Made by a program: the position numbers and the translations under genes. The notes below the pieces were generated by a model. It made no database searches and was not told the origin of the DNA. It worked only from the letters and a program-made list of their open reading frames with translations. Positions 1 to 64,000 of a stretch of DNA of 64,000 nucleotides are shown in pieces (position 1 is the first letter of the stretch; every line of letters starts with the position of its first letter). The DNA comes from Siphonodentalium dalli. Its lineage: Eukaryota > Mollusca > Scaphopoda > Gadilida > Siphonodentaliidae. The stretch spans positions 252,776,484 to 252,840,483 of the forward strand of contig CP136064.1 of assembly GCA_032622095.1 (NCBI GenBank), given 5' to 3'.

Positions 1-74
1 GGGATTCGAACCCACGCCGGGAAGACCCGACTGCGACCTGAACGCAGCGCATTAGACCACTCGGCCATCCTGAC
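1..74 (-). tRNA. tRNA-Leu(CAG), 3' end cut by window edge
   Basis: Copy preceding unit 1. About ten bases of the 3' acceptor strand lie outside the window. The anticodon loop reads CAG, and the D stem carries the C-U mismatch also seen in units 3, 18, 21, 24 and 26. Confidence 0.85.
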
Positions 75-343
75 TACAGAAAGACTGCAACAGTATCCTG
101 CTCAAAGTGAGACAATGGTATTGTGGATATATTTTAGTTCCCTTCTGGCTGTCGTTGCATTCTTAACGCACACATCCGATTGCTGATTTTTTGGTGGGTA
201 TATGATAAATGTACGTGATTCTATATAGTTATATTATGGCTATTAAGTTTTCATAAACAGGCCTTCTTGGACATAAAACATAATTTTATATTTTGTTTTC
301 AAATCAGCGAAAATGCGTTATGAAGAGCACTGTTTTCATTACT

Positions 344-416
344 GTCCCAGTAGCTCAGCGGATAGAGCGCTGGACTTCTAATCCAGAGGCCGTGGGTTCG
401 ATCCCCACCTGGGATG
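344..416 (+). tRNA. tRNA-Arg(UCU), unit 1
   Basis: 73-nt cloverleaf, described here for all Arg copies. The acceptor GTCCCAG pairs with CTGGGAT (first pair G-U), with discriminator G73. The D arm is GCTC/GAGC, the anticodon stem CTGGA/TCCAG closes a 7-base loop with anticodon TCT, and the T stem GTGGG/CCCAC holds the B box GGTTCGATCC. There is no intron and no encoded CCA. It decodes AGA and, by wobble, AGG. The sequence closely resembles invertebrate tRNA-Arg(UCU) as I know it. A T5 run at 425-429 is a Pol III terminator. The gene is divergent from the preceding Leu gene across a 269-base AT-rich spacer. Confidence 0.96.
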
Positions 417-424
417 CACCGATA

Positions 425-429
425 TTTTT
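425..429 (+). terminator. Pol III terminator of tRNA-Arg, unit 1
   Basis: T5 run 9 bases after the gene; present at the same offset in all Arg copies inspected. Confidence 0.8.
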
Positions 430-516
430 AAATCTTGGAATCAAAATTCGGTCGTCGTGCCTTGCTGACCTGCAAAGCGATTGTTGACAAACTGTTGAAT
501 AACGAATATAATGTCT

Positions 517-523
517 TATAAAA
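517..523 (+). promoter_or_regulatory. TATA-like element upstream of tRNA-Gly(CCC), unit 1
   Basis: TATAAAA lies 18-24 bases before the mature 5' end, a position where upstream TATA-like boxes assist TFIIIB at some tRNA genes. It is conserved in the units inspected. A role is inference; the internal A and B boxes are the main promoter. Confidence 0.4.
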
Positions 524-540
524 TGGTGTATTTATCGTAA

Positions 541-611
541 GCGCCGCTGGTGTAGTGGTATCATGCAAGATTCCCATTCTTGCGACCCGGGTTCGATTCC
601 CGGGCGGCGCA
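541..611 (+). tRNA. tRNA-Gly(CCC), unit 1
   Basis: 71-nt cloverleaf, described here for all CCC copies. The acceptor GCGCCGC/GCGGCGC is fully paired with A73. The anticodon stem CAAGA/TCTTG closes the loop TTCCCAT (anticodon CCC, U33 present), and the T stem is CCGGG/CCCGG around TTCGATT. It reads GGG codons. To my knowledge it matches vertebrate tRNA-Gly(CCC) almost base for base, so the gene is under strong constraint. A T5 run at 621-625 follows. After the gene, copies differ by one TA dinucleotide (ATATATC or ATATC), which is a useful marker of unit ancestry. Confidence 0.96.
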
Positions 612-620
612 TATATCTAC

Positions 621-625
621 TTTTT
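621..625 (+). terminator. Pol III terminator of tRNA-Gly(CCC), unit 1
   Basis: T5 run 10 bases downstream (8 in copies lacking the extra TA). Confidence 0.8.
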
Positions 626-723
626 CAGTTAAATATGACAGGCCATAATTTAGCTGACATTTCTAATGGATTCAATTTTTAACAGAGGAATGTCATTTTA
701 GAAAACCACCATTATTACCATGG

Positions 724-795
724 AGCAGAGTGGCGCAGTGGTAGCGTGCTGGGCCCATAACCCAGAGGTCCGAGGATCGAAACCTCGCTCTGCTA
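724..795 (+). tRNA. tRNA-iMet(CAU) initiator, unit 1
   Basis: 72-nt initiator tRNA, described here for all iMet copies. Initiator hallmarks are visible: A1-U72 as first pair (AGCAGAG/CTCTGCT), three consecutive G-C pairs at the bottom of the anticodon stem (CTGGG/CCCAG), C33 before the CAT anticodon, and a T loop ATCGAAA with A54 and A60 instead of T54. It would deliver methionine to the start codon with eIF2. A T4 run at 799-802 follows. 25 of the 44 copies keep this consensus; ten share a 70-nt form with a broken anticodon arm. Confidence 0.96.
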
Positions 796-798
796 ATA

Positions 799-802
799 TT
801 TT
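799..802 (+). terminator. Pol III terminator of tRNA-iMet, unit 1
   Basis: T4 run 3 bases after the gene, the shortest and closest of the five terminators. Confidence 0.7.
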
Positions 803-952
803 CGTCAAGGGGAGAGGAAGGAAGAATTATCACTTTGTTTGAAACTAAATACAGTAAGAATGTGCGTGTGTGTTTTAATGTTTATATTAAAATATGGTTT
901 TATTTATTATTGCTAGCAAATTAAAAAAAACGCTTCTTAAATGAATCGTGCA

Positions 953-983
953 CATGCATTTCAAGGGAGACTCGAAATGCATG
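953..983. repeat. Conserved perfect 10-bp hairpin in iMet-Gly(GCC) spacer
   Basis: CATGCATTTC (953-962) and GAAATGCATG (974-983) form a perfect inverted repeat around an 11-base loop. It lies 131 bases before tRNA-Gly(GCC) in almost every unit. Unit 4 (A to T in the right arm) and unit 7 (C to T in the left arm) break one pair. Units 34, 36, 43 and 45 carry an extra CATG repeat in the left arm. The role is unknown: it could be a protein site, a processing signal or chance structure homogenised with the array. Confidence 0.6.
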
Positions 984-1083
984 ACTTGTCCAGTCTATCG
1001 TTATAAAGTTCAAAGTCGCGTTGACTTCTCGACAACAAATGTGCTAGCTGCTCAAGAAGCTAAATTTGCGTTCATATCTCGCC

Positions 1084-1154
1084 GCATCGGTGGTTCAGTG
1101 GTAGAATGCTCGCCTGCCACGCGGGCGACCCGGGTTCGATTCCCGGCCGATGCA
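1084..1154 (+). tRNA. tRNA-Gly(GCC), unit 1
   Basis: 71-nt cloverleaf, described here for all GCC copies. The acceptor GCATCGG/CCGATGC is fully paired with A73. The anticodon loop is CTGCCAC (anticodon GCC, U33 present), and the T arm CCGGG TTCGATT CCCGG supplies the B box. It reads GGC and GGU. It is close to metazoan tRNA-Gly(GCC) as I know it. The terminator is T7 at 1162-1168; in units 17, 19, 20, 22-26 and 37 it is reduced to T4 by a G. The gene converges on tRNA-Leu across a 161-base spacer. Confidence 0.96.
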
Positions 1155-1161
1155 AAATAAG

Positions 1162-1168
1162 TTTTTTT
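1162..1168 (+). terminator. Pol III terminator of tRNA-Gly(GCC), unit 1
   Basis: T7 run 7 bases after the gene, the strongest terminator of the unit. Confidence 0.8.
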
Positions 1169-1304
1169 CACTGATTTTGTTTGTGGATATCCACCTCATT
1201 TTGGACTATGCAGTTTAATTGGGAACTTGAGAAAAACAAATTTCATTGGCACATAAATTTGTTTAAAGAAAACGGACGGACTTGCGATTCGCATTTCATC
1301 GAGC

Positions 1305-1308
1305 AAAA
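1305..1308 (-). terminator. Pol III terminator of tRNA-Leu, unit 1
   Basis: AAAA on the + strand is T4 on the Leu strand, 7 bases past the gene. It is conserved except in unit 28, where it is interrupted. Confidence 0.7.
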
Positions 1309-1315
1309 TTACTGT

Positions 1316-1399
1316 TGTCCGAAGTGGGATTCGAAACCACGCCGGGAAGACCCGACTGCGACCTGAACGCAGCGCCTTAGACCACTCGGCCATCCTGAC
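1316..1399 (-). tRNA. tRNA-Leu(CAG), unit 1
   Basis: 84-nt class II tRNA, described here for all Leu copies. The acceptor GTCAGGA pairs with TTCTGAC in the best copies, with A73. The anticodon stem CTGCG/CGCAG closes TTCAGGT (anticodon CAG, reads CUG). The long variable arm is CGGG-TCTT-CCCG, and the T arm is GTGGG TTCGAAT CCCAC. This copy has an A4-G69 acceptor mismatch and a T-stem mismatch (GTGGT), both also in units 4 and 8. The gene is on the opposite strand from the other four. Confidence 0.85.
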
Positions 1400-1668
1400 T
1401 ACAGAAAGACTGCAACAGTATCCTGCTCAAAGTGAGACAATGGTATTGTGGATATATTTTAGTTCCCTTCTGGCTGTCGTTGCATTCTTAACGCACACAT
1501 CCGATTGCTGATTTTTTGGTGGGTATATGATAAATGTACGTGATTCTATATAGTTATATTATGGCTATTAAGTTTTCATAAACAGGCCTTCTTGGACATA
1601 AAACATAATTTTATATTTTGTTTTCAAATCAGCGAAAATGCGTTATGAAGAGCACTGTTTTCATTACT

Positions 1669-1741
1669 GTCCCAGTAGCTCAGCGGATAGAGCGCTGGAC
1701 TTCTAATCCAGAGGCCGTGGGTTCGATCCCCACCTGGGATG
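1669..1741 (+). tRNA. tRNA-Arg(UCU), unit 2
   Basis: No change from consensus seen. Confidence 0.96.
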
Positions 1742-1865
1742 CACAGATATTTTTAAATCTTGGAATCAAAATTCGGTCGTCGTGCCTTGCTGACCTGCAA
1801 AGCGATTGTTGACAAACTGTTGAATAACGAATATAATGTCTTATAAAATGGTGTATTTATCGTAA

Positions 1866-1936
1866 GCGCCGCTGGTGTAGTGGTATCATGCAAGATTCCC
1901 ATTCTTGCGACCCGGGTTCGATTCCCGGGCGGCGCA
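1866..1936 (+). tRNA. tRNA-Gly(CCC), unit 2
   Basis: No change from consensus seen. Confidence 0.96.
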
Positions 1937-2048
1937 TATATCTACTTTTTCAGTTAAATATGACAGGCCATAATTTAGCTGACATTTCTAATGGATTCAA
2001 TTTTTAACAGAGGAATGTCATTTTAGAAAACCACCATTATTACCATGG

Positions 2049-2118
2049 AGCAGAGTGGCGCAGTGGTAGCGTGCAGGGCCCATAACCCGAGTCCGAGGAT
2101 CGAAACCTCGCTCTGCTA
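2049..2118 (+). tRNA. tRNA-iMet(CAU), degenerate 70-nt form, unit 2
   Basis: First of ten copies of the 70-nt form. The anticodon stem reads CAGGG against CCCGA, so only the three lower G-C pairs survive, and two bases are missing from the 3' stem/variable region. Acceptor, D and T arms are intact. It is probably non-functional or weak. Confidence 0.6.
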
Positions 2119-2406
2119 ATATTTTCGTCAAGGGGAGAGGAAGGAAGAATTATCACTTTGTTTGAAAGTAAATACAGTAAGAATGTGCGTGTGTGTTTTA
2201 ATGTTTATATTAAAATATGGTTTTATTTATTATTGCTAGCAAATTAAAATAAACGCTTCTTAAATGAATCGTGCACATGCATTTCAAGGGAGACTCGAAA
2301 TGCATGACTTGTCCAGTCTATCGTTATAAAGTTCAAAGTCGCGTTGACTTCTCGACAACAAATGTGCTAGCTGCTCAAGAAGCTAAATTTGCGTTCATAT
2401 CTCGCC

Positions 2407-2477
2407 GCATCGGTGGTTCAGTGGTAGAATGCTCGCCTGCCACGCGGGCGACCCGGGTTCGATTCCCGGCCGATGCA
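2407..2477 (+). tRNA. tRNA-Gly(GCC), unit 2
   Basis: No change from consensus seen. Confidence 0.96.
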
Positions 2478-2638
2478 AAATAAGTTTTTTTCACTGATTT
2501 TGTTTGTGGATATCCACCTCATTTTGGACTATGCAGTTTAATTGGGAACTTGAGAAAAACAAATTTTATTGGCACATAAATTTGTTTAAAGAAAACGGAC
2601 GGACTTGCGATTCGCATTTCATCGAGCAAAATTACTGT

Positions 2639-2722
2639 TGTCCGAAGTGGGATTCGAACCCACGCCGGGAAGACCCGACTGCGACCTGAACGCAGCCCCT
2701 TAGACCACTCGGCCATCCTGAC
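2639..2722 (-). tRNA. tRNA-Leu(CAG), unit 2
   Basis: A4-G69 acceptor mismatch plus a D-stem change (GGC to GGG), shared with units 5 and 9. Confidence 0.8.
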
Positions 2723-2991
2723 TACAGAAAGACTGCAACAGTATCCTGCTCAAAGTGAGACAATGGTATTGTGGATATATTTTAGTTCCCTTCTGGCTGT
2801 CGTTGCATTCTTAACGCACACATCCGATTGCTGATTTTTTGGTGGGTATATGATAAATGTACGTGATTCTATATAGTTATATTATGGCTATTAAGTTTTC
2901 ATAAACAGGCCTTCTTGGACATAAAACATAATTTTATATTTTGTTTTCAAATCAGCGAAAATGCGTTATGAAGAGCACTGTTTTCATTACT

Positions 2992-3064
2992 GTCCCAGTA
3001 GCTCAGCGGATAGAGCGCTGGACTTCTAATCCAGAGGCCGTGGGTTCGATCCCCACCTGGGATG
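2992..3064 (+). tRNA. tRNA-Arg(UCU), unit 3
   Basis: No change from consensus seen. Confidence 0.96.
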
Positions 3065-3188
3065 CACAGATATTTTTAAATCTTGGAATCAAAATTCGGT
3101 CGTCGTGCCTTGCTGACCTGCAAAGCGATTGTTGACAAACTGTTGAATAACGAATATAATGTCTTATAAAATGGTGTATTTATCGTAA

Positions 3189-3259
3189 GCGCCGCTGGTG
3201 TAGTGGTATCATGCAAGATTCCCATTCTTGCGACCCGGGTTCGATTCCCGGGCGGCGCA
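3189..3259 (+). tRNA. tRNA-Gly(CCC), unit 3
   Basis: No change from consensus seen. Confidence 0.96.
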
Positions 3260-3369
3260 TATCTACTTTTTCAGTTAAATATGACAGGCCATAATTTAGC
3301 TGACATTTCTAATGGATTCAATTTTTAACAGAGGAATGTCATTTTAGAAAACCACCATTATTACCATGG

Positions 3370-3433
3370 AGCAGAGTGGCGCAGTGGTAGCGTGCTGGGC
3401 CCATAACCCGAGGATCGAAACCTCGCTCTGCTA
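3370..3433 (+). pseudogene. tRNA-iMet pseudogene, 8-base deletion, unit 3
   Basis: 64-nt copy. Eight bases spanning the end of the 3' anticodon stem, the variable region and the first T-stem base are missing, so the anticodon arm cannot close fully and the variable loop is gone. The deletion could have arisen between two short CCGAG/CCCAGAG-like stretches. Confidence 0.85.
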
Positions 3434-3721
3434 ATATTTTCGTCAAGGGGAGAGGAAGGAAGAATTATCACTTTGTTTGAAACTAAATACAGTAAGAATG
3501 TGCGTGTGTGTTTTAATGTTTATATTAAAATATGGTTTTATTTATTATTGCTAGCAAATTAAAAAAAACGCTTCTTAAATGAATCGTGCACATGCATTTC
3601 AAGGGAGACTCGAAATGCATGACTTGTCCAGTCTATCGTTATAAAGTTCAAAGTCGCGTTGACTTCTCGACAACAAATGTGCTAGCTGCTCAAGAAGCTA
3701 AATTTGCGTTCATATCTCGCC

Positions 3722-3792
3722 GCATCGGTGGTTCAGTGGTAGAATGCTCGCCTGCCACGCGGGCGACCCGGGTTCGATTCCCGGCCGATGCA
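3722..3792 (+). tRNA. tRNA-Gly(GCC), unit 3
   Basis: No change from consensus seen. Confidence 0.96.
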
Positions 3793-3953
3793 AAATAAGT
3801 TTTTTTCACTGATTTTGTTTGTGGATATCCACCTCATTTTGGACTATGCAGTTTAATTGGGAACTTGAGAAAAACAAATTTCATTGGCACATAAATTTGT
3901 TTAAAGAAAACGGACGGACTTGCGATTCGCATTTCATCGAGCAAAATTACTGT

Positions 3954-4037
3954 TGTCAGAAGTGGGATTCGAACCCACGCCGGGAAGACCCGACTGCGAC
4001 CTGAACGCAGCGCATTAGACCACTCGGCCATCCTGAC
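3954..4037 (-). tRNA. tRNA-Leu(CAG), unit 3
   Basis: Acceptor fully paired; D-stem C-U mismatch (GGC to TGC). Confidence 0.85.
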
Positions 4038-4306
4038 TACAGAAAGACTGCAACAGTATCCTGCTCAAAGTGAGACAATGGTATTGTGGATATATTTTAG
4101 TTCCCTTCTGGCTGTCGTTGCATTCTTAACGCACACATCCGATTGCTGATTTTTTGGTGGGTATATGATAAATGTACGTGATTCTATATAGTTATATTAT
4201 GGCTATTAAGTTTTCATAAACAGGCCTTCTTGGACATAAAACATAATTTTATATTTTGTTTTCAAATCAGCGAAAATGCGTTATGAAGAGCACTGTTTTC
4301 ATTACT

Positions 4307-4379
4307 GTCCCAGTAGCTCAGCGGATAGAGCGCTGGACTTCTAATCCAGAGGCCGTGGGTTCGATCCCCACCTGGGATG
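4307..4379 (+). tRNA. tRNA-Arg(UCU), unit 4
   Basis: No change from consensus seen. Confidence 0.96.
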
Positions 4380-4503
4380 CACCGATATTTTTAAATCTTG
4401 GAATCAAAATTCGGTCGTCGTGCCTTGCTGACCTGCAAAGCGATTGTTGACAAACTGTTGAATAACGAATATAATGTCTTATAAAATGGTGTATTTATCG
4501 TAA

Positions 4504-4574
4504 GCGCCGCTGGTGTAGTGGTATCATGCAAGATTCCCATTCTTGCGACCCGGGTTCGATTCCCGGGCGGCGCA
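4504..4574 (+). tRNA. tRNA-Gly(CCC), unit 4
   Basis: No change from consensus seen. Confidence 0.96.
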
Positions 4575-4686
4575 TATATCTACTTTTTCAGTTAAATATG
4601 ACAGGCCATAATTTAGCTGACATTTCTAATGGATTCAATTTTTAACAGAGGAATGTCATTTTAGAAAACCACCATTATTACCATGG

Positions 4687-4758
4687 AGCAGAGTGGCGCA
4701 GTGGTAGCGTGCTGGGCCCATAACCCAGAGGTCCGAGGATCGAAACCTCGCTCTGCTA
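4687..4758 (+). tRNA. tRNA-iMet(CAU), unit 4
   Basis: Consensus 72-nt copy. Confidence 0.96.
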
Positions 4759-5046
4759 ATATTTTCGTCAAGGGGAGAGGAAGGAAGAATTATCACTTTG
4801 TTTGAAACTAAATACAGTAAGAATGTGCGTGTGTGTTTTAATGTTTATATTAAAATATGGTTTTATTTATTATTGCTAGCAAATTAAAAAAAACGCTTCT
4901 TAAATGAATCGTGCACATGCATTTCAAGGGAGACTCGAATTGCATGACTTGTCCAGTCTATCGTTATAAAGTTCAAAGTCGCGTTGACTTCTCGACAACA
5001 AATGTGCTAGCTGCTCAAGAAGCTAAATTTGCGTTCATATCTCGCC

Positions 5047-5117
5047 GCATCGGTGGTTCAGTGGTAGAATGCTCGCCTGCCACGCGGGCGACCCGGGTTC
5101 GATTCCCGGCCGATGCA
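5047..5117 (+). tRNA. tRNA-Gly(GCC), unit 4
   Basis: Consensus; the upstream hairpin has one broken pair. Confidence 0.96.
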
Positions 5118-5278
5118 AAATAAGTTTTTTTCACTGATTTTGTTTGTGGATATCCACCTCATTTTGGACTATGCAGTTTAATTGGGAACTTGAGAAAAAC
5201 AAATTTCATTGGCACATAAATTTGTTTAAAGAAAACGGACGGACTTGCGATTCGCATTTCATCGAGCAAAATTACTGT

Positions 5279-5362
5279 TGTCCGAAGTGGGATTCGAAAC
5301 CACGCCGGGAAGACCCGACTGCGACCTGAACGCAGCGCCTTAGACCACTCGGCCATCCTGAC
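5279..5362 (-). tRNA. tRNA-Leu(CAG), unit 4
   Basis: Acceptor and T-stem mismatches as in unit 1. Confidence 0.8.
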
Positions 5363-5631
5363 TACAGAAAGACTGCAACAGTATCCTGCTCAAAGTGAGA
5401 CAATGGTATTGTGGATATATTTTAGTTCCCTTCTGGCTGTCGTTGCATTCTTAACGCACACATCCGATTGCTGATTTTTTGGTGGGTATATGATAAATGT
5501 ACGTGATTCTATATAGTTATATTATGGCTATTAAGTTTTCATAAACAGGCCTTCTTGGACATAAAACATAATTTTATATTTTGTTTTCAAATCAGCGAAA
5601 ATGCGTTATGAAGAGCACTGTTTTCATTACT

Positions 5632-5704
5632 GTCCCAGTAGCTCAGCGGATAGAGCGCTGGACTTCTAATCCAGAGGCCGTGGGTTCGATCCCCACCTGG
5701 GATG
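5632..5704 (+). tRNA. tRNA-Arg(UCU), unit 5
   Basis: No change from consensus seen. Confidence 0.96.
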
Positions 5705-5828
5705 CACAGATATTTTTAAATCTTGGAATCAAAATTCGGTCGTCGTGCCTTGCTGACCTGCAAAGCGATTGTTGACAAACTGTTGAATAACGAATATAAT
5801 GTCTTATAAAATGGTGTATTTATCGTAA

Positions 5829-5899
5829 GCGCCGCTGGTGTAGTGGTATCATGCAAGATTCCCATTCTTGCGACCCGGGTTCGATTCCCGGGCGGCGCA
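5829..5899 (+). tRNA. tRNA-Gly(CCC), unit 5
   Basis: No change from consensus seen. Confidence 0.96.
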
Positions 5900-6011
5900 T
5901 ATATCTACTTTTTCAGTTAAATATGACAGGCCATAATTTAGCTGACATTTCTAATGGATTCAATTTTTAACAGAGGAATGTCATTTTAGAAAACCACCAT
6001 TATTACCATGG

Positions 6012-6081
6012 AGCAGAGTGGCGCAGTGGTAGCGTGCAGGGCCCATAACCCGAGTCCGAGGATCGAAACCTCGCTCTGCTA
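6012..6081 (+). tRNA. tRNA-iMet(CAU), degenerate 70-nt form, unit 5
   Basis: 70-nt form, as in unit 2. Confidence 0.6.
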
Positions 6082-6369
6082 ATATTTTCGTCAAGGGGAG
6101 AGGAAGGAAGAATTATCACTTTGTTTGAAAGTAAATACAGTAAGAATGTGCGTGTGTGTTTTAATGTTTATATTAAAATATGGTTTTATTTATTATTGCT
6201 AGCAAATTAAAATAAACGCTTCTTAAATGAATCGTGCACATGCATTTCAAGGGAGACTCGAAATGCATGACTTGTCCAGTCTATCGTTATAAAGTTCAAA
6301 GTCGCGTTGACTTCTCGACAACAAATGTGCTAGCTGCTCAAGAAGCTAAATTTGCGTTCATATCTCGCC

Positions 6370-6440
6370 GCATCGGTGGTTCAGTGGTAGAATGCTCGCC
6401 TGCCACGCGGGCGACCCGGGTTCGATTCCCGGCCGATGCA
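6370..6440 (+). tRNA. tRNA-Gly(GCC), unit 5
   Basis: No change from consensus seen. Confidence 0.96.
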
Positions 6441-6601
6441 AAATAAGTTTTTTTCACTGATTTTGTTTGTGGATATCCACCTCATTTTGGACTATGCAGT
6501 TTAATTGGGAACTTGAGAAAAACAAATTTCATTGGCACATAAATTTGTTTAAAGAAAACGGACGGACTTGCGATTCGCATTTCATCGAGCAAAATTACTG
6601 T

Positions 6602-6685
6602 TGTCCGAAGTGGGATTCGAACCCACGCCGGGAAGACCCGACTGCGACCTGAACGCAGCCCCTTAGACCACTCGGCCATCCTGAC
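6602..6685 (-). tRNA. tRNA-Leu(CAG), unit 5
   Basis: Acceptor mismatch and D-stem change as in unit 2. Confidence 0.8.
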
Positions 6686-6954
6686 TACAGAAAGACTGCA
6701 ACAGTATCCTGCTCAAAGTGAGACAATGGTATTGTGGATATATTTTAGTTCCCTTCTGGCTGTCGTTGCATTCTTAACGCACACATCCGATTGCTGATTT
6801 TTTGGTGGGTATATGATAAATGTACGTGATTCTATATAGTTATATTATGGCTATTAAGTTTTCATAAACAGGCCTTCTTGGACATAAAACATAATTTTAT
6901 ATTTTGTTTTCAAATCAGCGAAAATGCGTTATGAAGAGCACTGTTTTCATTACT

Positions 6955-7027
6955 GTCCCAGTAGCTCAGCGGATAGAGCGCTGGACTTCTAATCCAGAGG
7001 CCGTGGGTTCGATCCCCACCTGGGATG
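6955..7027 (+). tRNA. tRNA-Arg(UCU), unit 6
   Basis: No change from consensus seen. Confidence 0.96.
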
Positions 7028-7151
7028 CACCGATATTTTTAAATCTTGGAATCAAAATTCGGTCGTCGTGCCTTGCTGACCTGCAAAGCGATTGTTGACA
7101 AACTGTTGAATAACGAATATAATGTCTTATAAAATGGTGTATTTATCGTAA

Positions 7152-7222
7152 GCGCCGCTGGTGTAGTGGTATCATGCAAGATTCCCATTCTTGCGACCCG
7201 GGTTCGATTCCCGGGCGGCGCA
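7152..7222 (+). tRNA. tRNA-Gly(CCC), unit 6
   Basis: No change from consensus seen. Confidence 0.96.
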
Positions 7223-7334
7223 TATATCTACTTTTTCAGTTAAATATGACAGGCCATAATTTAGCTGACATTTCTAATGGATTCAATTTTTAACAGAGGA
7301 ATGTCATTTTAGAAAACCACCATTATTACCATGG

Positions 7335-7404
7335 AGCAGAGTGGCGCAGTGGTAGAGTGCAGGGCCCATAACCCGAGTCCGAGGATCGAAACCTCGCTCT
7401 GCTA
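7335..7404 (+). tRNA. tRNA-iMet(CAU), degenerate 70-nt form, unit 6
   Basis: 70-nt form with an extra C to A after the D loop (GTAGAG), which breaks a D-stem pair. Confidence 0.5.
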
Positions 7405-7692
7405 ATATTTTCGTCAAGGGGGGAGGAAGGAAGAATTATCACTTTGTTTGAAAGTAAATACAGTAAGAATGTGCGTGTGTGTTTTAATGTTTATATTAAA
7501 ATATGGTTTTATTTATTATTGCTAGCAAATTAAAATAAACGCTTCTTAAATGAATCGTGCACATGCATTTCAAGGGAGACTCGAAATGCATGACTTGTCC
7601 AGTCTATCGTTATAAAGTTCAAAGTCGCGTTGACTTCTCGACAACAAATGTGCTAGCTGCTCAAGAAGCTAAATTTGCGTTCATATGTCGCC

Positions 7693-7763
7693 GCATCGGT
7701 GGTTCAGTGGTAGAATGCTCGCCTGCCACGCGGGCGACCCGGGTTCGATTCCCGGCCGATGCA
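7693..7763 (+). tRNA. tRNA-Gly(GCC), unit 6
   Basis: Consensus gene; a private C to G change sits 7 bases upstream, shared with units 11, 14 and 16. Confidence 0.96.
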
Positions 7764-7924
7764 AAATAAGTTTTTTTCACTGATTTTGTTTGTGGATATC
7801 CACCTCATTTTGGACTATGCAGTTTAATTGGGAACTTGAGAAAAACAAATTTCATTGGCACATAAATTTGTTTAAAGAAAACGGACGGACTTGCGATTCG
7901 CATTTCATCGAGCAAAATTACTGT

Positions 7925-8008
7925 TGTCAGAAGTGGGATTCGAACCCACGCCTGGAAGACCCGACTGCGACCTGAACGCAGCGCCTTAGACCACTCGGCC
8001 ATCCTGAC
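7925..8008 (-). tRNA. tRNA-Leu(CAG), unit 6
   Basis: Acceptor paired; one mismatch in the variable-arm stem (CCAG instead of CCCG). Confidence 0.88.
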
Positions 8009-8277
8009 TACAGAAAGACTGCAACAGTATCCTGCTCAAAGTGAGACAATGGTATTGTGGATATATTTTAGTTCCCTTCTGGCTGTCGTTGCATTCTTAA
8101 CGCACACATCCGATTGCTGATTTTTTGGTGGGTATATGATAAATGTACGTGATTCTATATAGTTATATTATGGCTATTAAGTTTTCATAAACAGGCCTTC
8201 TTGGACATAAAACATAATTTTATATTTTGTTTTCAAATCAGCGAAAATGCGTTATGAAGAGCACTGTTTTCATTACT

Positions 8278-8350
8278 GTCCCAGTAGCTCAGCGGATAGA
8301 GCGCTGGACTTCTAATCCAGAGGCCGTGGGTTCGATCCCCACCTGGGATG
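8278..8350 (+). tRNA. tRNA-Arg(UCU), unit 7
   Basis: No change from consensus seen. Confidence 0.96.
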
Positions 8351-8474
8351 CACAGATATTTTTAAATCTTGGAATCAAAATTCGGTCGTCGTGCCTTGCT
8401 GACCTGCAAAGCGATTGTTGACAAACTGTTGAATAACGAATATAATGTCTTATAAAATGGTGTATTTATCGTAA

Positions 8475-8545
8475 GCGCCGCTGGTGTAGTGGTATCATGC
8501 AAGATTCCCATTCTTGCGACCCGGGTTCGATTCCCGCGCGGCGCA
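8475..8545 (+). tRNA. tRNA-Gly(CCC), unit 7
   Basis: Outer T-stem pair broken (CCCGC against CCGGG); the same change is in units 12 and 15. Confidence 0.88.
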
Positions 8546-8655
8546 TATCTACTTTTTCAGTTAAATATGACAGGCCATAATTTAGCTGACATTTCTAATG
8601 GATTCAATTTTTAACAGAGGAATGTCATTTTAGAAAACCACCATTATTACCATGG

Positions 8656-8727
8656 AGCAGAGTGGCGCAGTGGTAGCGTGCTGGGCCCATAACCCAGAGG
8701 TCCGAGGATCGAAACCTCGCTCTGCTA
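8656..8727 (+). tRNA. tRNA-iMet(CAU), unit 7
   Basis: Consensus 72-nt copy. Confidence 0.96.
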
Positions 8728-9015
8728 ATATTTTCGTCAAGGGGAGAGGAAGGAAGAATTATCACTTTGTTTGAAACTAAATACAGTAAGAATGTGCGTG
8801 TGTGTTTTAATGTTTATATTAAAATATGGTTTTATTTATTATTGCTAGCAAATTAAAAAAAACGCTTCTTAAATGAATCGTGCACATGCATTTTAAGGGA
8901 GACTCGAAATGCATGACTTGTCCAGTCTATCGTTATAAAGTTCAAAGTCGCGTTGACTTCTCGACAACAAATGTGCTAGCTGCTCAAGAAGCTAAATTTG
9001 CGTTCATATCTCGCC

Positions 9016-9086
9016 GCATCGGTGGTTCAGTGGTAGAATGCTCGCCTGCCACGCGGGCGACCCGGGTTCGATTCCCGGCCGATGCA
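9016..9086 (+). tRNA. tRNA-Gly(GCC), unit 7
   Basis: No change from consensus seen. Confidence 0.96.
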
Positions 9087-9247
9087 AAATAAGTTTTTTT
9101 CACTGATTTTGTTTGTGGATATCCCCCTCATTTTGGACTATGCAGTTTAATTGGGAACTTGAGAAAAACAAATTTCATTGGCACATAAATTTGTTTAAAG
9201 AAAACGGACGGACTTGCGATTCGCATTTCATCGAGCAAAATTACTGT

Positions 9248-9331
9248 TGTCCGAAGTGGGATTCGAACCCACGCCGGGAAGACCCGACTGCGACCTGAAC
9301 GCAGCGCCTTAGACCACTCGGCCATCCTGAC
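9248..9331 (-). tRNA. tRNA-Leu(CAG), unit 7
   Basis: A4-G69 acceptor mismatch only. Confidence 0.88.
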
Positions 9332-9600
9332 TACAGAAAGACTGCAACAGTATCCTGCTCAAAGTGAGACAATGGTATTGTGGATATATTTTAGTTCCCT
9401 TCTGGCTGTCGTTGCATTCTTAACGCACACATCCGATTGCTGATTTTTTGGTGGGTATATGATAAATGTACGTGATTCTATATAGTTATATTATGGCTAT
9501 TAAGTTTTCATAAACAGGCCTTCTTGGACATAAAACATAATTTTATATTTTGTTTTCAAATCAGCGAAAATGCGTTATGAAGAGCACTGTTTTCATTACT

Positions 9601-9673
9601 GTCCCAGTAGCTCAGCGGATAGAGCGCTGGACTTCTAATCCAGAGGCCGTGGGTTCGATCCCCACCTGGGATG
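9601..9673 (+). tRNA. tRNA-Arg(UCU), unit 8
   Basis: No change from consensus seen. Confidence 0.96.
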
Positions 9674-9797
9674 CACAGATATTTTTAAATCTTGGAATCA
9701 AAATTCGGTCGTCGTGCCTTGCTGACCTGCAAAGCGATTGTTGACAAACTGTTGAATAACGAATATAATGTCTTATAAAATGGTGTATTTATCGTAA

Positions 9798-9868
9798 GCG
9801 CCGCTGGTGTAGTGGTATCATGCAAGATTCCCATTCTTGCGACCCGGGTTCGATTCCCGGGCGGCGCA
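9798..9868 (+). tRNA. tRNA-Gly(CCC), unit 8
   Basis: No change from consensus seen. Confidence 0.96.
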
Positions 9869-9980
9869 TATATCTACTTTTTCAGTTAAATATGACAGGC
9901 CATAATTTAGCTGACATTTCTAATGGATTCAATTTTTAACAGAGGAATGTCATTTTAGAAAACCACCATTATTACCATGG

Positions 9981-10052
9981 AGCAGAGTGGCGCAGTGGTA
10001 GCGTGCTGGGCCCATAACCCAGAGGTCCGAGGATCGAAACCTCGCTCTGCTA
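9981..10052 (+). tRNA. tRNA-iMet(CAU), unit 8
   Basis: Consensus 72-nt copy. Confidence 0.96.
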
Positions 10053-10340
10053 ATATTTTCGTCAAGGGGAGAGGAAGGAAGAATTATCACTTTGTTTGAA
10101 ACTAAATACAGTAAGAATGTGCGTGTGTGTTTTAATGTTTATATTAAAATATGGTTTTATTTATTATTGCTAGCAAATTAAAAAAAACGCTTCTTAAATG
10201 AATCGTGCACATGCATTTCAAGGGAGACTCGAAATGCATGACTTGTCCAGTCTATCGTTATAAAGTTCAAAGTCGCGTTGACTTCTCGACAACAAATGTG
10301 CTAGCTGCTCAAGAAGCTAAATTTGCGTTCATATCTCGCC

Positions 10341-10411
10341 GCATCGGTGGTTCAGTGGTAGAATGCTCGCCTGCCACGCGGGCGACCCGGGTTCGATTCC
10401 CGGCCGATGCA
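10341..10411 (+). tRNA. tRNA-Gly(GCC), unit 8
   Basis: No change from consensus seen. Confidence 0.96.
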
Positions 10412-10572
10412 AAATAAGTTTTTTTCACTGATTTTGTTTGTGGATATCCACCTCATTTTGGACTATGCAGTTTAATTGGGAACTTGAGAAAAACAAATTT
10501 CATTGGCACATAAATTTGTTTAAAGAAAACGGACGGACTTGCGATTCGCATTTCATCGAGCAAAATTACTGT

Positions 10573-10656
10573 TGTCCGAAGTGGGATTCGAAACCACGCC
10601 GGGAAGACCCGACTGCGACCTGAACGCAGCGCCTTAGACCACTCGGCCATCCTGAC
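10573..10656 (-). tRNA. tRNA-Leu(CAG), unit 8
   Basis: Acceptor and T-stem mismatches as in unit 1. Confidence 0.8.
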
Positions 10657-10925
10657 TACAGAAAGACTGCAACAGTATCCTGCTCAAAGTGAGACAATGG
10701 TATTGTGGATATATTTTAGTTCCCTTCTGGCTGTCGTTGCATTCTTAACGCACACATCCGATTGCTGATTTTTTGGTGGGTATATGATAAATGTACGTGA
10801 TTCTATATAGTTATATTATGGCTATTAAGTTTTCATAAACAGGCCTTCTTGGACATAAAACATAATTTTATATTTTGTTTTCAAATCAGCGAAAATGCGT
10901 TATGAAGAGCACTGTTTTCATTACT

Positions 10926-10998
10926 GTCCCAGTAGCTCAGCGGATAGAGCGCTGGACTTCTAATCCAGAGGCCGTGGGTTCGATCTCCACCTGGGATG
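10926..10998 (+). tRNA. tRNA-Arg(UCU), unit 9
   Basis: T-stem C61 to T, turning the conserved G53-C61 pair of the B box into G-U. Confidence 0.85.
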
Positions 10999-11122
10999 CA
11001 CAGATATTTTTAAATCTTGGAATCAAAATTCGGTCGTCGTGCCTTGCTGACCTGCAAAGCGATTGTTGACAAACTGTTGAATAACGAATATAATGTCTTA
11101 TAAAATGGTGTATTTATCGTAA

Positions 11123-11193
11123 GCGCCGCTGGTGTAGTGGTATCATGCAAGATTCCCATTCTTGCGACCCGGGTTCGATTCCCGGGCGGCGCA
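11123..11193 (+). tRNA. tRNA-Gly(CCC), unit 9
   Basis: No change from consensus seen. Confidence 0.96.
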
Positions 11194-11305
11194 TATATCT
11201 ACTTTTTCAGTTAAATATGACAGGCCATAATTTAGCTGACATTTCTAATGGATTCAATTTTTAACAGAGGAATGTCATTTTAGAAAACCACCATTATTAC
11301 CATGG

Positions 11306-11375
11306 AGCAGAGTGGCGCAGTGGTAGCGTGCAGGGCCCATAACCCGAGTCCGAGGATCGAAACCTCGCTCTGCTA
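11306..11375 (+). tRNA. tRNA-iMet(CAU), degenerate 70-nt form, unit 9
   Basis: 70-nt form, as in unit 2. Confidence 0.6.
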
Positions 11376-11663
11376 ATATTTTCGTCAAGGGGAGAGGAAG
11401 GAAGAATTATCACTTTGTTTGAAAGTAAATACAGTAAGAATGTGCGTGTGTGTTTTAATGTTTATATTAAAATATGGTTTTATTTATTATTGCTAGCAAA
11501 TTAAAATAAACGCTTCTTAAATGAATCGTGCACATGCATTTCAAGGGAGACTCGAAATGCATGACTTGTCCAGTCTATCGTTATAAAGTTCAAAGTCGCG
11601 TTGACTTCTCGACAACAAATGTGCTAGCTGCTCAAGAAGCTAAATTTGCGTTCATATCTCGCC

Positions 11664-11734
11664 GCATCGGTGGTTCAGTGGTAGAATGCTCGCCTGCCAC
11701 GCGGGCGACCCGGGTTCGATTCCCGGCCGATGCA
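11664..11734 (+). tRNA. tRNA-Gly(GCC), unit 9
   Basis: No change from consensus seen. Confidence 0.96.
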
Positions 11735-11895
11735 AAATAAGTTTTTTTCACTGATTTTGTTTGTGGATATCCACCTCATTTTGGACTATGCAGTTTAATT
11801 GGGAACTTGAGAAAAACAAATTTCATTGGCACATAAATTTGTTTAAAGAAAACGGACGGACTTGCGATTCGCATTTCATCGAGCAAAATTACTGT

Positions 11896-11979
11896 TGTCC
11901 GAAGTGGGATTCGAACCCACGCCGGGAAGACCCGACTGCGACCTGAACGCAGCCCCTTAGACCACTCGGCCATCCTGAC
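11896..11979 (-). tRNA. tRNA-Leu(CAG), unit 9
   Basis: Acceptor mismatch and D-stem change as in unit 2. Confidence 0.8.
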
Positions 11980-12248
11980 TACAGAAAGACTGCAACAGTA
12001 TCCTGCTCAAAGTGAGACAATGGTATTGTGGATATATTTTAGTTCCCTTCTGGCTGTCGTTGCATTCTTAACGCACACATCCGATTGCTGATTTTTTGGT
12101 GGGTATATGATAAATGTACGTGATTCTATATAGTTATATTATGGCTATTAAGTTTTCATAAACAGGCCTTCTTGGACATAAAACATAATTTTATATTTTG
12201 TTTTCAAATCAGCGAAAATGCGTTATGAAGAGCACTGTTTTCATTACT

Positions 12249-12321
12249 GTCCCAGTAGCTCAGCGGATAGAGCGCTGGACTTCTAATCCAGAGGCCGTGG
12301 GTTCGATCCCCACCTGGGATG
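12249..12321 (+). tRNA. tRNA-Arg(UCU), unit 10
   Basis: No change from consensus seen. Confidence 0.96.
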
Positions 12322-12445
12322 CACCGATATTTTTAAATCTTGGAATCAAAATTCGGTCGTCGTGCCTTGCTGACCTGCAAAGCGATTGTTGACAAACTGT
12401 TGAATAACGAATATAATGTCTTATAAAATGGTGTATTTATCGTAA

Positions 12446-12516
12446 GCGCCGCTGGTGTAGTGGTATCATGCAAGATTCCCATTCTTGCGACCCGGGTTCG
12501 ATTCCCGGGCGGCGCA
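12446..12516 (+). tRNA. tRNA-Gly(CCC), unit 10
   Basis: No change from consensus seen. Confidence 0.96.
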
Positions 12517-12628
12517 TATATCTACTTTTTCAGTTAAATATGACAGGCCATAATTTAGCTGACATTTCTAATGGATTCAATTTTTAACAGAGGAATGTCA
12601 TTTTAGAAAACCACCATTATTACCATGG

Positions 12629-12700
12629 AGCAGAGTGGCGCAGTGGTAGCGTGCTGGGCCCATAACCCAGAGGTCCGAGGATCGAAACCTCGCTCTGCTA
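12629..12700 (+). tRNA. tRNA-iMet(CAU), unit 10
   Basis: Consensus 72-nt copy. Confidence 0.96.
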
Positions 12701-12988
12701 ATATTTTCGTCAAGGGGAGAGGAAGGAAGAATTATCACTTTGTTTGAAACTAAATACAGTAAGAATGTGCGTGTGTGTTTTAATGTTTATATTAAAATAT
12801 GGTTTTATTTATTATTGCTAGCAAATTAAAAAAAACGCTTCTTAAATGAATCGTGCACATGCATTTCAAGGGAGACTCGAAATGCATGACTTGTCCAGTC
12901 TATCGTTATAAAGTTCAAAGTCGCGTTGACTTCTCGACAACAAATGTGCTAGCTGCTCAAGAAGCTAAATTTGCGTTCATATCTCGCC

Positions 12989-13059
12989 GCATCGGTGGTT
13001 CAGTGGTAGAATGCTCGCCTGCCACGCGGGCGACCCGGGTTCGATTCCCGGCCGATGCA
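12989..13059 (+). tRNA. tRNA-Gly(GCC), unit 10
   Basis: No change from consensus seen. Confidence 0.96.
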
Positions 13060-13220
13060 AAATAAGTTTTTTTCACTGATTTTGTTTGTGGATATCCACC
13101 TCATTTTGGACTATGCAGTTTAATTGGGAACTTGAGAAAAACAAATTTCATTGGCACATAAATTTGTTTAAAGAAAACGGACGGACTTGCGATTCGCATT
13201 TCATCGAGCAAAATTACTGT

Positions 13221-13304
13221 TGTCCGAAGTGGGATTCGAACCCACGCCGGGAAGACCCGACTGCGACCTGAACGCAGCGCCTTAGACCACTCGGCCATCC
13301 TGAC
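13221..13304 (-). tRNA. tRNA-Leu(CAG), unit 10
   Basis: A4-G69 acceptor mismatch. The 5' flank carries a T to A change (ATCCAGCTC) found again only after unit 13. Confidence 0.88.
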
Positions 13305-13573
13305 TACAGAAAGACTGCAACAGTATCCAGCTCAAAGTGAGACAATGGTATTGTGGATATATTTTAGTTCCCTTCTGGCTGTCGTTGCATTCTTAACGCA
13401 CACATCCGATTGCTGATTTTTTGGTGGGTATATGATAAATGTACGTGATTCTATATAGTTATATTATGGCTATTAAGTTTTCATAAACAGGCCTTCTTGG
13501 ACATAAAACATAATTTTATATTTTGTTTTCAAATCAGCGAAAATGCGTTATGAAGAGCACTGTTTTCATTACT

Positions 13574-13646
13574 GTCCCAGTAGCTCAGCGGATAGAGCGC
13601 TGGACTTCTAATCCAGAGGCCGTGGGTTCGATCCCCACCTGGGATG
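13574..13646 (+). tRNA. tRNA-Arg(UCU), unit 11
   Basis: No change from consensus seen. Confidence 0.96.
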
Positions 13647-13770
13647 CACAGATATTTTTAAATCTTGGAATCAAAATTCGGTCGTCGTGCCTTGCTGACC
13701 TGCAAAGCGATTGTTGACAAACTGTTGAATAACGAATATAATGTCTTATAAAATGGTGTATTTATCGTAA

Positions 13771-13841
13771 GCGCCGCTGGTGTAGTGGTATCATGCAAGA
13801 TTCCCATTCTTGCGACCCGGGTTCGATTCCCGGGCGGCGTA
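13771..13841 (+). tRNA. tRNA-Gly(CCC), unit 11
   Basis: C72 to T makes the first acceptor pair G-U; shared only with unit 14. Confidence 0.88.
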
Positions 13842-13953
13842 TATATCTACTTTTTCAGTTAAATATGACAGGCCATAATTTAGCTGACATTTCTAATGGA
13901 TTCAATTTTTAACAGAGGAATGTCATTTTAGAAAACCACCATTATTACCATGG

Positions 13954-14023
13954 AGCAGAGTGGCGCAGTGGTAGCGTGCAGGGCCCATAACCCGAGTCCG
14001 AGGATCGAAACCTCGCTCTGCTA
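13954..14023 (+). tRNA. tRNA-iMet(CAU), degenerate 70-nt form, unit 11
   Basis: 70-nt form, as in unit 2. Confidence 0.6.
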
Positions 14024-14311
14024 ATATTTTCGTCAAGGGGAGAGGAAGGAAGAATTATCACTTTGTTTGAAAGTAAATACAGTAAGAATGTGCGTGTGTG
14101 TTTTAATGTTTATATTAAAATATGGTTTTATTTATTATTGCTAGCAAATTAAAATAAACGCTTCTTAAATGAATCGTGCACATGCATTTCAAGGGAGACT
14201 CGAAATGCATGACTTGTCCAGTCTATCGTTATAAAGTTCAAAGTCGCGTTGACTTCTCGACAACAAATGTGCTAGCTGCTCAAGAAGCTAAATTTGCGTT
14301 CATATGTCGCC

Positions 14312-14382
14312 GCATCGGTGGTTCAGTGGTAGAATGCTCGCCTGCCACGCGGGCGACCCGGGTTCGATTCCCGGCCGATGCA
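14312..14382 (+). tRNA. tRNA-Gly(GCC), unit 11
   Basis: Consensus gene; upstream C to G as in unit 6. Confidence 0.96.
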
Positions 14383-14543
14383 AAATAAGTTTTTTTCACT
14401 GATTTTGTTTGTGGATATCCACCTCATTTTGGACTATGCAGTTTAATTGGGAACTTGAGAAAAACAAATTTCATTGGCACATAAATTTGTTTAAAGAAAA
14501 CGGACGGACTTGCGATTCGCATTTCATCGAGCAAAATTACTGT

Positions 14544-14627
14544 TGTCAGAAGTGGGATTCGAACCCACGCCTGGAAGACCCGACTGCGACCTGAACGCAG
14601 CGCCTTAGACCACTCGGCCATCCTGAC
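14544..14627 (-). tRNA. tRNA-Leu(CAG), unit 11
   Basis: Variable-arm stem mismatch only. Confidence 0.88.
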
Positions 14628-14896
14628 TACAGAAAGACTGCAACAGTATCCTGCTCAAAGTGAGACAATGGTATTGTGGATATATTTTAGTTCCCTTCTG
14701 GCTGTCGTTGCATTCTTAACGCACACATCCGATTGCTGATTTTTTGGTGGGTATATGATAAATGTACGTGATTCTATATAGTTATATTATGGCTATTAAG
14801 TTTTCATAAACAGGCCTTCTTGGACATAAAACATAATTTTATATTTTGTTTTCAAATCAGCGAAAATGCGTTATGAAGAGCACTGTTTTCATTACT

Positions 14897-14969
14897 GTCC
14901 CAGTAGCTCAGCGGATAGAGCGCTGGACTTCTAATCCAGAGGCCGTGGGTTCGATCCCCACCTGGGATG
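14897..14969 (+). tRNA. tRNA-Arg(UCU), unit 12
   Basis: No change from consensus seen. Confidence 0.96.
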
Positions 14970-15093
14970 CACAGATATTTTTAAATCTTGGAATCAAAAT
15001 TCGGTCGTCGTGCCTTGCTGACCTGCAAAGCGATTGTTGACAAACTGTTGAATAACGAATATAATGTCTTATAAAATGGTGTATTTATCGTAA

Positions 15094-15164
15094 GCGCCGC
15101 TGGTGTAGTGGTATCATGCAAGATTCCCATTCTTGCGACCCGGGTTCGATTCCCGCGCGGCGCA
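15094..15164 (+). tRNA. tRNA-Gly(CCC), unit 12
   Basis: Outer T-stem pair broken, as in unit 7. Confidence 0.88.
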
Positions 15165-15274
15165 TATCTACTTTTTCAGTTAAATATGACAGGCCATAAT
15201 TTAGCTGACATTTCTAATGGATTCAATTTTTAACAGAGGAATGTCATTTTAGAAAACCACCATTATTACCATGG

Positions 15275-15346
15275 AGCAGAGTGGCGCAGTGGTAGCGTGC
15301 TGGGCCCATAACCCAGAGGTCCGAGGATCGAAACCTCGCTCTGCTA
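15275..15346 (+). tRNA. tRNA-iMet(CAU), unit 12
   Basis: Consensus 72-nt copy. Confidence 0.96.
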
Positions 15347-15634
15347 ATATTTTCGTCAAGGGGAGAGGAAGGAAGAATTATCACTTTGTTTGAAACTAAA
15401 TACAGTAAGAATGTGCGTGTGTGTTTTAATGTTTATATTAAAATATGGTTTTATTTATTATTGCTAGCAAATTAAAAAAAACGCTTCTTAAATGAATCGT
15501 GCACATGCATTTCAAGGGAGACTCGAAATGCATGACTTGTCCAGTCTATCGTTATAAAGTTCAAAGTCGCGTTGACTTCTCGACAACAAATGTGCTAGCT
15601 GCTCAAGAAGCTAAATTTGCGTTCATATCTCGCC

Positions 15635-15705
15635 GCATCGGTGGTTCAGTGGTAGAATGCTCGCCTGCCACGCGGGCGACCCGGGTTCGATTCCCGGCCG
15701 ATGCA
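15635..15705 (+). tRNA. tRNA-Gly(GCC), unit 12
   Basis: No change from consensus seen. Confidence 0.96.
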
Positions 15706-15866
15706 AAATAAGTTTTTTTCACTGATTTTGTTTGTGGATATCCACCTCATTTTGGACTATGCAGTTTAATTGGGAACTTGAGAAAAACAAATTTCATTGG
15801 CACATAAATTTGTTTAAAGAAAACGGACGGACTTGCGATTCGCATTTCATCGAGCAAAATTACTGT

Positions 15867-15950
15867 TGTCCGAAGTGGGATTCGAACCCACGCCGGGAAG
15901 ACCCGACTGCGACCTGAACGCAGCGCCTTAGACCACTCGGCCATCCTGAC
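15867..15950 (-). tRNA. tRNA-Leu(CAG), unit 12
   Basis: A4-G69 acceptor mismatch only. Confidence 0.88.
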
Positions 15951-16219
15951 TACAGAAAGACTGCAACAGTATCCTGCTCAAAGTGAGACAATGGTATTGT
16001 GGATATATTTTAGTTCCCTTCTGGCTGTCGTTGCATTCTTAACGCACACATCCGATTGCTGATTTTTTGGTGGGTATATGATAAATGTACGTGATTCTAT
16101 ATAGTTATATTATGGCTATTAAGTTTTCATAAACAGGCCTTCTTGGACATAAAACATAATTTTATATTTTGTTTTCAAATCAGCGAAAATGCGTTATGAA
16201 GAGCACTGTTTTCATTACT

Positions 16220-16292
16220 GTCCCAGTAGCTCAGCGGATAGAGCGCTGGACTTCTAATCCAGAGGCCGTGGGTTCGATCCCCACCTGGGATG
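16220..16292 (+). tRNA. tRNA-Arg(UCU), unit 13
   Basis: No change from consensus seen. Confidence 0.96.
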
Positions 16293-16416
16293 CACCGATA
16301 TTTTTAAATCTTGGAATCAAAATTCGGTCGTCGTGCCTTGCTGACCTGCAAAGCGATTGTTGACAAACTGTTGAATAACGAATATAATGTCTTATAAAAT
16401 GGTGTATTTATCGTAA

Positions 16417-16487
16417 GCGCCGCTGGTGTAGTGGTATCATGCAAGATTCCCATTCTTGCGACCCGGGTTCGATTCCCGGGCGGCGCA
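16417..16487 (+). tRNA. tRNA-Gly(CCC), unit 13
   Basis: No change from consensus seen. Confidence 0.96.
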
Positions 16488-16599
16488 TATATCTACTTTT
16501 TCAGTTAAATATGACAGGCCATAATTTAGCTGACATTTCTAATGGATTCAATTTTTAACAGAGGAATGTCATTTTAGAAAACCACCATTATTACCATGG

Positions 16600-16671
16600 A
16601 GCAGAGTGGAGCAGTGGTAGCGTGCTGGGCCCATAACCCAGAGGTCCGAGGATCGAAACCTCGCTCTGCTA
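16600..16671 (+). tRNA. tRNA-iMet(CAU), unit 13
   Basis: 72 nt with a private C to A in the D stem (GTGGAGCAG). Confidence 0.85.
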
Positions 16672-16959
16672 ATATTTTCGTCAAGGGGAGAGGAAGGAAG
16701 AATTATCACTTTGTTTGAAACTAAATACAGTAAGAATGTGCGTGTGTGTTTTAATGTTTATATTAAAATATGGTTTTATTTATTATTGCTAGCAAATTAA
16801 AAAAAACGCTTCTTAAATGAATCGTGCACATGCATTTCAAGGGAGACTCGAAATGCATGACTTGTCCAGTCTATCGTTATAAAGTTCAAAGTCGCGTTGA
16901 CTTCTCGACAACAAATGTGCTAGCTGCTCAAGAAGCTAAATTTGCGTTCATATCTCGCC

Positions 16960-17030
16960 GCATCGGTGGTTCAGTGGTAGAATGCTCGCCTGCCACGCGG
17001 GCGACCCGGGTTCGATTCCCGGCCGATGCA
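16960..17030 (+). tRNA. tRNA-Gly(GCC), unit 13
   Basis: No change from consensus seen. Confidence 0.96.
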
Positions 17031-17191
17031 AAATAAGTTTTTTTCACTGATTTTGTTTGTGGATATCCACCTCATTTTGGACTATGCAGTTTAATTGGGA
17101 ACTTGAGAAAAACAAATTTCATTGGCACATAAATTTGTTTAAAGAAAACGGACGGACTTGCGATTCGCATTTCATCGAGCAAAATTACTGT

Positions 17192-17275
17192 TGTCCGAAG
17201 TGGGATTCGAACCCACGCCGGGAAGACCCGACTGCGACCTGAACGCAGCGCCTTAGACCACTCGGCCATCCTGAC
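17192..17275 (-). tRNA. tRNA-Leu(CAG), unit 13
   Basis: A4-G69 mismatch, and the same flank change as unit 10. Confidence 0.88.
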
Positions 17276-17544
17276 TACAGAAAGACTGCAACAGTATCCA
17301 GCTCAAAGTGAGACAATGGTATTGTGGATATATTTTAGTTCCCTTCTGGCTGTCGTTGCATTCTTAACGCACACATCCGATTGCTGATTTTTTGGTGGGT
17401 ATATGATAAATGTACGTGATTCTATATAGTTATATTATGGCTATTAAGTTTTCATAAACAGGCCTTCTTGGACATAAAACATAATTTTATATTTTGTTTT
17501 CAAATCAGCGAAAATGCGTTATGAAGAGCACTGTTTTCATTACT

Positions 17545-17617
17545 GTCCCAGTAGCTCAGCGGATAGAGCGCTGGACTTCTAATCCAGAGGCCGTGGGTTC
17601 GATCCCCACCTGGGATG
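17545..17617 (+). tRNA. tRNA-Arg(UCU), unit 14
   Basis: No change from consensus seen. Confidence 0.96.
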
Positions 17618-17741
17618 CACAGATATTTTTAAATCTTGGAATCAAAATTCGGTCGTCGTGCCTTGCTGACCTGCAAAGCGATTGTTGACAAACTGTTGAA
17701 TAACGAATATAATGTCTTATAAAATGGTGTATTTATCGTAA

Positions 17742-17812
17742 GCGCCGCTGGTGTAGTGGTATCATGCAAGATTCCCATTCTTGCGACCCGGGTTCGATTC
17801 CCGGGCGGCGTA
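17742..17812 (+). tRNA. tRNA-Gly(CCC), unit 14
   Basis: First acceptor pair G-U, as in unit 11. Confidence 0.88.
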
Positions 17813-17924
17813 TATATCTACTTTTTCAGTTAAATATGACAGGCCATAATTTAGCTGACATTTCTAATGGATTCAATTTTTAACAGAGGAATGTCATTTT
17901 AGAAAACCACCATTATTACCATGG

Positions 17925-17994
17925 AGCAGAGTGGCGCAGTGGTAGCGTGCAGGGCCCATAACCCGAGTCCGAGGATCGAAACCTCGCTCTGCTA
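17925..17994 (+). tRNA. tRNA-iMet(CAU), degenerate 70-nt form, unit 14
   Basis: 70-nt form, as in unit 2. Confidence 0.6.
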
Positions 17995-18282
17995 ATATTT
18001 TCGTCAAGGGGAGAGGAAGGAAGAATTATCACTTTGTTTGAAAGTAAATACAGTAAGAATGTGCGTGTGTGTTTTAATGTTTATATTAAAATATGGTTTT
18101 ATTTATTATTGCTAGCAAATTAAAATAAACGCTTCTTAAATGAATCGTGCACATGCATTTCAAGGGAGACTCGAAATGCATGACTTGTCCAGTCTATCGT
18201 TATAAAGTTCAAAGTCGCGTTGACTTCTCGACAACAAATGTGCTAGCTGCTCAAGAAGCTAAATTTGCGTTCATATGTCGCC

Positions 18283-18353
18283 GCATCGGTGGTTCAGTGG
18301 TAGAATGCTCGCCTGCCACGCGGGCGACCCGGGTTCGATTCCCGGCCGATGCA
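18283..18353 (+). tRNA. tRNA-Gly(GCC), unit 14
   Basis: Consensus gene; upstream C to G as in unit 6. Confidence 0.96.
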
Positions 18354-18514
18354 AAATAAGTTTTTTTCACTGATTTTGTTTGTGGATATCCACCTCATTT
18401 TGGACTATGCAGTTTAATTGGGAACTTGAGAAAAACAAATTTCATTGGCACATAAATTTGTTTAAAGAAAACGGACGGACTTGCGATTCGCATTTCATCG
18501 AGCAAAATTACTGT

Positions 18515-18598
18515 TGTCAGAAGTGGGATTCGAACCCACGCCTGGAAGACCCGACTGCGACCTGAACGCAGCGCCTTAGACCACTCGGCCATCCTGAC
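18515..18598 (-). tRNA. tRNA-Leu(CAG), unit 14
   Basis: Variable-arm stem mismatch only. Confidence 0.88.
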
Positions 18599-18867
18599 TA
18601 CAGAAAGACTGCAACAGTATCCTGCTCAAAGTGAGACAATGGTATTGTGGATATATTTTAGTTCCCTTCTGGCTGTCGTTGCATTCTTAACGCACACATC
18701 CGATTGCTGATTTTTTGGTGGGTATATGATAAATGTACGTGATTCTATATAGTTATATTATGGCTATTAAGTTTTCATAAACAGGCCTTCTTGGACATAA
18801 AACATAATTTTATATTTTGTTTTCAAATCAGCGAAAATGCGTTATGAAGAGCACTGTTTTCATTACT

Positions 18868-18940
18868 GTCCCCGTAGCTCAGCGGATAGAGCGCTGGACT
18901 TCTAATCCAGAGGCCGTGGGTTCGATCCCCACCTGGGATG
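18868..18940 (+). tRNA. tRNA-Arg(UCU), unit 15
   Basis: A6 to C gives a C-U mismatch in the acceptor stem. Confidence 0.85.
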
Positions 18941-19064
18941 CACAGATATTTTTAAATCTTGGAATCAAAATTCGGTCGTCGTGCCTTGCTGACCTGCAAA
19001 GCGATTGTTGACAAACTGTTGAATAACGAATATAATGTCTTATAAAATGGTGTATTTATCGTAA

Positions 19065-19135
19065 GCGCCGCTGGTGTAGTGGTATCATGCAAGATTCCCA
19101 TTCTTGCGACCCGTGTTCGATTCCCGCGCGGCGCA
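19065..19135 (+). tRNA. tRNA-Gly(CCC), unit 15
   Basis: Two T-stem lesions: the unit 7 change plus G to T in the 5' strand (CCGTG). Confidence 0.7.
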
Positions 19136-19245
19136 TATCTACTTTTTCAGTTAAATATGACAGGCCATAATTTAGCTGACATTTCTAATGGATTCAATTT
19201 TTAACAGAGGAATGTCATTTTAGAAAACCACCATTATTACCATGG

Positions 19246-19317
19246 AGCAGAGTGGCGCAGTGGTAGCGTGCTGGGCCCATAACCCAGAGGTCCGAGGATC
19301 GAAACCTCGCTCTGCTA
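19246..19317 (+). tRNA. tRNA-iMet(CAU), unit 15
   Basis: Consensus 72-nt copy. Confidence 0.96.
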
Positions 19318-19605
19318 ATATTTTCGTCAAGGGGAGAGGAAGGAAGAATTATCACTTTGTTTGAAACTAAATACAGTAAGAATGTGCGTGTGTGTTTTAA
19401 TGTTTATATTAAAATATGGTTTTATTTATTATTGCTAGCAAATTAAAAAAAACGCTTCTTAAATGAATCGTGCACATGCATTTCAAGGGAGACTCGAAAT
19501 GCATGACTTGTCCAGTCTATCGTTATAAAGTTCAAAGTCGCGTTGACTTCTCGACAACAAATGTGCTAGCTGCTCAAGAAGCTAAATTTGCGTTCATATC
19601 TCGCC

Positions 19606-19676
19606 GCATCGGTGGTTCAGTGGTAGAATGCTCGCCTGCCACGCGGGCGACCCGGGTTCGATTCCCGGCCGATGCA
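19606..19676 (+). tRNA. tRNA-Gly(GCC), unit 15
   Basis: No change from consensus seen. Confidence 0.96.
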
Positions 19677-19837
19677 AAATAAGTTTTTTTCACTGATTTT
19701 GTTTGTGGATATCCACCTCATTTTGGACTATGCAGTTTAATTGGGAACTTGAGAAAAACAAATTTCATTGGCACATAAATTTGTTTAAAGAAAACGGACG
19801 GACTTGCGATTCGCATTTCATCGAGCAAAATTACTGT

Positions 19838-19921
19838 TGTCCGAAGTGGGATTCGAACCCACGCCGGGAAGACCCGACTGCGACCTGAACGCAGCGCCTT
19901 AGACCACTCGGCCATCCTGAC
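19838..19921 (-). tRNA. tRNA-Leu(CAG), unit 15
   Basis: A4-G69 acceptor mismatch only. Confidence 0.88.
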
Positions 19922-20190
19922 TACAGAAAGACTTCAACAGTATCCTGCTCAAAGTGAGACAATGGTATTGTGGATATATTTTAGTTCCCTTCTGGCTGTC
20001 GTTGCATTCTTAACGCACACATCCGATTGCTGATTTTTTGGTGGGTATATGATAAATGTACGTGATTCTATATAGTTATATTATGGCTATTAAGTTTTCA
20101 TAAACAGGCCTTCTTGGACATAAAACATAATTTTATATTTTGTTTTCAAATCAGCGAAAATGCGTTATGAAGAGCACTGTTTTCATTACT

Positions 20191-20263
20191 GTCCCAGTAG
20201 CTCAGCGGATAGAGCGCTGGACTTCTAATCCAGAGGCCGTGGGTTCGATCCCCACCTGGGATG
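20191..20263 (+). tRNA. tRNA-Arg(UCU), unit 16
   Basis: No change from consensus seen. Confidence 0.96.
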
Positions 20264-20387
20264 CACAGATATTTTTAAATCTTGGAATCAAAATTCGGTC
20301 GTCGTGCCTTGCTGACCTGCAAAGCGATTGTTGACAAACTGTTGAATAACGAATATAATGTCTTATAAAATGGTGTATTTATCGTAA

Positions 20388-20458
20388 GCGCCGCTGGTGT
20401 AGTGGTATCATGCAAGATTCCCATTCTTGCGACCCGGGTTCGATTCCCGGGCGGCGCA
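20388..20458 (+). tRNA. tRNA-Gly(CCC), unit 16
   Basis: No change from consensus seen. Confidence 0.96.
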
Positions 20459-20570
20459 TATATCTACTTTTTCAGTTAAATATGACAGGCCATAATTTAG
20501 CTGACATTTCTAATGGATTCAATTTTTAACAGAGGAATGTCATTTTAGAAAACCACCATTATTACCATGG

Positions 20571-20640
20571 AGCAGAGTGGCGCAGTGGTAGCGTGCAGGG
20601 CCCATAACCCGAGTCCGAGGATCGAAACCTCGCTCTGCTA
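20571..20640 (+). tRNA. tRNA-iMet(CAU), degenerate 70-nt form, unit 16
   Basis: 70-nt form, as in unit 2. Confidence 0.6.
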
Positions 20641-20928
20641 ATATTTTCGTCAAGGGGAGAGGAAGGAAGAATTATCACTTTGTTTGAAAGTAAATACAGT
20701 AAGAATGTGCGTGTGTGTTTTAATGTTTATATTAAAATATGGTTTTATTTATTATTGCTAGCAAATTAAAATAAACGCTTCTTAAATGAATCGTGCACAT
20801 GCATTTCAAGGGAGACTCGAAATGCATGACTTGTCCAGTCTATCGTTATAAAGTTCAAAGTCGCGTTGACTTCTCGACAACAAATGTGCTAGCTGCTCAA
20901 GAAGCTAAATTTGCGTTCATATGTCGCC

Positions 20929-20999
20929 GCATCGGTGGTTCAGTGGTAGAATGCTCGCCTGCCACGCGGGCGACCCGGGTTCGATTCCCGGCCGATGCA
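20929..20999 (+). tRNA. tRNA-Gly(GCC), unit 16
   Basis: Consensus gene; upstream C to G as in unit 6. Confidence 0.96.
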
Positions 21000-21160
21000 A
21001 AATAAGTTTTTTTCACTGATTTTGTTTGTGGATATCCACCTCATTTTGGACTATGCAGTTTAATTGGGAACTTGAGAAAAACAAATTTCATTGGCACATA
21101 AATTTGTTTAAAGAAAACGGACGGACTTGCGATTCGCATTTCATCGAGCAAAATTACTGT

Positions 21161-21244
21161 TGTCAGAAGTGGGATTCGAACCCACGCCTGGAAGACCCGA
21201 CTGCGACCTGAACGCAGCGCCTTAGACCACTCGGCCATCCTGAC
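21161..21244 (-). tRNA. tRNA-Leu(CAG), unit 16
   Basis: Variable-arm stem mismatch only. Confidence 0.88.
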
Positions 21245-21513
21245 TACAGAAAGACTGCAACAGTATCCTGCTCAAAGTGAGACAATGGTATTGTGGATAT
21301 ATTTTAGTTCCCTTCTGGCTGTCGTTGCATTCTTAACGCACACATCCGATTGCTGATTTTTTGGTGGGTATATGATAAATGTACGTGATTCTATATAGTT
21401 ATATTATGGCTATTAAGTTTTCATAAACAGGCCTTCTTGGACATAAAACATAATTTTATATTTTGTTTTCAAATCAGCGAAAATGCGTTATGAAGAGCAC
21501 TGTTTTCATTACT

Positions 21514-21586
21514 GTCCCAGTAGCTCAGCGGATAGAGCGCTGGACTTCTAATCCAGAGGCCGTGGGTTCGATCCCCACCTGGGATG
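21514..21586 (+). tRNA. tRNA-Arg(UCU), unit 17
   Basis: No change from consensus seen. Confidence 0.96.
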
Positions 21587-21710
21587 CACAGATATTTTTA
21601 AATCTTGGAATCAAAATTCGGTCGTCGTGCCTTGCTGACCTGCAAAGCGATTGTTGACAAACTGTTGAATAACGAATATAATGTCTTATAAAATGGTGTA
21701 TTTATCGTAA

Positions 21711-21781
21711 GCGCCGCTGGTGTAGTGGTATCATGCAAGATTCCCATTCTTGCGACCCGGGTTCGATTCCCGGGCGGCGCA
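21711..21781 (+). tRNA. tRNA-Gly(CCC), unit 17
   Basis: No change from consensus seen. Confidence 0.96.
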
Positions 21782-21893
21782 TATATCTACTTTTTCAGTT
21801 AAATATGACAGGCCATAATTTAGCTGACATTTCTAATGGATTCAATTTTTAACAGAGGAATGTCATTTTAGAAAACCACCATTATTACCATGG

Positions 21894-21965
21894 AGCAGAG
21901 TGGCGCAGTGGTAGCGTGCTGGGCCCATAACCCAGAGGTCCGAGGATCGAAACCTCGCTCTGCTA
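21894..21965 (+). tRNA. tRNA-iMet(CAU), unit 17
   Basis: Consensus 72-nt copy. Confidence 0.96.
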
Positions 21966-22253
21966 ATATTTTCGTCAAGGGGAGAGGAAGGAAGAATTAT
22001 CACTTTGTTTGAAACTAAATACAGTAAGAATGTGCGTGTGTGTTTTAATGTTTATATTAAAATATGGTTTTATTTATTATTGCTAGCAAATTAAAAAAAA
22101 CGCTTCTTAAATGAATCGTGCACATGCATTTCAAGGGAGACTCGAAATGCATGACTTGTCCAGTCTATCGTTATAAAGTTCAAAGTCGCGTTGACTTCTC
22201 GACAACAAATGTGCTAGCTGCTCAAGAAGCTAAATTTGCGTTCATATCTCGCC

Positions 22254-22324
22254 GCATCGGTGGTTCAGTGGTAGAATGCTCGCCTGCCACGCGGGCGACC
22301 CGGGTTCGATTCCCGGCCGATGCA
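22254..22324 (+). tRNA. tRNA-Gly(GCC), unit 17
   Basis: Consensus gene; first unit in which the T7 terminator is cut to T4. Confidence 0.96.
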
Positions 22325-22485
22325 AAATAAGTTTTGTTCACTGATTTTGTTTGTGGATATCCACCTCATTTTGGACTATGCAGTTTAATTGGGAACTTGA
22401 GAAAAACAAATTTCATTGGCACATAAATTTGTTTAAAGAAAACGGACGGACTTGCGATTCGCATTTCATCGAGCAAAATTACTGT

Positions 22486-22569
22486 TGTCAGAAGTGGGAT
22501 TCGAACCCACGCCTGGAAGACCCGACTGCGACCTGAACGCAGCGCCTTAGACCACTCGGCCATCCTGAC
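22486..22569 (-). tRNA. tRNA-Leu(CAG), unit 17
   Basis: Variable-arm stem mismatch only. Confidence 0.88.
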
Positions 22570-22838
22570 TACAGAAAGACTGCAACAGTATCCTGCTCAA
22601 AGTGAGACAATGGTATTGTGGATATATTTTAGTTCCCTTCTGGCTGTCGTTGCATTCTTAACGCACACATCCGATTGCTGATTTTTTGGTGGGTATATGA
22701 TAAATGTACGTGATTCTATATAGTTATATTATGGCTATTAAGTTTTCATAAACAGGCCTTCTTGGACATAAAACATAATTTTATATTTTGTTTTCAAATC
22801 AGCGAAAATGCGTTATGAAGAGCACTGTTTTCATTACT

Positions 22839-22911
22839 GTCCCAGTAGCTCAGCGGATAGAGCCCTGGACTTCTAATCCAGAGGCCGTGGGTTCGATCCC
22901 CACCTGGGATG
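22839..22911 (+). tRNA. tRNA-Arg(UCU), unit 18
   Basis: Position 26 G to C (GAGCCCTGG), between the D and anticodon stems. Confidence 0.88.
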
Positions 22912-23035
22912 CACAGATATTTTTAAATCTTGGAATCAAAATTCGGTCGTCGTGCCTTGCTGACCTGCAAAGCGATTGTTGACAAACTGTTGAATAACGA
23001 ATATAATGTCTTATAAAATGGTGTATTTATCGTAA

Positions 23036-23106
23036 GCGCCGCTGGTGTAGTGGTATCATGCAAGATTCCCATTCTTGCGACCCGGGTTCGATTCCCGGGC
23101 GGCGCA
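23036..23106 (+). tRNA. tRNA-Gly(CCC), unit 18
   Basis: No change from consensus seen. Confidence 0.96.
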
Positions 23107-23218
23107 TATATCTACTTTTTCAGTTAAATATGACAGGCCATAATTTAGCTGACATTTCTAATGGATTCAATTTTTAACAGAGGAATGTCATTTTAGAAAA
23201 TCACCATTATTACCATGG

Positions 23219-23290
23219 AGCAGAGTGGCGCATTTGTAGCGTGCTGGGCCCATAACCCAGAGGTCCGAGGATCGAAACCTCGCTCTGCTA
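23219..23290 (+). tRNA. tRNA-iMet(CAU), D-loop variant, unit 18
   Basis: The D loop reads GCATTTGTAG instead of GCAGTGGTAG, losing a conserved loop G and altering the A box; shared only with unit 21. Confidence 0.7.
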
Positions 23291-23578
23291 ATATTTTCGT
23301 CAAGGGGAGAGGAAGGAAGAATTATCACTTTGTTTGAAACTAAATACAGTAAGAATGTGCGTGTGTGTTTTAATGTTTATATTAAAATATGGTTTTATTT
23401 ATTATTGCTAGCAAATTAAAAAAAACGCTTCTTAAATGAATCGTGCACATGCATTTCAAGGGAGACTCGAAATGCATGACTTGTCCAGTCTATCGTTATA
23501 AAGTTCAAAGTCGCGTTGACTTCTCGACAACAAATGTGCTAGCTGCTCAAGAAGCTAAATTTGCGTTCATATCTCGCC

Positions 23579-23649
23579 GCATCGGTGGTTCAGTGGTAGA
23601 ATGCTCGCCTGCCACGCGGGCGACCCGGGTTCGATTCCCGGCCGATGCA
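23579..23649 (+). tRNA. tRNA-Gly(GCC), unit 18
   Basis: No change from consensus seen. Confidence 0.96.
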
Positions 23650-23810
23650 AAATAAGTTTTTTTCACTGATTTTGTTTGTGGATATCCACCTCATTTTGGA
23701 CTATGCAGTTTAATTGGGAACTTGAGAAAAACAAATTTCATTGGCACATAAATTTGTTTAAAGAAAACGGACGGACTTGCGATTCGCATTTCATCGAGCA
23801 AAATTACTGT

Positions 23811-23894
23811 TGTCAGAAGTGGGATTCGAACCCACGCCGGGAAGACCCGACTGCGACCTGAACGCAGCGCATTAGACCACTCGGCCATCCTGAC
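23811..23894 (-). tRNA. tRNA-Leu(CAG), unit 18
   Basis: D-stem C-U mismatch as in unit 3. Confidence 0.85.
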
Positions 23895-24163
23895 TACAGA
23901 AAGACTGCAACAGTATCCTGCTCAAAGTGAGACAATGGTATTGTGGATATATTTTAGTTCCCTTCTGGCTGTCGTTGCATTCTTAACGCACACATCCGAT
24001 TGCTGATTTTTTGGTGGGTATATGATAAATGTACGTGATTCTATATAGTTATATTATGGCTATTAAGTTTTCATAAACAGGCCTTCTTGGACATAAAACA
24101 TAATTTTATATTTTGTTTTCAAATCAGCGAAAATGCGTTATGAAGAGCACTGTTTTCATTACT

Positions 24164-24236
24164 GTCCCAGTAGCTCAGCGGATAGAGCGCTGGACTTCTA
24201 ATCCAGAGGCCGTGGGTTCGATCCCCACCTGGGATG
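24164..24236 (+). tRNA. tRNA-Arg(UCU), unit 19
   Basis: No change from consensus seen. Confidence 0.96.
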
Positions 24237-24360
24237 CACCGATATTTTTAAATCTTGGAATCAAAATTCGGTCGTCGTGCCTTGCTGACCTGCAAAGCGA
24301 TTGTTGACAAACTGTTGAATAACGAATATAATGTCTTATAAAATGGTGTATTTATCGTAA

Positions 24361-24431
24361 GCGCCGCTGGTGTAGTGGTATCATGCAAGATTCCCATTCT
24401 TGCGACCCGGTTTCGATTCCCGGGCGGCGCA
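24361..24431 (+). tRNA. tRNA-Gly(CCC), unit 19
   Basis: T-stem G53 to T (CCGGT), which hits the B box; shared with unit 25. Confidence 0.82.
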
Positions 24432-24543
24432 TATATCTACTTTTTCAGTTAAATATGACAGGCCATAATTTAGCTGACATTTCTAATGGATTCAATTTTT
24501 AACAGAGGAATGTCATTTTAGAAAACCACCATTATTACCATGG

Positions 24544-24615
24544 AGCAGAGTGGCGCAGTGGTAGCGTGCTGGGCCCATAACCCAGAGGTCCGAGGATCGA
24601 AACCTCGCTCTGCTA
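24544..24615 (+). tRNA. tRNA-iMet(CAU), unit 19
   Basis: Consensus 72-nt copy. Confidence 0.96.
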
Positions 24616-24903
24616 ATATTTTCGTCAAGGGGAGAGGAAGGAAGAATTATCACTTTGTTTGAAACTAAATACAGTAAGAATGTGCGTGTGTGTTTTAATG
24701 TTTATATTAAAATATGGTTTTATTTATTATTGCTAGCAAATTAAAAAAAACGCTTCTTAAATGAATCGTGCACATGCATTTCAAGGGAGACTCGAAATGC
24801 ATGACTTGTCCAGTCTATCGTTATAAAGTTCAAAGTCGCGTTGACTTCTCGACAACAAATGTGCTAGCTGCTCAAGAAGCTAAATTTGCGTTCATATCTC
24901 GCC

Positions 24904-24974
24904 GCATCGGTGGTTCAGTGGTAGAATGCTCGCCTGCCACGCGGGCGACCCGGGTTCGATTCCCGGCCGATGCA
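24904..24974 (+). tRNA. tRNA-Gly(GCC), unit 19
   Basis: Consensus gene with T4 terminator. Confidence 0.96.
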
Positions 24975-25135
24975 AAATAAGTTTTGTTCACTGATTTTGT
25001 TTGTGGATATCCACCTCATTTTGGACTATGCAGTTTAATTGGGAACTTGAGAAAAACAAATTTCATTGGCACATAAATTTGTTTAAAGAAAACGGACGGA
25101 CTTGCGATTCGCATTTCATCGAGCAAAATTACTGT

Positions 25136-25219
25136 TGTCAGAAGTGGGATTCGAACCCACGCCGGGAAGACCCGACTGCGACCTGAACGCAGCGCCTTAT
25201 ACCACTCGGCCATCCTGAC
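25136..25219 (-). tRNA. tRNA-Leu(CAG), unit 19
   Basis: Stems intact; one D-loop C to A. Confidence 0.92.
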
Positions 25220-25488
25220 TACAGAAAGACTGCAACAGTATCCTGCTCAAAGTGAGACAATGGTATTGTGGATATATTTTAGTTCCCTTCTGGCTGTCGT
25301 TGCATTCTTAACGCACACATCCGATTGCTGATTTTTTGGTGGGTATATGATAAATGTACGTGATTCTATATAGTTATATTATGGCTATTAAGTTTTCATA
25401 AACAGGCCTTCTTGGACATAAAACATAATTTTATATTTTGTTTTCAAATCAGCGAAAATGCGTTATGAAGAGCACTGTTTTCATTACT

Positions 25489-25561
25489 GTCCCAGTAGCT
25501 CAGCGGATAGAGCGCTGGACTTCTAATCCAGAGGCCGTGGGTTCGATCCCCACCTGGGATG
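25489..25561 (+). tRNA. tRNA-Arg(UCU), unit 20
   Basis: No change from consensus seen. Confidence 0.96.
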
Positions 25562-25685
25562 CACAGATATTTTTAAATCTTGGAATCAAAATTCGGTCGT
25601 CGTGCCTTGCTGACCTGCAAAGCGATTGTTGACAAACTGTTGAATAACGAATATAATGTCTTATAAAATGGTGTATTTATCGTAA

Positions 25686-25756
25686 GCGCCGCTGGTGTAG
25701 TGGTATCATGCAAGATTCCCATTCTTGCGACCCGGGTTCGATTCCCGGGCGGCGCA
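25686..25756 (+). tRNA. tRNA-Gly(CCC), unit 20
   Basis: No change from consensus seen. Confidence 0.96.
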
Positions 25757-25866
25757 TATCTACTTTTTCAGTTAAATATGACAGGCCATAATTTAGCTGA
25801 CATTTCTAATGGATTCAATTTTTAACAGAGGAATGTCATTTTAGAAAACCACCATTATTACCATGG

Positions 25867-25938
25867 AGCAGAGTGGCGCAGTGGTAGCGTGCTGGGCCCA
25901 TAACCCAGAGGTCCGAGGATCGAAACCTCGCTCTGCTA
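25867..25938 (+). tRNA. tRNA-iMet(CAU), unit 20
   Basis: Consensus 72-nt copy. Confidence 0.96.
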
Positions 25939-26226
25939 ATATTTTCGTCAAGGGGAGAGGAAGGAAGAATTATCACTTTGTTTGAAACTAAATACAGTAA
26001 GAATGTGCGTGTGTGTTTTAATGTTTATATTAAAATATGGTTTTATTTATTATTGCTAGCAAATTAAAAAAAACGCTTCTTAAATGAATCGTGCACATGC
26101 ATTTCAAGGGAGACTCGAAATGCATGACTTGTCCAGTCTATCGTTATAAAGTTCAAAGTCGCGTTGACTTCTCGACAACAAATGTGCTAGCTGCTCAAGA
26201 AGCTAAATTTGCGTTCATATCTCGCC

Positions 26227-26297
26227 GCATCGGTGGTTCAGTGGTAGAATGCTCGCCTGCCACGCGGGCGACCCGGGTTCGATTCCCGGCCGATGCA
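26227..26297 (+). tRNA. tRNA-Gly(GCC), unit 20
   Basis: Consensus gene with T4 terminator. Confidence 0.96.
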
Positions 26298-26458
26298 AAA
26301 TAAGTTTTGTTCACTGATTTTGTTTGTGGATATCCACCTCATTTTGGACTATGCAGTTTAATTGGGAACTTGAGAAAAACAAATTTCATTGGCACATAAA
26401 TTTGTTTAAAGAAAACGGACGGACTTGCGATTCGCATTTCATCGAGCAAAATTACTGT

Positions 26459-26542
26459 TGTCAGAAGTGGGATTCGAACCCACGCCGGGAAGACCCGACT
26501 GCGACCTGAACGCAGCGCCTTAGACCACTCGGCCATCCTGAC
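26459..26542 (-). tRNA. tRNA-Leu(CAG), unit 20
   Basis: First fully paired copy: acceptor, D, anticodon, variable and T stems all intact. Confidence 0.96.
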
Positions 26543-26811
26543 TACAGAAAGACTGCAACAGTATCCTGCTCAAAGTGAGACAATGGTATTGTGGATATAT
26601 TTTAGTTCCCTTCTGGCTGTCGTTGCATTCTTAACGCACACATCCGATTGCTGATTTTTTGGTGGGTATATGATAAATGTACGTGATTCTATATAGTTAT
26701 ATTATGGCTATTAAGTTTTCATAAACAGGCCTTCTTGGACATAAAACATAATTTTATATTTTGTTTTCAAATCAGCGAAAATGCGTTATGAAGAGCACTG
26801 TTTTCATTACT

Positions 26812-26884
26812 GTCCCAGTAGCTCAGCGGATAGAGCGCTGGACTTCTAATCCAGAGGCCGTGGGTTCGATCCCCACCTGGGATG
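26812..26884 (+). tRNA. tRNA-Arg(UCU), unit 21
   Basis: No change from consensus seen. Confidence 0.96.
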
Positions 26885-27008
26885 CACAGATATTTTTAAA
26901 TCTTGGAATCAAAATTCGGTCGTCGTGCCTTGCTGACCTGCAAAGCGATTGTTGACAAACTGTTGAATAACGAATATAATGTCTTATAAAATGGTGTATT
27001 TATCGTAA

Positions 27009-27079
27009 GCGCCGCTGGTGTAGTGGTATCATGCAAGATTCCCATTCTTGCGACCCGGGTTCGATTCCCGGGCGGCGCA
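27009..27079 (+). tRNA. tRNA-Gly(CCC), unit 21
   Basis: No change from consensus seen. Confidence 0.96.
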
Positions 27080-27189
27080 TATCTACTTTTTCAGTTAAAT
27101 ATGACAGGCCATAATTTAGCTGACATTTCTAATGGATTCAATTTTTAACAGAGGAATGTCATTTTAGAAAACCACCATTATTACCATGG

Positions 27190-27261
27190 AGCAGAGTGGC
27201 GCATTTGTAGCGTGCTGGGCCCATAACCCAGAGGTCCGAGGATCGAAACCTCGCTCTGCTA
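27190..27261 (+). tRNA. tRNA-iMet(CAU), D-loop variant, unit 21
   Basis: Same D-loop change as unit 18. Confidence 0.7.
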
Positions 27262-27551
27262 ATATTTTCGTCAAGGGGAGAGGAAGGAAGAATTATCACT
27301 TTGTTTGAAAGTAAATACAGTAAGAATGTGCGTGTGTGTTTTAATGTTTATATTAAAATATGGTTTTATTTATTATTGCTAGCAAATTAAAAAAAACGCT
27401 TCTTAAATGAATCGTGCACATGCATTTCAAGGGAGACTCGAAATGCATGACTTGTCCAGTCTATCGTTATAAAGTTCAAAGTCGCGTTGACTTCTCGACA
27501 ACAAATGTGCTATAGCTGCTCAAGAAGCTAAATTTGCGTTCATATCTCGCC

Positions 27552-27622
27552 GCATCGGTGGTTCAGTGGTAGAATGCTCGCCTGCCACGCGGGCGACCCG
27601 GGTTCGATTCCCGGCCGATGCA
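27552..27622 (+). tRNA. tRNA-Gly(GCC), unit 21
   Basis: Consensus gene; a 2-base TA insertion lies in the spacer about 40 bases upstream. Confidence 0.96.
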
Positions 27623-27783
27623 AAATAAGTTTTTTTCACTGATTTTGTTTGTGGATATCCACCTCATTTTGGACTATGCAGTTTAATTGGGAACTTGAGA
27701 AAAACAAATTTCATTGGCACATAAATTTGTTTAAAGAAAACGGACGGACTTGCGATTCGCATTTCATCGAGCAAAATTACTGT

Positions 27784-27867
27784 TGTCAGAAGTGGGATTC
27801 GAACCCACGCCGGGAAGACCCGACTGCGACCTGAACGCAGCGCATTAGACCACTCGGCCATCCTGAC
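27784..27867 (-). tRNA. tRNA-Leu(CAG), unit 21
   Basis: D-stem C-U mismatch as in unit 3. Confidence 0.85.
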
Positions 27868-28136
27868 TACAGAAAGACTGCAACAGTATCCTGCTCAAAG
27901 TGAGACAATGGTATTGTGGATATATTTTAGTTCCCTTCTGGCTGTCGTTGCATTCTTAACGCACACATCCGATTGCTGATTTTTTGGTGGGTATATGATA
28001 AATGTACGTGATTCTATATAGTTATATTATGGCTATTAAGTTTTCATAAACAGGCCTTCTTGGACATAAAACATAATTTTATATTTTGTTTTCAAATCAG
28101 CGAAAATGCGTTATGAAGAGCACTGTTTTCATTACT

Positions 28137-28209
28137 GTCCCAGTAGCTCAGCGGATAGAGCGCTGGACTTCTAATCCAGAGGCCGTGGGTTCGATCCCCA
28201 CCTGGGATG
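28137..28209 (+). tRNA. tRNA-Arg(UCU), unit 22
   Basis: No change from consensus seen. Confidence 0.96.
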
Positions 28210-28333
28210 CACCGATATTTTTAAATCTTGGAATCAAAATTCGGTCGTCGTGCCTTGCTGACCTGCAAAGCGATTGTTGACAAACTGTTGAATAACGAAT
28301 ATAATGTCTTATAAAATGGTGTATTTATCGTAA

Positions 28334-28404
28334 GCGCCGCTGGTGTAGTGGTATCATGCAAGATTCCCATTCTTGCGACCCGGGTTCGATTCCCGGGCGG
28401 CGCA
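28334..28404 (+). tRNA. tRNA-Gly(CCC), unit 22
   Basis: No change from consensus seen. Confidence 0.96.
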
Positions 28405-28514
28405 TATCTACTTTTTCAGTTAAATATGACAGGCCATAATTTAGCTGACATTTCTAATGGATTCAATTTTTAACAGAGGAATGTCATTTTAGAAAACCAC
28501 CATTATTACCATGG

Positions 28515-28586
28515 AGCAGAGTGGCGCAGTGGTAGCGTGCTGGGCCCATAACCCAGAGGTCCGAGGATCGAAACCTCGCTCTGCTA
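28515..28586 (+). tRNA. tRNA-iMet(CAU), unit 22
   Basis: Consensus 72-nt copy. Confidence 0.96.
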
Positions 28587-28874
28587 ATATTTTCGTCAAG
28601 GGGAGAGGAAGGAAGAATTATCACTTTGTTTGAAACTAAATACAGTAAGAATGTGCGTGTGTGTTTTAATGTTTATATTAAAATATGGTTTTATTTATTA
28701 TTGCTAGCAAATTAAAAAAAACGCTTCTTAAATGAATCGTGCACATGCATTTCAAGGGAGACTCGAAATGCATGACTTGTCCAGTCTATCGTTATAAAGT
28801 TCAAAGTCGCGTTGACTTCTCGACAACAAATGTGCTAGCTGCTCAAGAAGCTAAATTTGCGTTCATATCTCGCC

Positions 28875-28945
28875 GCATCGGTGGTTCAGTGGTAGAATGC
28901 TCGCCTGCCACGCGGGCGACCCGGGTTCGATTCCCGGCCGATGCA
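28875..28945 (+). tRNA. tRNA-Gly(GCC), unit 22
   Basis: Consensus gene with T4 terminator. Confidence 0.96.
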
Positions 28946-29106
28946 AAATAAGTTTTGTTCACTGATTTTGTTTGTGGATATCCACCTCATTTTGGACTAT
29001 GCAGTTTAATTGGGAACTTGAGAAAAACAAATTTCATTGGCACATAAATTTGTTTAAAGAAAACGGACGGACTTGCGATTCGCATTTCATCGAGCAAAAT
29101 TACTGT

Positions 29107-29190
29107 TGTCAGAAGTGGGATTCGAACCCACGCCGGGAAGACCCGACTGCGACCTGAACGCAGCGCCTTAGACCACTCGGCCATCCTGAC
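29107..29190 (-). tRNA. tRNA-Leu(CAG), unit 22
   Basis: Fully paired copy. Confidence 0.96.
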
Positions 29191-29459
29191 TACAGAAAGA
29201 CTGCAACAGTATCCTGCTCAAAGTGAGACAATGGTATTGTGGATATATTTTAGTTCCCTTCTGGCTGTCGTTGCATTCTTAACGCACACATCCGATTGCT
29301 GATTTTTTGGTGGGTATATGATAAATGTACGTGATTCTATATAGTTATATTATGGCTATTAAGTTTTCATAAACAGGCCTTCTTGGACATAAAACATAAT
29401 TTTATATTTTGTTTTCAAATCAGCGAAAATGCGTTATGAAGAGCACTGTTTTCATTACT

Positions 29460-29532
29460 GTCCCAGTAGCTCAGCGGATAGAGCGCTGGACTTCTAATCC
29501 AGAGGCCGTGGGTTCGATCCCCACCTGGGATG
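29460..29532 (+). tRNA. tRNA-Arg(UCU), unit 23
   Basis: No change from consensus seen. Confidence 0.96.
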
Positions 29533-29656
29533 CACCGATATTTTTAAATCTTGGAATCAAAATTCGGTCGTCGTGCCTTGCTGACCTGCAAAGCGATTGT
29601 TGACAAACTGTTGAATAACGAATATAATGTCTTATAAAATGGTGTATTTATCGTAA

Positions 29657-29727
29657 GCGCCGCTGGTGTAGTGGTATCATGCAAGATTCCCATTCTTGCG
29701 ACCCGGGTTCGATTCCCGGGCGGCGCA
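29657..29727 (+). tRNA. tRNA-Gly(CCC), unit 23
   Basis: No change from consensus seen. Confidence 0.96.
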
Positions 29728-29837
29728 TATCTACTTTTTCAGTTAAATATGACAGGCCATAATTTAGCTGACATTTCTAATGGATTCAATTTTTAACAGA
29801 GGAATGTCATTTTAGAAAACCACCATTATTACCATGG

Positions 29838-29909
29838 AGCAGAGTGGCGCAGTGGTAGCGTGCTGGGCCCATAACCCAGAGGTCCGAGGATCGAAACCTC
29901 GCTCTGCTA
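29838..29909 (+). tRNA. tRNA-iMet(CAU), unit 23
   Basis: Consensus 72-nt copy. Confidence 0.96.
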
Positions 29910-30197
29910 ATATTTTCGTCAAGGGGAGAGGAAGGAAGAATTATCACTTTGTTTGAAACTAAATACAGTAAGAATGTGCGTGTGTGTTTTAATGTTTATA
30001 TTAAAATATGGTTTTATTTATTATTGCTAGCAAATTAAAAAAAACGCTTCTTAAATGAATCGTGCACATGCATTTCAAGGGAGACTCGAAATGCATGACT
30101 TGTCCAGTCTATCGTTATAAAGTTCAAAGTCGCGTTGACTTCTCGACAACAAATGTGCTAGCTGCTCAAGAAGCTAAATTTGCGTTCATATCTCGCC

Positions 30198-30268
30198 GCA
30201 TCGGTGGTTCAGTGGTAGAATGCTCGCCTGCCACGCGGGCGACCCGGGTTCGATTCCCGGCCGATGCA
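30198..30268 (+). tRNA. tRNA-Gly(GCC), unit 23
   Basis: Consensus gene with T4 terminator. Confidence 0.96.
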
Positions 30269-30429
30269 AAATAAGTTTTGTTCACTGATTTTGTTTGTGG
30301 ATATCCACCTCATTTTGGACTATGCAGTTTAATTGGGAACTTGAGAAAAACAAATTTCATTGGCACATAAATTTGTTTAAAGAAAACGGACGGACTTGCG
30401 ATTCGCATTTCATCGAGCAAAATTACTGT

Positions 30430-30513
30430 TGTCAGAAGTGGGATTCGAACCCACGCCGGGAAGACCCGACTGCGACCTGAACGCAGCGCCTTAGACCACT
30501 CGGCCATCCTGAC
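30430..30513 (-). tRNA. tRNA-Leu(CAG), unit 23
   Basis: Fully paired copy. With this gene, all five tRNAs of unit 23 match the best form. Confidence 0.96.
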
Positions 30514-30782
30514 TACAGAAAGACTGCAACAGTATCCTGCTCAAAGTGAGACAATGGTATTGTGGATATATTTTAGTTCCCTTCTGGCTGTCGTTGCATT
30601 CTTAACGCACACATCCGATTGCTGATTTTTTGGTGGGTATATGATAAATGTACGTGATTCTATATAGTTATATTATGGCTATTAAGTTTTCATAAACAGG
30701 CCTTCTTGGACATAAAACATAATTTTATATTTTGTTTTCAAATCAGCGAAAATGCGTTATGAAGAGCACTGTTTTCATTACT

Positions 30783-30855
30783 GTCCCAGTAGCTCAGCGG
30801 ATAGAGCGCTGGACTTCTAATCCAGAGGCCGTGGGTTCGATCCCCACCTGGGATG
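30783..30855 (+). tRNA. tRNA-Arg(UCU), unit 24
   Basis: No change from consensus seen. Confidence 0.96.
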
Positions 30856-30979
30856 CACAGATATTTTTAAATCTTGGAATCAAAATTCGGTCGTCGTGCC
30901 TTGCTGACCTGCAAAGCGATTGTTGACAAACTGTTGAATAACGAATATAATGTCTTATAAAATGGTGTATTTATCGTAA

Positions 30980-31050
30980 GCGCCGCTGGTGTAGTGGTAT
31001 CATGCAAGATTCCCATTCTTGCGACCCGGGTTCGATTCCCGGGCGGCGCA
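30980..31050 (+). tRNA. tRNA-Gly(CCC), unit 24
   Basis: No change from consensus seen. Confidence 0.96.
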
Positions 31051-31160
31051 TATCTACTTTTTCAGTTAAATATGACAGGCCATAATTTAGCTGACATTTC
31101 TAATGGATTCAATTTTTAACAGAGGAATGTCATTTTAGAAAACCACCATTATTACCATGG

Positions 31161-31232
31161 AGCAGAGTGGCGCAGTGGTAGCGTGCTGGGCCCATAACCC
31201 AGAGGTCCGAGGATCGAAACCTCGCTCTGCTA
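31161..31232 (+). tRNA. tRNA-iMet(CAU), unit 24
   Basis: Consensus 72-nt copy. Confidence 0.96.
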
Positions 31233-31520
31233 ATATTTTCGTCAAGGGGAGAGGAAGGAAGAATTATCACTTTGTTTGAAACTAAATACAGTAAGAATGT
31301 GCGTGTGTGTTTTAATGTTTATATTAAAATATGGTTTTATTTATTATTGCTAGCAAATTAAAAAAAACGCTTCTTAAATGAATCGTGCACATGCATTTCA
31401 AGGGAGACTCGAAATGCATGACTTGTCCAGTCTATCGTTATAAAGTTCAAAGTCGCGTTGACTTCTCGACAACAAATGTGCTAGCTGCTCAAGAAGCTAA
31501 ATTTGCGTTCATATCTCGCC

Positions 31521-31591
31521 GCATCGGTGGTTCAGTGGTAGAATGCTCGCCTGCCACGCGGGCGACCCGGGTTCGATTCCCGGCCGATGCA
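31521..31591 (+). tRNA. tRNA-Gly(GCC), unit 24
   Basis: Consensus gene with T4 terminator. Confidence 0.96.
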
Positions 31592-31752
31592 AAATAAGTT
31601 TTGTTCACTGATTTTGTTTGTGGATATCCACCTCATTTTGGACTATGCAGTTTAATTGGGAACTTGAGAAAAACAAATTTCATTGGCACATAAATTTGTT
31701 TAAAGAAAACGGACGGACTTGCGATTCGCATTTCATCGAGCAAAATTACTGT

Positions 31753-31836
31753 TGTCAGAAGTGGGATTCGAACCCACGCCGGGAAGACCCGACTGCGACC
31801 TGAACGCAGCGCATTAGACCACTCGGCCATCCTGAC
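31753..31836 (-). tRNA. tRNA-Leu(CAG), unit 24
   Basis: D-stem C-U mismatch as in unit 3. Confidence 0.85.
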
Positions 31837-32105
31837 TACAGAAAGACTGCAACAGTATCCTGCTCAAAGTGAGACAATGGTATTGTGGATATATTTTAGT
31901 TCCCTTCTGGCTGTCGTTGCATTCTTAACGCACACATCCGATTGCTGATTTTTTGGTGGGTATATGATAAATGTACGTGATTCTATATAGTTATATTATG
32001 GCTATTAAGTTTTCATAAACAGGCCTTCTTGGACATAAAACATAATTTTATATTTTGTTTTCAAATCAGCGAAAATGCGTTATGAAGAGCACTGTTTTCA
32101 TTACT

Positions 32106-32178
32106 GTCCCAGTAGCTCAGCGGATAGAGCGCTGGACTTCTAATCCAGAGGCCGTGGGTTCGATCCCCACCTGGGATG
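32106..32178 (+). tRNA. tRNA-Arg(UCU), unit 25
   Basis: No change from consensus seen. Confidence 0.96.
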
Positions 32179-32302
32179 CACCGATATTTTTAAATCTTGG
32201 AATCAAAATTCGGTCGTCGTGCCTTGCTGACCTGCAAAGCGATTGTTGACAAACTGTTGAATAACGAATATAATGTCTTATAAAATGGTGTATTTATCGT
32301 AA

Positions 32303-32373
32303 GCGCCGCTGGTGTAGTGGTATCATGCAAGATTCCCATTCTTGCGACCCGGTTTCGATTCCCGGGCGGCGCA
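32303..32373 (+). tRNA. tRNA-Gly(CCC), unit 25
   Basis: T-stem G53 to T, as in unit 19 six units earlier. Confidence 0.82.
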
Positions 32374-32485
32374 TATATCTACTTTTTCAGTTAAATATGA
32401 CAGGCCATAATTTAGCTGACATTTCTAATGGATTCAATTTTTAACAGAGGAATGTCATTTTAGAAAACCACCATTATTACCATGG

Positions 32486-32557
32486 AGCAGAGTGGCGCAG
32501 TGGTAGCGTGCTGGGCCCATAACCCAGAGGTCCGAGGATCGAAACCTCGCTCTGCTA
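32486..32557 (+). tRNA. tRNA-iMet(CAU), unit 25
   Basis: Consensus 72-nt copy. Confidence 0.96.
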
Positions 32558-32845
32558 ATATTTTCGTCAAGGGGAGAGGAAGGAAGAATTATCACTTTGT
32601 TTGAAACTAAATACAGTAAGAATGTGCGTGTGTGTTTTAATGTTTATATTAAAATATGGTTTTATTTATTATTGCTAGCAAATTAAAAAAAACGCTTCTT
32701 AAATGAATCGTGCACATGCATTTCAAGGGAGACTCGAAATGCATGACTTGTCCAGTCTATCGTTATAAAGTTCAAAGTCGCGTTGACTTCTCGACAACAA
32801 ATGTGCTAGCTGCTCAAGAAGCTAAATTTGCGTTCATATCTCGCC

Positions 32846-32916
32846 GCATCGGTGGTTCAGTGGTAGAATGCTCGCCTGCCACGCGGGCGACCCGGGTTCG
32901 ATTCCCGGCCGATGCA
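32846..32916 (+). tRNA. tRNA-Gly(GCC), unit 25
   Basis: Consensus gene with T4 terminator. Confidence 0.96.
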
Positions 32917-33077
32917 AAATAAGTTTTGTTCACTGATTTTGTTTGTGGATATCCACCTCATTTTGGACTATGCAGTTTAATTGGGAACTTGAGAAAAACA
33001 AATTTCATTGGCACATAAATTTGTTTAAAGAAAACGGACGGACTTGCGATTCGCATTTCATCGAGCAAAATTACTGT

Positions 33078-33161
33078 TGTCAGAAGTGGGATTCGAACCC
33101 ACGCCGGGAAGACCCGACTGCGACCTGAACGCAGCGCCTTAGACCACTCGGCCATCCTGAC
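33078..33161 (-). tRNA. tRNA-Leu(CAG), unit 25
   Basis: Fully paired copy. Confidence 0.96.
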
Positions 33162-33430
33162 TACAGAAAGACTGCAACAGTATCCTGCTCAAAGTGAGAC
33201 AATGGTATTGTGGATATATTTTAGTTCCCTTCTGGCTGTCGTTGCATTCTTAACGCACACATCCGATTGCTGATTTTTTGGTGGGTATATGATAAATGTA
33301 CGTGATTCTATATAGTTATATTATGGCTATTAAGTTTTCATAAACAGGCCTTCTTGGACATAAAACATAATTTTATATTTTGTTTTCAAATCAGCGAAAA
33401 TGCGTTATGAAGAGCACTGTTTTCATTACT

Positions 33431-33503
33431 GTCCCAGTAGCTCAGCGGATAGAGCGCTGGACTTCTAATCCAGAGGCCGTGGGTTCGATCCCCACCTGGG
33501 ATG
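33431..33503 (+). tRNA. tRNA-Arg(UCU), unit 26
   Basis: No change from consensus seen. Confidence 0.96.
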
Positions 33504-33627
33504 CACAGATATTTTTAAATCTTGGAATCAAAATTCGGTCGTCGTGCCTTGCTGACCTGCAAAGCGATTGTTGACAAACTGTTGAATAACGAATATAATG
33601 TCTTATAAAATGGTGTATTTATCGTAA

Positions 33628-33698
33628 GCGCCGCTGGTGTAGTGGTATCATGCAAGATTCCCATTCTTGCGACCCGGGTTCGATTCCCGGGCGGCGCA
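33628..33698 (+). tRNA. tRNA-Gly(CCC), unit 26
   Basis: No change from consensus seen. Confidence 0.96.
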
Positions 33699-33808
33699 TA
33701 TCTACTTTTTCAGTTAAATATGACAGGCCATAATTTAGCTGACATTTCTAATGGATTCAATTTTTAACAGAGGAATGTCATTTTAGAAAACCACCATTAT
33801 TACCATGG

Positions 33809-33880
33809 AGCAGAGTGGCGCAGTGGTAGCGTGCTGGGCCCATAACCCAGAGGTCCGAGGATCGAAACCTCGCTCTGCTA
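33809..33880 (+). tRNA. tRNA-iMet(CAU), unit 26
   Basis: Consensus 72-nt copy. Confidence 0.96.
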
Positions 33881-34168
33881 ATATTTTCGTCAAGGGGAGA
33901 GGAAGGAAGAATTATCACTTTGTTTGAAACTAAATACAGTAAGAATGTGCGTGTGTGTTTTAATGTTTATATTAAAATATGGTTTTATTTATTATTGCTA
34001 GCAAATTAAAAAAAACGCTTCTTAAATGAATCGTGCACATGCATTTCAAGGGAGACTCGAAATGCATGACTTGTCCAGTCTATCGTTATAAAGTTCAAAG
34101 TCGCGTTGACTTCTCGACAACAAATGTGCTAGCTGCTCAAGAAGCTAAATTTGCGTTCATATCTCGCC

Positions 34169-34239
34169 GCATCGGTGGTTCAGTGGTAGAATGCTCGCCT
34201 GCCACGCGGGCGACCCGGGTTCGATTCCCGGCCGATGCA
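34169..34239 (+). tRNA. tRNA-Gly(GCC), unit 26
   Basis: Consensus gene with T4 terminator. Confidence 0.96.
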
Positions 34240-34400
34240 AAATAAGTTTTGTTCACTGATTTTGTTTGTGGATATCCACCTCATTTTGGACTATGCAGTT
34301 TAATTGGGAACTTGAGAAAAACAAATTTCATTGGCACATAAATTTGTTTAAAGAAAACGGACGGACTTGCGATTCGCATTTCATCGAGCAAAATTACTGT

Positions 34401-34484
34401 TGTCAGAAGTGGGATTCGAACCCACGCCGGGAAGACCCGACTGCGACCTGAACGCAGCGCATTAGACCACTCGGCCATCCTGAC
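34401..34484 (-). tRNA. tRNA-Leu(CAG), unit 26
   Basis: D-stem C-U mismatch as in unit 3. Confidence 0.85.
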
Positions 34485-34753
34485 TACAGAAAGACTGCAA
34501 CAGTATCCTGCTCAAAGTGAGACAATGGTATTGTGGATATATTTTAGTTCCCTTCTGGCTGTCGTTGCATTCTTAACGCACACATCCGATTGCTGATTTT
34601 TTGGTGGGTATATGATAAATGTACGTGATTCTATATAGTTATATTATGGCTATTAAGTTTTCATAAACAGGCCTTCTTGGACATAAAACATAATTTTATA
34701 TTTTGTTTTCAAATCAGCGAAAATGCGTTATGAAGAGCACTGTTTTCATTACT

Positions 34754-34826
34754 GTCCCAGTAGCTCAGCGGATAGAGCGCTGGACTTCTAATCCAGAGGC
34801 CGTGGGTTCGATCCCCACCTGGGATG
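34754..34826 (+). tRNA. tRNA-Arg(UCU), unit 27
   Basis: No change from consensus seen. Confidence 0.96.
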
Positions 34827-34950
34827 CACCGATATTTTTAAATCTTGGAATCAAAATTCGGTCGTCGTGCCTTGCTGACCTGCAAAGCGATTGTTGACAA
34901 ACTGTTGAATAACGAATATAATGTCTTATAAAATGGTGTATTTATCGTAA

Positions 34951-35021
34951 GCGCCGCTGGTGTAGTGGTATCATGCAAGATTCCCATTCTTGCGACCCGG
35001 GTTCGATTCCCGGGCGGCGCA
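34951..35021 (+). tRNA. tRNA-Gly(CCC), unit 27
   Basis: No change from consensus seen. Confidence 0.96.
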
Positions 35022-35131
35022 TATCTACTTTTTCAGTTAAATATGACAGGCCATAATTTAGCTGACATTTCTAATGGATTCAATTTTTAACAGAGGAATG
35101 TCATTTTAGAAAACCACCATTATTACCATGG

Positions 35132-35201
35132 AGCAGAGTGGCGCAGTGGTAGCGTGCAGGGCCCATAACCCGAGTCCGAGGATCGAAACCTCGCTCTGCT
35201 A
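35132..35201 (+). tRNA. tRNA-iMet(CAU), degenerate 70-nt form, unit 27
   Basis: 70-nt form reappears after ten units without it. Confidence 0.6.
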
Positions 35202-35489
35202 ATATTTTCGTCAAGGGGAGAGGAAGGAAGAATTATCACTTTGTTTGAAAGTAAATACAGTAAGAATGTGCGTGTGTGTTTTAATGTTTATATTAAAATA
35301 TGGTTTTATTTATTATTGCTAGCAAATTAAAATAAACGCTTCTTAAATGAATCGTGCACATGCATTTCAAGGGAGACTCGAAATGCATGACTTGTCCAGT
35401 CTATCGTTATAAAGTTCAAAGTCGCGTTGACTTCTCGACAACAAATGTGCTAGCTGCTCAAGAAGCTAAATTTGCGTTCATATCTCGCC

Positions 35490-35560
35490 GCATCGGTGGT
35501 TCAGTGGTAGAATGCTCGCCTGCCACGCGGGCGACCCGGGTTCGATTCCCGGCCGATGCA
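35490..35560 (+). tRNA. tRNA-Gly(GCC), unit 27
   Basis: No change from consensus seen. Confidence 0.96.
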
Positions 35561-35721
35561 AAATAAGTTTTTTTCACTGATTTTGTTTGTGGATATCCAC
35601 CTCATTTTGGACTATGCAGTTTAATTGGGAACTTGAGAAAAACAAATTTCATTGGCACATAAATTTGTTTAAAGAAAACGGACGGACTTGCGATTCGCAT
35701 TTCATCGAGCAAAATTACTGT

Positions 35722-35805
35722 TGTCCGAAGTGGGATTCGAACCCACGCCGGGAAGACCCGACTGCGACCTGAACGCAGCGCCTTAGACCACTCGGCCATC
35801 CTGAC
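35722..35805 (-). tRNA. tRNA-Leu(CAG), unit 27
   Basis: Last copy with the A4-G69 acceptor mismatch. Confidence 0.88.
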
Positions 35806-36074
35806 TACAGAAAGACTGCAACAGTATCCTGCTCAAAGTGAGACAATGGTATTGTGGATATATTTTAGTTCCCTTCTGGCTGTCGTTGCATTCTTAACGC
35901 ACACATCCGATTGCTGATTTTTTGGTGGGTATATGATAAATGTACGTGATTCTATATAGTTATATTATGGCTATTAAGTTTTCATAAACAGGCCTTCTTG
36001 GACATAAAACATAATTTTATATTTTGTTTTCAAATCAGCGAAAATGCGTTATGAAGAGCACTGTTTTCATTACT

Positions 36075-36147
36075 GTCCCAGTAGCTCAGCGGATAGAGCG
36101 CTGGACTTCTAATCCAGAGGCCGTGGGTTCGATCCCCACCTGGGATG
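36075..36147 (+). tRNA. tRNA-Arg(UCU), unit 28
   Basis: No change from consensus seen. Confidence 0.96.
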
Positions 36148-36271
36148 CACAGATATTTTTAAATCTTGGAATCAAAATTCGGTCGTCGTGCCTTGCTGAC
36201 CTGCAAAGCGATTGTTGACAAACTGTTGAATAACGAATATAATGTCTTATAAAATGGTGTATTTATCGTAA

Positions 36272-36342
36272 GCGCCGCTGGTGTAGTGGTATCATGCAAG
36301 ATTCCCATTCTTGCGACCCGGGTTCGATTCCCGGGCGGCGCA
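36272..36342 (+). tRNA. tRNA-Gly(CCC), unit 28
   Basis: No change from consensus seen. Confidence 0.96.
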
Positions 36343-36454
36343 TATATCTACTTTTTCAGTTAAATATGACAGGCCATAATTTAGCTGACATTTCTAATGG
36401 ATTCAATTTTTAACAGAGGAATGTCATTTTAGAAAACCACCATTATTACCATGG

Positions 36455-36524
36455 AGCAGAGTGGCGCAGTGGTAGCGTGCAGGGCCCATAACCCGAGTCC
36501 GAGGATCGAAACCTCGCTCTGCTA
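36455..36524 (+). tRNA. tRNA-iMet(CAU), degenerate 70-nt form, unit 28
   Basis: 70-nt form, as in unit 2. Confidence 0.6.
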
Positions 36525-36812
36525 ATATTTTCGTCAAGGGGAGAGGAAGGAAGAATTATCACTTTGTTTGAAAGTAAATACAGTAAGAATGTGCGTGTGT
36601 GTTTTAATGTTTATATTAAAATATGGTTTTATTTATTATTGCTAGCAAATTAAAATAAACGCTTCTTAAATGAATCGTGCACATGCATTTCAAGGGAGAC
36701 TCGAAATGCATGACTTGTCCAGTCTATCGTTATAAAGTTCAAAGTCGCGTTGACTTCTCGACAACAAATGTGCTAGCTGCTCAAGAAGCTAAATTTGCGT
36801 TCATATCTCGCC

Positions 36813-36883
36813 GCATCGGTGGTTCAGTGGTAGAATGCACGCCTGCCACGCGGGCGACCCGGGTTCGATTCCCGGCCGATGCA
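36813..36883 (+). tRNA. tRNA-Gly(GCC), unit 28
   Basis: Anticodon-stem T28 to A gives an A-G mismatch. Confidence 0.85.
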
Positions 36884-37044
36884 AAATAAGTTTTTTTCAC
36901 TGATTTTGTTTGTGGATATCCACCTCATTTTGGACTATGCAGTTTAATTGGGAACTTGAGAAAAACAAATTTCATTGGCACATAAATTTGTTTAAAGAAA
37001 ACGGACGGACTTGCGATTCGCATTTCATCGAGCAATATTACTGT

Positions 37045-37128
37045 TGTCAGAAGTGGGATTCGAACCCACGCCTGGAAGACCCGACTGCGACCTGAACGCA
37101 GCGCCTTAGACCACTCGGCCATCCTGAC
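37045..37128 (-). tRNA. tRNA-Leu(CAG), terminator lost, unit 28
   Basis: Variable-arm mismatch in the gene. Its T4 terminator is interrupted (AATATT on the + strand), and the next T4 on the Leu strand is roughly 60 bases further, so read-through is expected. Confidence 0.85.
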
Positions 37129-37397
37129 TACAGAAAGACTGCAACAGTATCCTGCTCAAAGTGAGACAATGGTATTGTGGATATATTTTAGTTCCCTTCT
37201 GGCTGTCGTTGCATTCTTAACGCACACATCCGATTGCTGATTTTTTGGTGGGTATATGATAAATGTACGTGATTCTATATAGTTATATTATGGCTATTAA
37301 GTTTTCATAAACAGGCCTTCTTGGACATAAAACATAATTTTATATTTTGTTTTCAAATCAGCGAAAATGCGTTATGAAGAGCACTGTTTTCATTACT

Positions 37398-37470
37398 GTC
37401 CCAGTAGCTCAGCGGATAGAGCGCTGGACTTCTAATCCAGAGGCCGTGGGTTCGATCCCCACCTGGGATG
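37398..37470 (+). tRNA. tRNA-Arg(UCU), unit 29
   Basis: No change from consensus seen. Confidence 0.96.
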
Positions 37471-37594
37471 CACAGATATTTTTAAATCTTGGAATCAAAA
37501 TTCGGTCGTCGTGCCTTGCTGACATGCAAAGCGATTGTTGACAAACTGTTGAATAACGAATATAATGTCTTATAAAATGGTGTATTTATCGTAA

Positions 37595-37665
37595 GCGCCG
37601 CTGGTGTAGTGGTATCATGCAAGATTCCCATTCTTGCGACCCGGGTTCGATTCCCGGGCGGCGCA
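37595..37665 (+). tRNA. tRNA-Gly(CCC), unit 29
   Basis: No change from consensus seen. Confidence 0.96.
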
Positions 37666-37775
37666 TATCTACTTTTTCAGTTAAATATGACAGGCCATAA
37701 TTTAGCTGACATTTCTAATGGATTCAATTTTTAACAGAGGAATGTCATTTTAGAAAACCACCATTATTACCATGG

Positions 37776-37847
37776 AGCAGAGTGGCGCAGTGGTAGCGTG
37801 CTGGGCCCATAACCCAGAGGTCAGAGGATCGAAACCTCGCTCTGCTG
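37776..37847 (+). tRNA. tRNA-iMet(CAU), T-stem and A73G variant, unit 29
   Basis: Outer T-stem C to A (A-G mismatch), and the discriminator A73 is G. Both changes are shared with unit 30; units 39 and 41 have only the T-stem change. Confidence 0.78.
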
Positions 37848-38135
37848 ATATTTTCGTCAAGGGGAGAGGAAGGAAGAATTATCACTTTGTTTGAAAGTAA
37901 ATACAGTAAGAATGTGCGTGTGTGTTTTAATGTTTATATTAAAATATGGTTTTATTTATTATTGCTAGCAAATTAAATAAAACGCTTCTTAAATGAATCG
38001 TGCACATGCATTTCAAGGGAGACTCGAAATGCATGACTTGTCCAGTCTATCGTTATAAAGTTCAAAGTCGCGTTGACTTCTCGACAACAAATGTGCTAGC
38101 TGCTCAAGAAGCTAAATTTGCGTTCATATCTCGCC

Positions 38136-38206
38136 GCATCGGTGGTTCAGTGGTAGAATGCTCGCCTGCCACGCGGGCGACCCGGGTTCGAATCCCGGCC
38201 GATGCA
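38136..38206 (+). tRNA. tRNA-Gly(GCC), unit 29
   Basis: One T-loop T to A change (TTCGAAT), also in unit 30; structurally mild. Confidence 0.92.
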
Positions 38207-38366
38207 AAATATGTTTTTTTCACTGATTTTGTTTGTTATATCCACCTCATTTTGGACTATGCAGTTTAATTGGGAACTTGAGAAAAACAAATTTCATTGG
38301 CACATAAATTTGTTTAAAGAAAACGGACGGACTTGCGATTCGCATTTCATCGAGCAAAATTACTGT

Positions 38367-38450
38367 TGTCAGAAGTGGGATTCGAACCCACGCCTGGAAG
38401 ACCCGACTGCGACCTGAACGCAGCGCCTTAGACCACTCGGCCATCCTGAC
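38367..38450 (-). tRNA. tRNA-Leu(CAG), unit 29
   Basis: Variable-arm stem mismatch only. Confidence 0.88.
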
Positions 38451-38719
38451 TACAGAAAGACTGCAACAGTATCCTGCTCAAAGTGAGACAATGGTATTGT
38501 GGATATATTTTAGTTCCCTTCTGGCTGTCGTTGCATTCTTAACGCACACATCCGATTGCTGATTTTTTGGTGGGTATATGATAAATGTACGTGATTCTAT
38601 ATAGTTATATTATGGCTATTAAGTTTTCATAAACAGGCCTTCTTGGACATAAAACATAATTTTATATTTTGTTTTCAAATCAGCGAAAATGCGTTATGAA
38701 GAGCACTGTTTTCATTACT

Positions 38720-38792
38720 GTCCCAGTAGCTCAGCGGATAGAGCGCTGGACTTCTAATCCAGAGGCCGTGGGTTCGATCCCCACCTGGGATG
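38720..38792 (+). tRNA. tRNA-Arg(UCU), unit 30
   Basis: No change from consensus seen. Confidence 0.96.
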
Positions 38793-38916
38793 CACAGATA
38801 TTTTTAAATCTTGGAATCAAAATTCGGTCGTCGTGCCTTGCTGACCTGCAAAGCGATTGTTGACAAACTGTTGAATAACGAATATAATGTCTTATAAAAT
38901 GGTGTATTTATCGTAA

Positions 38917-38987
38917 GCGCCGCTGGTGTAGTGGTATCATGCAAGATCCCCATTCTTGCGACCCGGGTTCGATTCCCGGGCGGCGCA
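38917..38987 (+). tRNA. tRNA-Gly(CCC) with C33, unit 30
   Basis: Private T to C at 38948 replaces the near-universal U33 with C33 beside the CCC anticodon, likely weakening the U-turn. The loop could also be read as CCC in a shifted register. Confidence 0.8.
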
Positions 38988-39097
38988 TATCTACTTTTTC
39001 AGTTAAATATGACAGGCCATAATTTAGCTGACATTTCTAATGGATTCAATTTTTAACAGAGGAATGTCATTTTAGAAAACCACCATTATTACCATGG

Positions 39098-39169
39098 AGC
39101 AGAGTGGCGCAGTGGTAGCGTGCTGGGCCCATAACCCAGAGGTCAGAGGATCGAAACCTCGCTCTGCTG
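39098..39169 (+). tRNA. tRNA-iMet(CAU), T-stem and A73G variant, unit 30
   Basis: Same two changes as unit 29. Confidence 0.78.
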
Positions 39170-39457
39170 ATATTTTCGTCAAGGGGAGAGGAAGGAAGAA
39201 TTATCACTTTGTTTGAAAGTAAATACAGTAAGAATGTGCGTGTGTGTTTTAATGTTTATATTAAAATATGGTTTTATTTATTATTGCTAGCAAATTAAAA
39301 AAAACGCTTCTTAAATGAATCGTGCACATGCATTTCAAGGGAGACTCGAAATGCATGACTTGTCCAGTCTATCGTTATAAAGTTCAAAGTCGCGTTGACT
39401 TCTCGACAACAAATGTGCTAGCTGCTCAAGAAGCTAAATTTGCGTTCATATCTCGCC

Positions 39458-39528
39458 GCATCGGTGGTTCAGTGGTAGAATGCTCGCCTGCCACGCGGGC
39501 GACCCGGGTTCGAATCCCGGCCGATGCA
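39458..39528 (+). tRNA. tRNA-Gly(GCC), unit 30
   Basis: T-loop change as in unit 29. Confidence 0.92.
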
Positions 39529-39688
39529 AAATATGTTTTTTTCACTGATTTTGTTTGTTATATCCACCTCATTTTGGACTATGCAGTTTAATTGGGAACT
39601 TGAGAAAAACAAATTTCATTGGCACATAAATTTGTTTAAAGAAAACGGACGGACTTGCGATTCGCATTTCATCGAGCAAAATTACTGT

Positions 39689-39772
39689 TGTCAGAAGTGG
39701 GATTCGAACCCACGCCTGGAAGACCCGACTGCGACCTGAACGCAGCGCCTTAGACCACTCGGCCATCCTGAC
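39689..39772 (-). tRNA. tRNA-Leu(CAG), unit 30
   Basis: Variable-arm stem mismatch only. Confidence 0.88.
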
Positions 39773-40041
39773 TACAGAAAGACTGCAACAGTATCCTGCT
39801 CAAAGTGAGACAATGGTATTGTGGATATATTTTAGTTCCCTTCTGGCTGTCGTTGCATTCTTAACGCACACATCCGATTGCTGATTTTTTGGTGGGTATA
39901 TGATAAATGTACGTGATTCTATATAGTTATATTATGGCTATTAAGTTTTCATAAACAGGCCTTCTTGGACATAAAACATAATTTTATATTTTGTTTTCAA
40001 ATCAGCGAAAATGCGTTATGAAGAGCACTGTTTTCATTACT

Positions 40042-40114
40042 GTCCCAGTAGCTCAGCGGATAGAGCGCTGGACTTCTAATCCAGAGGCCGTGGGTTCGAT
40101 CCTCACCTGGGATG
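40042..40114 (+). tRNA. tRNA-Arg(UCU), unit 31
   Basis: T-stem C to T gives a G-U pair. Confidence 0.9.
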
Positions 40115-40238
40115 CACAGATATTTTTAAATCTTGGAATCAAAATTCGGTCGTCGTGCCTTGCTGACCTGCAAAGCGATTGTTGACAAACTGTTGAATAA
40201 CGAATATAATGTCTTATAAAATGGTGTATTTATCGTAA

Positions 40239-40309
40239 GCGCCGCTGGTGTAGTGGTATCATGCAAGATTCCCATTCTTGCGACCCGGGTTCGATTCCCG
40301 GGCGGCGCA
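40239..40309 (+). tRNA. tRNA-Gly(CCC), unit 31
   Basis: No change from consensus seen. Confidence 0.96.
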
Positions 40310-40419
40310 TATCTACTTTTTCAGTTAAATATGACAGGCCATAATTTAGCTGACATTTCTAATGGATTCAATTTTTAACAGAGGAATGTCATTTTAGAAA
40401 ACCACCATTATTACCATGG

Positions 40420-40489
40420 AGCAGAGTGGCACAGTGGTAGCGTGCAGGGCCCATAACCCGAGTCCGAGGATCGAAACCTCGCTCTGCTA
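40420..40489 (+). tRNA. tRNA-iMet(CAU), degenerate 70-nt form, unit 31
   Basis: Last 70-nt copy, with an added D-arm G to A (GGCACAG). Confidence 0.5.
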
Positions 40490-40777
40490 ATATTTTCGTC
40501 AAGGGGAGAGGAAGGAAGAATTATCACTTTGTTTGAAAGTAAATACAGTAAGAATGTGCGTGTGTGTTTTAATGTTTATATTAAAATATGGTTTTATTTA
40601 TTATTGCTAGCAAATTAAAATAAACGCTTCTTAAATGAATCGTGCACATGCATTTCAAGGGAGACTCGAAATGCATGACTTGTCCAGTCTATCGTTATAA
40701 AGTTCAAAGTCGCGTTGACTTCTCGACAACAAATGTGCTAGCTGCTCAAGAAGCTAAATTTGCGTTCATATCTCGCC

Positions 40778-40848
40778 GCATCGGTGGTTCAGTGGTAGAA
40801 TGCTCGCCTGCCACGCGGGCGACCCGGGTTCGATTCCCGGCCGATGCA
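40778..40848 (+). tRNA. tRNA-Gly(GCC), unit 31
   Basis: Consensus gene; the terminator run is interrupted but keeps T5. Confidence 0.96.
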
Positions 40849-41009
40849 AAATAAGTATTTTTCACTGATTTTGTTTGTGGATATCCACCTCATTTTGGAC
40901 TATGCAGTTTAATTGGGAACTTGAGAAAAACAAATTTCATTGGCACATAAATTTGTTTAAAGAAAACGGACGGACTTGCGATTCGCATTTCATCGAGCAA
41001 AATTACTGT

Positions 41010-41093
41010 TGTCAGAAGTGGGATTCGAACCCACGCCTGGAAGACCCGACTGCGACCTGAACGCAGCGCCTTAGACCACTCGGCCATCCTGAC
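41010..41093 (-). tRNA. tRNA-Leu(CAG), unit 31
   Basis: Variable-arm stem mismatch only. Confidence 0.88.
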
Positions 41094-41362
41094 TACAGAA
41101 AGACTGCAACAGTATCCTGCTCAAAGTGAGACAATGGTATTGTGGATATATTTTAGTTCCCTTCTGGCTGTCGTTGCATTCTTAACGCACACATCCGATT
41201 GCTGATTTTTTGGTGGGTATATGATAAATGTACGTGATTCTATATAGTTATATTATGGCTATTAAGTTTTCATAAACAGGCCTTCATGGACATAAAACAT
41301 AATTTTATATTTTGTTTTCAAATCAGCGAAAATGCGTTATGAAGAGCACTGTTTTCATTACT

Positions 41363-41435
41363 GTCCCAGTAGCTCAGCGGATAGAGCGCTGGACTTCTAA
41401 TCCAGAGGCCGTGGGTTCGATCCCCACCTGGGATG
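41363..41435 (+). tRNA. tRNA-Arg(UCU), unit 32
   Basis: No change from consensus seen. Confidence 0.96.
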
Positions 41436-41559
41436 CACAGATATTTTTAAATCTTGGAATCAAAATTCGGTCGTCGTGCCTTGCTGACCTGCAAAGCGAT
41501 TGTTGACAAACTGTTGAATAACGAATATAATGTCTTATAAAATGGTGTATTTATCGTAA

Positions 41560-41630
41560 GCGCCGCTGGTGTAGTGGTATCATGTAAGATTCCCATTCTT
41601 GCGACCCGGGTTCGATTCCCGGGCGGCGCA
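41560..41630 (+). tRNA. tRNA-Gly(CCC), unit 32
   Basis: C27 to T makes the top anticodon-stem pair U-G; shared with unit 33. Confidence 0.9.
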
Positions 41631-41740
41631 TATCTACTTTTTCAGTTAAATATGACAGGCCATAATTTAGCTGACATTTCTAATGGATTCAATTTTTAAC
41701 AGAGGAATGTCATTTTAGAAAACCACCATTATTACCATGG

Positions 41741-41812
41741 AGCAGAGTGGCGCAGTGGTAGCGTGCTGGGCCCATAACCCAGAGGTCCGAGGATCGAAAC
41801 CTCGCTCTGCTA
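41741..41812 (+). tRNA. tRNA-iMet(CAU), unit 32
   Basis: Consensus 72-nt copy. Confidence 0.96.
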
Positions 41813-42100
41813 ATATTTTCGTCAAGGGGAGAGGAAGGAAGAATTATCACTTTGTTTGAAAGTAAATACAGTAAGAATGTGCGTGTGTGTTTTAATGTTT
41901 ATATTAAAATATGGTTTTATTTATTATTGCTAGCAAATTAAAAAAAACGCTTCTTAAATAAATCGTGCACATGCATTTCAAGGGAGACTCGAAATGCATG
42001 ACTTGTCCAGTCTATCGTTATAAAGTTCAAAGTCGCGTTGACTTCTCGACAACAAATGTGCTAGCTGCTCAAGAAGCTAAATTTGCGTTCATATCTCGCC

Positions 42101-42171
42101 GCATCGGTGGTTCAGTGGTAGAATGCTCGCCTGCCACGCGGGCGACCCGGGTTCGATTCCCGGCCGATGCA
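42101..42171 (+). tRNA. tRNA-Gly(GCC), unit 32
   Basis: No change from consensus seen. Confidence 0.96.
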
Positions 42172-42332
42172 AAATAAGTTTTTTTCACTGATTTTGTTTG
42201 TGGATATCCACCTCATTTTGGACTATGCAGTTTAATTGGGAACTTGAGAAAAACAAATTTCATTGGCACATAAATTTGTTTAAAGAAAACGGACGGACTT
42301 GCGATTCGCATTTCATCGAGCAAAATTACTGT

Positions 42333-42416
42333 TGTCAGAAGTGGGATTCGAACCCACGCCTGGAAGACCCGACTGCGACCTGAACGCAGCGCCTTAGACC
42401 ACTCGGCCATCCTGAC
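42333..42416 (-). tRNA. tRNA-Leu(CAG), unit 32
   Basis: Variable-arm stem mismatch only. Confidence 0.88.
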
Positions 42417-42685
42417 TACAGAAAGACTGCAACAGTATCCTGCTCAAAGTGAGACAATGGTATTGTGGATATATTTTAGTTCCCTTCTGGCTGTCGTTGC
42501 ATTCTTAACGCACACATCCGATTGCTGATTTTTTGGTGGGTATATGATAAATGTACGTGATTCTATATAGTTATATTATGGCTATTAAGTTTTCATAAAC
42601 AGGCCTTCATGGACATAAAACATAATTTTATATTTTGTTTTCAAATCAGCGAAAATGCGTTATGAAGAGCACTGTTTTCATTACT

Positions 42686-42758
42686 GTCCCAGTAGCTCAG
42701 CGGATAGAGCGCTGGACTTCTAATCCAGAGGCCGTGGGTTCGATCCCCACCTGGGATG
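42686..42758 (+). tRNA. tRNA-Arg(UCU), unit 33
   Basis: No change from consensus seen. Confidence 0.96.
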
Positions 42759-42882
42759 CACAGATATTTTTAAATCTTGGAATCAAAATTCGGTCGTCGT
42801 GCCTTGCTGACCTGCAAAGCGATTGTTGACAAACTGTTGAATAACGAATATAATGTCTTATAAAATGGTGTATTTATCGTAA

Positions 42883-42953
42883 GCGCCGCTGGTGTAGTGG
42901 TATCATGTAAGATTCCCATTCTTGCGACCCGGGTTCGATTCCCGGGCGGCGCA
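42883..42953 (+). tRNA. tRNA-Gly(CCC), unit 33
   Basis: U27-G43 as in unit 32. Confidence 0.9.
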
Positions 42954-43063
42954 TATCTACTTTTTCAGTTAAATATGACAGGCCATAATTTAGCTGACAT
43001 TTCTAATGGATTCAATTTTTAACAGAGGAATGTCATTTTAGAAAACCACCATTATTACCATGG

Positions 43064-43135
43064 AGCAGAGTGGCGCAGTGGTAGCGTGCTGGGCCCATAA
43101 CCCAGAGGTCCGAGGATCGAAACCTCGCTCTGCTA
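43064..43135 (+). tRNA. tRNA-iMet(CAU), unit 33
   Basis: Consensus 72-nt copy. Confidence 0.96.
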
Positions 43136-43423
43136 ATATTTTCGTCAAGGGGAGAGGAAGGAAGAATTATCACTTTGTTTGAAAGTAAATACAGTAAGAA
43201 TGTGCGTGTGTGTTTTAATGTTTATATTAAAATATGGTTTTATTTATTATTGCTAGCAAATTAAAAAAAACGCTTCTTAAATAAATCGTGCACATGCATT
43301 TCAAGGGAGACTCGAAATGCATGACTTGTCCAGTCTATCGTTATAAAGTTCAAAGTCGCGTTGACTTCTCGACAACAAATGTGCTAGCTGCTCAAGAAGC
43401 TAAATTTGCGTTCATATCTCGCC

Positions 43424-43494
43424 GCATCGGTGGTTCAGTGGTAGAATGCTCGCCTGCCACGCGGGCGACCCGGGTTCGATTCCCGGCCGATGCA
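43424..43494 (+). tRNA. tRNA-Gly(GCC), unit 33
   Basis: No change from consensus seen. Confidence 0.96.
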
Positions 43495-43655
43495 AAATAA
43501 GTTTTTTTCACTGATTTTGTTTGTGGATATCCACCTCATTTTGGACTATGCAGTTTAATTGGGAACTTGAGAAAAACAAATTTCATTGGCACATAAATTT
43601 GTTTAAAGAAAACGGACGGACTTGCGATTCGCATTTCATCGAGCAAAATTACTGT

Positions 43656-43739
43656 TGTCAGAAGTGGGATTCGAACCCACGCCGGGAAGACCCGACTGCG
43701 ACCTGAACGCAGCGCCTTAGACCACTCGGCCATCCTGAC
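43656..43739 (-). tRNA. tRNA-Leu(CAG), unit 33
   Basis: Fully paired copy. Confidence 0.96.
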
Positions 43740-44008
43740 TACAGAAAGACTGCAACAGTATCCTGCTCAAAGTGAGACAATGGTATTGTGGATATATTTT
43801 AGTTCCCTTCTGGCTGTCGTTGCATTCTTAACGCACACATCCGATTGCTGATTTTTTGGTGGGTATATGATAAATGTACGTGATTCTATATAGTTATATT
43901 ATGGCTATTAAGTTTTCATAAACAGGCCTTCTTGGACATAAAACATAATTTTATATTTTGTTTTCAAATCAGCGAAAATGCGTTATGAAGAGCACTGTTT
44001 TCATTACT

Positions 44009-44080
44009 GTCCCAGTAGCTCAGCGATAGAGCGCTGGACTTCTAATCCAGAGGCCGTGGGTTCGATCCCCACCTGGGATG
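44009..44080 (+). tRNA. tRNA-Arg(UCU), D-loop deletion, unit 34
   Basis: 72 nt: one G of the conserved D-loop GG (positions 18/19) is missing, which should weaken D-loop/T-loop docking. The rest is intact. Confidence 0.75.
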
Positions 44081-44204
44081 CACCGATATTTTTAAATCTT
44101 GGAATCAAAATTCGGTCGTCGTGCCTTGCTGACCTGCAAAGCGATTGTTGACAAACTGTTGAATAACGAATATAATGTCTTATAAAATGGTGTATTTATC
44201 GTAA

Positions 44205-44275
44205 GCGCCGCTGGTGTAGTGGTATCATGCAAGATTCCCATTCTTGCGACCCGGGTTCGATTCCCGGGCGGCGCA
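44205..44275 (+). tRNA. tRNA-Gly(CCC), unit 34
   Basis: No change from consensus seen. Confidence 0.96.
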
Positions 44276-44385
44276 TATCTACTTTTTCAGTTAAATATGA
44301 CAGGCCATAATTTAGCTGACATTTCTAATGGATTCAATTTTTAACAGAGGAATGTCATTTTAGAAAACCACCATTATTACCATGG

Positions 44386-44457
44386 AGCAGAGTGGCGCAG
44401 TGGTAGCGTGCTGGGCCCATAACCCAGAGGTCCGAGGATCGAAACCTCGCTCTGCTA
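44386..44457 (+). tRNA. tRNA-iMet(CAU), unit 34
   Basis: Consensus 72-nt copy. Confidence 0.96.
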
Positions 44458-44749
44458 ATATTTTCGTCAAGGGGAGAGGAAGGAAGAATTATCACTTTGT
44501 TTGAAAGTAAATACAGTAAGAATGTGCGTGTGTGTTTTAATGTTTATATTAAAATATGGTTTTATTTATTATTGCTAGCAAATTAAAAAAAACGCTTCTT
44601 AAATGAATCGTGCACATGCATGCATTTCAAGGGAGACTCGAAATGCATGACTTGTCCAGTCTATCGTTATAAAGTTCAAAGTCGCGTTGACTTCTCGACA
44701 ACAAATGTGCTAGCTGCTCAAGAAGCTAAATTTGCGTTCATATCTCGCC

Positions 44750-44811
44750 GCATCGGTGGTTCAGTGGTAGAATGCACGCGGGCGACCCGGGTTCGATTCC
44801 CGGCCGATGCA
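44750..44811 (+). pseudogene. tRNA-Gly(GCC) pseudogene lacking anticodon, unit 34
   Basis: 62 nt. Nine bases after 44775 are deleted, removing most of the 5' anticodon stem and the loop bases up to and including the GCC anticodon. Acceptor, D arm and T arm (both promoter boxes) remain, so it could still be transcribed. Confidence 0.92.
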
Positions 44812-44972
44812 AAATAAGTTTTTTTCACTGATTTTGTTTGTGGATATCCACCTCATTTTGGACTATGCAGTTTAATTGGGAACTTGAGAAAAACTAATTT
44901 CATTGGCACATAAATTTGTTTAAAGAAAACGGACGGACTTGCGATTCGCATTTCATCGAGCAAAATTACTGT

Positions 44973-45056
44973 TGTCAGAAGTGGGATTCGAACCCACGCC
45001 TGGAAGACCCGACTGCGACCTGAACGCAGCGCCTTAGACCACTCGGCCATCCTGAC
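44973..45056 (-). tRNA. tRNA-Leu(CAG), unit 34
   Basis: Variable-arm stem mismatch only. Confidence 0.88.
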
Positions 45057-45325
45057 TACAGAAAGACTGCAACAGTATCCTGCTCAAAGTGAGACAATGG
45101 TATTGTGGATATATTTTAGTTCCCTTCTGGCTGTCGTTGCATTCTTAACGCACACATCCGATTGCTGATTTTTTGGTGGGTATATGATAAATGTACGTGA
45201 TTCTATATAGTTATATTATGGCTATTAAGTTTTCATAAACAGGCCTTCTTGGACATAAAACATAATTTTATATTTTGTTTTCAAATCAGCGAAAATGCGC
45301 TATGAAGAGCACTGTTTTCATTACT

Positions 45326-45398
45326 TTCCCAGTAGCTCAGCGGATAGAGCGCTGCACTTCTAATCCAGAGGCCGTGGGTTCGATCCCCACCTTGGATG
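45326..45398 (+). tRNA. tRNA-Arg(UCU), degenerate, unit 35
   Basis: Three stem lesions: G1 to T, an anticodon-stem G to C (CTGCA), and an acceptor 3'-strand G to T. Probably a decaying copy. Confidence 0.6.
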
Positions 45399-45522
45399 CA
45401 CAGATATTTTTAAATCTTGGAATCAAAATTCGGTCGTCGTGCCTTGCTGACCTGCAAAGCGATTGTTGACAAACTGTTGAATAACGAATATAATGTCTTA
45501 TAAAATGGTGTATTTATCGTAA

Positions 45523-45593
45523 GCGCCGCTGGTGTAGTGGTATCATGCAAGATTTCCATTCTTGCGACCCGGGTTCGATTCCCGGGCGGCGCA
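45523..45593 (+). tRNA. tRNA-Gly(UCC), anticodon-switched copy, unit 35
   Basis: A single C to T at 45555 converts the CCC anticodon to TCC (45555-45557) in an otherwise consensus body. If expressed it would read GGA (and GGG by wobble), still inserting glycine. It is the only UCC copy in the window. Confidence 0.88.
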
Positions 45594-45703
45594 TATCTAC
45601 TTTTTCAGTTAAATATGACAAGCCATAATTTAGCTGACATTTCTAATGGATTCAATTTTTAACAGAGGAATGTCATTTTAGAAAACCACCATTATTACCA
45701 TGG

Positions 45704-45775
45704 AGCAGAGTGGCGCAGTGGTAGCGTGCTGGGCCCATAACCCAGAGGTCCGAGGATCGAAACCTCGCTCTGCTA
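45704..45775 (+). tRNA. tRNA-iMet(CAU), unit 35
   Basis: Consensus 72-nt copy. Confidence 0.96.
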
Positions 45776-46063
45776 ATATTTTCGTCAAGGGGAGAGGAAG
45801 GAAGAATTATCACTTTGTTTGAAAGTAAATACAGTAAGAATGTGCGTGTGTGTTTTAATGTTTATATTAAAATATGGTTTTATTTATTATTGCTAGCAAA
45901 TTAAAAAAAACGCTTCTTAAATGAATCGTGCACATGCATTTCAAGGGAGACTCGAAATGCATGACTTGTCCAGTCTATCGTTATAAAGTTCAAAGTCGCG
46001 TTGACTTCTCGACAACAAATGTGCTAGCTGCTCAAGAAGCTAAATTTGCGTTCATATCTCGCC

Positions 46064-46134
46064 GCATCGGTGGTTCGGTGGTAGAATGCTCGCCTGCCAC
46101 GCGGGCGACCCGGGTTCGATTCCCGGCCGATGCA
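46064..46134 (+). tRNA. tRNA-Gly(GCC), unit 35
   Basis: D-loop A to G (TTCGGTGG), shared with units 40 and 42. Confidence 0.93.
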
Positions 46135-46295
46135 AAATAAGTTTTTTTCACTGATTTTGTTTGTGGATATCCACCTCATTTTGGACTATGCAGTTTAATT
46201 GGGAACTTGAGAAAAACAAATTTCATTGGCACATAAATTTGTTTAAAGAAAACGGACGGACTTGCGATTCGCATTTCATCGAGCAAAATTACTGT

Positions 46296-46379
46296 TGTCA
46301 GAAGTGGGATTCGAACCCACGCCGGGAAGACCCGACTGCGACCTGAACGCAGCGCCTTAGACCACTCGGCCATCCTGAC
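46296..46379 (-). tRNA. tRNA-Leu(CAG), unit 35
   Basis: Fully paired copy. Confidence 0.96.
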
Positions 46380-46648
46380 TACAGAAAGACTGCGACAGTA
46401 TCCTGCTCAAAGTGAGACAATGGTATTGTGGATATATTTTAGTTCCCTTCTGGCTGTCGTTGCATTCTTAACGCACACATCCGATTGCTGATTTTTTGGT
46501 GGGTATATGATAAATGTACGTGATTCTATATAGTTATATTATGGCTATTAAGTTTTCATAAACAGGCCTTCTTGGACATAAAACATAATTTTATATTTTG
46601 TTTTCAAATCAGCGAAAATGCGTTATGAAGAGCACTGTTTTAATTACT

Positions 46649-46722
46649 GTCCCAGTAGCTCAGCGGATAGAGCGCTGGACTTCTAACTCCAGAGGCCGTG
46701 GGTTCGATCCCCACCTGGGATG
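46649..46722 (+). tRNA. tRNA-Arg(UCU) with 8-nt anticodon loop, unit 36
   Basis: 74 nt. A C inserted at 46687 on the 3' side of the anticodon (46682-46684) enlarges the loop to CTTCTAAC while the stem CTGGA/TCCAG still pairs. Enlarged anticodon loops are the classic form of +1 frameshift suppressor tRNAs, but decay is the simpler reading. Confidence 0.75.
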
Positions 46723-46846
46723 CACAGATATTTTTAAATCTTGGAATCAAAATTCGGTCGTCGTGCCTTGCTGACCTGCAAAGCGATTGTTGACAAACTG
46801 TTGAATAACGAATATAATGTCTTATAAAATGGTGTATTTATCGTAA

Positions 46847-46917
46847 GCGCCGCTGGTGTAGTGGTATCATGCAAGATTCCCATTCTTGCGACCCGGGTTC
46901 GATTCCCGGGCGGCGCA
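46847..46917 (+). tRNA. tRNA-Gly(CCC), unit 36
   Basis: No change from consensus seen. Confidence 0.96.
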
Positions 46918-47027
46918 TATCTACTTTTTCAGTTAAATATGACAAGCCATAATTTAGCTGACATTTCTAATGGATTCAATTTTTAACAGAGGAATGTCAT
47001 TTTAGAAAACCACCATTATTACCATGG

Positions 47028-47099
47028 AGCAGAGTGGCGCAGTGGTAGCGTGCTGGGCCCATAACCCAGAGGTCCGAGGATCGAAACCTCGCTCTGCTA
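47028..47099 (+). tRNA. tRNA-iMet(CAU), unit 36
   Basis: Consensus 72-nt copy. Confidence 0.96.
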
Positions 47100-47391
47100 A
47101 TATTTTCGTCAAGGGGAGAGGAAGGAAGAATTATCACTTTGTTTGAAAGTAAATACAGTAAGAATGTGCGTGTGTGTTTTAATGTTTATATTAAAATATG
47201 GTTTTATTTATTATTGCTAGCAAATTAAAAAAAACGCTTCTTAAATGAATCGTGCACATGCATGCATTTCAAGGGAGACTCGAAATGCATGACTTGTCCA
47301 GTCTATCGTTATAAAGTTCAAAGTCGCGTCGACTTCTCGACAACAAATGTGCTAGCTGCTCAAGAAGCTAAATTTGCGTTCATATCTCGCC

Positions 47392-47462
47392 GCATCGGTG
47401 GTTCAGTGGTAGAATGCTCGCCTGCCACGCGGGCGACCCGGGTTCGATTCCCGGCCGATGCA
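47392..47462 (+). tRNA. tRNA-Gly(GCC), unit 36
   Basis: No change from consensus seen. Confidence 0.96.
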
Positions 47463-47617
47463 AAATAAGTTTTTTTCACTGATTTTGTTTGTGGATATCC
47501 ACCTCATTTTGGACTATGCAGTTTAATTGGGAACTTGAGAAAAACAAATTTCATTGGCACATAAATTTGTTTAAAGAAAACGGACGGACTTCGCATTTCA
47601 TCGAGCAAAATTACTGT

Positions 47618-47701
47618 TGTCAGAAGTGGGATTCGAACCCACGCCGGGAAGACCCGACTGCGACCTGAACGCAGCGCCTTAGACCACTCGGCCATCCTGA
47701 C
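47618..47701 (-). tRNA. tRNA-Leu(CAG), unit 36
   Basis: Fully paired copy; a 6-base spacer deletion downstream is shared with unit 43. Confidence 0.96.
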
Positions 47702-47970
47702 TACAGAAAGACTGCAACAGTATCCTGCTCAAAGTGAGACAATGGTATTGTGGATATATTTTAGTTCCCTTCTGGCTGTCGTTGCATTCTTAACGCACAC
47801 ATCCGATTGCTGATTTTTTGGTGGGTATATGATAAATGTACGTGATTCTATATAGTTATATTATGGCTATTAAGTTTTCATAAACAGGCCTTCTTGGACA
47901 TAAAACATAATTTTATATTTTGTTTTCAAATCAGCGAAAATGCGTTATGAAGATCACTGTTTTCATCACT

Positions 47971-48043
47971 GTCCCAGTAGCTCAGCGGATAGAGCGCTGG
48001 ACTTCTAATCCAGAGGCCGTGGGTTCGATCCCCACCTGGGATG
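47971..48043 (+). tRNA. tRNA-Arg(UCU), unit 37
   Basis: No change from consensus seen. Confidence 0.96.
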
Positions 48044-48167
48044 CACAGATATTTTTAAATCTTGGAATCAAAATTCGGTCGTCGTGCCTTGCTGACCTGC
48101 AAAGCGATTGTTGACAAACTGTTGAATAACGAATATAATGTCTTATAAAATGGTGTATTTATCGTAA

Positions 48168-48238
48168 GCGCCGCTGGTGTAGTGGTATCATGCAAGATTC
48201 CCATTCTTGCGACCCGGGTTCGATTCCCGGGCGGCGCA
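48168..48238 (+). tRNA. tRNA-Gly(CCC), unit 37
   Basis: No change from consensus seen. Confidence 0.96.
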
Positions 48239-48348
48239 TATCTACTTTTTCAGTTAAATATGACAGGCCATAATTTAGCTGACATTTCTAATGGATTCAA
48301 TTTTTAACAGAGGAATGTCATTTTAGAAAACCACCATTATTACCATGG

Positions 48349-48420
48349 AGCAGAGTGGCGCAGTGGTAGCGTGCTGGGCCCATAACCCAGAGGTCCGAGG
48401 ATCGAAACCTCGCTCTGCTA
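48349..48420 (+). tRNA. tRNA-iMet(CAU), unit 37
   Basis: Consensus 72-nt copy. Confidence 0.96.
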
Positions 48421-48708
48421 ATATTTTCGTCAAGGGGAGAGGAAGGAAGAATTATCACTTTGTTTGAAAGTAAATACAGTAAGAATGTGCGTGTGTGTTT
48501 TAATGTTTATATTAAAATATGGTTTTATTTATTATTGCTAGCAAATTAAAAAAAACGATTCTTAAATGAATCGTGCACATGCATTTCAAGGGAGACTCGA
48601 AATGCATGACTTGTCCAGTCTATCGTTATAAAGTTCAAAGTCGCGTTGACTTCTCGACAACAAATGTGCTAGCTGCTCAAGAAGCTAAATTTGCGTTCAT
48701 ATCTCGCC

Positions 48709-48779
48709 GCATCGGTGGTTCAGTGGTAGAATGCTCGCCTGCCACGCGGGCGACCCGGGTTCGATTCCCGGCCGATGCA
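48709..48779 (+). tRNA. tRNA-Gly(GCC), unit 37
   Basis: Consensus gene with T4 terminator. Confidence 0.96.
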
Positions 48780-48940
48780 AAATAAGTTTTGTTCACTGAT
48801 TTTGTTTGTGGATATCCACCTCATTTTGGACTATGCAGTTTAATTGGGAACTTGAGAAAAACAAATTTCATTGGCACATAAATTTGTTTAAAGAAAACGG
48901 ACGGACTTGCGATTCGCATTTCATCGAGCAAAATTACTGT

Positions 48941-49024
48941 TGTCATAAGTGGGATTCGAACCCACGCCGGGAAGACCCGACTGCGACATGAACGCAGCGC
49001 CTTAGACCACTCGGCCATCCTGAC
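48941..49024 (-). tRNA. tRNA-Leu body with CAU (Met) anticodon, unit 37
   Basis: Class II leucine tRNA with its variable arm and A73, but G36 of the anticodon is T, so CAG becomes CAU (complement at 48988-48990). The acceptor also has a G5-A68 mismatch (TGTCATA at the 3' end). The loop flanks (U33, G37) are unchanged. An annotation program would name it tRNA-Met from the anticodon, yet its body is leucine. If charged with leucine it would misread AUG. Confidence 0.85.
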
Positions 49025-49295
49025 TATACAGAAAGACTGCAACAGTATCCTGCTCAAAGTGAGACAATGGTATTGTGGATATATTTTAGTTCCCTTCTGG
49101 CTGTCGTTGCATTCTTAACGCACACATCCGATTGCTGATTTTTTGGTGGGTATATGATAAATGTACGTGATTCTATATAGTTATATTATGGCTATTAAGT
49201 TTTCATAAACAGGCCTTCTTGGACATAAAACATAATTTTATATTTTGTTTTCAAATCAGCGAAAATGCGTTATGAAGAGCACTGTTTTCATTACT

Positions 49296-49368
49296 GTCCC
49301 GGTAGCTCAGCGGATAGAGCGCTGGACTTCTAATCCAGAGGCCGTGGGTTCGATCCCCACCTGGGATG
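49296..49368 (+). tRNA. tRNA-Arg(UCU), unit 38
   Basis: A6 to G gives a G-U pair in the acceptor. Confidence 0.93.
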
Positions 49369-49492
49369 CACAGATATTTTTAAATCTTGGAATCAAAATT
49401 CGGTCGTCGTGCCTTGCTGACCTGCAAAGCGATTGTTGACAAACTGTTGAATAACGAATATAATGTCTTATAAAATGGTGTATTTATCGTAA

Positions 49493-49563
49493 GCGCCGCT
49501 GGTGTAGTGGTATCATGCAAGATTCCCATTCTTGCGACCCGGGTTCGATTCCCGGGCGGCGCA
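49493..49563 (+). tRNA. tRNA-Gly(CCC), unit 38
   Basis: Consensus gene, but followed directly by a Leu gene: the iMet and Gly(GCC) of this unit are deleted. Confidence 0.96.
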
Positions 49564-49712
49564 TATCTACTTTTTCAGTTAAATATGACAGGCCATAATT
49601 TAGCTGACATTTCTAATGGATTCAATTTTTAACAGAGGAATGTCATTTTAGAAATTTGTTTAAAGAAAACGGACGGACTTGCGATTCGCATTTCATCGAG
49701 CAAAATTACTGT

Positions 49713-49796
49713 TGTCAGAAGTGGGATTCGAACCCACGCCTGGAAGACCCGACTGCGACCTGATCGCAGCGCCTTAGACCACTCGGCCATCCTGAC
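49713..49796 (-). tRNA. tRNA-Leu(CAG), mini-unit copy a, unit 38
   Basis: U32 to A in the anticodon loop plus a variable-arm mismatch; anticodon still CAG. Confidence 0.87.
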
Positions 49797-50040
49797 TACA
49801 GAAAGACTGCAACAGTATCCTGCTCAAAGTGAGACAATGGTATTGTGGATATATTTTAGTTCCCTTCTGGCTGTCGTTGCATTCTTAACGCACACGTCCG
49901 ATTGCTGATTTTTTGACAGGCCATAATTTAGCTGACATTTCTAATGGATTCAATTTTTAACAGAGGAATGTCATTTTAGAAATTTGTTTAAAGAAAACGG
50001 ACGGACTTGCGATTCGCATTTCATCGAGCAAAATTACTGT

Positions 50041-50124
50041 TGTCAGAAGTGGGATTCGAACCCACGCCTGGAAGACCCGACTGCGACCTGATCGCAGCGC
50101 CTTAGACCACTCGGCCATCCTGAC
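50041..50124 (-). tRNA. tRNA-Leu(CAG), mini-unit copy b, unit 38
   Basis: Same A32 and variable-arm changes as copy a, 328 bases away. Confidence 0.87.
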
Positions 50125-50393
50125 TACAGAAAGACTGCAACAGTATCCTGCTCAAAGTGAGACAATGGTATTGTGGATATATTTTAGTTCCCTTCTGGCT
50201 GTCGTTGCATTCTTAACGCACACATCCGATTGCTGATTTTTTGGTGGGTATATGATAAATGTACGTGATTCTATATAGTTATATTATGGCTATTAAGTTT
50301 TCATAAACAGGCCTTCTTGGACATAAAACATAATTTTATATTTTGTTTTCAAATCAGCGAAAATGCGTTATGAAGAGCACTGTTTTCATTACT

Positions 50394-50466
50394 GTCCCAG
50401 TAGCTCAGCGGATAGAGCGCTGGACTTCTAATCCAGAGGCCGTGGGTTCGATCCCCACCTGGGATG
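50394..50466 (+). tRNA. tRNA-Arg(UCU), unit 39
   Basis: No change from consensus seen. Confidence 0.96.
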
Positions 50467-50590
50467 CACAGATATTTTTAAATCTTGGAATCAAAATTCG
50501 GCCGTCGTGCCTTGCTGACCTGCAAAGCGATTGTTGACAAACTGTTGAATAACGAATATAATGTCTTATAAAATGGTGTATTTATCGTAA

Positions 50591-50661
50591 GCGCCGCTGG
50601 TGTAGTGGTATCATGCAAGATTCCCATTCTTGCGACCCGGGTTCGATTCCCGGGCGGCGCA
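50591..50661 (+). tRNA. tRNA-Gly(CCC), unit 39
   Basis: No change from consensus seen. Confidence 0.96.
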
Positions 50662-50771
50662 TATCTACTTTTTCAGTTAAATATGACAGGCCATAATTTA
50701 GCTGACATTTCTAATGGATTCAATTTTTAACAGAGGAATGTCATTTTAGAAAACCACCATTATTACCATGG

Positions 50772-50843
50772 AGCAGAGTGGCGCAGTGGTAGCGTGCTGG
50801 GCCCATAACCCAGAGGTCAGAGGATCGAAACCTCGCTCTGCTA
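50772..50843 (+). tRNA. tRNA-iMet(CAU), T-stem variant, unit 39
   Basis: Outer T-stem A-G mismatch as in unit 29, but A73 kept. Confidence 0.82.
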
Positions 50844-51131
50844 ATATTTTCGTCAAGGGGAGAGGAAGGAAGAATTATCACTTTGTTTGAAAGTAAATAC
50901 AGTAAGAATGTGCGTGTGTGTTTTAATGTTTATATTAAAATATGGTTTTATTTATTATTGCTAGCAAATTAAAAAAAACGCTTCTTAAATGAATCGTGCA
51001 CATGCATTTCAAGGGAGACTCGAAATGCATGACTTGTCCAGTCTATCGTTATAAAGTTCAAAGTCGCGTTGACTTCTCGACAACAAATGTGCTAGCTGCT
51101 CAAGAAGCTAAATTTGCGTTCATATCTCGCC

Positions 51132-51202
51132 GCATCGGTGGTTCAGTGGTAGAATGCTCGCCTGCCACGCGGGCGACCCGGGTTCGATTCCCGGCCGATG
51201 CA
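51132..51202 (+). tRNA. tRNA-Gly(GCC), unit 39
   Basis: No change from consensus seen. Confidence 0.96.
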
Positions 51203-51362
51203 AAATAAGTTTTTTTCACTGATTTTGTTTGTTATATCCACCTCATTTTGGACTATGCAGTTTAATTGGGAACTTGAGAAAAACAAATTTCATTGGCACA
51301 TAAATTTGTTTAAAGAAAACGGACGGACTTGCGATTCGCATTTCATCGAGCAAAATTACTGT

Positions 51363-51446
51363 TGTCAGAAGTGGGATTCGAACCCACGCCTGGAAGACCC
51401 GACTGCGACCTGAACGCAGCGCCTTAGACCACTCGGCCATCCTGAC
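51363..51446 (-). tRNA. tRNA-Leu(CAG), unit 39
   Basis: Variable-arm stem mismatch only. Confidence 0.88.
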
Positions 51447-51715
51447 TACAGAAAGACTGCAACAGTATCCTGCTCAAAGTGAGACAATGGTATTGTGGAT
51501 ATATTTTAGTTCCCTTCTGGCTGTCGTTGCATTCTTAACGCACACATCCGATTGCTGATTTTTTGGTGGGTATATGATAAATGTACGTGATTCTATATAG
51601 TTATATTATGGCTATTAAGTTTTCATAAACAGGCCTTCTTGGACATAAAACATAATTTTATATTTTGTTTTCAAATCAGCGAAAATGCGTTATGAAGAGC
51701 ACTGTTTTCATTACT

Positions 51716-51788
51716 GTCCCAGTAGCTCAGCGGATAGAGCGCTGGACTTCTAATCCAGAGGCCGTGGGTTCGATCCCCACCTGGGATG
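51716..51788 (+). tRNA. tRNA-Arg(UCU), unit 40
   Basis: No change from consensus seen. Confidence 0.96.
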
Positions 51789-51912
51789 CACAGATATTTT
51801 TAAATCTTGGAATCAAAATTCGGTCGTCGTGCCTTGCTGACCTGCAAAGCGATTGTTGACAAACTGTTGAATAACGAATATAATGTCTTATAAAATGGTG
51901 TATTTATCGTAA

Positions 51913-51983
51913 GCGCCGCTGGTGTAGTGGTATCATGCAAGATTCCCATTCTTGCGACCCGGGTTCGATTCCCGGGCGGCGCA
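51913..51983 (+). tRNA. tRNA-Gly(CCC), unit 40
   Basis: No change from consensus seen. Confidence 0.96.
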
Positions 51984-52093
51984 TATCTACTTTTTCAGTT
52001 AAATATGACAAGCCATAATTTAGCTGACATTTCTAATGGATTCAATTTTTAACAGAGGAATGTCATTTTAGAAAACCACCATTATTACCATGG

Positions 52094-52165
52094 AGCAGAG
52101 TGGCGCAGTGGTAGCGTGCTGGGCCCATAACCCAGAGGTCCGAGGATCGAAACCTCGCTCTGCTA
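52094..52165 (+). tRNA. tRNA-iMet(CAU), unit 40
   Basis: Consensus 72-nt copy. Confidence 0.96.
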
Positions 52166-52453
52166 ATATTTTCGTCAAGGGGAGAGGAAGGAAGAATTAT
52201 CACTTTGTTTGAAAGTAAATACAGTAAGAATGTGCGTGTGTGTTTTAATGTTTATATTAAAATATGGTTTTATTTATTATTGCTAGCAAATTAAAAAAAA
52301 CGCTTCTTAAATGAATCGTGCACATGCATTTCAAGGGAGACTCGAAATGCATGACTTGTCCAGTCTATCGTTATAAAGTTCAAAGTCGCGTTGACTTCTC
52401 GACAACAAATGTGCTAGCTGCTCAAGAAGCTAAATTTGCGTTCATATCTCGCC

Positions 52454-52524
52454 GCATCGGTGGTTCGGTGGTAGAATGCTCGCCTGCCACGCGGGCGACC
52501 CGGGTTCGATTCCCGGCCGATGCA
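52454..52524 (+). tRNA. tRNA-Gly(GCC), unit 40
   Basis: D-loop A to G as in unit 35. Confidence 0.93.
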
Positions 52525-52685
52525 AAATAAGTTTTTTTCACTGATTTTGTTTGTGGATATCCACCTCATTTTGGACTATGCAGTTTAATTGGGAACTTGA
52601 GAAAAACAAATTTCATTGGCACATAAATTTGTTTAAAGAAAACGGACGGACTTGCGATTCGCATTTCATCGAGCAAAATTACTGT

Positions 52686-52769
52686 TGTCAGAAGTGGGTT
52701 TCGAACCCACTCCGGGAAGACCCGACTGCGACCTGAACGCAGCGCCTTAGACCACTCGGCCATCCTGAC
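52686..52769 (-). tRNA. tRNA-Leu(CAG), unit 40
   Basis: Stems intact; T-loop T to A (TTCGAAA) and a C to A just before the T stem, both shared with unit 42. Confidence 0.9.
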
Positions 52770-53038
52770 TACAGAAAGACTGCAACAGTATCCTGCTCAA
52801 AGTGAGACAATGGTATTGTGGATATATTTTAGTTCCCTTCTGGCTGTCGTTGCATTCTTAACGCACACATCCGATTGCTGATTTTTTGGTGGGTATATGA
52901 TAAATGTACGTGATTCTATATAGTTATATTATGGCTATTAAGTTTTCATAAACAGGCCTTCTTGGACATAAAACATAATTTTATATTTTGTTTTCAAATC
53001 AGCGAAAATGCGTTATGAAGAGCACTGTTTTAATTACT

Positions 53039-53111
53039 GTCCCAGTAGCTCAGCGGATAGAGCGCTGGACTTCTAATCCAGAGGCCGTGGGTTCGATCCC
53101 CACCTGGGATG
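53039..53111 (+). tRNA. tRNA-Arg(UCU), unit 41
   Basis: No change from consensus seen. Confidence 0.96.
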
Positions 53112-53235
53112 CACAGATATTTTTAAATCTTGGAATCAAAATTCGGCCGTCGTGCCTTGCTGACCTGCAAAGCGATTGTTGACAAACTGTTGAATAACGA
53201 ATATAATGTCTTATAAAATGGTGTATTTATCGTAA

Positions 53236-53306
53236 GCGCCGCTGGTGTAGTGGTATCATGCAAGATTCCCATTCTTGCGACCCGGGTTCGATTCCCGGGC
53301 GGCGCA
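53236..53306 (+). tRNA. tRNA-Gly(CCC), unit 41
   Basis: No change from consensus seen. Confidence 0.96.
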
Positions 53307-53416
53307 TATCTACTTTTTCAGTTAAATATGACAGGCCATAATTTAGCTGACATTTCTAATGGATTCAATTTTTAACAGAGGAATGTCATTTTAGAAAACC
53401 ACCATTATTACCATGG

Positions 53417-53488
53417 AGCAGAGTGGCGCAGTGGTAGCGTGCTGGGCCCATAACCCAGAGGTCAGAGGATCGAAACCTCGCTCTGCTA
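53417..53488 (+). tRNA. tRNA-iMet(CAU), T-stem variant, unit 41
   Basis: Outer T-stem mismatch as in unit 39. Confidence 0.82.
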
Positions 53489-53776
53489 ATATTTTCGTCA
53501 AGGGGAGAGGAAGGAAGAATTATCACTTTGTTTGAAAGTAAATACAGTAAGAATGTGCGTGTGTGTTTTAATGTTTATATTAAAATATGGTTTTATTTAT
53601 TATTGCTAGCAAATTAAAAAAAACGCTTCTTAAATGAATCGTGCACATGCATTTCAAGGGAGACTCGAAATGCATGACTTGTCCAGTCTATCGTTATAAA
53701 GTTCAAAGTCGCGTTGACTTCTCGACAACAAATGTGCTAGCTGCTCAAGAAGCTAAATTTGCGTTCATATCTCGCC

Positions 53777-53847
53777 GCATCGGTGGTTCAGTGGTAGAAT
53801 GCTCGCCTGCCACGCGGGCGACCCGGGTTCGATTCCCGGCCGATGCA
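53777..53847 (+). tRNA. tRNA-Gly(GCC), unit 41
   Basis: No change from consensus seen. Confidence 0.96.
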
Positions 53848-54007
53848 AAATAAGTTTTTTTCACTGATTTTGTTTGTTATATCCACCTCATTTTGGACTA
53901 TGCAGTTTAATTGGGAACTTGAGAAAAACAAATTTCATTGGCACATAAATTTGTTTAAAGAAAACGGACGGACTTGCGATTCGCATTTCATCGAGCAAAA
54001 TTACTGT

Positions 54008-54091
54008 TGTCAGAAGTGGGATTCGAACCCACGCCTGGAAGACCCGACTGCGACCTGAACGCAGCGCCTTAGACCACTCGGCCATCCTGAC
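54008..54091 (-). tRNA. tRNA-Leu(CAG), unit 41
   Basis: Variable-arm stem mismatch only. Confidence 0.88.
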
Positions 54092-54360
54092 TACAGAAAG
54101 ACTGCAACAGTATCCTGCTCAAAGTGAGACAATGGTATTGTGGATATATTTTAGTTCCCTTCTGGCTGTCGTTGCATTCTTAACGCACACATCCGATTGC
54201 TGATTTTTTGGTGGGTATATGATAAATGTACGTGATTCTATATAGTTATATTATGGCTATTAAGTTTTCATAAACAGGCCTTCTTGGACATAAAACATAA
54301 TTTTATATTTTGTTTTCAAATCAGCGAAAATGCGTTATGAAGAGCACTGTTTTCATTACT

Positions 54361-54433
54361 GTCCCAGTAGCTCAGCGGATAGAGCGCTGGACTTCTAATC
54401 CAGAGGCCGTGGGTTCGATCCCCACCTGGGATG
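54361..54433 (+). tRNA. tRNA-Arg(UCU), unit 42
   Basis: No change from consensus seen. Confidence 0.96.
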
Positions 54434-54557
54434 CACAGATATTTTTAAATCTTGGAATCAAAATTCGGTCGTCGTGCCTTGCTGACCTGCAAAGCGATTG
54501 TTGACAAACTGTTGAATAACGAATATAATGTCTTATAAAATGGTGTATTTATCGTAA

Positions 54558-54628
54558 GCGCCGCTGGTGTAGTGGTATCATGCAAGATTCCCATTCTTGC
54601 GACCCGGGTTCGATTCCCGGGCGGCGCA
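54558..54628 (+). tRNA. tRNA-Gly(CCC), unit 42
   Basis: No change from consensus seen. Confidence 0.96.
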
Positions 54629-54738
54629 TATCTACTTTTTCAGTTAAATATGACAAGCCATAATTTAGCTGACATTTCTAATGGATTCAATTTTTAACAG
54701 AGGAATGTCATTTTAGAAAACCACCATTATTACCATGG

Positions 54739-54810
54739 AGCAGAGTGGCGCAGTGGTAGCGTGCTGGGCCCATAACCCAGAGGTCCGAGGATCGAAACCT
54801 CGCTCTGCTA
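54739..54810 (+). tRNA. tRNA-iMet(CAU), unit 42
   Basis: Consensus 72-nt copy. Confidence 0.96.
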
Positions 54811-55098
54811 ATATTTTCGTCAAGGGGAGAGGAAGGAAGAATTATCACTTTGTTTGAAAGTAAATACAGTAAGAATGTGCGTGTGTGTTTTAATGTTTAT
54901 ATTAAAATATGGTTTTATTTATTATTGCTAGCAAATTAAAAAAAACGCTTCTTAAATGAATCGTGCACATGCATTTCAAGGGAGACTCGAAATGCATGAC
55001 TTGTCCAGTCTATCGTTATAAAGTTCAAAGTCGCGTTGACTTCTCGACAACAAATGTGCTAGCTGCTCAAGAAGCTAAATTTGCGTTCATATCTCGCC

Positions 55099-55169
55099 GC
55101 ATCGGTGGTTCGGTGGTAGAATGCTCGCCTGCCACGCGGGCGACCCGGGTTCGATTCCCGGCCGATGCA
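55099..55169 (+). tRNA. tRNA-Gly(GCC), unit 42
   Basis: D-loop A to G as in unit 40. Confidence 0.93.
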
Positions 55170-55330
55170 AAATAAGTTTTTTTCACTGATTTTGTTTGTG
55201 GATATCCACCTCATTTTGGACTATGCAGTTTAATTGGGAACTTGAGAAAAACAAATTTCATTGGCACATAAATTTGTTTAAAGAAAACGGACGGACTTGC
55301 GATTCGCATTTCATCGAGCAAAATTACTGT

Positions 55331-55414
55331 TGTCAGAAGTGGGTTTCGAACCCACTCCGGGAAGACCCGACTGCGACCTGAACGCAGCGCCTTAGACCAC
55401 TCGGCCATCCTGAC
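55331..55414 (-). tRNA. tRNA-Leu(CAG), unit 42
   Basis: Same two changes as unit 40, 2645 bases earlier. Confidence 0.9.
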
Positions 55415-55683
55415 TACAGAAAGACTGCAACAGTATCCTGCTCAAAGTGAGACAATGGTATTGTGGATATATTTTAGTTCCCTTCTGGCTGTCGTTGCAT
55501 TCTTAACGCACACATCCGATTGCTGATTTTTTGGTGGGTATATGATAAATGTACGTGATTCTATATAGTTATATTATGGCTATTAAGTTTTCATAAACAG
55601 GCCTTCTTGGACATAAAACATAATTTTATATTTTGTTTTCAAATCAGCGAAAATGCGTTATGAAGAGCACTGTTTTAATTACT

Positions 55684-55756
55684 GTCCCAGTAGCTCAGCG
55701 GATAGAGCGCTGGACTTCTAATCCAGAGGCCGTGGGTTCGATCCCCACCTGGGATG
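55684..55756 (+). tRNA. tRNA-Arg(UCU), unit 43
   Basis: No change from consensus seen. Confidence 0.96.
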
Positions 55757-55880
55757 CACAGATATTTTTAAATCTTGGAATCAAAATTCGGTCGTCGTGC
55801 CTTGCTGACCTGCAAAGCGATTGTTGACAAACTGTTGAATAACGAATATAATGTCTTATAAAATGGTGTATTTATCGTAA

Positions 55881-55951
55881 GCGCCGCTGGTGTAGTGGTA
55901 TCATGCAAGATTCCCATTCTTGCGACCCGGGTTCGATTCCCGGGCGGCGCA
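55881..55951 (+). tRNA. tRNA-Gly(CCC), unit 43
   Basis: No change from consensus seen. Confidence 0.96.
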
Positions 55952-56061
55952 TATCTACTTTTTCAGTTAAATATGACAAGCCATAATTTAGCTGACATTT
56001 CTAATGGATTCAATTTTTAACAGAGGAATGTCATTTTAGAAAACCACCATTATTACCATGG

Positions 56062-56133
56062 AGCAGAGTGGCGCAGTGGTAGCGTGCTGGGCCCATAACC
56101 CAGAGGTCCGAGGATCGAAACCTCGCTCTGCTA
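56062..56133 (+). tRNA. tRNA-iMet(CAU), unit 43
   Basis: Consensus 72-nt copy. Confidence 0.96.
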
Positions 56134-56425
56134 ATATTTTCGTCAAGGGGAGAGGAAGGAAGAATTATCACTTTGTTTGAAAGTAAATACAGTAAGAATG
56201 TGCGTGTGTGTTTTAATGTTTATATTAAAATAAGGTTTTATTTATTATTGCTAGCAAATTAAAAAAAACGCTTCTTAAATGAATCGTGCACATGCATGCA
56301 TTTCAAGGGAGACTCGAAATGCATGACTTGTCCAGTCTATCGTTATAAAGTTCAAAGTCGCGTTGACTTCTCGACAACAAATGTGCTAGCTGCTCAAGAA
56401 GCTAAATTTGCGTTCATATCTCGCC

Positions 56426-56496
56426 GCATCGGTGGTTCAGTGGTAGAATGCTCGCCTGCCACGCGGGCGACCCGGGTTCCATTCCCGGCCGATGCA
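56426..56496 (+). tRNA. tRNA-Gly(GCC), B-box variant, unit 43
   Basis: T-loop G to C (TTCCATT) alters an invariant B-box base, which should impair TFIIIC binding; shared with unit 44. Confidence 0.75.
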
Positions 56497-56650
56497 AAAT
56501 AAATTTTTTCACTGATTTTGTTTGTGGATATCCACCTCATTTTGGACTATGCAGTTTAATTGGGAACTTGAGAAAAACAAATTTCATTGGCACATAAATT
56601 TGTTTAAAGAAAACGGACGGACTTCGCATTTCATCGAGCAAAATTACTGT

Positions 56651-56734
56651 TGTCAGAAGTGGGATTCGAACCCACGCCGGGAAGACCCGACTGCGACCTG
56701 AACGCAGCGCCTTAGACCACTCGGCCATCCTGAC
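56651..56734 (-). tRNA. tRNA-Leu(CAG), unit 43
   Basis: Fully paired copy. Confidence 0.96.
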
Positions 56735-57007
56735 TACAGAAAGACTGCAACAGTATCTTGCTCAAAGTGAGACAATGGTATTGTGGATATATTTTAGTTC
56801 CCTTCTGGCTGTCGTTGCATTCTTAACGCACACATCCGATTGCTGATTTTTTGGTGGGTATATATATGATAAATGTACGTGATTCTATATAGTTATATTA
56901 TGGCTATTAAGTTTTCATAAACAGGCCTTCTTGGACATAAAACATAATTTTATATTTTGTTTTCAAATCAGCGAAAATGCGTTATGAAGAGCACTGTTTT
57001 CATTACT

Positions 57008-57080
57008 GTCCCGGTAGCTCAGAGGATAGAGCGCTGGACTTCTAATCCAGAGGCCGTGGGTTCGATCCCCACCTGGGATA
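57008..57080 (+). tRNA. tRNA-Arg(UCU), variant, unit 44
   Basis: A6 to G (wobble), a D-loop C to A, and discriminator G73 to A. Confidence 0.82.
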
Positions 57081-57204
57081 CACAGATATTTTTAAATCTT
57101 GGAATCAAAATTCGGTCGTCGTGCCTTGCTGACCTGCAAAGCGATTGTTGACAAACTGTTGAATAACGAATATAATGTCTTATAAAATGGTGTATTTATC
57201 GTAA

Positions 57205-57275
57205 GCGCCGCTGGTGTAGTGGTATCATGCAAGATTCCCATTCTTGCGACCCGGGTTCGATTCCCGGGCGGCGCA
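57205..57275 (+). tRNA. tRNA-Gly(CCC), unit 44
   Basis: No change from consensus seen. Confidence 0.96.
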
Positions 57276-57385
57276 TATCTACTTTTTCAGTTAAATATGA
57301 CAGGCCATAATTTTGCTGACATTTCTAATGGATTCAATTTTTAACAGAGGAATGTCATTTTAGAAAACCACCATTATTACCATGG

Positions 57386-57457
57386 AGCAGAGTGGCGCAG
57401 TGGTAGCGTGCTGGGCCCATAACCCAGAGGTCCGAGGATCGAAACCTCGCTCTGCTA
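57386..57457 (+). tRNA. tRNA-iMet(CAU), unit 44
   Basis: Consensus 72-nt copy. Confidence 0.96.
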
Positions 57458-57744
57458 ATATTTTCGTCAAGGGGAGAGGAAGGAAGAATTATCACTTTGT
57501 TTGAAAGTAAATACAGTAAGAATGTGCGTGTGTGTTTTAATGTTTATATTAAGATATGGTTTTATTTATTATTGCTAGCAAATTAAAAAAACGCTTCTTA
57601 AATGAATCGTGCACATGCATTTCAAGGGAGACTCGAAATGCATGACTTGTCCAGTCTATCGTTATAAAGTTCAAAGTCGCGTTGACTTCTCGACAACAAA
57701 TGTGCTAGCTGCTCAAGAAGCTAAATTTGCGTTCATATCTCGCC

Positions 57745-57815
57745 GCATCGGTGGTTCAGTGATAGAATGCTCGCCTGCCACGCGGGCGACCCGGGTTCCA
57801 TTCCCGGCCGATGCA
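57745..57815 (+). tRNA. tRNA-Gly(GCC), A- and B-box variant, unit 44
   Basis: D-loop G to A (AGTGATAG) in the A box plus the unit 43 B-box change; likely poorly transcribed. Confidence 0.68.
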
Positions 57816-57976
57816 AAATAAGTTTTTTTCACTGATTTTGTTTGTGGATATCCACCTCATTTTGGACTATGCAGTTTAATTGGGAACTTGAGAAAAACAA
57901 ATTTCATTGGCACATAAATTTGTTTAAATAAAACGGACGGACTTGCGATTCGCATTTCATCGAGCAAAATTACTGT

Positions 57977-58060
57977 TGTCAGAAGTGGGATTCGAACCCA
58001 CGCCGGGAAGACCCGACTGCGACCTGAACGCAGCGCCTTAGACCACTCGGCCATCCTGAC
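57977..58060 (-). tRNA. tRNA-Leu(CAG), unit 44
   Basis: Fully paired copy. Confidence 0.96.
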
Positions 58061-58329
58061 TACAGAAAGACTGCAACAGTATCCTGCTCAAAGTGAGACA
58101 ATGGTATTGTGGATATATTTTAGTTCCCTTCTGGCTGTCGTTGCATTCTTAACGCACACATCCGATTGCTGATTTTTTGGTGGGTATATGATAAATGTAC
58201 GTGATTCTATATAGTTATATTATGGCTATTAAGTTTTCATAAACAGGCCTTCTTGGACATAACACATAATTTTATATTTTGTTTTCAAATCAGCGAAAAT
58301 GCGTTATGAAGAGCACTGTTTTCATTACT

Positions 58330-58402
58330 GTCCCAGTAGCTCAGCGGATAGAGCGCTGGACTTCTAATCCAGAGGCCGTGGGTTCGATCCCCACCTGGGA
58401 TG
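58330..58402 (+). tRNA. tRNA-Arg(UCU), unit 45
   Basis: No change from consensus seen. Confidence 0.96.
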
Positions 58403-58526
58403 CACAGATATTTTTAAATCTTGGAATCAAAATTCGGTCGTCGTGCCTTGCTGACCTGCAAAGCGATTGTTGACAAACTGTTGAATAACGAATATAATGT
58501 CTTATAAAATGGTGTATTTCTCGTAA

Positions 58527-58597
58527 GCGCCGCTGGTGTAGTGGTATCATGCAAGATTCCCATTCTTGCGACCCGGGTTCGATTCCCGGGCGGCGCA
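58527..58597 (+). tRNA. tRNA-Gly(CCC), unit 45
   Basis: No change from consensus seen. Confidence 0.96.
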
Positions 58598-58707
58598 TAT
58601 CTACTTTTTCAGTTAAATATGACAGGCCATAATTTAGCTGACATTTCTAATGGATTCAATTTTTAACAAAGGAATGTCATTTTAGAAAACCACCATTATT
58701 ACCATGG

Positions 58708-58779
58708 AGCAGAGTGGCGCAGTGGTAGCGTGCTTGGCCCATAACCCAGAGGTCCGAGGATCGAAACCTCGCTCTGCTA
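58708..58779 (+). tRNA. tRNA-iMet(CAU), anticodon-stem variant, unit 45
   Basis: CTGGG becomes CTTGG, breaking one of the three G-C pairs that mark initiators. Confidence 0.75.
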
Positions 58780-59071
58780 ATATTTTCGTCAAGGGGAGAG
58801 GAAGGAAGAATTATCACTTTGTTTGAAAGTAAATACAGTAAGAATGTGCGTGTGTGTTTTAATGTTTATATTAAAATATGGTTTTATTTATTATTGCTAG
58901 CAAATTAAAAAAAACGCTTCTTAAATGAATCGTGCACATGCATGCATTTCAAGGGAGACTCGAAATGCATGACTTGTCCAGTCAATCGTTATAAAGTTCA
59001 AAGTCGCGTTGACTTCTCGACAACAAATGTGCTAGCTGCTCAAGAAGCTTAATTTGCGTTCATATCTCGCC

Positions 59072-59142
59072 GCATCGGTGGTTCAGTGGTAGAATGCCAG
59101 CCTGCCACGCGGGCGACCCGGGTTCGATTCCCGGCCGATTCA
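59072..59142 (+). tRNA. tRNA-Gly(GCC), degenerate, unit 45
   Basis: Two changes in the anticodon stem (CTCGC region reads CCAGC) and an acceptor G to T (GATTCA). Anticodon GCC kept; probably decaying. Confidence 0.6.
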
Positions 59143-59303
59143 AATTAAGTTTTTTTCACTGATTTTGTTTGTGGATATCCACCTCATTTTGGACTATGCA
59201 GTTTAATTGGGAACTTGAGAAAGAAAAATTTCATTGGCAGATAAATTTGTTTAAAGAAAACGGACGGACTTGCGATTCGCATTTCATCGAGCAAAATTAC
59301 TGT

Positions 59304-59388
59304 TGTCAGAAGTGGGATTCGAACCCACGCCGGGAAGACCCGACTGCGACCTGAACGAAGACCCGAGCGACCACTCGGCCATCCTGAC
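59304..59388 (-). pseudogene. tRNA-Leu(CAG) pseudogene at array edge, unit 45
   Basis: 85 nt. The 3' half on the + strand is scrambled between the anticodon stem and the D arm (GAAGACCCGAGCGACC replaces the usual run), breaking the anticodon stem and D stem. T arm and acceptor are intact. It is the last recognisable gene before the array breaks off 51 bases later. Confidence 0.8.
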
Positions 59389-59439
59389 TACAGAAAGACT
59401 GCAACAGTATCCTGCTCAAAGTGAGACAATGGTATTGTG

Positions 59440-60389
59440 AGATTACAACTGATGAAATAGAACTTGCAGTTAGAAACCTAAAAAATGGGAAGGCCAGTGG
59501 AGTAGACTCTATTCGAAATGAGTATATCTAATCGACATTCCACAAAATGAAATTTATATATTTAAAACATTTTAACATTATTCTCAATTGTGGTATTATC
59601 CCCGACGAGTGGGGTATAGGCCTAATACAACCGATTTACAAAGCTAAGGATTCTTTGCTGCCAGAAAATCTTAAAGTTAAAAAGTTCGACACCGACCCTT
59701 GTGTATATGGAGAGTTGGGCCTTCTACCGATTGTGTTTAAAATTAAACATAGAATTTTAAATTACTGGGCGAGGCTTGTTAGTGGACCTAAATCGAAATT
59801 ATCATTCGTCTTGTATCATACAATATATAACGATTTTAACAGCCCTGGAAATGAATACACCCATCCTTGGTTAAGTCTCGTCAAAAATACTCTATATGAA
59901 ATGGGCCTTATGCATGTCTGGCTTTATCATAATATAGTAAGCCTCAACTGGTTTCGAGAAACGACAAAAACAGGACTCAAAGATATGTATATAAACCACT
60001 GGCGAAGAACGATGGCATCGTCCAATAAATATCTATTTTACAGAGAAATTAAAGAAGTGTTTGAAACTGAGAATTACATTTTCAAGCTTACGACAGCAGA
60101 GGCACAAACTATAATGCGCTTCAGAACGCGTAATCATTACTTGGCGATCGAAACTAAATCATGGAGTAACACCGAAATTCCAATTAGAGACCGACTATGT
60201 ACACTTTGTAACGAACAAGTGGGCGATGAAATCCATACATTACTAGTTTGTCCTGTTCTTCAACATGTACGCGAAAAATTCATAGCCAACTTTTACTATA
60301 CACGGCCGAGTGCACATAAGGCGTCTTTACTGTTAACAAATAAGAAACATCAAGTGTTACATAACGTATATAAATTTATCGTTCAATAG
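59440..60389 (+). pseudogene. LINE reverse transcriptase ORF relic, catalytic core missing
   Basis: In one frame the sequence reads LINE-RT-like from the array junction: EIELAVRNLKNGKASGVDSI, then a stop codon (TAA, 59529-59531), then an open stretch from about 59532 (first Met 59547) to 60389. Residues after that Met include IPDEWGIGLIQPIYKAK and PENL, the conserved start of a non-LTR RT. Immediately after, the frame switches to the far C-terminal domain: ELGLLPIVFKIKHRILNYWA, and a zinc-knuckle-like CTLCNEQVGDEIHTLLVC near residues 218-235. The central RT part with the catalytic Asp-Asp motif is absent. It is dead: deleted, stop-bearing and 5' truncated. A C-terminal region of this style is common in bivalve and other marine invertebrate LINEs in my experience, so the family is inference. 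Confidence 0.8.
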
Positions 60390-60426
60390 GACATAGCTAT
60401 CCAGCAACAGACCACTTAACAGTGGA

Positions 60427-60440
60427 CCCCCCCCCCCCCC
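60427..60440. repeat. Poly-C tract (C14)
   Basis: Homopolymer in the LINE 3' untranslated part; a likely slippage or sequencing-error site. Confidence 0.9.
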
Positions 60441-61127
60441 GTCAGACAATGGTGTATATGGTGTCCCTTTAACTAAACTTACTATATATGGTGATACCCC
60501 CCCTCATCGATAAATTAAGTCAATTGCATGCAATGCCCCTTTTCGATCAGAAACATACCGTATATACACCAGTGTGAGTGACCCCTACCAAATTCCTTTT
60601 TCACCCGGGGTAAATATTTCATTGTGAAATCTGAATTATAGAAATTTTACGTGTGTGATTATATATTGATGAATTTACTCTAAAAATGTGGTCTCTCTCT
60701 CCTTGTTCTTTATAAAGCAGCATATATGTAGTATAAAACGATGGAGTCGAAAAAACAAATAAGTTATCTGAAGTTTTCCCATTATACCAGAAATTGTACT
60801 GATAGTATGATTATACCAGCAAAATGTGTTGACCATATCCAATAATAAAGTGGACCAATATGCGTGTTATTGAAATTATCAATAATAACTCTGTCGTGAT
60901 GAAATGAAAATTGGTCATCTCCAAATTGTTTTGTTAATTACTTGTCAGTCGAAGTTATATACTAATACTTAAAGGAGAGAGAATCCACTTTCGTTTTGTA
61001 ACCTCGTAACAATTATGTATATATTATCTATGTCAATGTATACCCCGCCTGTTATATTATGTATTATATTCTCAAACACTGTTTTTACAGTTTAATGGGA
61101 AATAAACATATTGAATATTGAATTGAT

Positions 61128-61490
61128 TCACAAAGCGCCAAATGCGAAATATTCAATTTTTTGCATCATTGTCACAATACGAGCGGTATAGACGCATTTT
61201 TAATGCAAAGGTGGACTGGTGTGAGAAATTGGTTGGTCCCTCCTCCTCGTCTGGTTCCCAGAGTGCTTACTGAAATGGAAGAGGAGAAGGCATTTGGAAC
61301 TTTGGTTATACCAAAATGGCCTTTAGCGGTTTTTTGGCCGTTAATTGTCAATCGTGACGGAAAATTCAAACAATTTGTTAAGCAAGCAATATTTTTGCAA
61401 GATGTTTTATCCGAAGTGCCTGTTGCGGGTTTATTTCGCATGAGACCTGAGACTATTTTCGTCGCGTTGAACATTGATTTTCGTTTGTGA
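61128..61490 (+). pseudogene. C-terminal end of DIRS-like RT/RNase H ORF
   Basis: Open in one frame from about 61128 (no Met needed, as it is an internal fragment) to the stop at 61490. Readable landmarks are AKCEIFNF, then TSGIDAF, W-x(4)-NWLVPPPRLVPRVL, and GTLVIPKWPLAVFWPLIV. This block (Ser/Ala-Lys-Cys, Gly-Val/Ile-Asp-Ala-Phe, Asn-Trp-Leu-Val-Pro-Pro, Pro-x-Trp-Pro-x-x-x-Phe-Trp-Pro) is characteristic of the region after RNase H in DIRS-type retrotransposons. It overlaps the recombinase frame by 17 bases. An antisense ORF of 100 codons over the same bases is a shadow. Confidence 0.72.
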
Positions 61491-62259
61491 TTATCATGTC
61501 GAGAATGTTTTCTTTGCAGATGACGACATAGTTCGGTGCATTATGGGGGACTTGCAAAAGGAAGTACTGTGTTCTAGTGAATTCTTCAGTTTGGCTGGGA
61601 GAATGAAGGATATTTTGTTTGCCTCAAGAAGTCAAAATACTGTGAAAAAATACTATTATGCATTCAATCGTTGGAAGGCTTTCGTGGAGTCGCATGGTGG
61701 GAGTGCGTTACCAGACTCACCAGTACATGTAGCCTTATACCTCACACATCTTTTGGACATAGGTATGACTTACAGTTCAGTTGAATCGGCCGTATGTGGA
61801 ATAAAATGGATGCACGGTTTATGTAATAAGCTTGATACTACTTCTAATTCATATGTTACAAATATAGTAGCTTCAGCAAAAAGGCACAATAAGCCGGCGG
61901 TGGTAAGAAAAGATCCCGTTTCGTCTGAAATGTTAATTACGCTTTGTGATCAGTTCAAGTTTAGAGTCAATTTGCATGTAGTTAGGGATTTAACAATGTG
62001 TGTTTTGGCTTTTGCTGGATTTTTGAGATTTGACGAATTCATTCATCTAAAAATGTCAAATATAGAGTTTGAAGAAGATTTCATCAAACTTCGTATTGGA
62101 AAAAGTAAAACTGATCAGTTTAGAAATGGAGATGAAGCTTTGATTGCTAAAGGCAACACTAGTGCATGCCCTTACAATATGTTGTTGAGATATGTTAAAT
62201 TAGCAGGTGTGTTTTTGCCATGTGAATATATTTTCAGGCCTCCAGTTAATGTACCATAG
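61474..62259 (+). pseudogene. Tyrosine recombinase, C-terminally truncated (DIRS-like)
   Basis: 261 codons. The N-terminal core-binding (SAM-like) domain is visible at about residues 45-140 (SRSQNTVKKYYYAFNRWKAF, then a VALYL and SSVESAVCGIKWMH helix pattern). The catalytic domain starts near 150 with VLAFAGFLRFDEF, whose Arg185 is the first Arg of the R-K-H-R-Y set, and K212 in GKSKTDQ fits the beta-hairpin Lys. The frame stops after YIFRPPVNVP, so the His-x-x-Arg and nucleophilic Tyr motifs are absent and the enzyme should be inactive. In an intact element this enzyme would integrate circular cDNA without target duplication. Confidence 0.8.
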
Positions 62260-62840
62260 TCGAATGGTGGGGGTTAATATTTGCCTGGAAGTCTGTGTAG
62301 AGTAGGTTAATAGAACCAATTACCAACTGATCAATAAGTGTGTGGGGCACTGCTTTACTGGTTCAGAAGTATAGCGAATCATATGTTTGGAAACAGATCA
62401 ATGTCACATGGAAGAAGTCCTACTGGCCTGGGAGTATATCGTATCAGAGACCAGTCATGGGACTTGGGGGAGAAAGTTGGAATAAAATACTAGGGTTGTT
62501 TTAGATCGTGGCTTTTCGATTGTAATTGTCTAAGTGACCGATTGGCCCCACGACAGACTTCAGGCGAATTCTCAAACTGTTAGCTTTGTGAAAGTTGTTG
62601 TGGTAAATATATATCCATGCATTCTTGATGTTACAATAAAAGATTGTGTATCTACAAAACTGTGTCTGGACCTGTGTTCCCAACGTGGAGAGACGATCTA
62701 CGGCCGATTATAGGACACATGTTTTTTGGTTGCCGTGTTCAGGATTCCTAATACAGCTGTTGGTGAATTAGGAAAAATGAAGTTTTAAAGGACAGTGATA
62801 AGGACAATACAAGAAATACACTTTTGCCGGAAATTCAGTG
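62260..62840. other. Unrecognised intergenic sequence
   Basis: AT-rich with no credible ORF. The stretch around 62635-62700 (AATAAAAGATTGTG followed by TGTGTCTGGACC) resembles the polyadenylation and R/U5 part of an LTR, which would suit the gypsy-type fragment downstream, but I found no matching second LTR or primer-binding site. Confidence 0.4.
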
Positions 62841-63137
62841 ACATTCCGTTGAAAAGAAAATCCAGGAAGAAGATATATAAACATTCTGTTGAAAATAAAA
62901 GCCAGGAAGAAGATATATAAACATTCCGTTGAAAATAAAATCCAGGAAGATGATATATAAACATTCAGTTCAGAAGAAAATCCAAGAAGATAATTCACGA
63001 ATATAAACACTCAGTTCAGAAGAAAAACCAAGAAGAAAATTTCAGAACATTATGTGAACAATTCAGTTCAGAAGAAAATCAAGGAAGAAACATTCTGTGA
63101 ACAAATTCAGTTCAGAACAAAATCCAAGAACAGTGTA
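62841..63137. repeat. A-rich imperfect tandem repeat, about 40-base unit, roughly 7 copies
   Basis: Three regular 40-base copies start at 62841, 62881 and 62921 with the form ACATTC-GTTGAAAA-AAAA-CCAGGAAGA-GATATATAA. They are followed by longer, decayed copies (from 62961 and 63007, then two near 63060 and 63105) built on TTCAGTTCAGAAGAAAATCC. Copies degrade from left to right. The opposite-strand ORF at 62768-63010 is a by-product of the 40-base phase. Confidence 0.85.
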
Positions 63138-63400
63138 TACATCTGACATTTCGAGGTGTGGTGCCCAGCTGACATTTCAATGTACTGACAATTCCAGTTG
63201 TTTGAACAGAAGTTTCCGTGGTGTTGAGATAGGGTGAGTACCTTTTTCATAGACTGAATGCATTCTTAAACAACATACCAAATGTAAATTCAATTCATGG
63301 CAGATTACTCTGCAGGTATGCCCTTAAATTATATCAACAGAAAAATTTAATTCGCCACCTCGAATACCAGTGAAACAGATGGTGCGTTGTACCCAACTAA
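63138..63400. other. Unrecognised sequence before the gypsy-type fragment
   Basis: No ORF or RNA gene recognised. A GGTGAGTA at about 63234-63241 matches a splice-donor consensus, but nothing else supports an exon here. Confidence 0.4.
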
Positions 63401-64000
63401 CCATTTAAATTTTTAGATTATTGTACATTTTGTAAAGAACGCATAAGCACAATATCGCCGAGAGTATTTAAACGAGTTGTGCAAATTAAATTAGAGGTAC
63501 ATTGTAATAGAATAAGGGTTTTGCAAGAAATACAAATTTTTAATAAATTTGATAATTGTGTTTTTGACAGAGAAAAGACGACATTTACTTGTTTTTATGG
63601 TAACTGTTTTTTTAATCGCATTGCATATGGGTTAAAGAACGCATCGAGCGCGTACAATGAGTTGATGGAAATTGTTTTAAAATGGTTAACTAATGTGGTA
63701 AACTATACAGATAAAATACTGATTTTTAGTGATTGTACTGGTGATCACGTGACCCATGTAAATCAGGTATTTCAAAGACTAAGGGAACATAATATCAAAC
63801 TGAAATTAAAGAAGTGTTCATTCTTTAAATCAGAGACAAAATATTTGGGTTTTATAGTAAATGAGTCAGGTATAGCACCAGATCCTAACAAGATTAAGGC
63901 ATTGAAAAACATGATAGCACCAACGACGATCAGGGGCGTCAGGGGCTTTATTGGGGCGATGTCGTACTATCGACGTTTTCTCCCAAATTTTAGTGAAATA
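63401..64000 (+). pseudogene. Ty3/gypsy-type reverse transcriptase fragment, catalytic Asp lost
   Basis: Open frame without a start from 63401 (stop at 63398-63400) to the window edge, 200 codons. From about 63563 it follows the Ty3/gypsy RT pattern in order: FDREKTTF (the KTAF motif), YGLKNASSAYNELM (FGLxNAPxxFQxLM), a palm strand, HVNQVFQRLREHNIKLKLKKC, YLGFIVNESGIAPDPNKI, and VRGFIGAMSYYRRFLPNFS at the start of the connection region. The active-site YxDD is YTDK (63704-63715), so the second metal-binding Asp is replaced by Lys and the enzyme should be dead. About 54 upstream codons are open but not recognisable as RT. RNase H and integrase would lie outside the window. Confidence 0.82.

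Follow-up and report, generated by a model that had tools for sequence, protein, structure and literature searches.

What is the long tandem block of tRNA genes on contig C4 of the scaphopod Siphonodentalium dalli, and what keeps its genes uniform? The window analyzed here, a 64,000-nucleotide stretch of this contig (genome 2.23 Gb, 9 contigs), contains 45 unit starts of a ~1323-bp unit between positions 1 and 59439. The unit (~1.32 kb, 41% GC) is repeated head to tail and is composed of five tRNA genes, four of which lie on the forward strand. In the first full unit these are tRNA-Arg (TCT; positions 344–417), tRNA-Gly (CCC; 541–611), initiator tRNA-Met (iMet; CAT; 724–795) and tRNA-Gly (GCC; 1084–1154); they are followed on the opposite strand by tRNA-Leu (CAG; 1316–1399). 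The locus is probably a large nuclear RNA polymerase III (Pol III) tRNA array of high gene dosage, kept uniform by unequal exchange or gene conversion.

A BLAST census using the consensus genes gives 225 tRNA loci in the window: 45 Arg, 45 Gly-CCC, 44 iMet, 44 Gly-GCC and 47 Leu. The consensus sequence is retained by 36 Arg, 34 Gly-CCC, 25 iMet and 34 Gly-GCC copies; 11 iMet copies carry a deletion, and the Leu copies fall into 12 alleles. ARAGORN identifies 212 tRNA genes in the window, every one within 344–59388, and Rfam returns 224 matches above gathering scores, with all 150 among the matches listed assigned to RF00005. This total does not come from five genes in each of 45 units: in one unit (49296–50393) iMet and Gly-GCC are missing and a second Leu gene is present, and a truncated Leu gene begins at base 1. 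The estimate in an earlier note of about 45 units and 225 tRNA loci is therefore borne out, and its comparison with a 5S or rDNA array agrees with the head-to-tail units and near-identical spacers. Weak Rfam matches to two other families, below the cut-off, fall on tRNA genes.

The locus could instead be a chromosome-structure element whose main role would be to set a boundary or pause replication by means of bound TFIIIC or insulator proteins, with tRNA output secondary. The human five-tRNA array at 1q23.3, which is described as binding CTCF and is a proposed boundary (PMC4041453), would be a precedent. Among the matches listed, however, Rfam gives only tRNA above cut-off, which is a weak argument, and we consider a structural role distinctly improbable.

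The lengths of 43 units lie between 1315 and 1325 bp; one unit measures 1098 bp and the final unit is cut at 59439. The variant and Mantel tests described below leave out 2 of the 45 units, the rearranged one and the cut one. The 43 retained units differ from one another by a mean of 0.65%, and the spacers are less variable than the genes, in agreement with the homogenized spacers that the earlier note described. The farther apart two units lie in the array, the more they differ (Mantel r 0.254, reached in 0 of 5000 permutations), such that neighboring units are more alike than distant ones, as in rDNA-like concerted evolution. The last unit (58330–59439), cut in the Leu–Arg spacer, is more diverged, with 18 substitutions as compared with 2–9 in the 43 near-full units, and the last Leu gene of the array scores 32.1 bits in Rfam.

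The 1098-bp unit at 49296–50393, recognized by ARAGORN and by unit comparison, has iMet and Gly-GCC deleted and Leu doubled. Within it, a 328-bp direct repeat occurs twice (49586–50243; 99% matches in Tandem Repeats Finder), each copy with one Leu gene, and the 328-bp unit has junction overlaps of 2–3 bp. Deletion-derived units recur, with 20 copies of a 989/998-bp type and seven of a 770-bp type in the 264 kb examined, and their junction overlaps are 1–3 bp. The case that the earlier note had set against its own reading is an artefact in which the assembler would have inflated a few true units. In the assembly, 41 of the 46 unit pieces are distinct (five pairs of pieces are identical), and the longest exact repeat, which reflects the duplication of a two-unit block, spans 2,759 bp (at 50388 and 53033). 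Given this length and the mean difference of 0.65%, long reads can resolve the units. The inverted blocks described below and insertions with duplicated flanks also argue against an artefact, as does the same habit in four different arrays, and we reject this very improbable explanation.

The array extends well beyond the window. An exact spacer 31-mer has 257 + 47 copies genome-wide, of which 283 of the 304 could be placed, all in a single C4 locus (252.31–252.84 Mb) that spans ~523 kb and includes two inverted blocks. The same pattern read backwards has no match genome-wide, which excludes chance, and a search with a spacer 35-mer gave no match in collections of viral contigs and of genome contigs. 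The earlier note was correct that the array continues past base 1, where it runs ~464 kb further to the left; its count of ~45 units holds for the window and understates a complex that includes inverted blocks and is accompanied by sister arrays of other tRNAs. The very high copy number, together with units that contain only pieces of the gene set, might suggest that the locus is a non-genic repeat, either SINE-like or a tRNA-derived satellite. Such a repeat would have a tRNA-like head on a non-tRNA body and dispersed copies; this locus instead has five complete canonical tRNA genes per unit with consensus terminators, and its placed spacer copies share one location. We therefore reject this alternative as extremely improbable.

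The sister arrays in the same genome are an Ala array (245 spacer copies), a Trp-Asp-Arg-Lys-Val array and an Asn array (347 pattern matches). Together the arrays include 13 anticodon types, and there is a Thr cluster in addition; gene counts outside the window are lower bounds. A His anticodon-arm pattern had no match in a search with incomplete genome coverage. We tentatively raise the possibility that most nuclear tRNA genes sit in a few chromosome-specific tandem arrays, as in Entamoeba.

On its right side, the array is followed by sequences related to mobile elements. The segment at 59440–60389 (forward strand) is a degenerate relic which, judging from a motif, we take to be reverse-transcriptase-like. 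Pfam gives no match for its long open frame, and none of 276 candidate homologues of the flank frame at 59532–60386 reached an E-value of 0.001. A tyrosine-recombinase-like frame at 61471–62259 (forward strand) appears to be a mobile-element relic; its PF00589 match (E 1.1e-4) scores 22.4 bits and so falls short of the curated threshold, 27.1. The frame at 63401–64000 (forward strand) is a reverse transcriptase frame from a retroelement (PF00078, E 4.9e-16).

The genes themselves are largely intact. In a stem test that scores length, anticodon and 17 base pairs, with the D-stem outside the scoring, 181 of the 225 loci pass. In the consensus sequences of three arrays, every one of the 13 tRNA genes has a stretch of four or more T that begins 4–12 nt downstream. 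The initiator consensus retains A1–U72, A54 and three G–C pairs in the anticodon stem, which are hallmarks of initiator tRNA. This initiator type, like the mobile-element frames of the right flank, suggests an animal host. From sequence, the array genes thus look competent for Pol III, in the sense of competence only. The worst gene is iMet (16 of 44 fail, 28 pass), and 15 of 47 Leu copies fail. One damaged iMet allele, exemplified at 2049–2118 (forward strand), is 70 bases long with a weakened anticodon stem and is found in 10 of 44 copies. Variants that break a stem show no clear sign of purging among the 43 window units (13 of 42, as compared with 16.1 expected; P 0.18), and the claim that selection removes broken copies is unsupported. 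Taken together with the iMet and Leu failures, this indicates weak selection, or none, on individual copies.

The same observations could reflect a mostly silent array, a tolerated tandem expansion in closed chromatin with dispersed genes doing the work. The damaged iMet copies and the lack of clear purging are compatible with this idea, and the Ser-Tyr-Tyr cluster of Arabidopsis is described as silent in most tissues (PMC12308677). However, the large majority of loci passing the stem test and the consensus terminators speak against it, and the distribution of variants fits transcribed genes; we consider a silent array rather unlikely. In the 43 window units, variable sites decrease from tRNA genes (41/371) through 25-bp flanks (16/250) to other spacer (22/702), and the same gradient is seen in 59 upstream units (39/301, 18/200 and 35/716, respectively). 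For 16 C8 units the excess is weaker (tRNA 7/303, spacer 8/1141; p 0.023), and it is absent from 20 short units (9/227 vs 30/762; p 1.0) and from six Ala units (1/221 vs 9/1302; p 1.0). The tRNA bodies are thus 2–3 times more variable than spacers in the two large sets, weakly so in the third and not in the two small ones; a general rule fails in two of five sets. The higher variant density in tRNA bodies is consistent with transcription-linked mutation, and a mammalian study has reportedly found a parallel in transcription-associated mutation of tRNA genes.

We therefore favor a transcribed, high-dosage array. Each gene would be read by Pol III from its own internal promoter and end at its own terminator, and the array may supply five tRNAs, the initiator included, from a very high gene dosage. 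Its growth, shrinkage and uniformity could be due, as in rDNA, to gene conversion and unequal crossing between the units. Such exchange would be blind: a damaged allele or a shortened unit would spread just as an intact unit does, and damage could be tolerated because the copy number is large. By analogy with Xenopus, where oocyte-type tandem tRNA arrays are known (PMC11500080) and oocyte and somatic tRNA gene systems are described (PMC3565088), the array may be used in the germline or oocyte. If most of the tRNA set does lie in a few tandem arrays, translation supply would depend on array-wide exchange and not on single-gene selection; the gene-body variant excess would be a trace of the arrays and unit types used by Pol III in the germline, and short units lacking the excess would be silent.

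Older assemblies collapse tandem tRNA arrays, as stated for Phytophthora (PMC9584435), and the spread of such arrays in animals is consequently poorly known. The S. dalli array displays the evolution of these loci through its inverted blocks, its recurring deletion-born units and a damaged initiator allele carried by roughly one in four window copies. It lends itself to testing whether a tRNA family is kept functional by gene dosage rather than by selection on individual copies, and whether variant density marks germline Pol III use.

Similar layouts are known from Hydractinia, Entamoeba and Phytophthora, and from single loci in Xenopus and human. The Xenopus unit is 3.18 kb long with eight tRNA genes, including initiator Met, and is repeated ~150 times; both gene set and unit differ from those of S. 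dalli. The S. dalli array fits the kind of animal multi-tRNA array known from Hydractinia, Xenopus and human, in that its units hold several different tRNA genes, are arranged head to tail and have near-identical spacers. The earlier note's view of the layout as unusual overstated its rarity, since animal arrays have been published for Hydractinia and Nematostella (PMC11067881), human 1q23.3 (PMC4041453) and Xenopus; the Arg-Gly-iMet-Gly-Leu unit itself is unreported in the literature examined. The likeness to the Hydractinia tRNA arrays is one of layout; by the account in PMC11067881, rRNA, several snRNAs and U3 are arrayed in Hydractinia as well, whereas our genome-wide search covered tRNA only.

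Entamoeba has several arrays with one to five tRNA types per unit, mostly uniform within an isolate, for which concerted evolution has been proposed (PMC2652664). In E. histolytica, according to the same source, short tandem repeats lie between the genes and some units contain 5S. In the S. dalli window there are no such intergenic repeats, as the one in-array row from Tandem Repeats Finder (score at least 50) is the 328-bp duplication, and Rfam finds no 5S RNA in window positions 54300–64000 or in further segments L029, L034, L038 and L040. Phytophthora infestans shares the tandem organization, with thousands of tRNA genes in arrays, about two-thirds of tRNA families on one chromosome and copy numbers that match read depth; unequal crossing-over is proposed there as well, but this organism is an oomycete and its units are described as single-gene, dimeric or trimeric (PMC9584435). 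The human 1q23.3 array has five tRNA genes per unit on both strands, including two Gly and one Leu, as in S. dalli. Its unit, reported as 7.3 kb and GC-rich with 9–43 repeats at 98% identity, has Glu and Asp replacing Arg and iMet (PMC4041453), in contrast to the 1.32-kb, 41% GC unit of S. dalli with its 304 exact spacer copies and sister arrays.

The first 59 kb of the window (positions 1–59439) consist of a ~1323-bp unit repeated head-to-tail. Four of its genes lie on the plus strand, namely tRNA-Arg (TCT), tRNA-Gly (CCC), initiator tRNA-Met (iMet) and tRNA-Gly (GCC), while the fifth, tRNA-Leu (CAG), is encoded by the minus strand. A census using consensus sequences of the five genes located 225 tRNA loci in the window (45 Arg, 45 Gly-CCC, 44 iMet, 44 Gly-GCC and 47 Leu). 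The 46 unit pieces represent 45 unit starts and a partial unit at base 1, in agreement with the earlier note, which had counted about 45 units and 225 loci. ARAGORN called 212 tRNA genes in the window, and Rfam returned 224 matches over cut-off; the 150 among the matches listed are all RF00005. Forty-three of the 46 pieces measure 1315–1325 bp, one is 1098 bp and one ends at 59439, and 41 of the 46 have distinct sequences. The array ends within the Leu–Arg spacer, followed by mobile-element relics. This flank also contains short tandem repeats (40 and 46 bp; 62841–63130).

The window (C4:252776484–252840483) covers part of a much larger complex on C4, a contig of 299,223,332 bases in a genome of 2,226,750,531 bases and 9 contigs. 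A 31-base stretch of the spacer between Gly-GCC and Leu has 257 exact forward matches and 47 reversed ones across the genome; the same 31-mer read backwards does not occur genome-wide. The reversed copies form two inverted blocks, with 24 at 252.362–252.393 Mb and 23 at 252.484–252.514 Mb. The 100 forward copies among the matches listed lie between 252,312,550 and 252,535,369, and a further 136 were found in 264 kb of array DNA that we examined. The remaining 21 of the 257 would fit the intervening stretch. The array had been proposed to continue past base 1, and it does so as one complex of ~523 kb with 283 placed units; all 304 copies probably belong to it. The examined 264 kb contains 136 exact spacer copies versus 150 Leu matches, so the true unit number is about a tenth higher. 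The same DNA holds at least 635 tRNA-like matches in the consensus-gene census and at least 584 ARAGORN calls, a few of which are probably read on the wrong strand. Scaling from the spacer copies suggests a total of ~1,300 genes.

The array is most likely not an assembly artefact. Exact repeats within the array in the window reach at most 2,759 bp, well short of a long read, and the complex carries inverted blocks and is interrupted by insertions within units. These include an insertion of ~1.6 kb flanked by a 6-bp duplication, and four copies of a unit type measuring 1651 bp, of which the one example aligned shows a ~314-bp insert with a 14-bp duplication at its flank. An insertion of ~7.4 kb also lies within the array at C4:252681126–252688875; it is a putative mobile element whose minus strand has three stop-to-stop frames (825, 366 and 330 residues).

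The units are homogenised, as had been noted from the sequence: the 43 near-full window units differ pairwise by a mean of 0.65% (maximum 1.36%). Units that lie further apart in the array differ more (Mantel r 0.254, a value reached by 0 of 5000 permutations), and the window contains five pairs of identical pieces and one repeated 2-unit block. The last unit has 18 substitutions versus 2–9 in near-full units, as expected if the array edge is seldom involved in exchange. Shortened unit types, whose joints have 1–3 bp overlaps (one example of each aligned), recur in the examined 264 kb: 20 copies of 989/998 bp that lack Arg and the beginning of Gly-CCC, four of 841 bp, seven of 770 bp that lack iMet and Gly-GCC, and two of 328 bp that retain only Leu. 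Ten of the 44 iMet copies in the window carry an allele that is 2 bp shorter overall, likely a poor or dead gene. Given these recurring short units and this damaged allele, exchange seems indifferent to unit quality, spreading good and bad alike.

Judged on length, anticodon and all 17 scored base pairs, 181 of the 225 window loci are intact, an upper estimate because the D-stem lies outside the scored pairs (Arg 41/45, Gly-CCC 39/45, iMet 28/44, Gly-GCC 41/44, Leu 32/47). A terminator-like run of at least four T residues begins 4–12 nt downstream of all 13 genes in three array consensuses. Stem-breaking variants account for 13 of 42 in the window, versus 16.1 expected from random sites with the base changes kept the same (P 0.18), and selection against single broken copies is therefore not visible. 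The most likely role would be to provide five tRNAs at high gene dosage, with the array behaving like rDNA.

In the 43 window units, variable positions number 41/371 in tRNA genes, 16/250 in the 25-bp gene flanks and 22/702 in other spacer; for genes against all spacer (38/952) the odds ratio is 3.0 and p is 4e-6, although shared ancestry among units makes this and the other p values of these tests too small. The excess persists at G and C positions alone (31/231 versus 16/319, p 6e-4), at G and C outside CpG (21/162 versus 16/262, p 0.02) and for variants confined to one unit (20/371 versus 25/952, p 0.017); at A and T positions it is not significant (10/140 versus 22/633, p 0.06). C-to-A type changes make up 17/42 in window genes and 7/38 in spacers. 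The gradient is repeated in 59 upstream units (39/301, 18/200 and 35/716; genes versus all spacer p 1.3e-4). Across window and upstream units, variable sites are two to three times as frequent in tRNA bodies as in spacers, and the 25-bp flanks are intermediate. Sixteen units of a second array, on contig C8, show a weak excess (7/303 versus 8/1141, p 0.023), and there is none in two small sets, 20 short units (9/227 versus 30/762, p 1.0) and six units of an Ala array (1/221 versus 9/1302, p 1.0). Such a gradient would be expected from transcription-linked mutation, as reportedly seen in mammalian tRNA work. Conversion by diverged tRNA copies elsewhere is another possible source of the excess.

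Genome-wide, RF00005 gave 63 scored matches (of 112,462 first-look candidates), located on C4, C5 and C8. The C8 array, at 185996060–186122502 by these matches, has a 1505–1517-bp unit of Trp, Asp and Arg-TCT (plus) and Lys-CTT and Val-TAC (minus), as read in 25 kb with 16 full units. A related C8 array (189007949–189175961) combines parts with Trp-Asp-Lys(TTT) and parts with Asp-Arg-Lys-Val, and near 186.27 Mb there is an inverted array piece. The Ala array, on C4 from 190080068 to 190265500 and onward, has a 1523-bp unit with one Ala-CGC and two Ala-TGC genes. A 33-mer from its spacer has 245 genomic matches, all forward, with the 100 among the matches listed all at this locus, and family-level RF00005 matches carry on beyond it to 190.40 Mb. 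On C3, from 135402641 onward, a tRNA-Asn array has one gene per ~497 bp. A presumed tRNA-Asn pattern has 347 exact genome-wide matches (303 + 44), and the 100 among those listed are all at this locus. Five Thr genes cluster in the 9 kb read near 144.55 Mb on C5. Thirteen anticodon types were found in arrays; a presumed His pattern had no exact match genome-wide.

Tandem tRNA arrays have been described in Entamoeba (PMC2652664), Arabidopsis (PMC12308677), Phytophthora infestans (PMC9584435) and, among animals, Hydractinia and Nematostella (PMC11067881); the Hydractinia paper terms the organisation unusual. According to a survey, Nematostella and teleosts have very large tRNA clusters, and tRNA pairs are mostly mixed in Nematostella, in the clawed frog and in zebrafish (PMC2888827). 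Among the papers listed by our literature searches, we found no description of this Arg-Gly-iMet-Gly-Leu unit; a host genome paper could mention it. The tandem array at human 1q23.3 and the array in the window are alike in having five tRNA genes per unit (PMC4041453). Tandem tRNA arrays are already known, and this one is a new case with a unit, a size and a host genome of its own.
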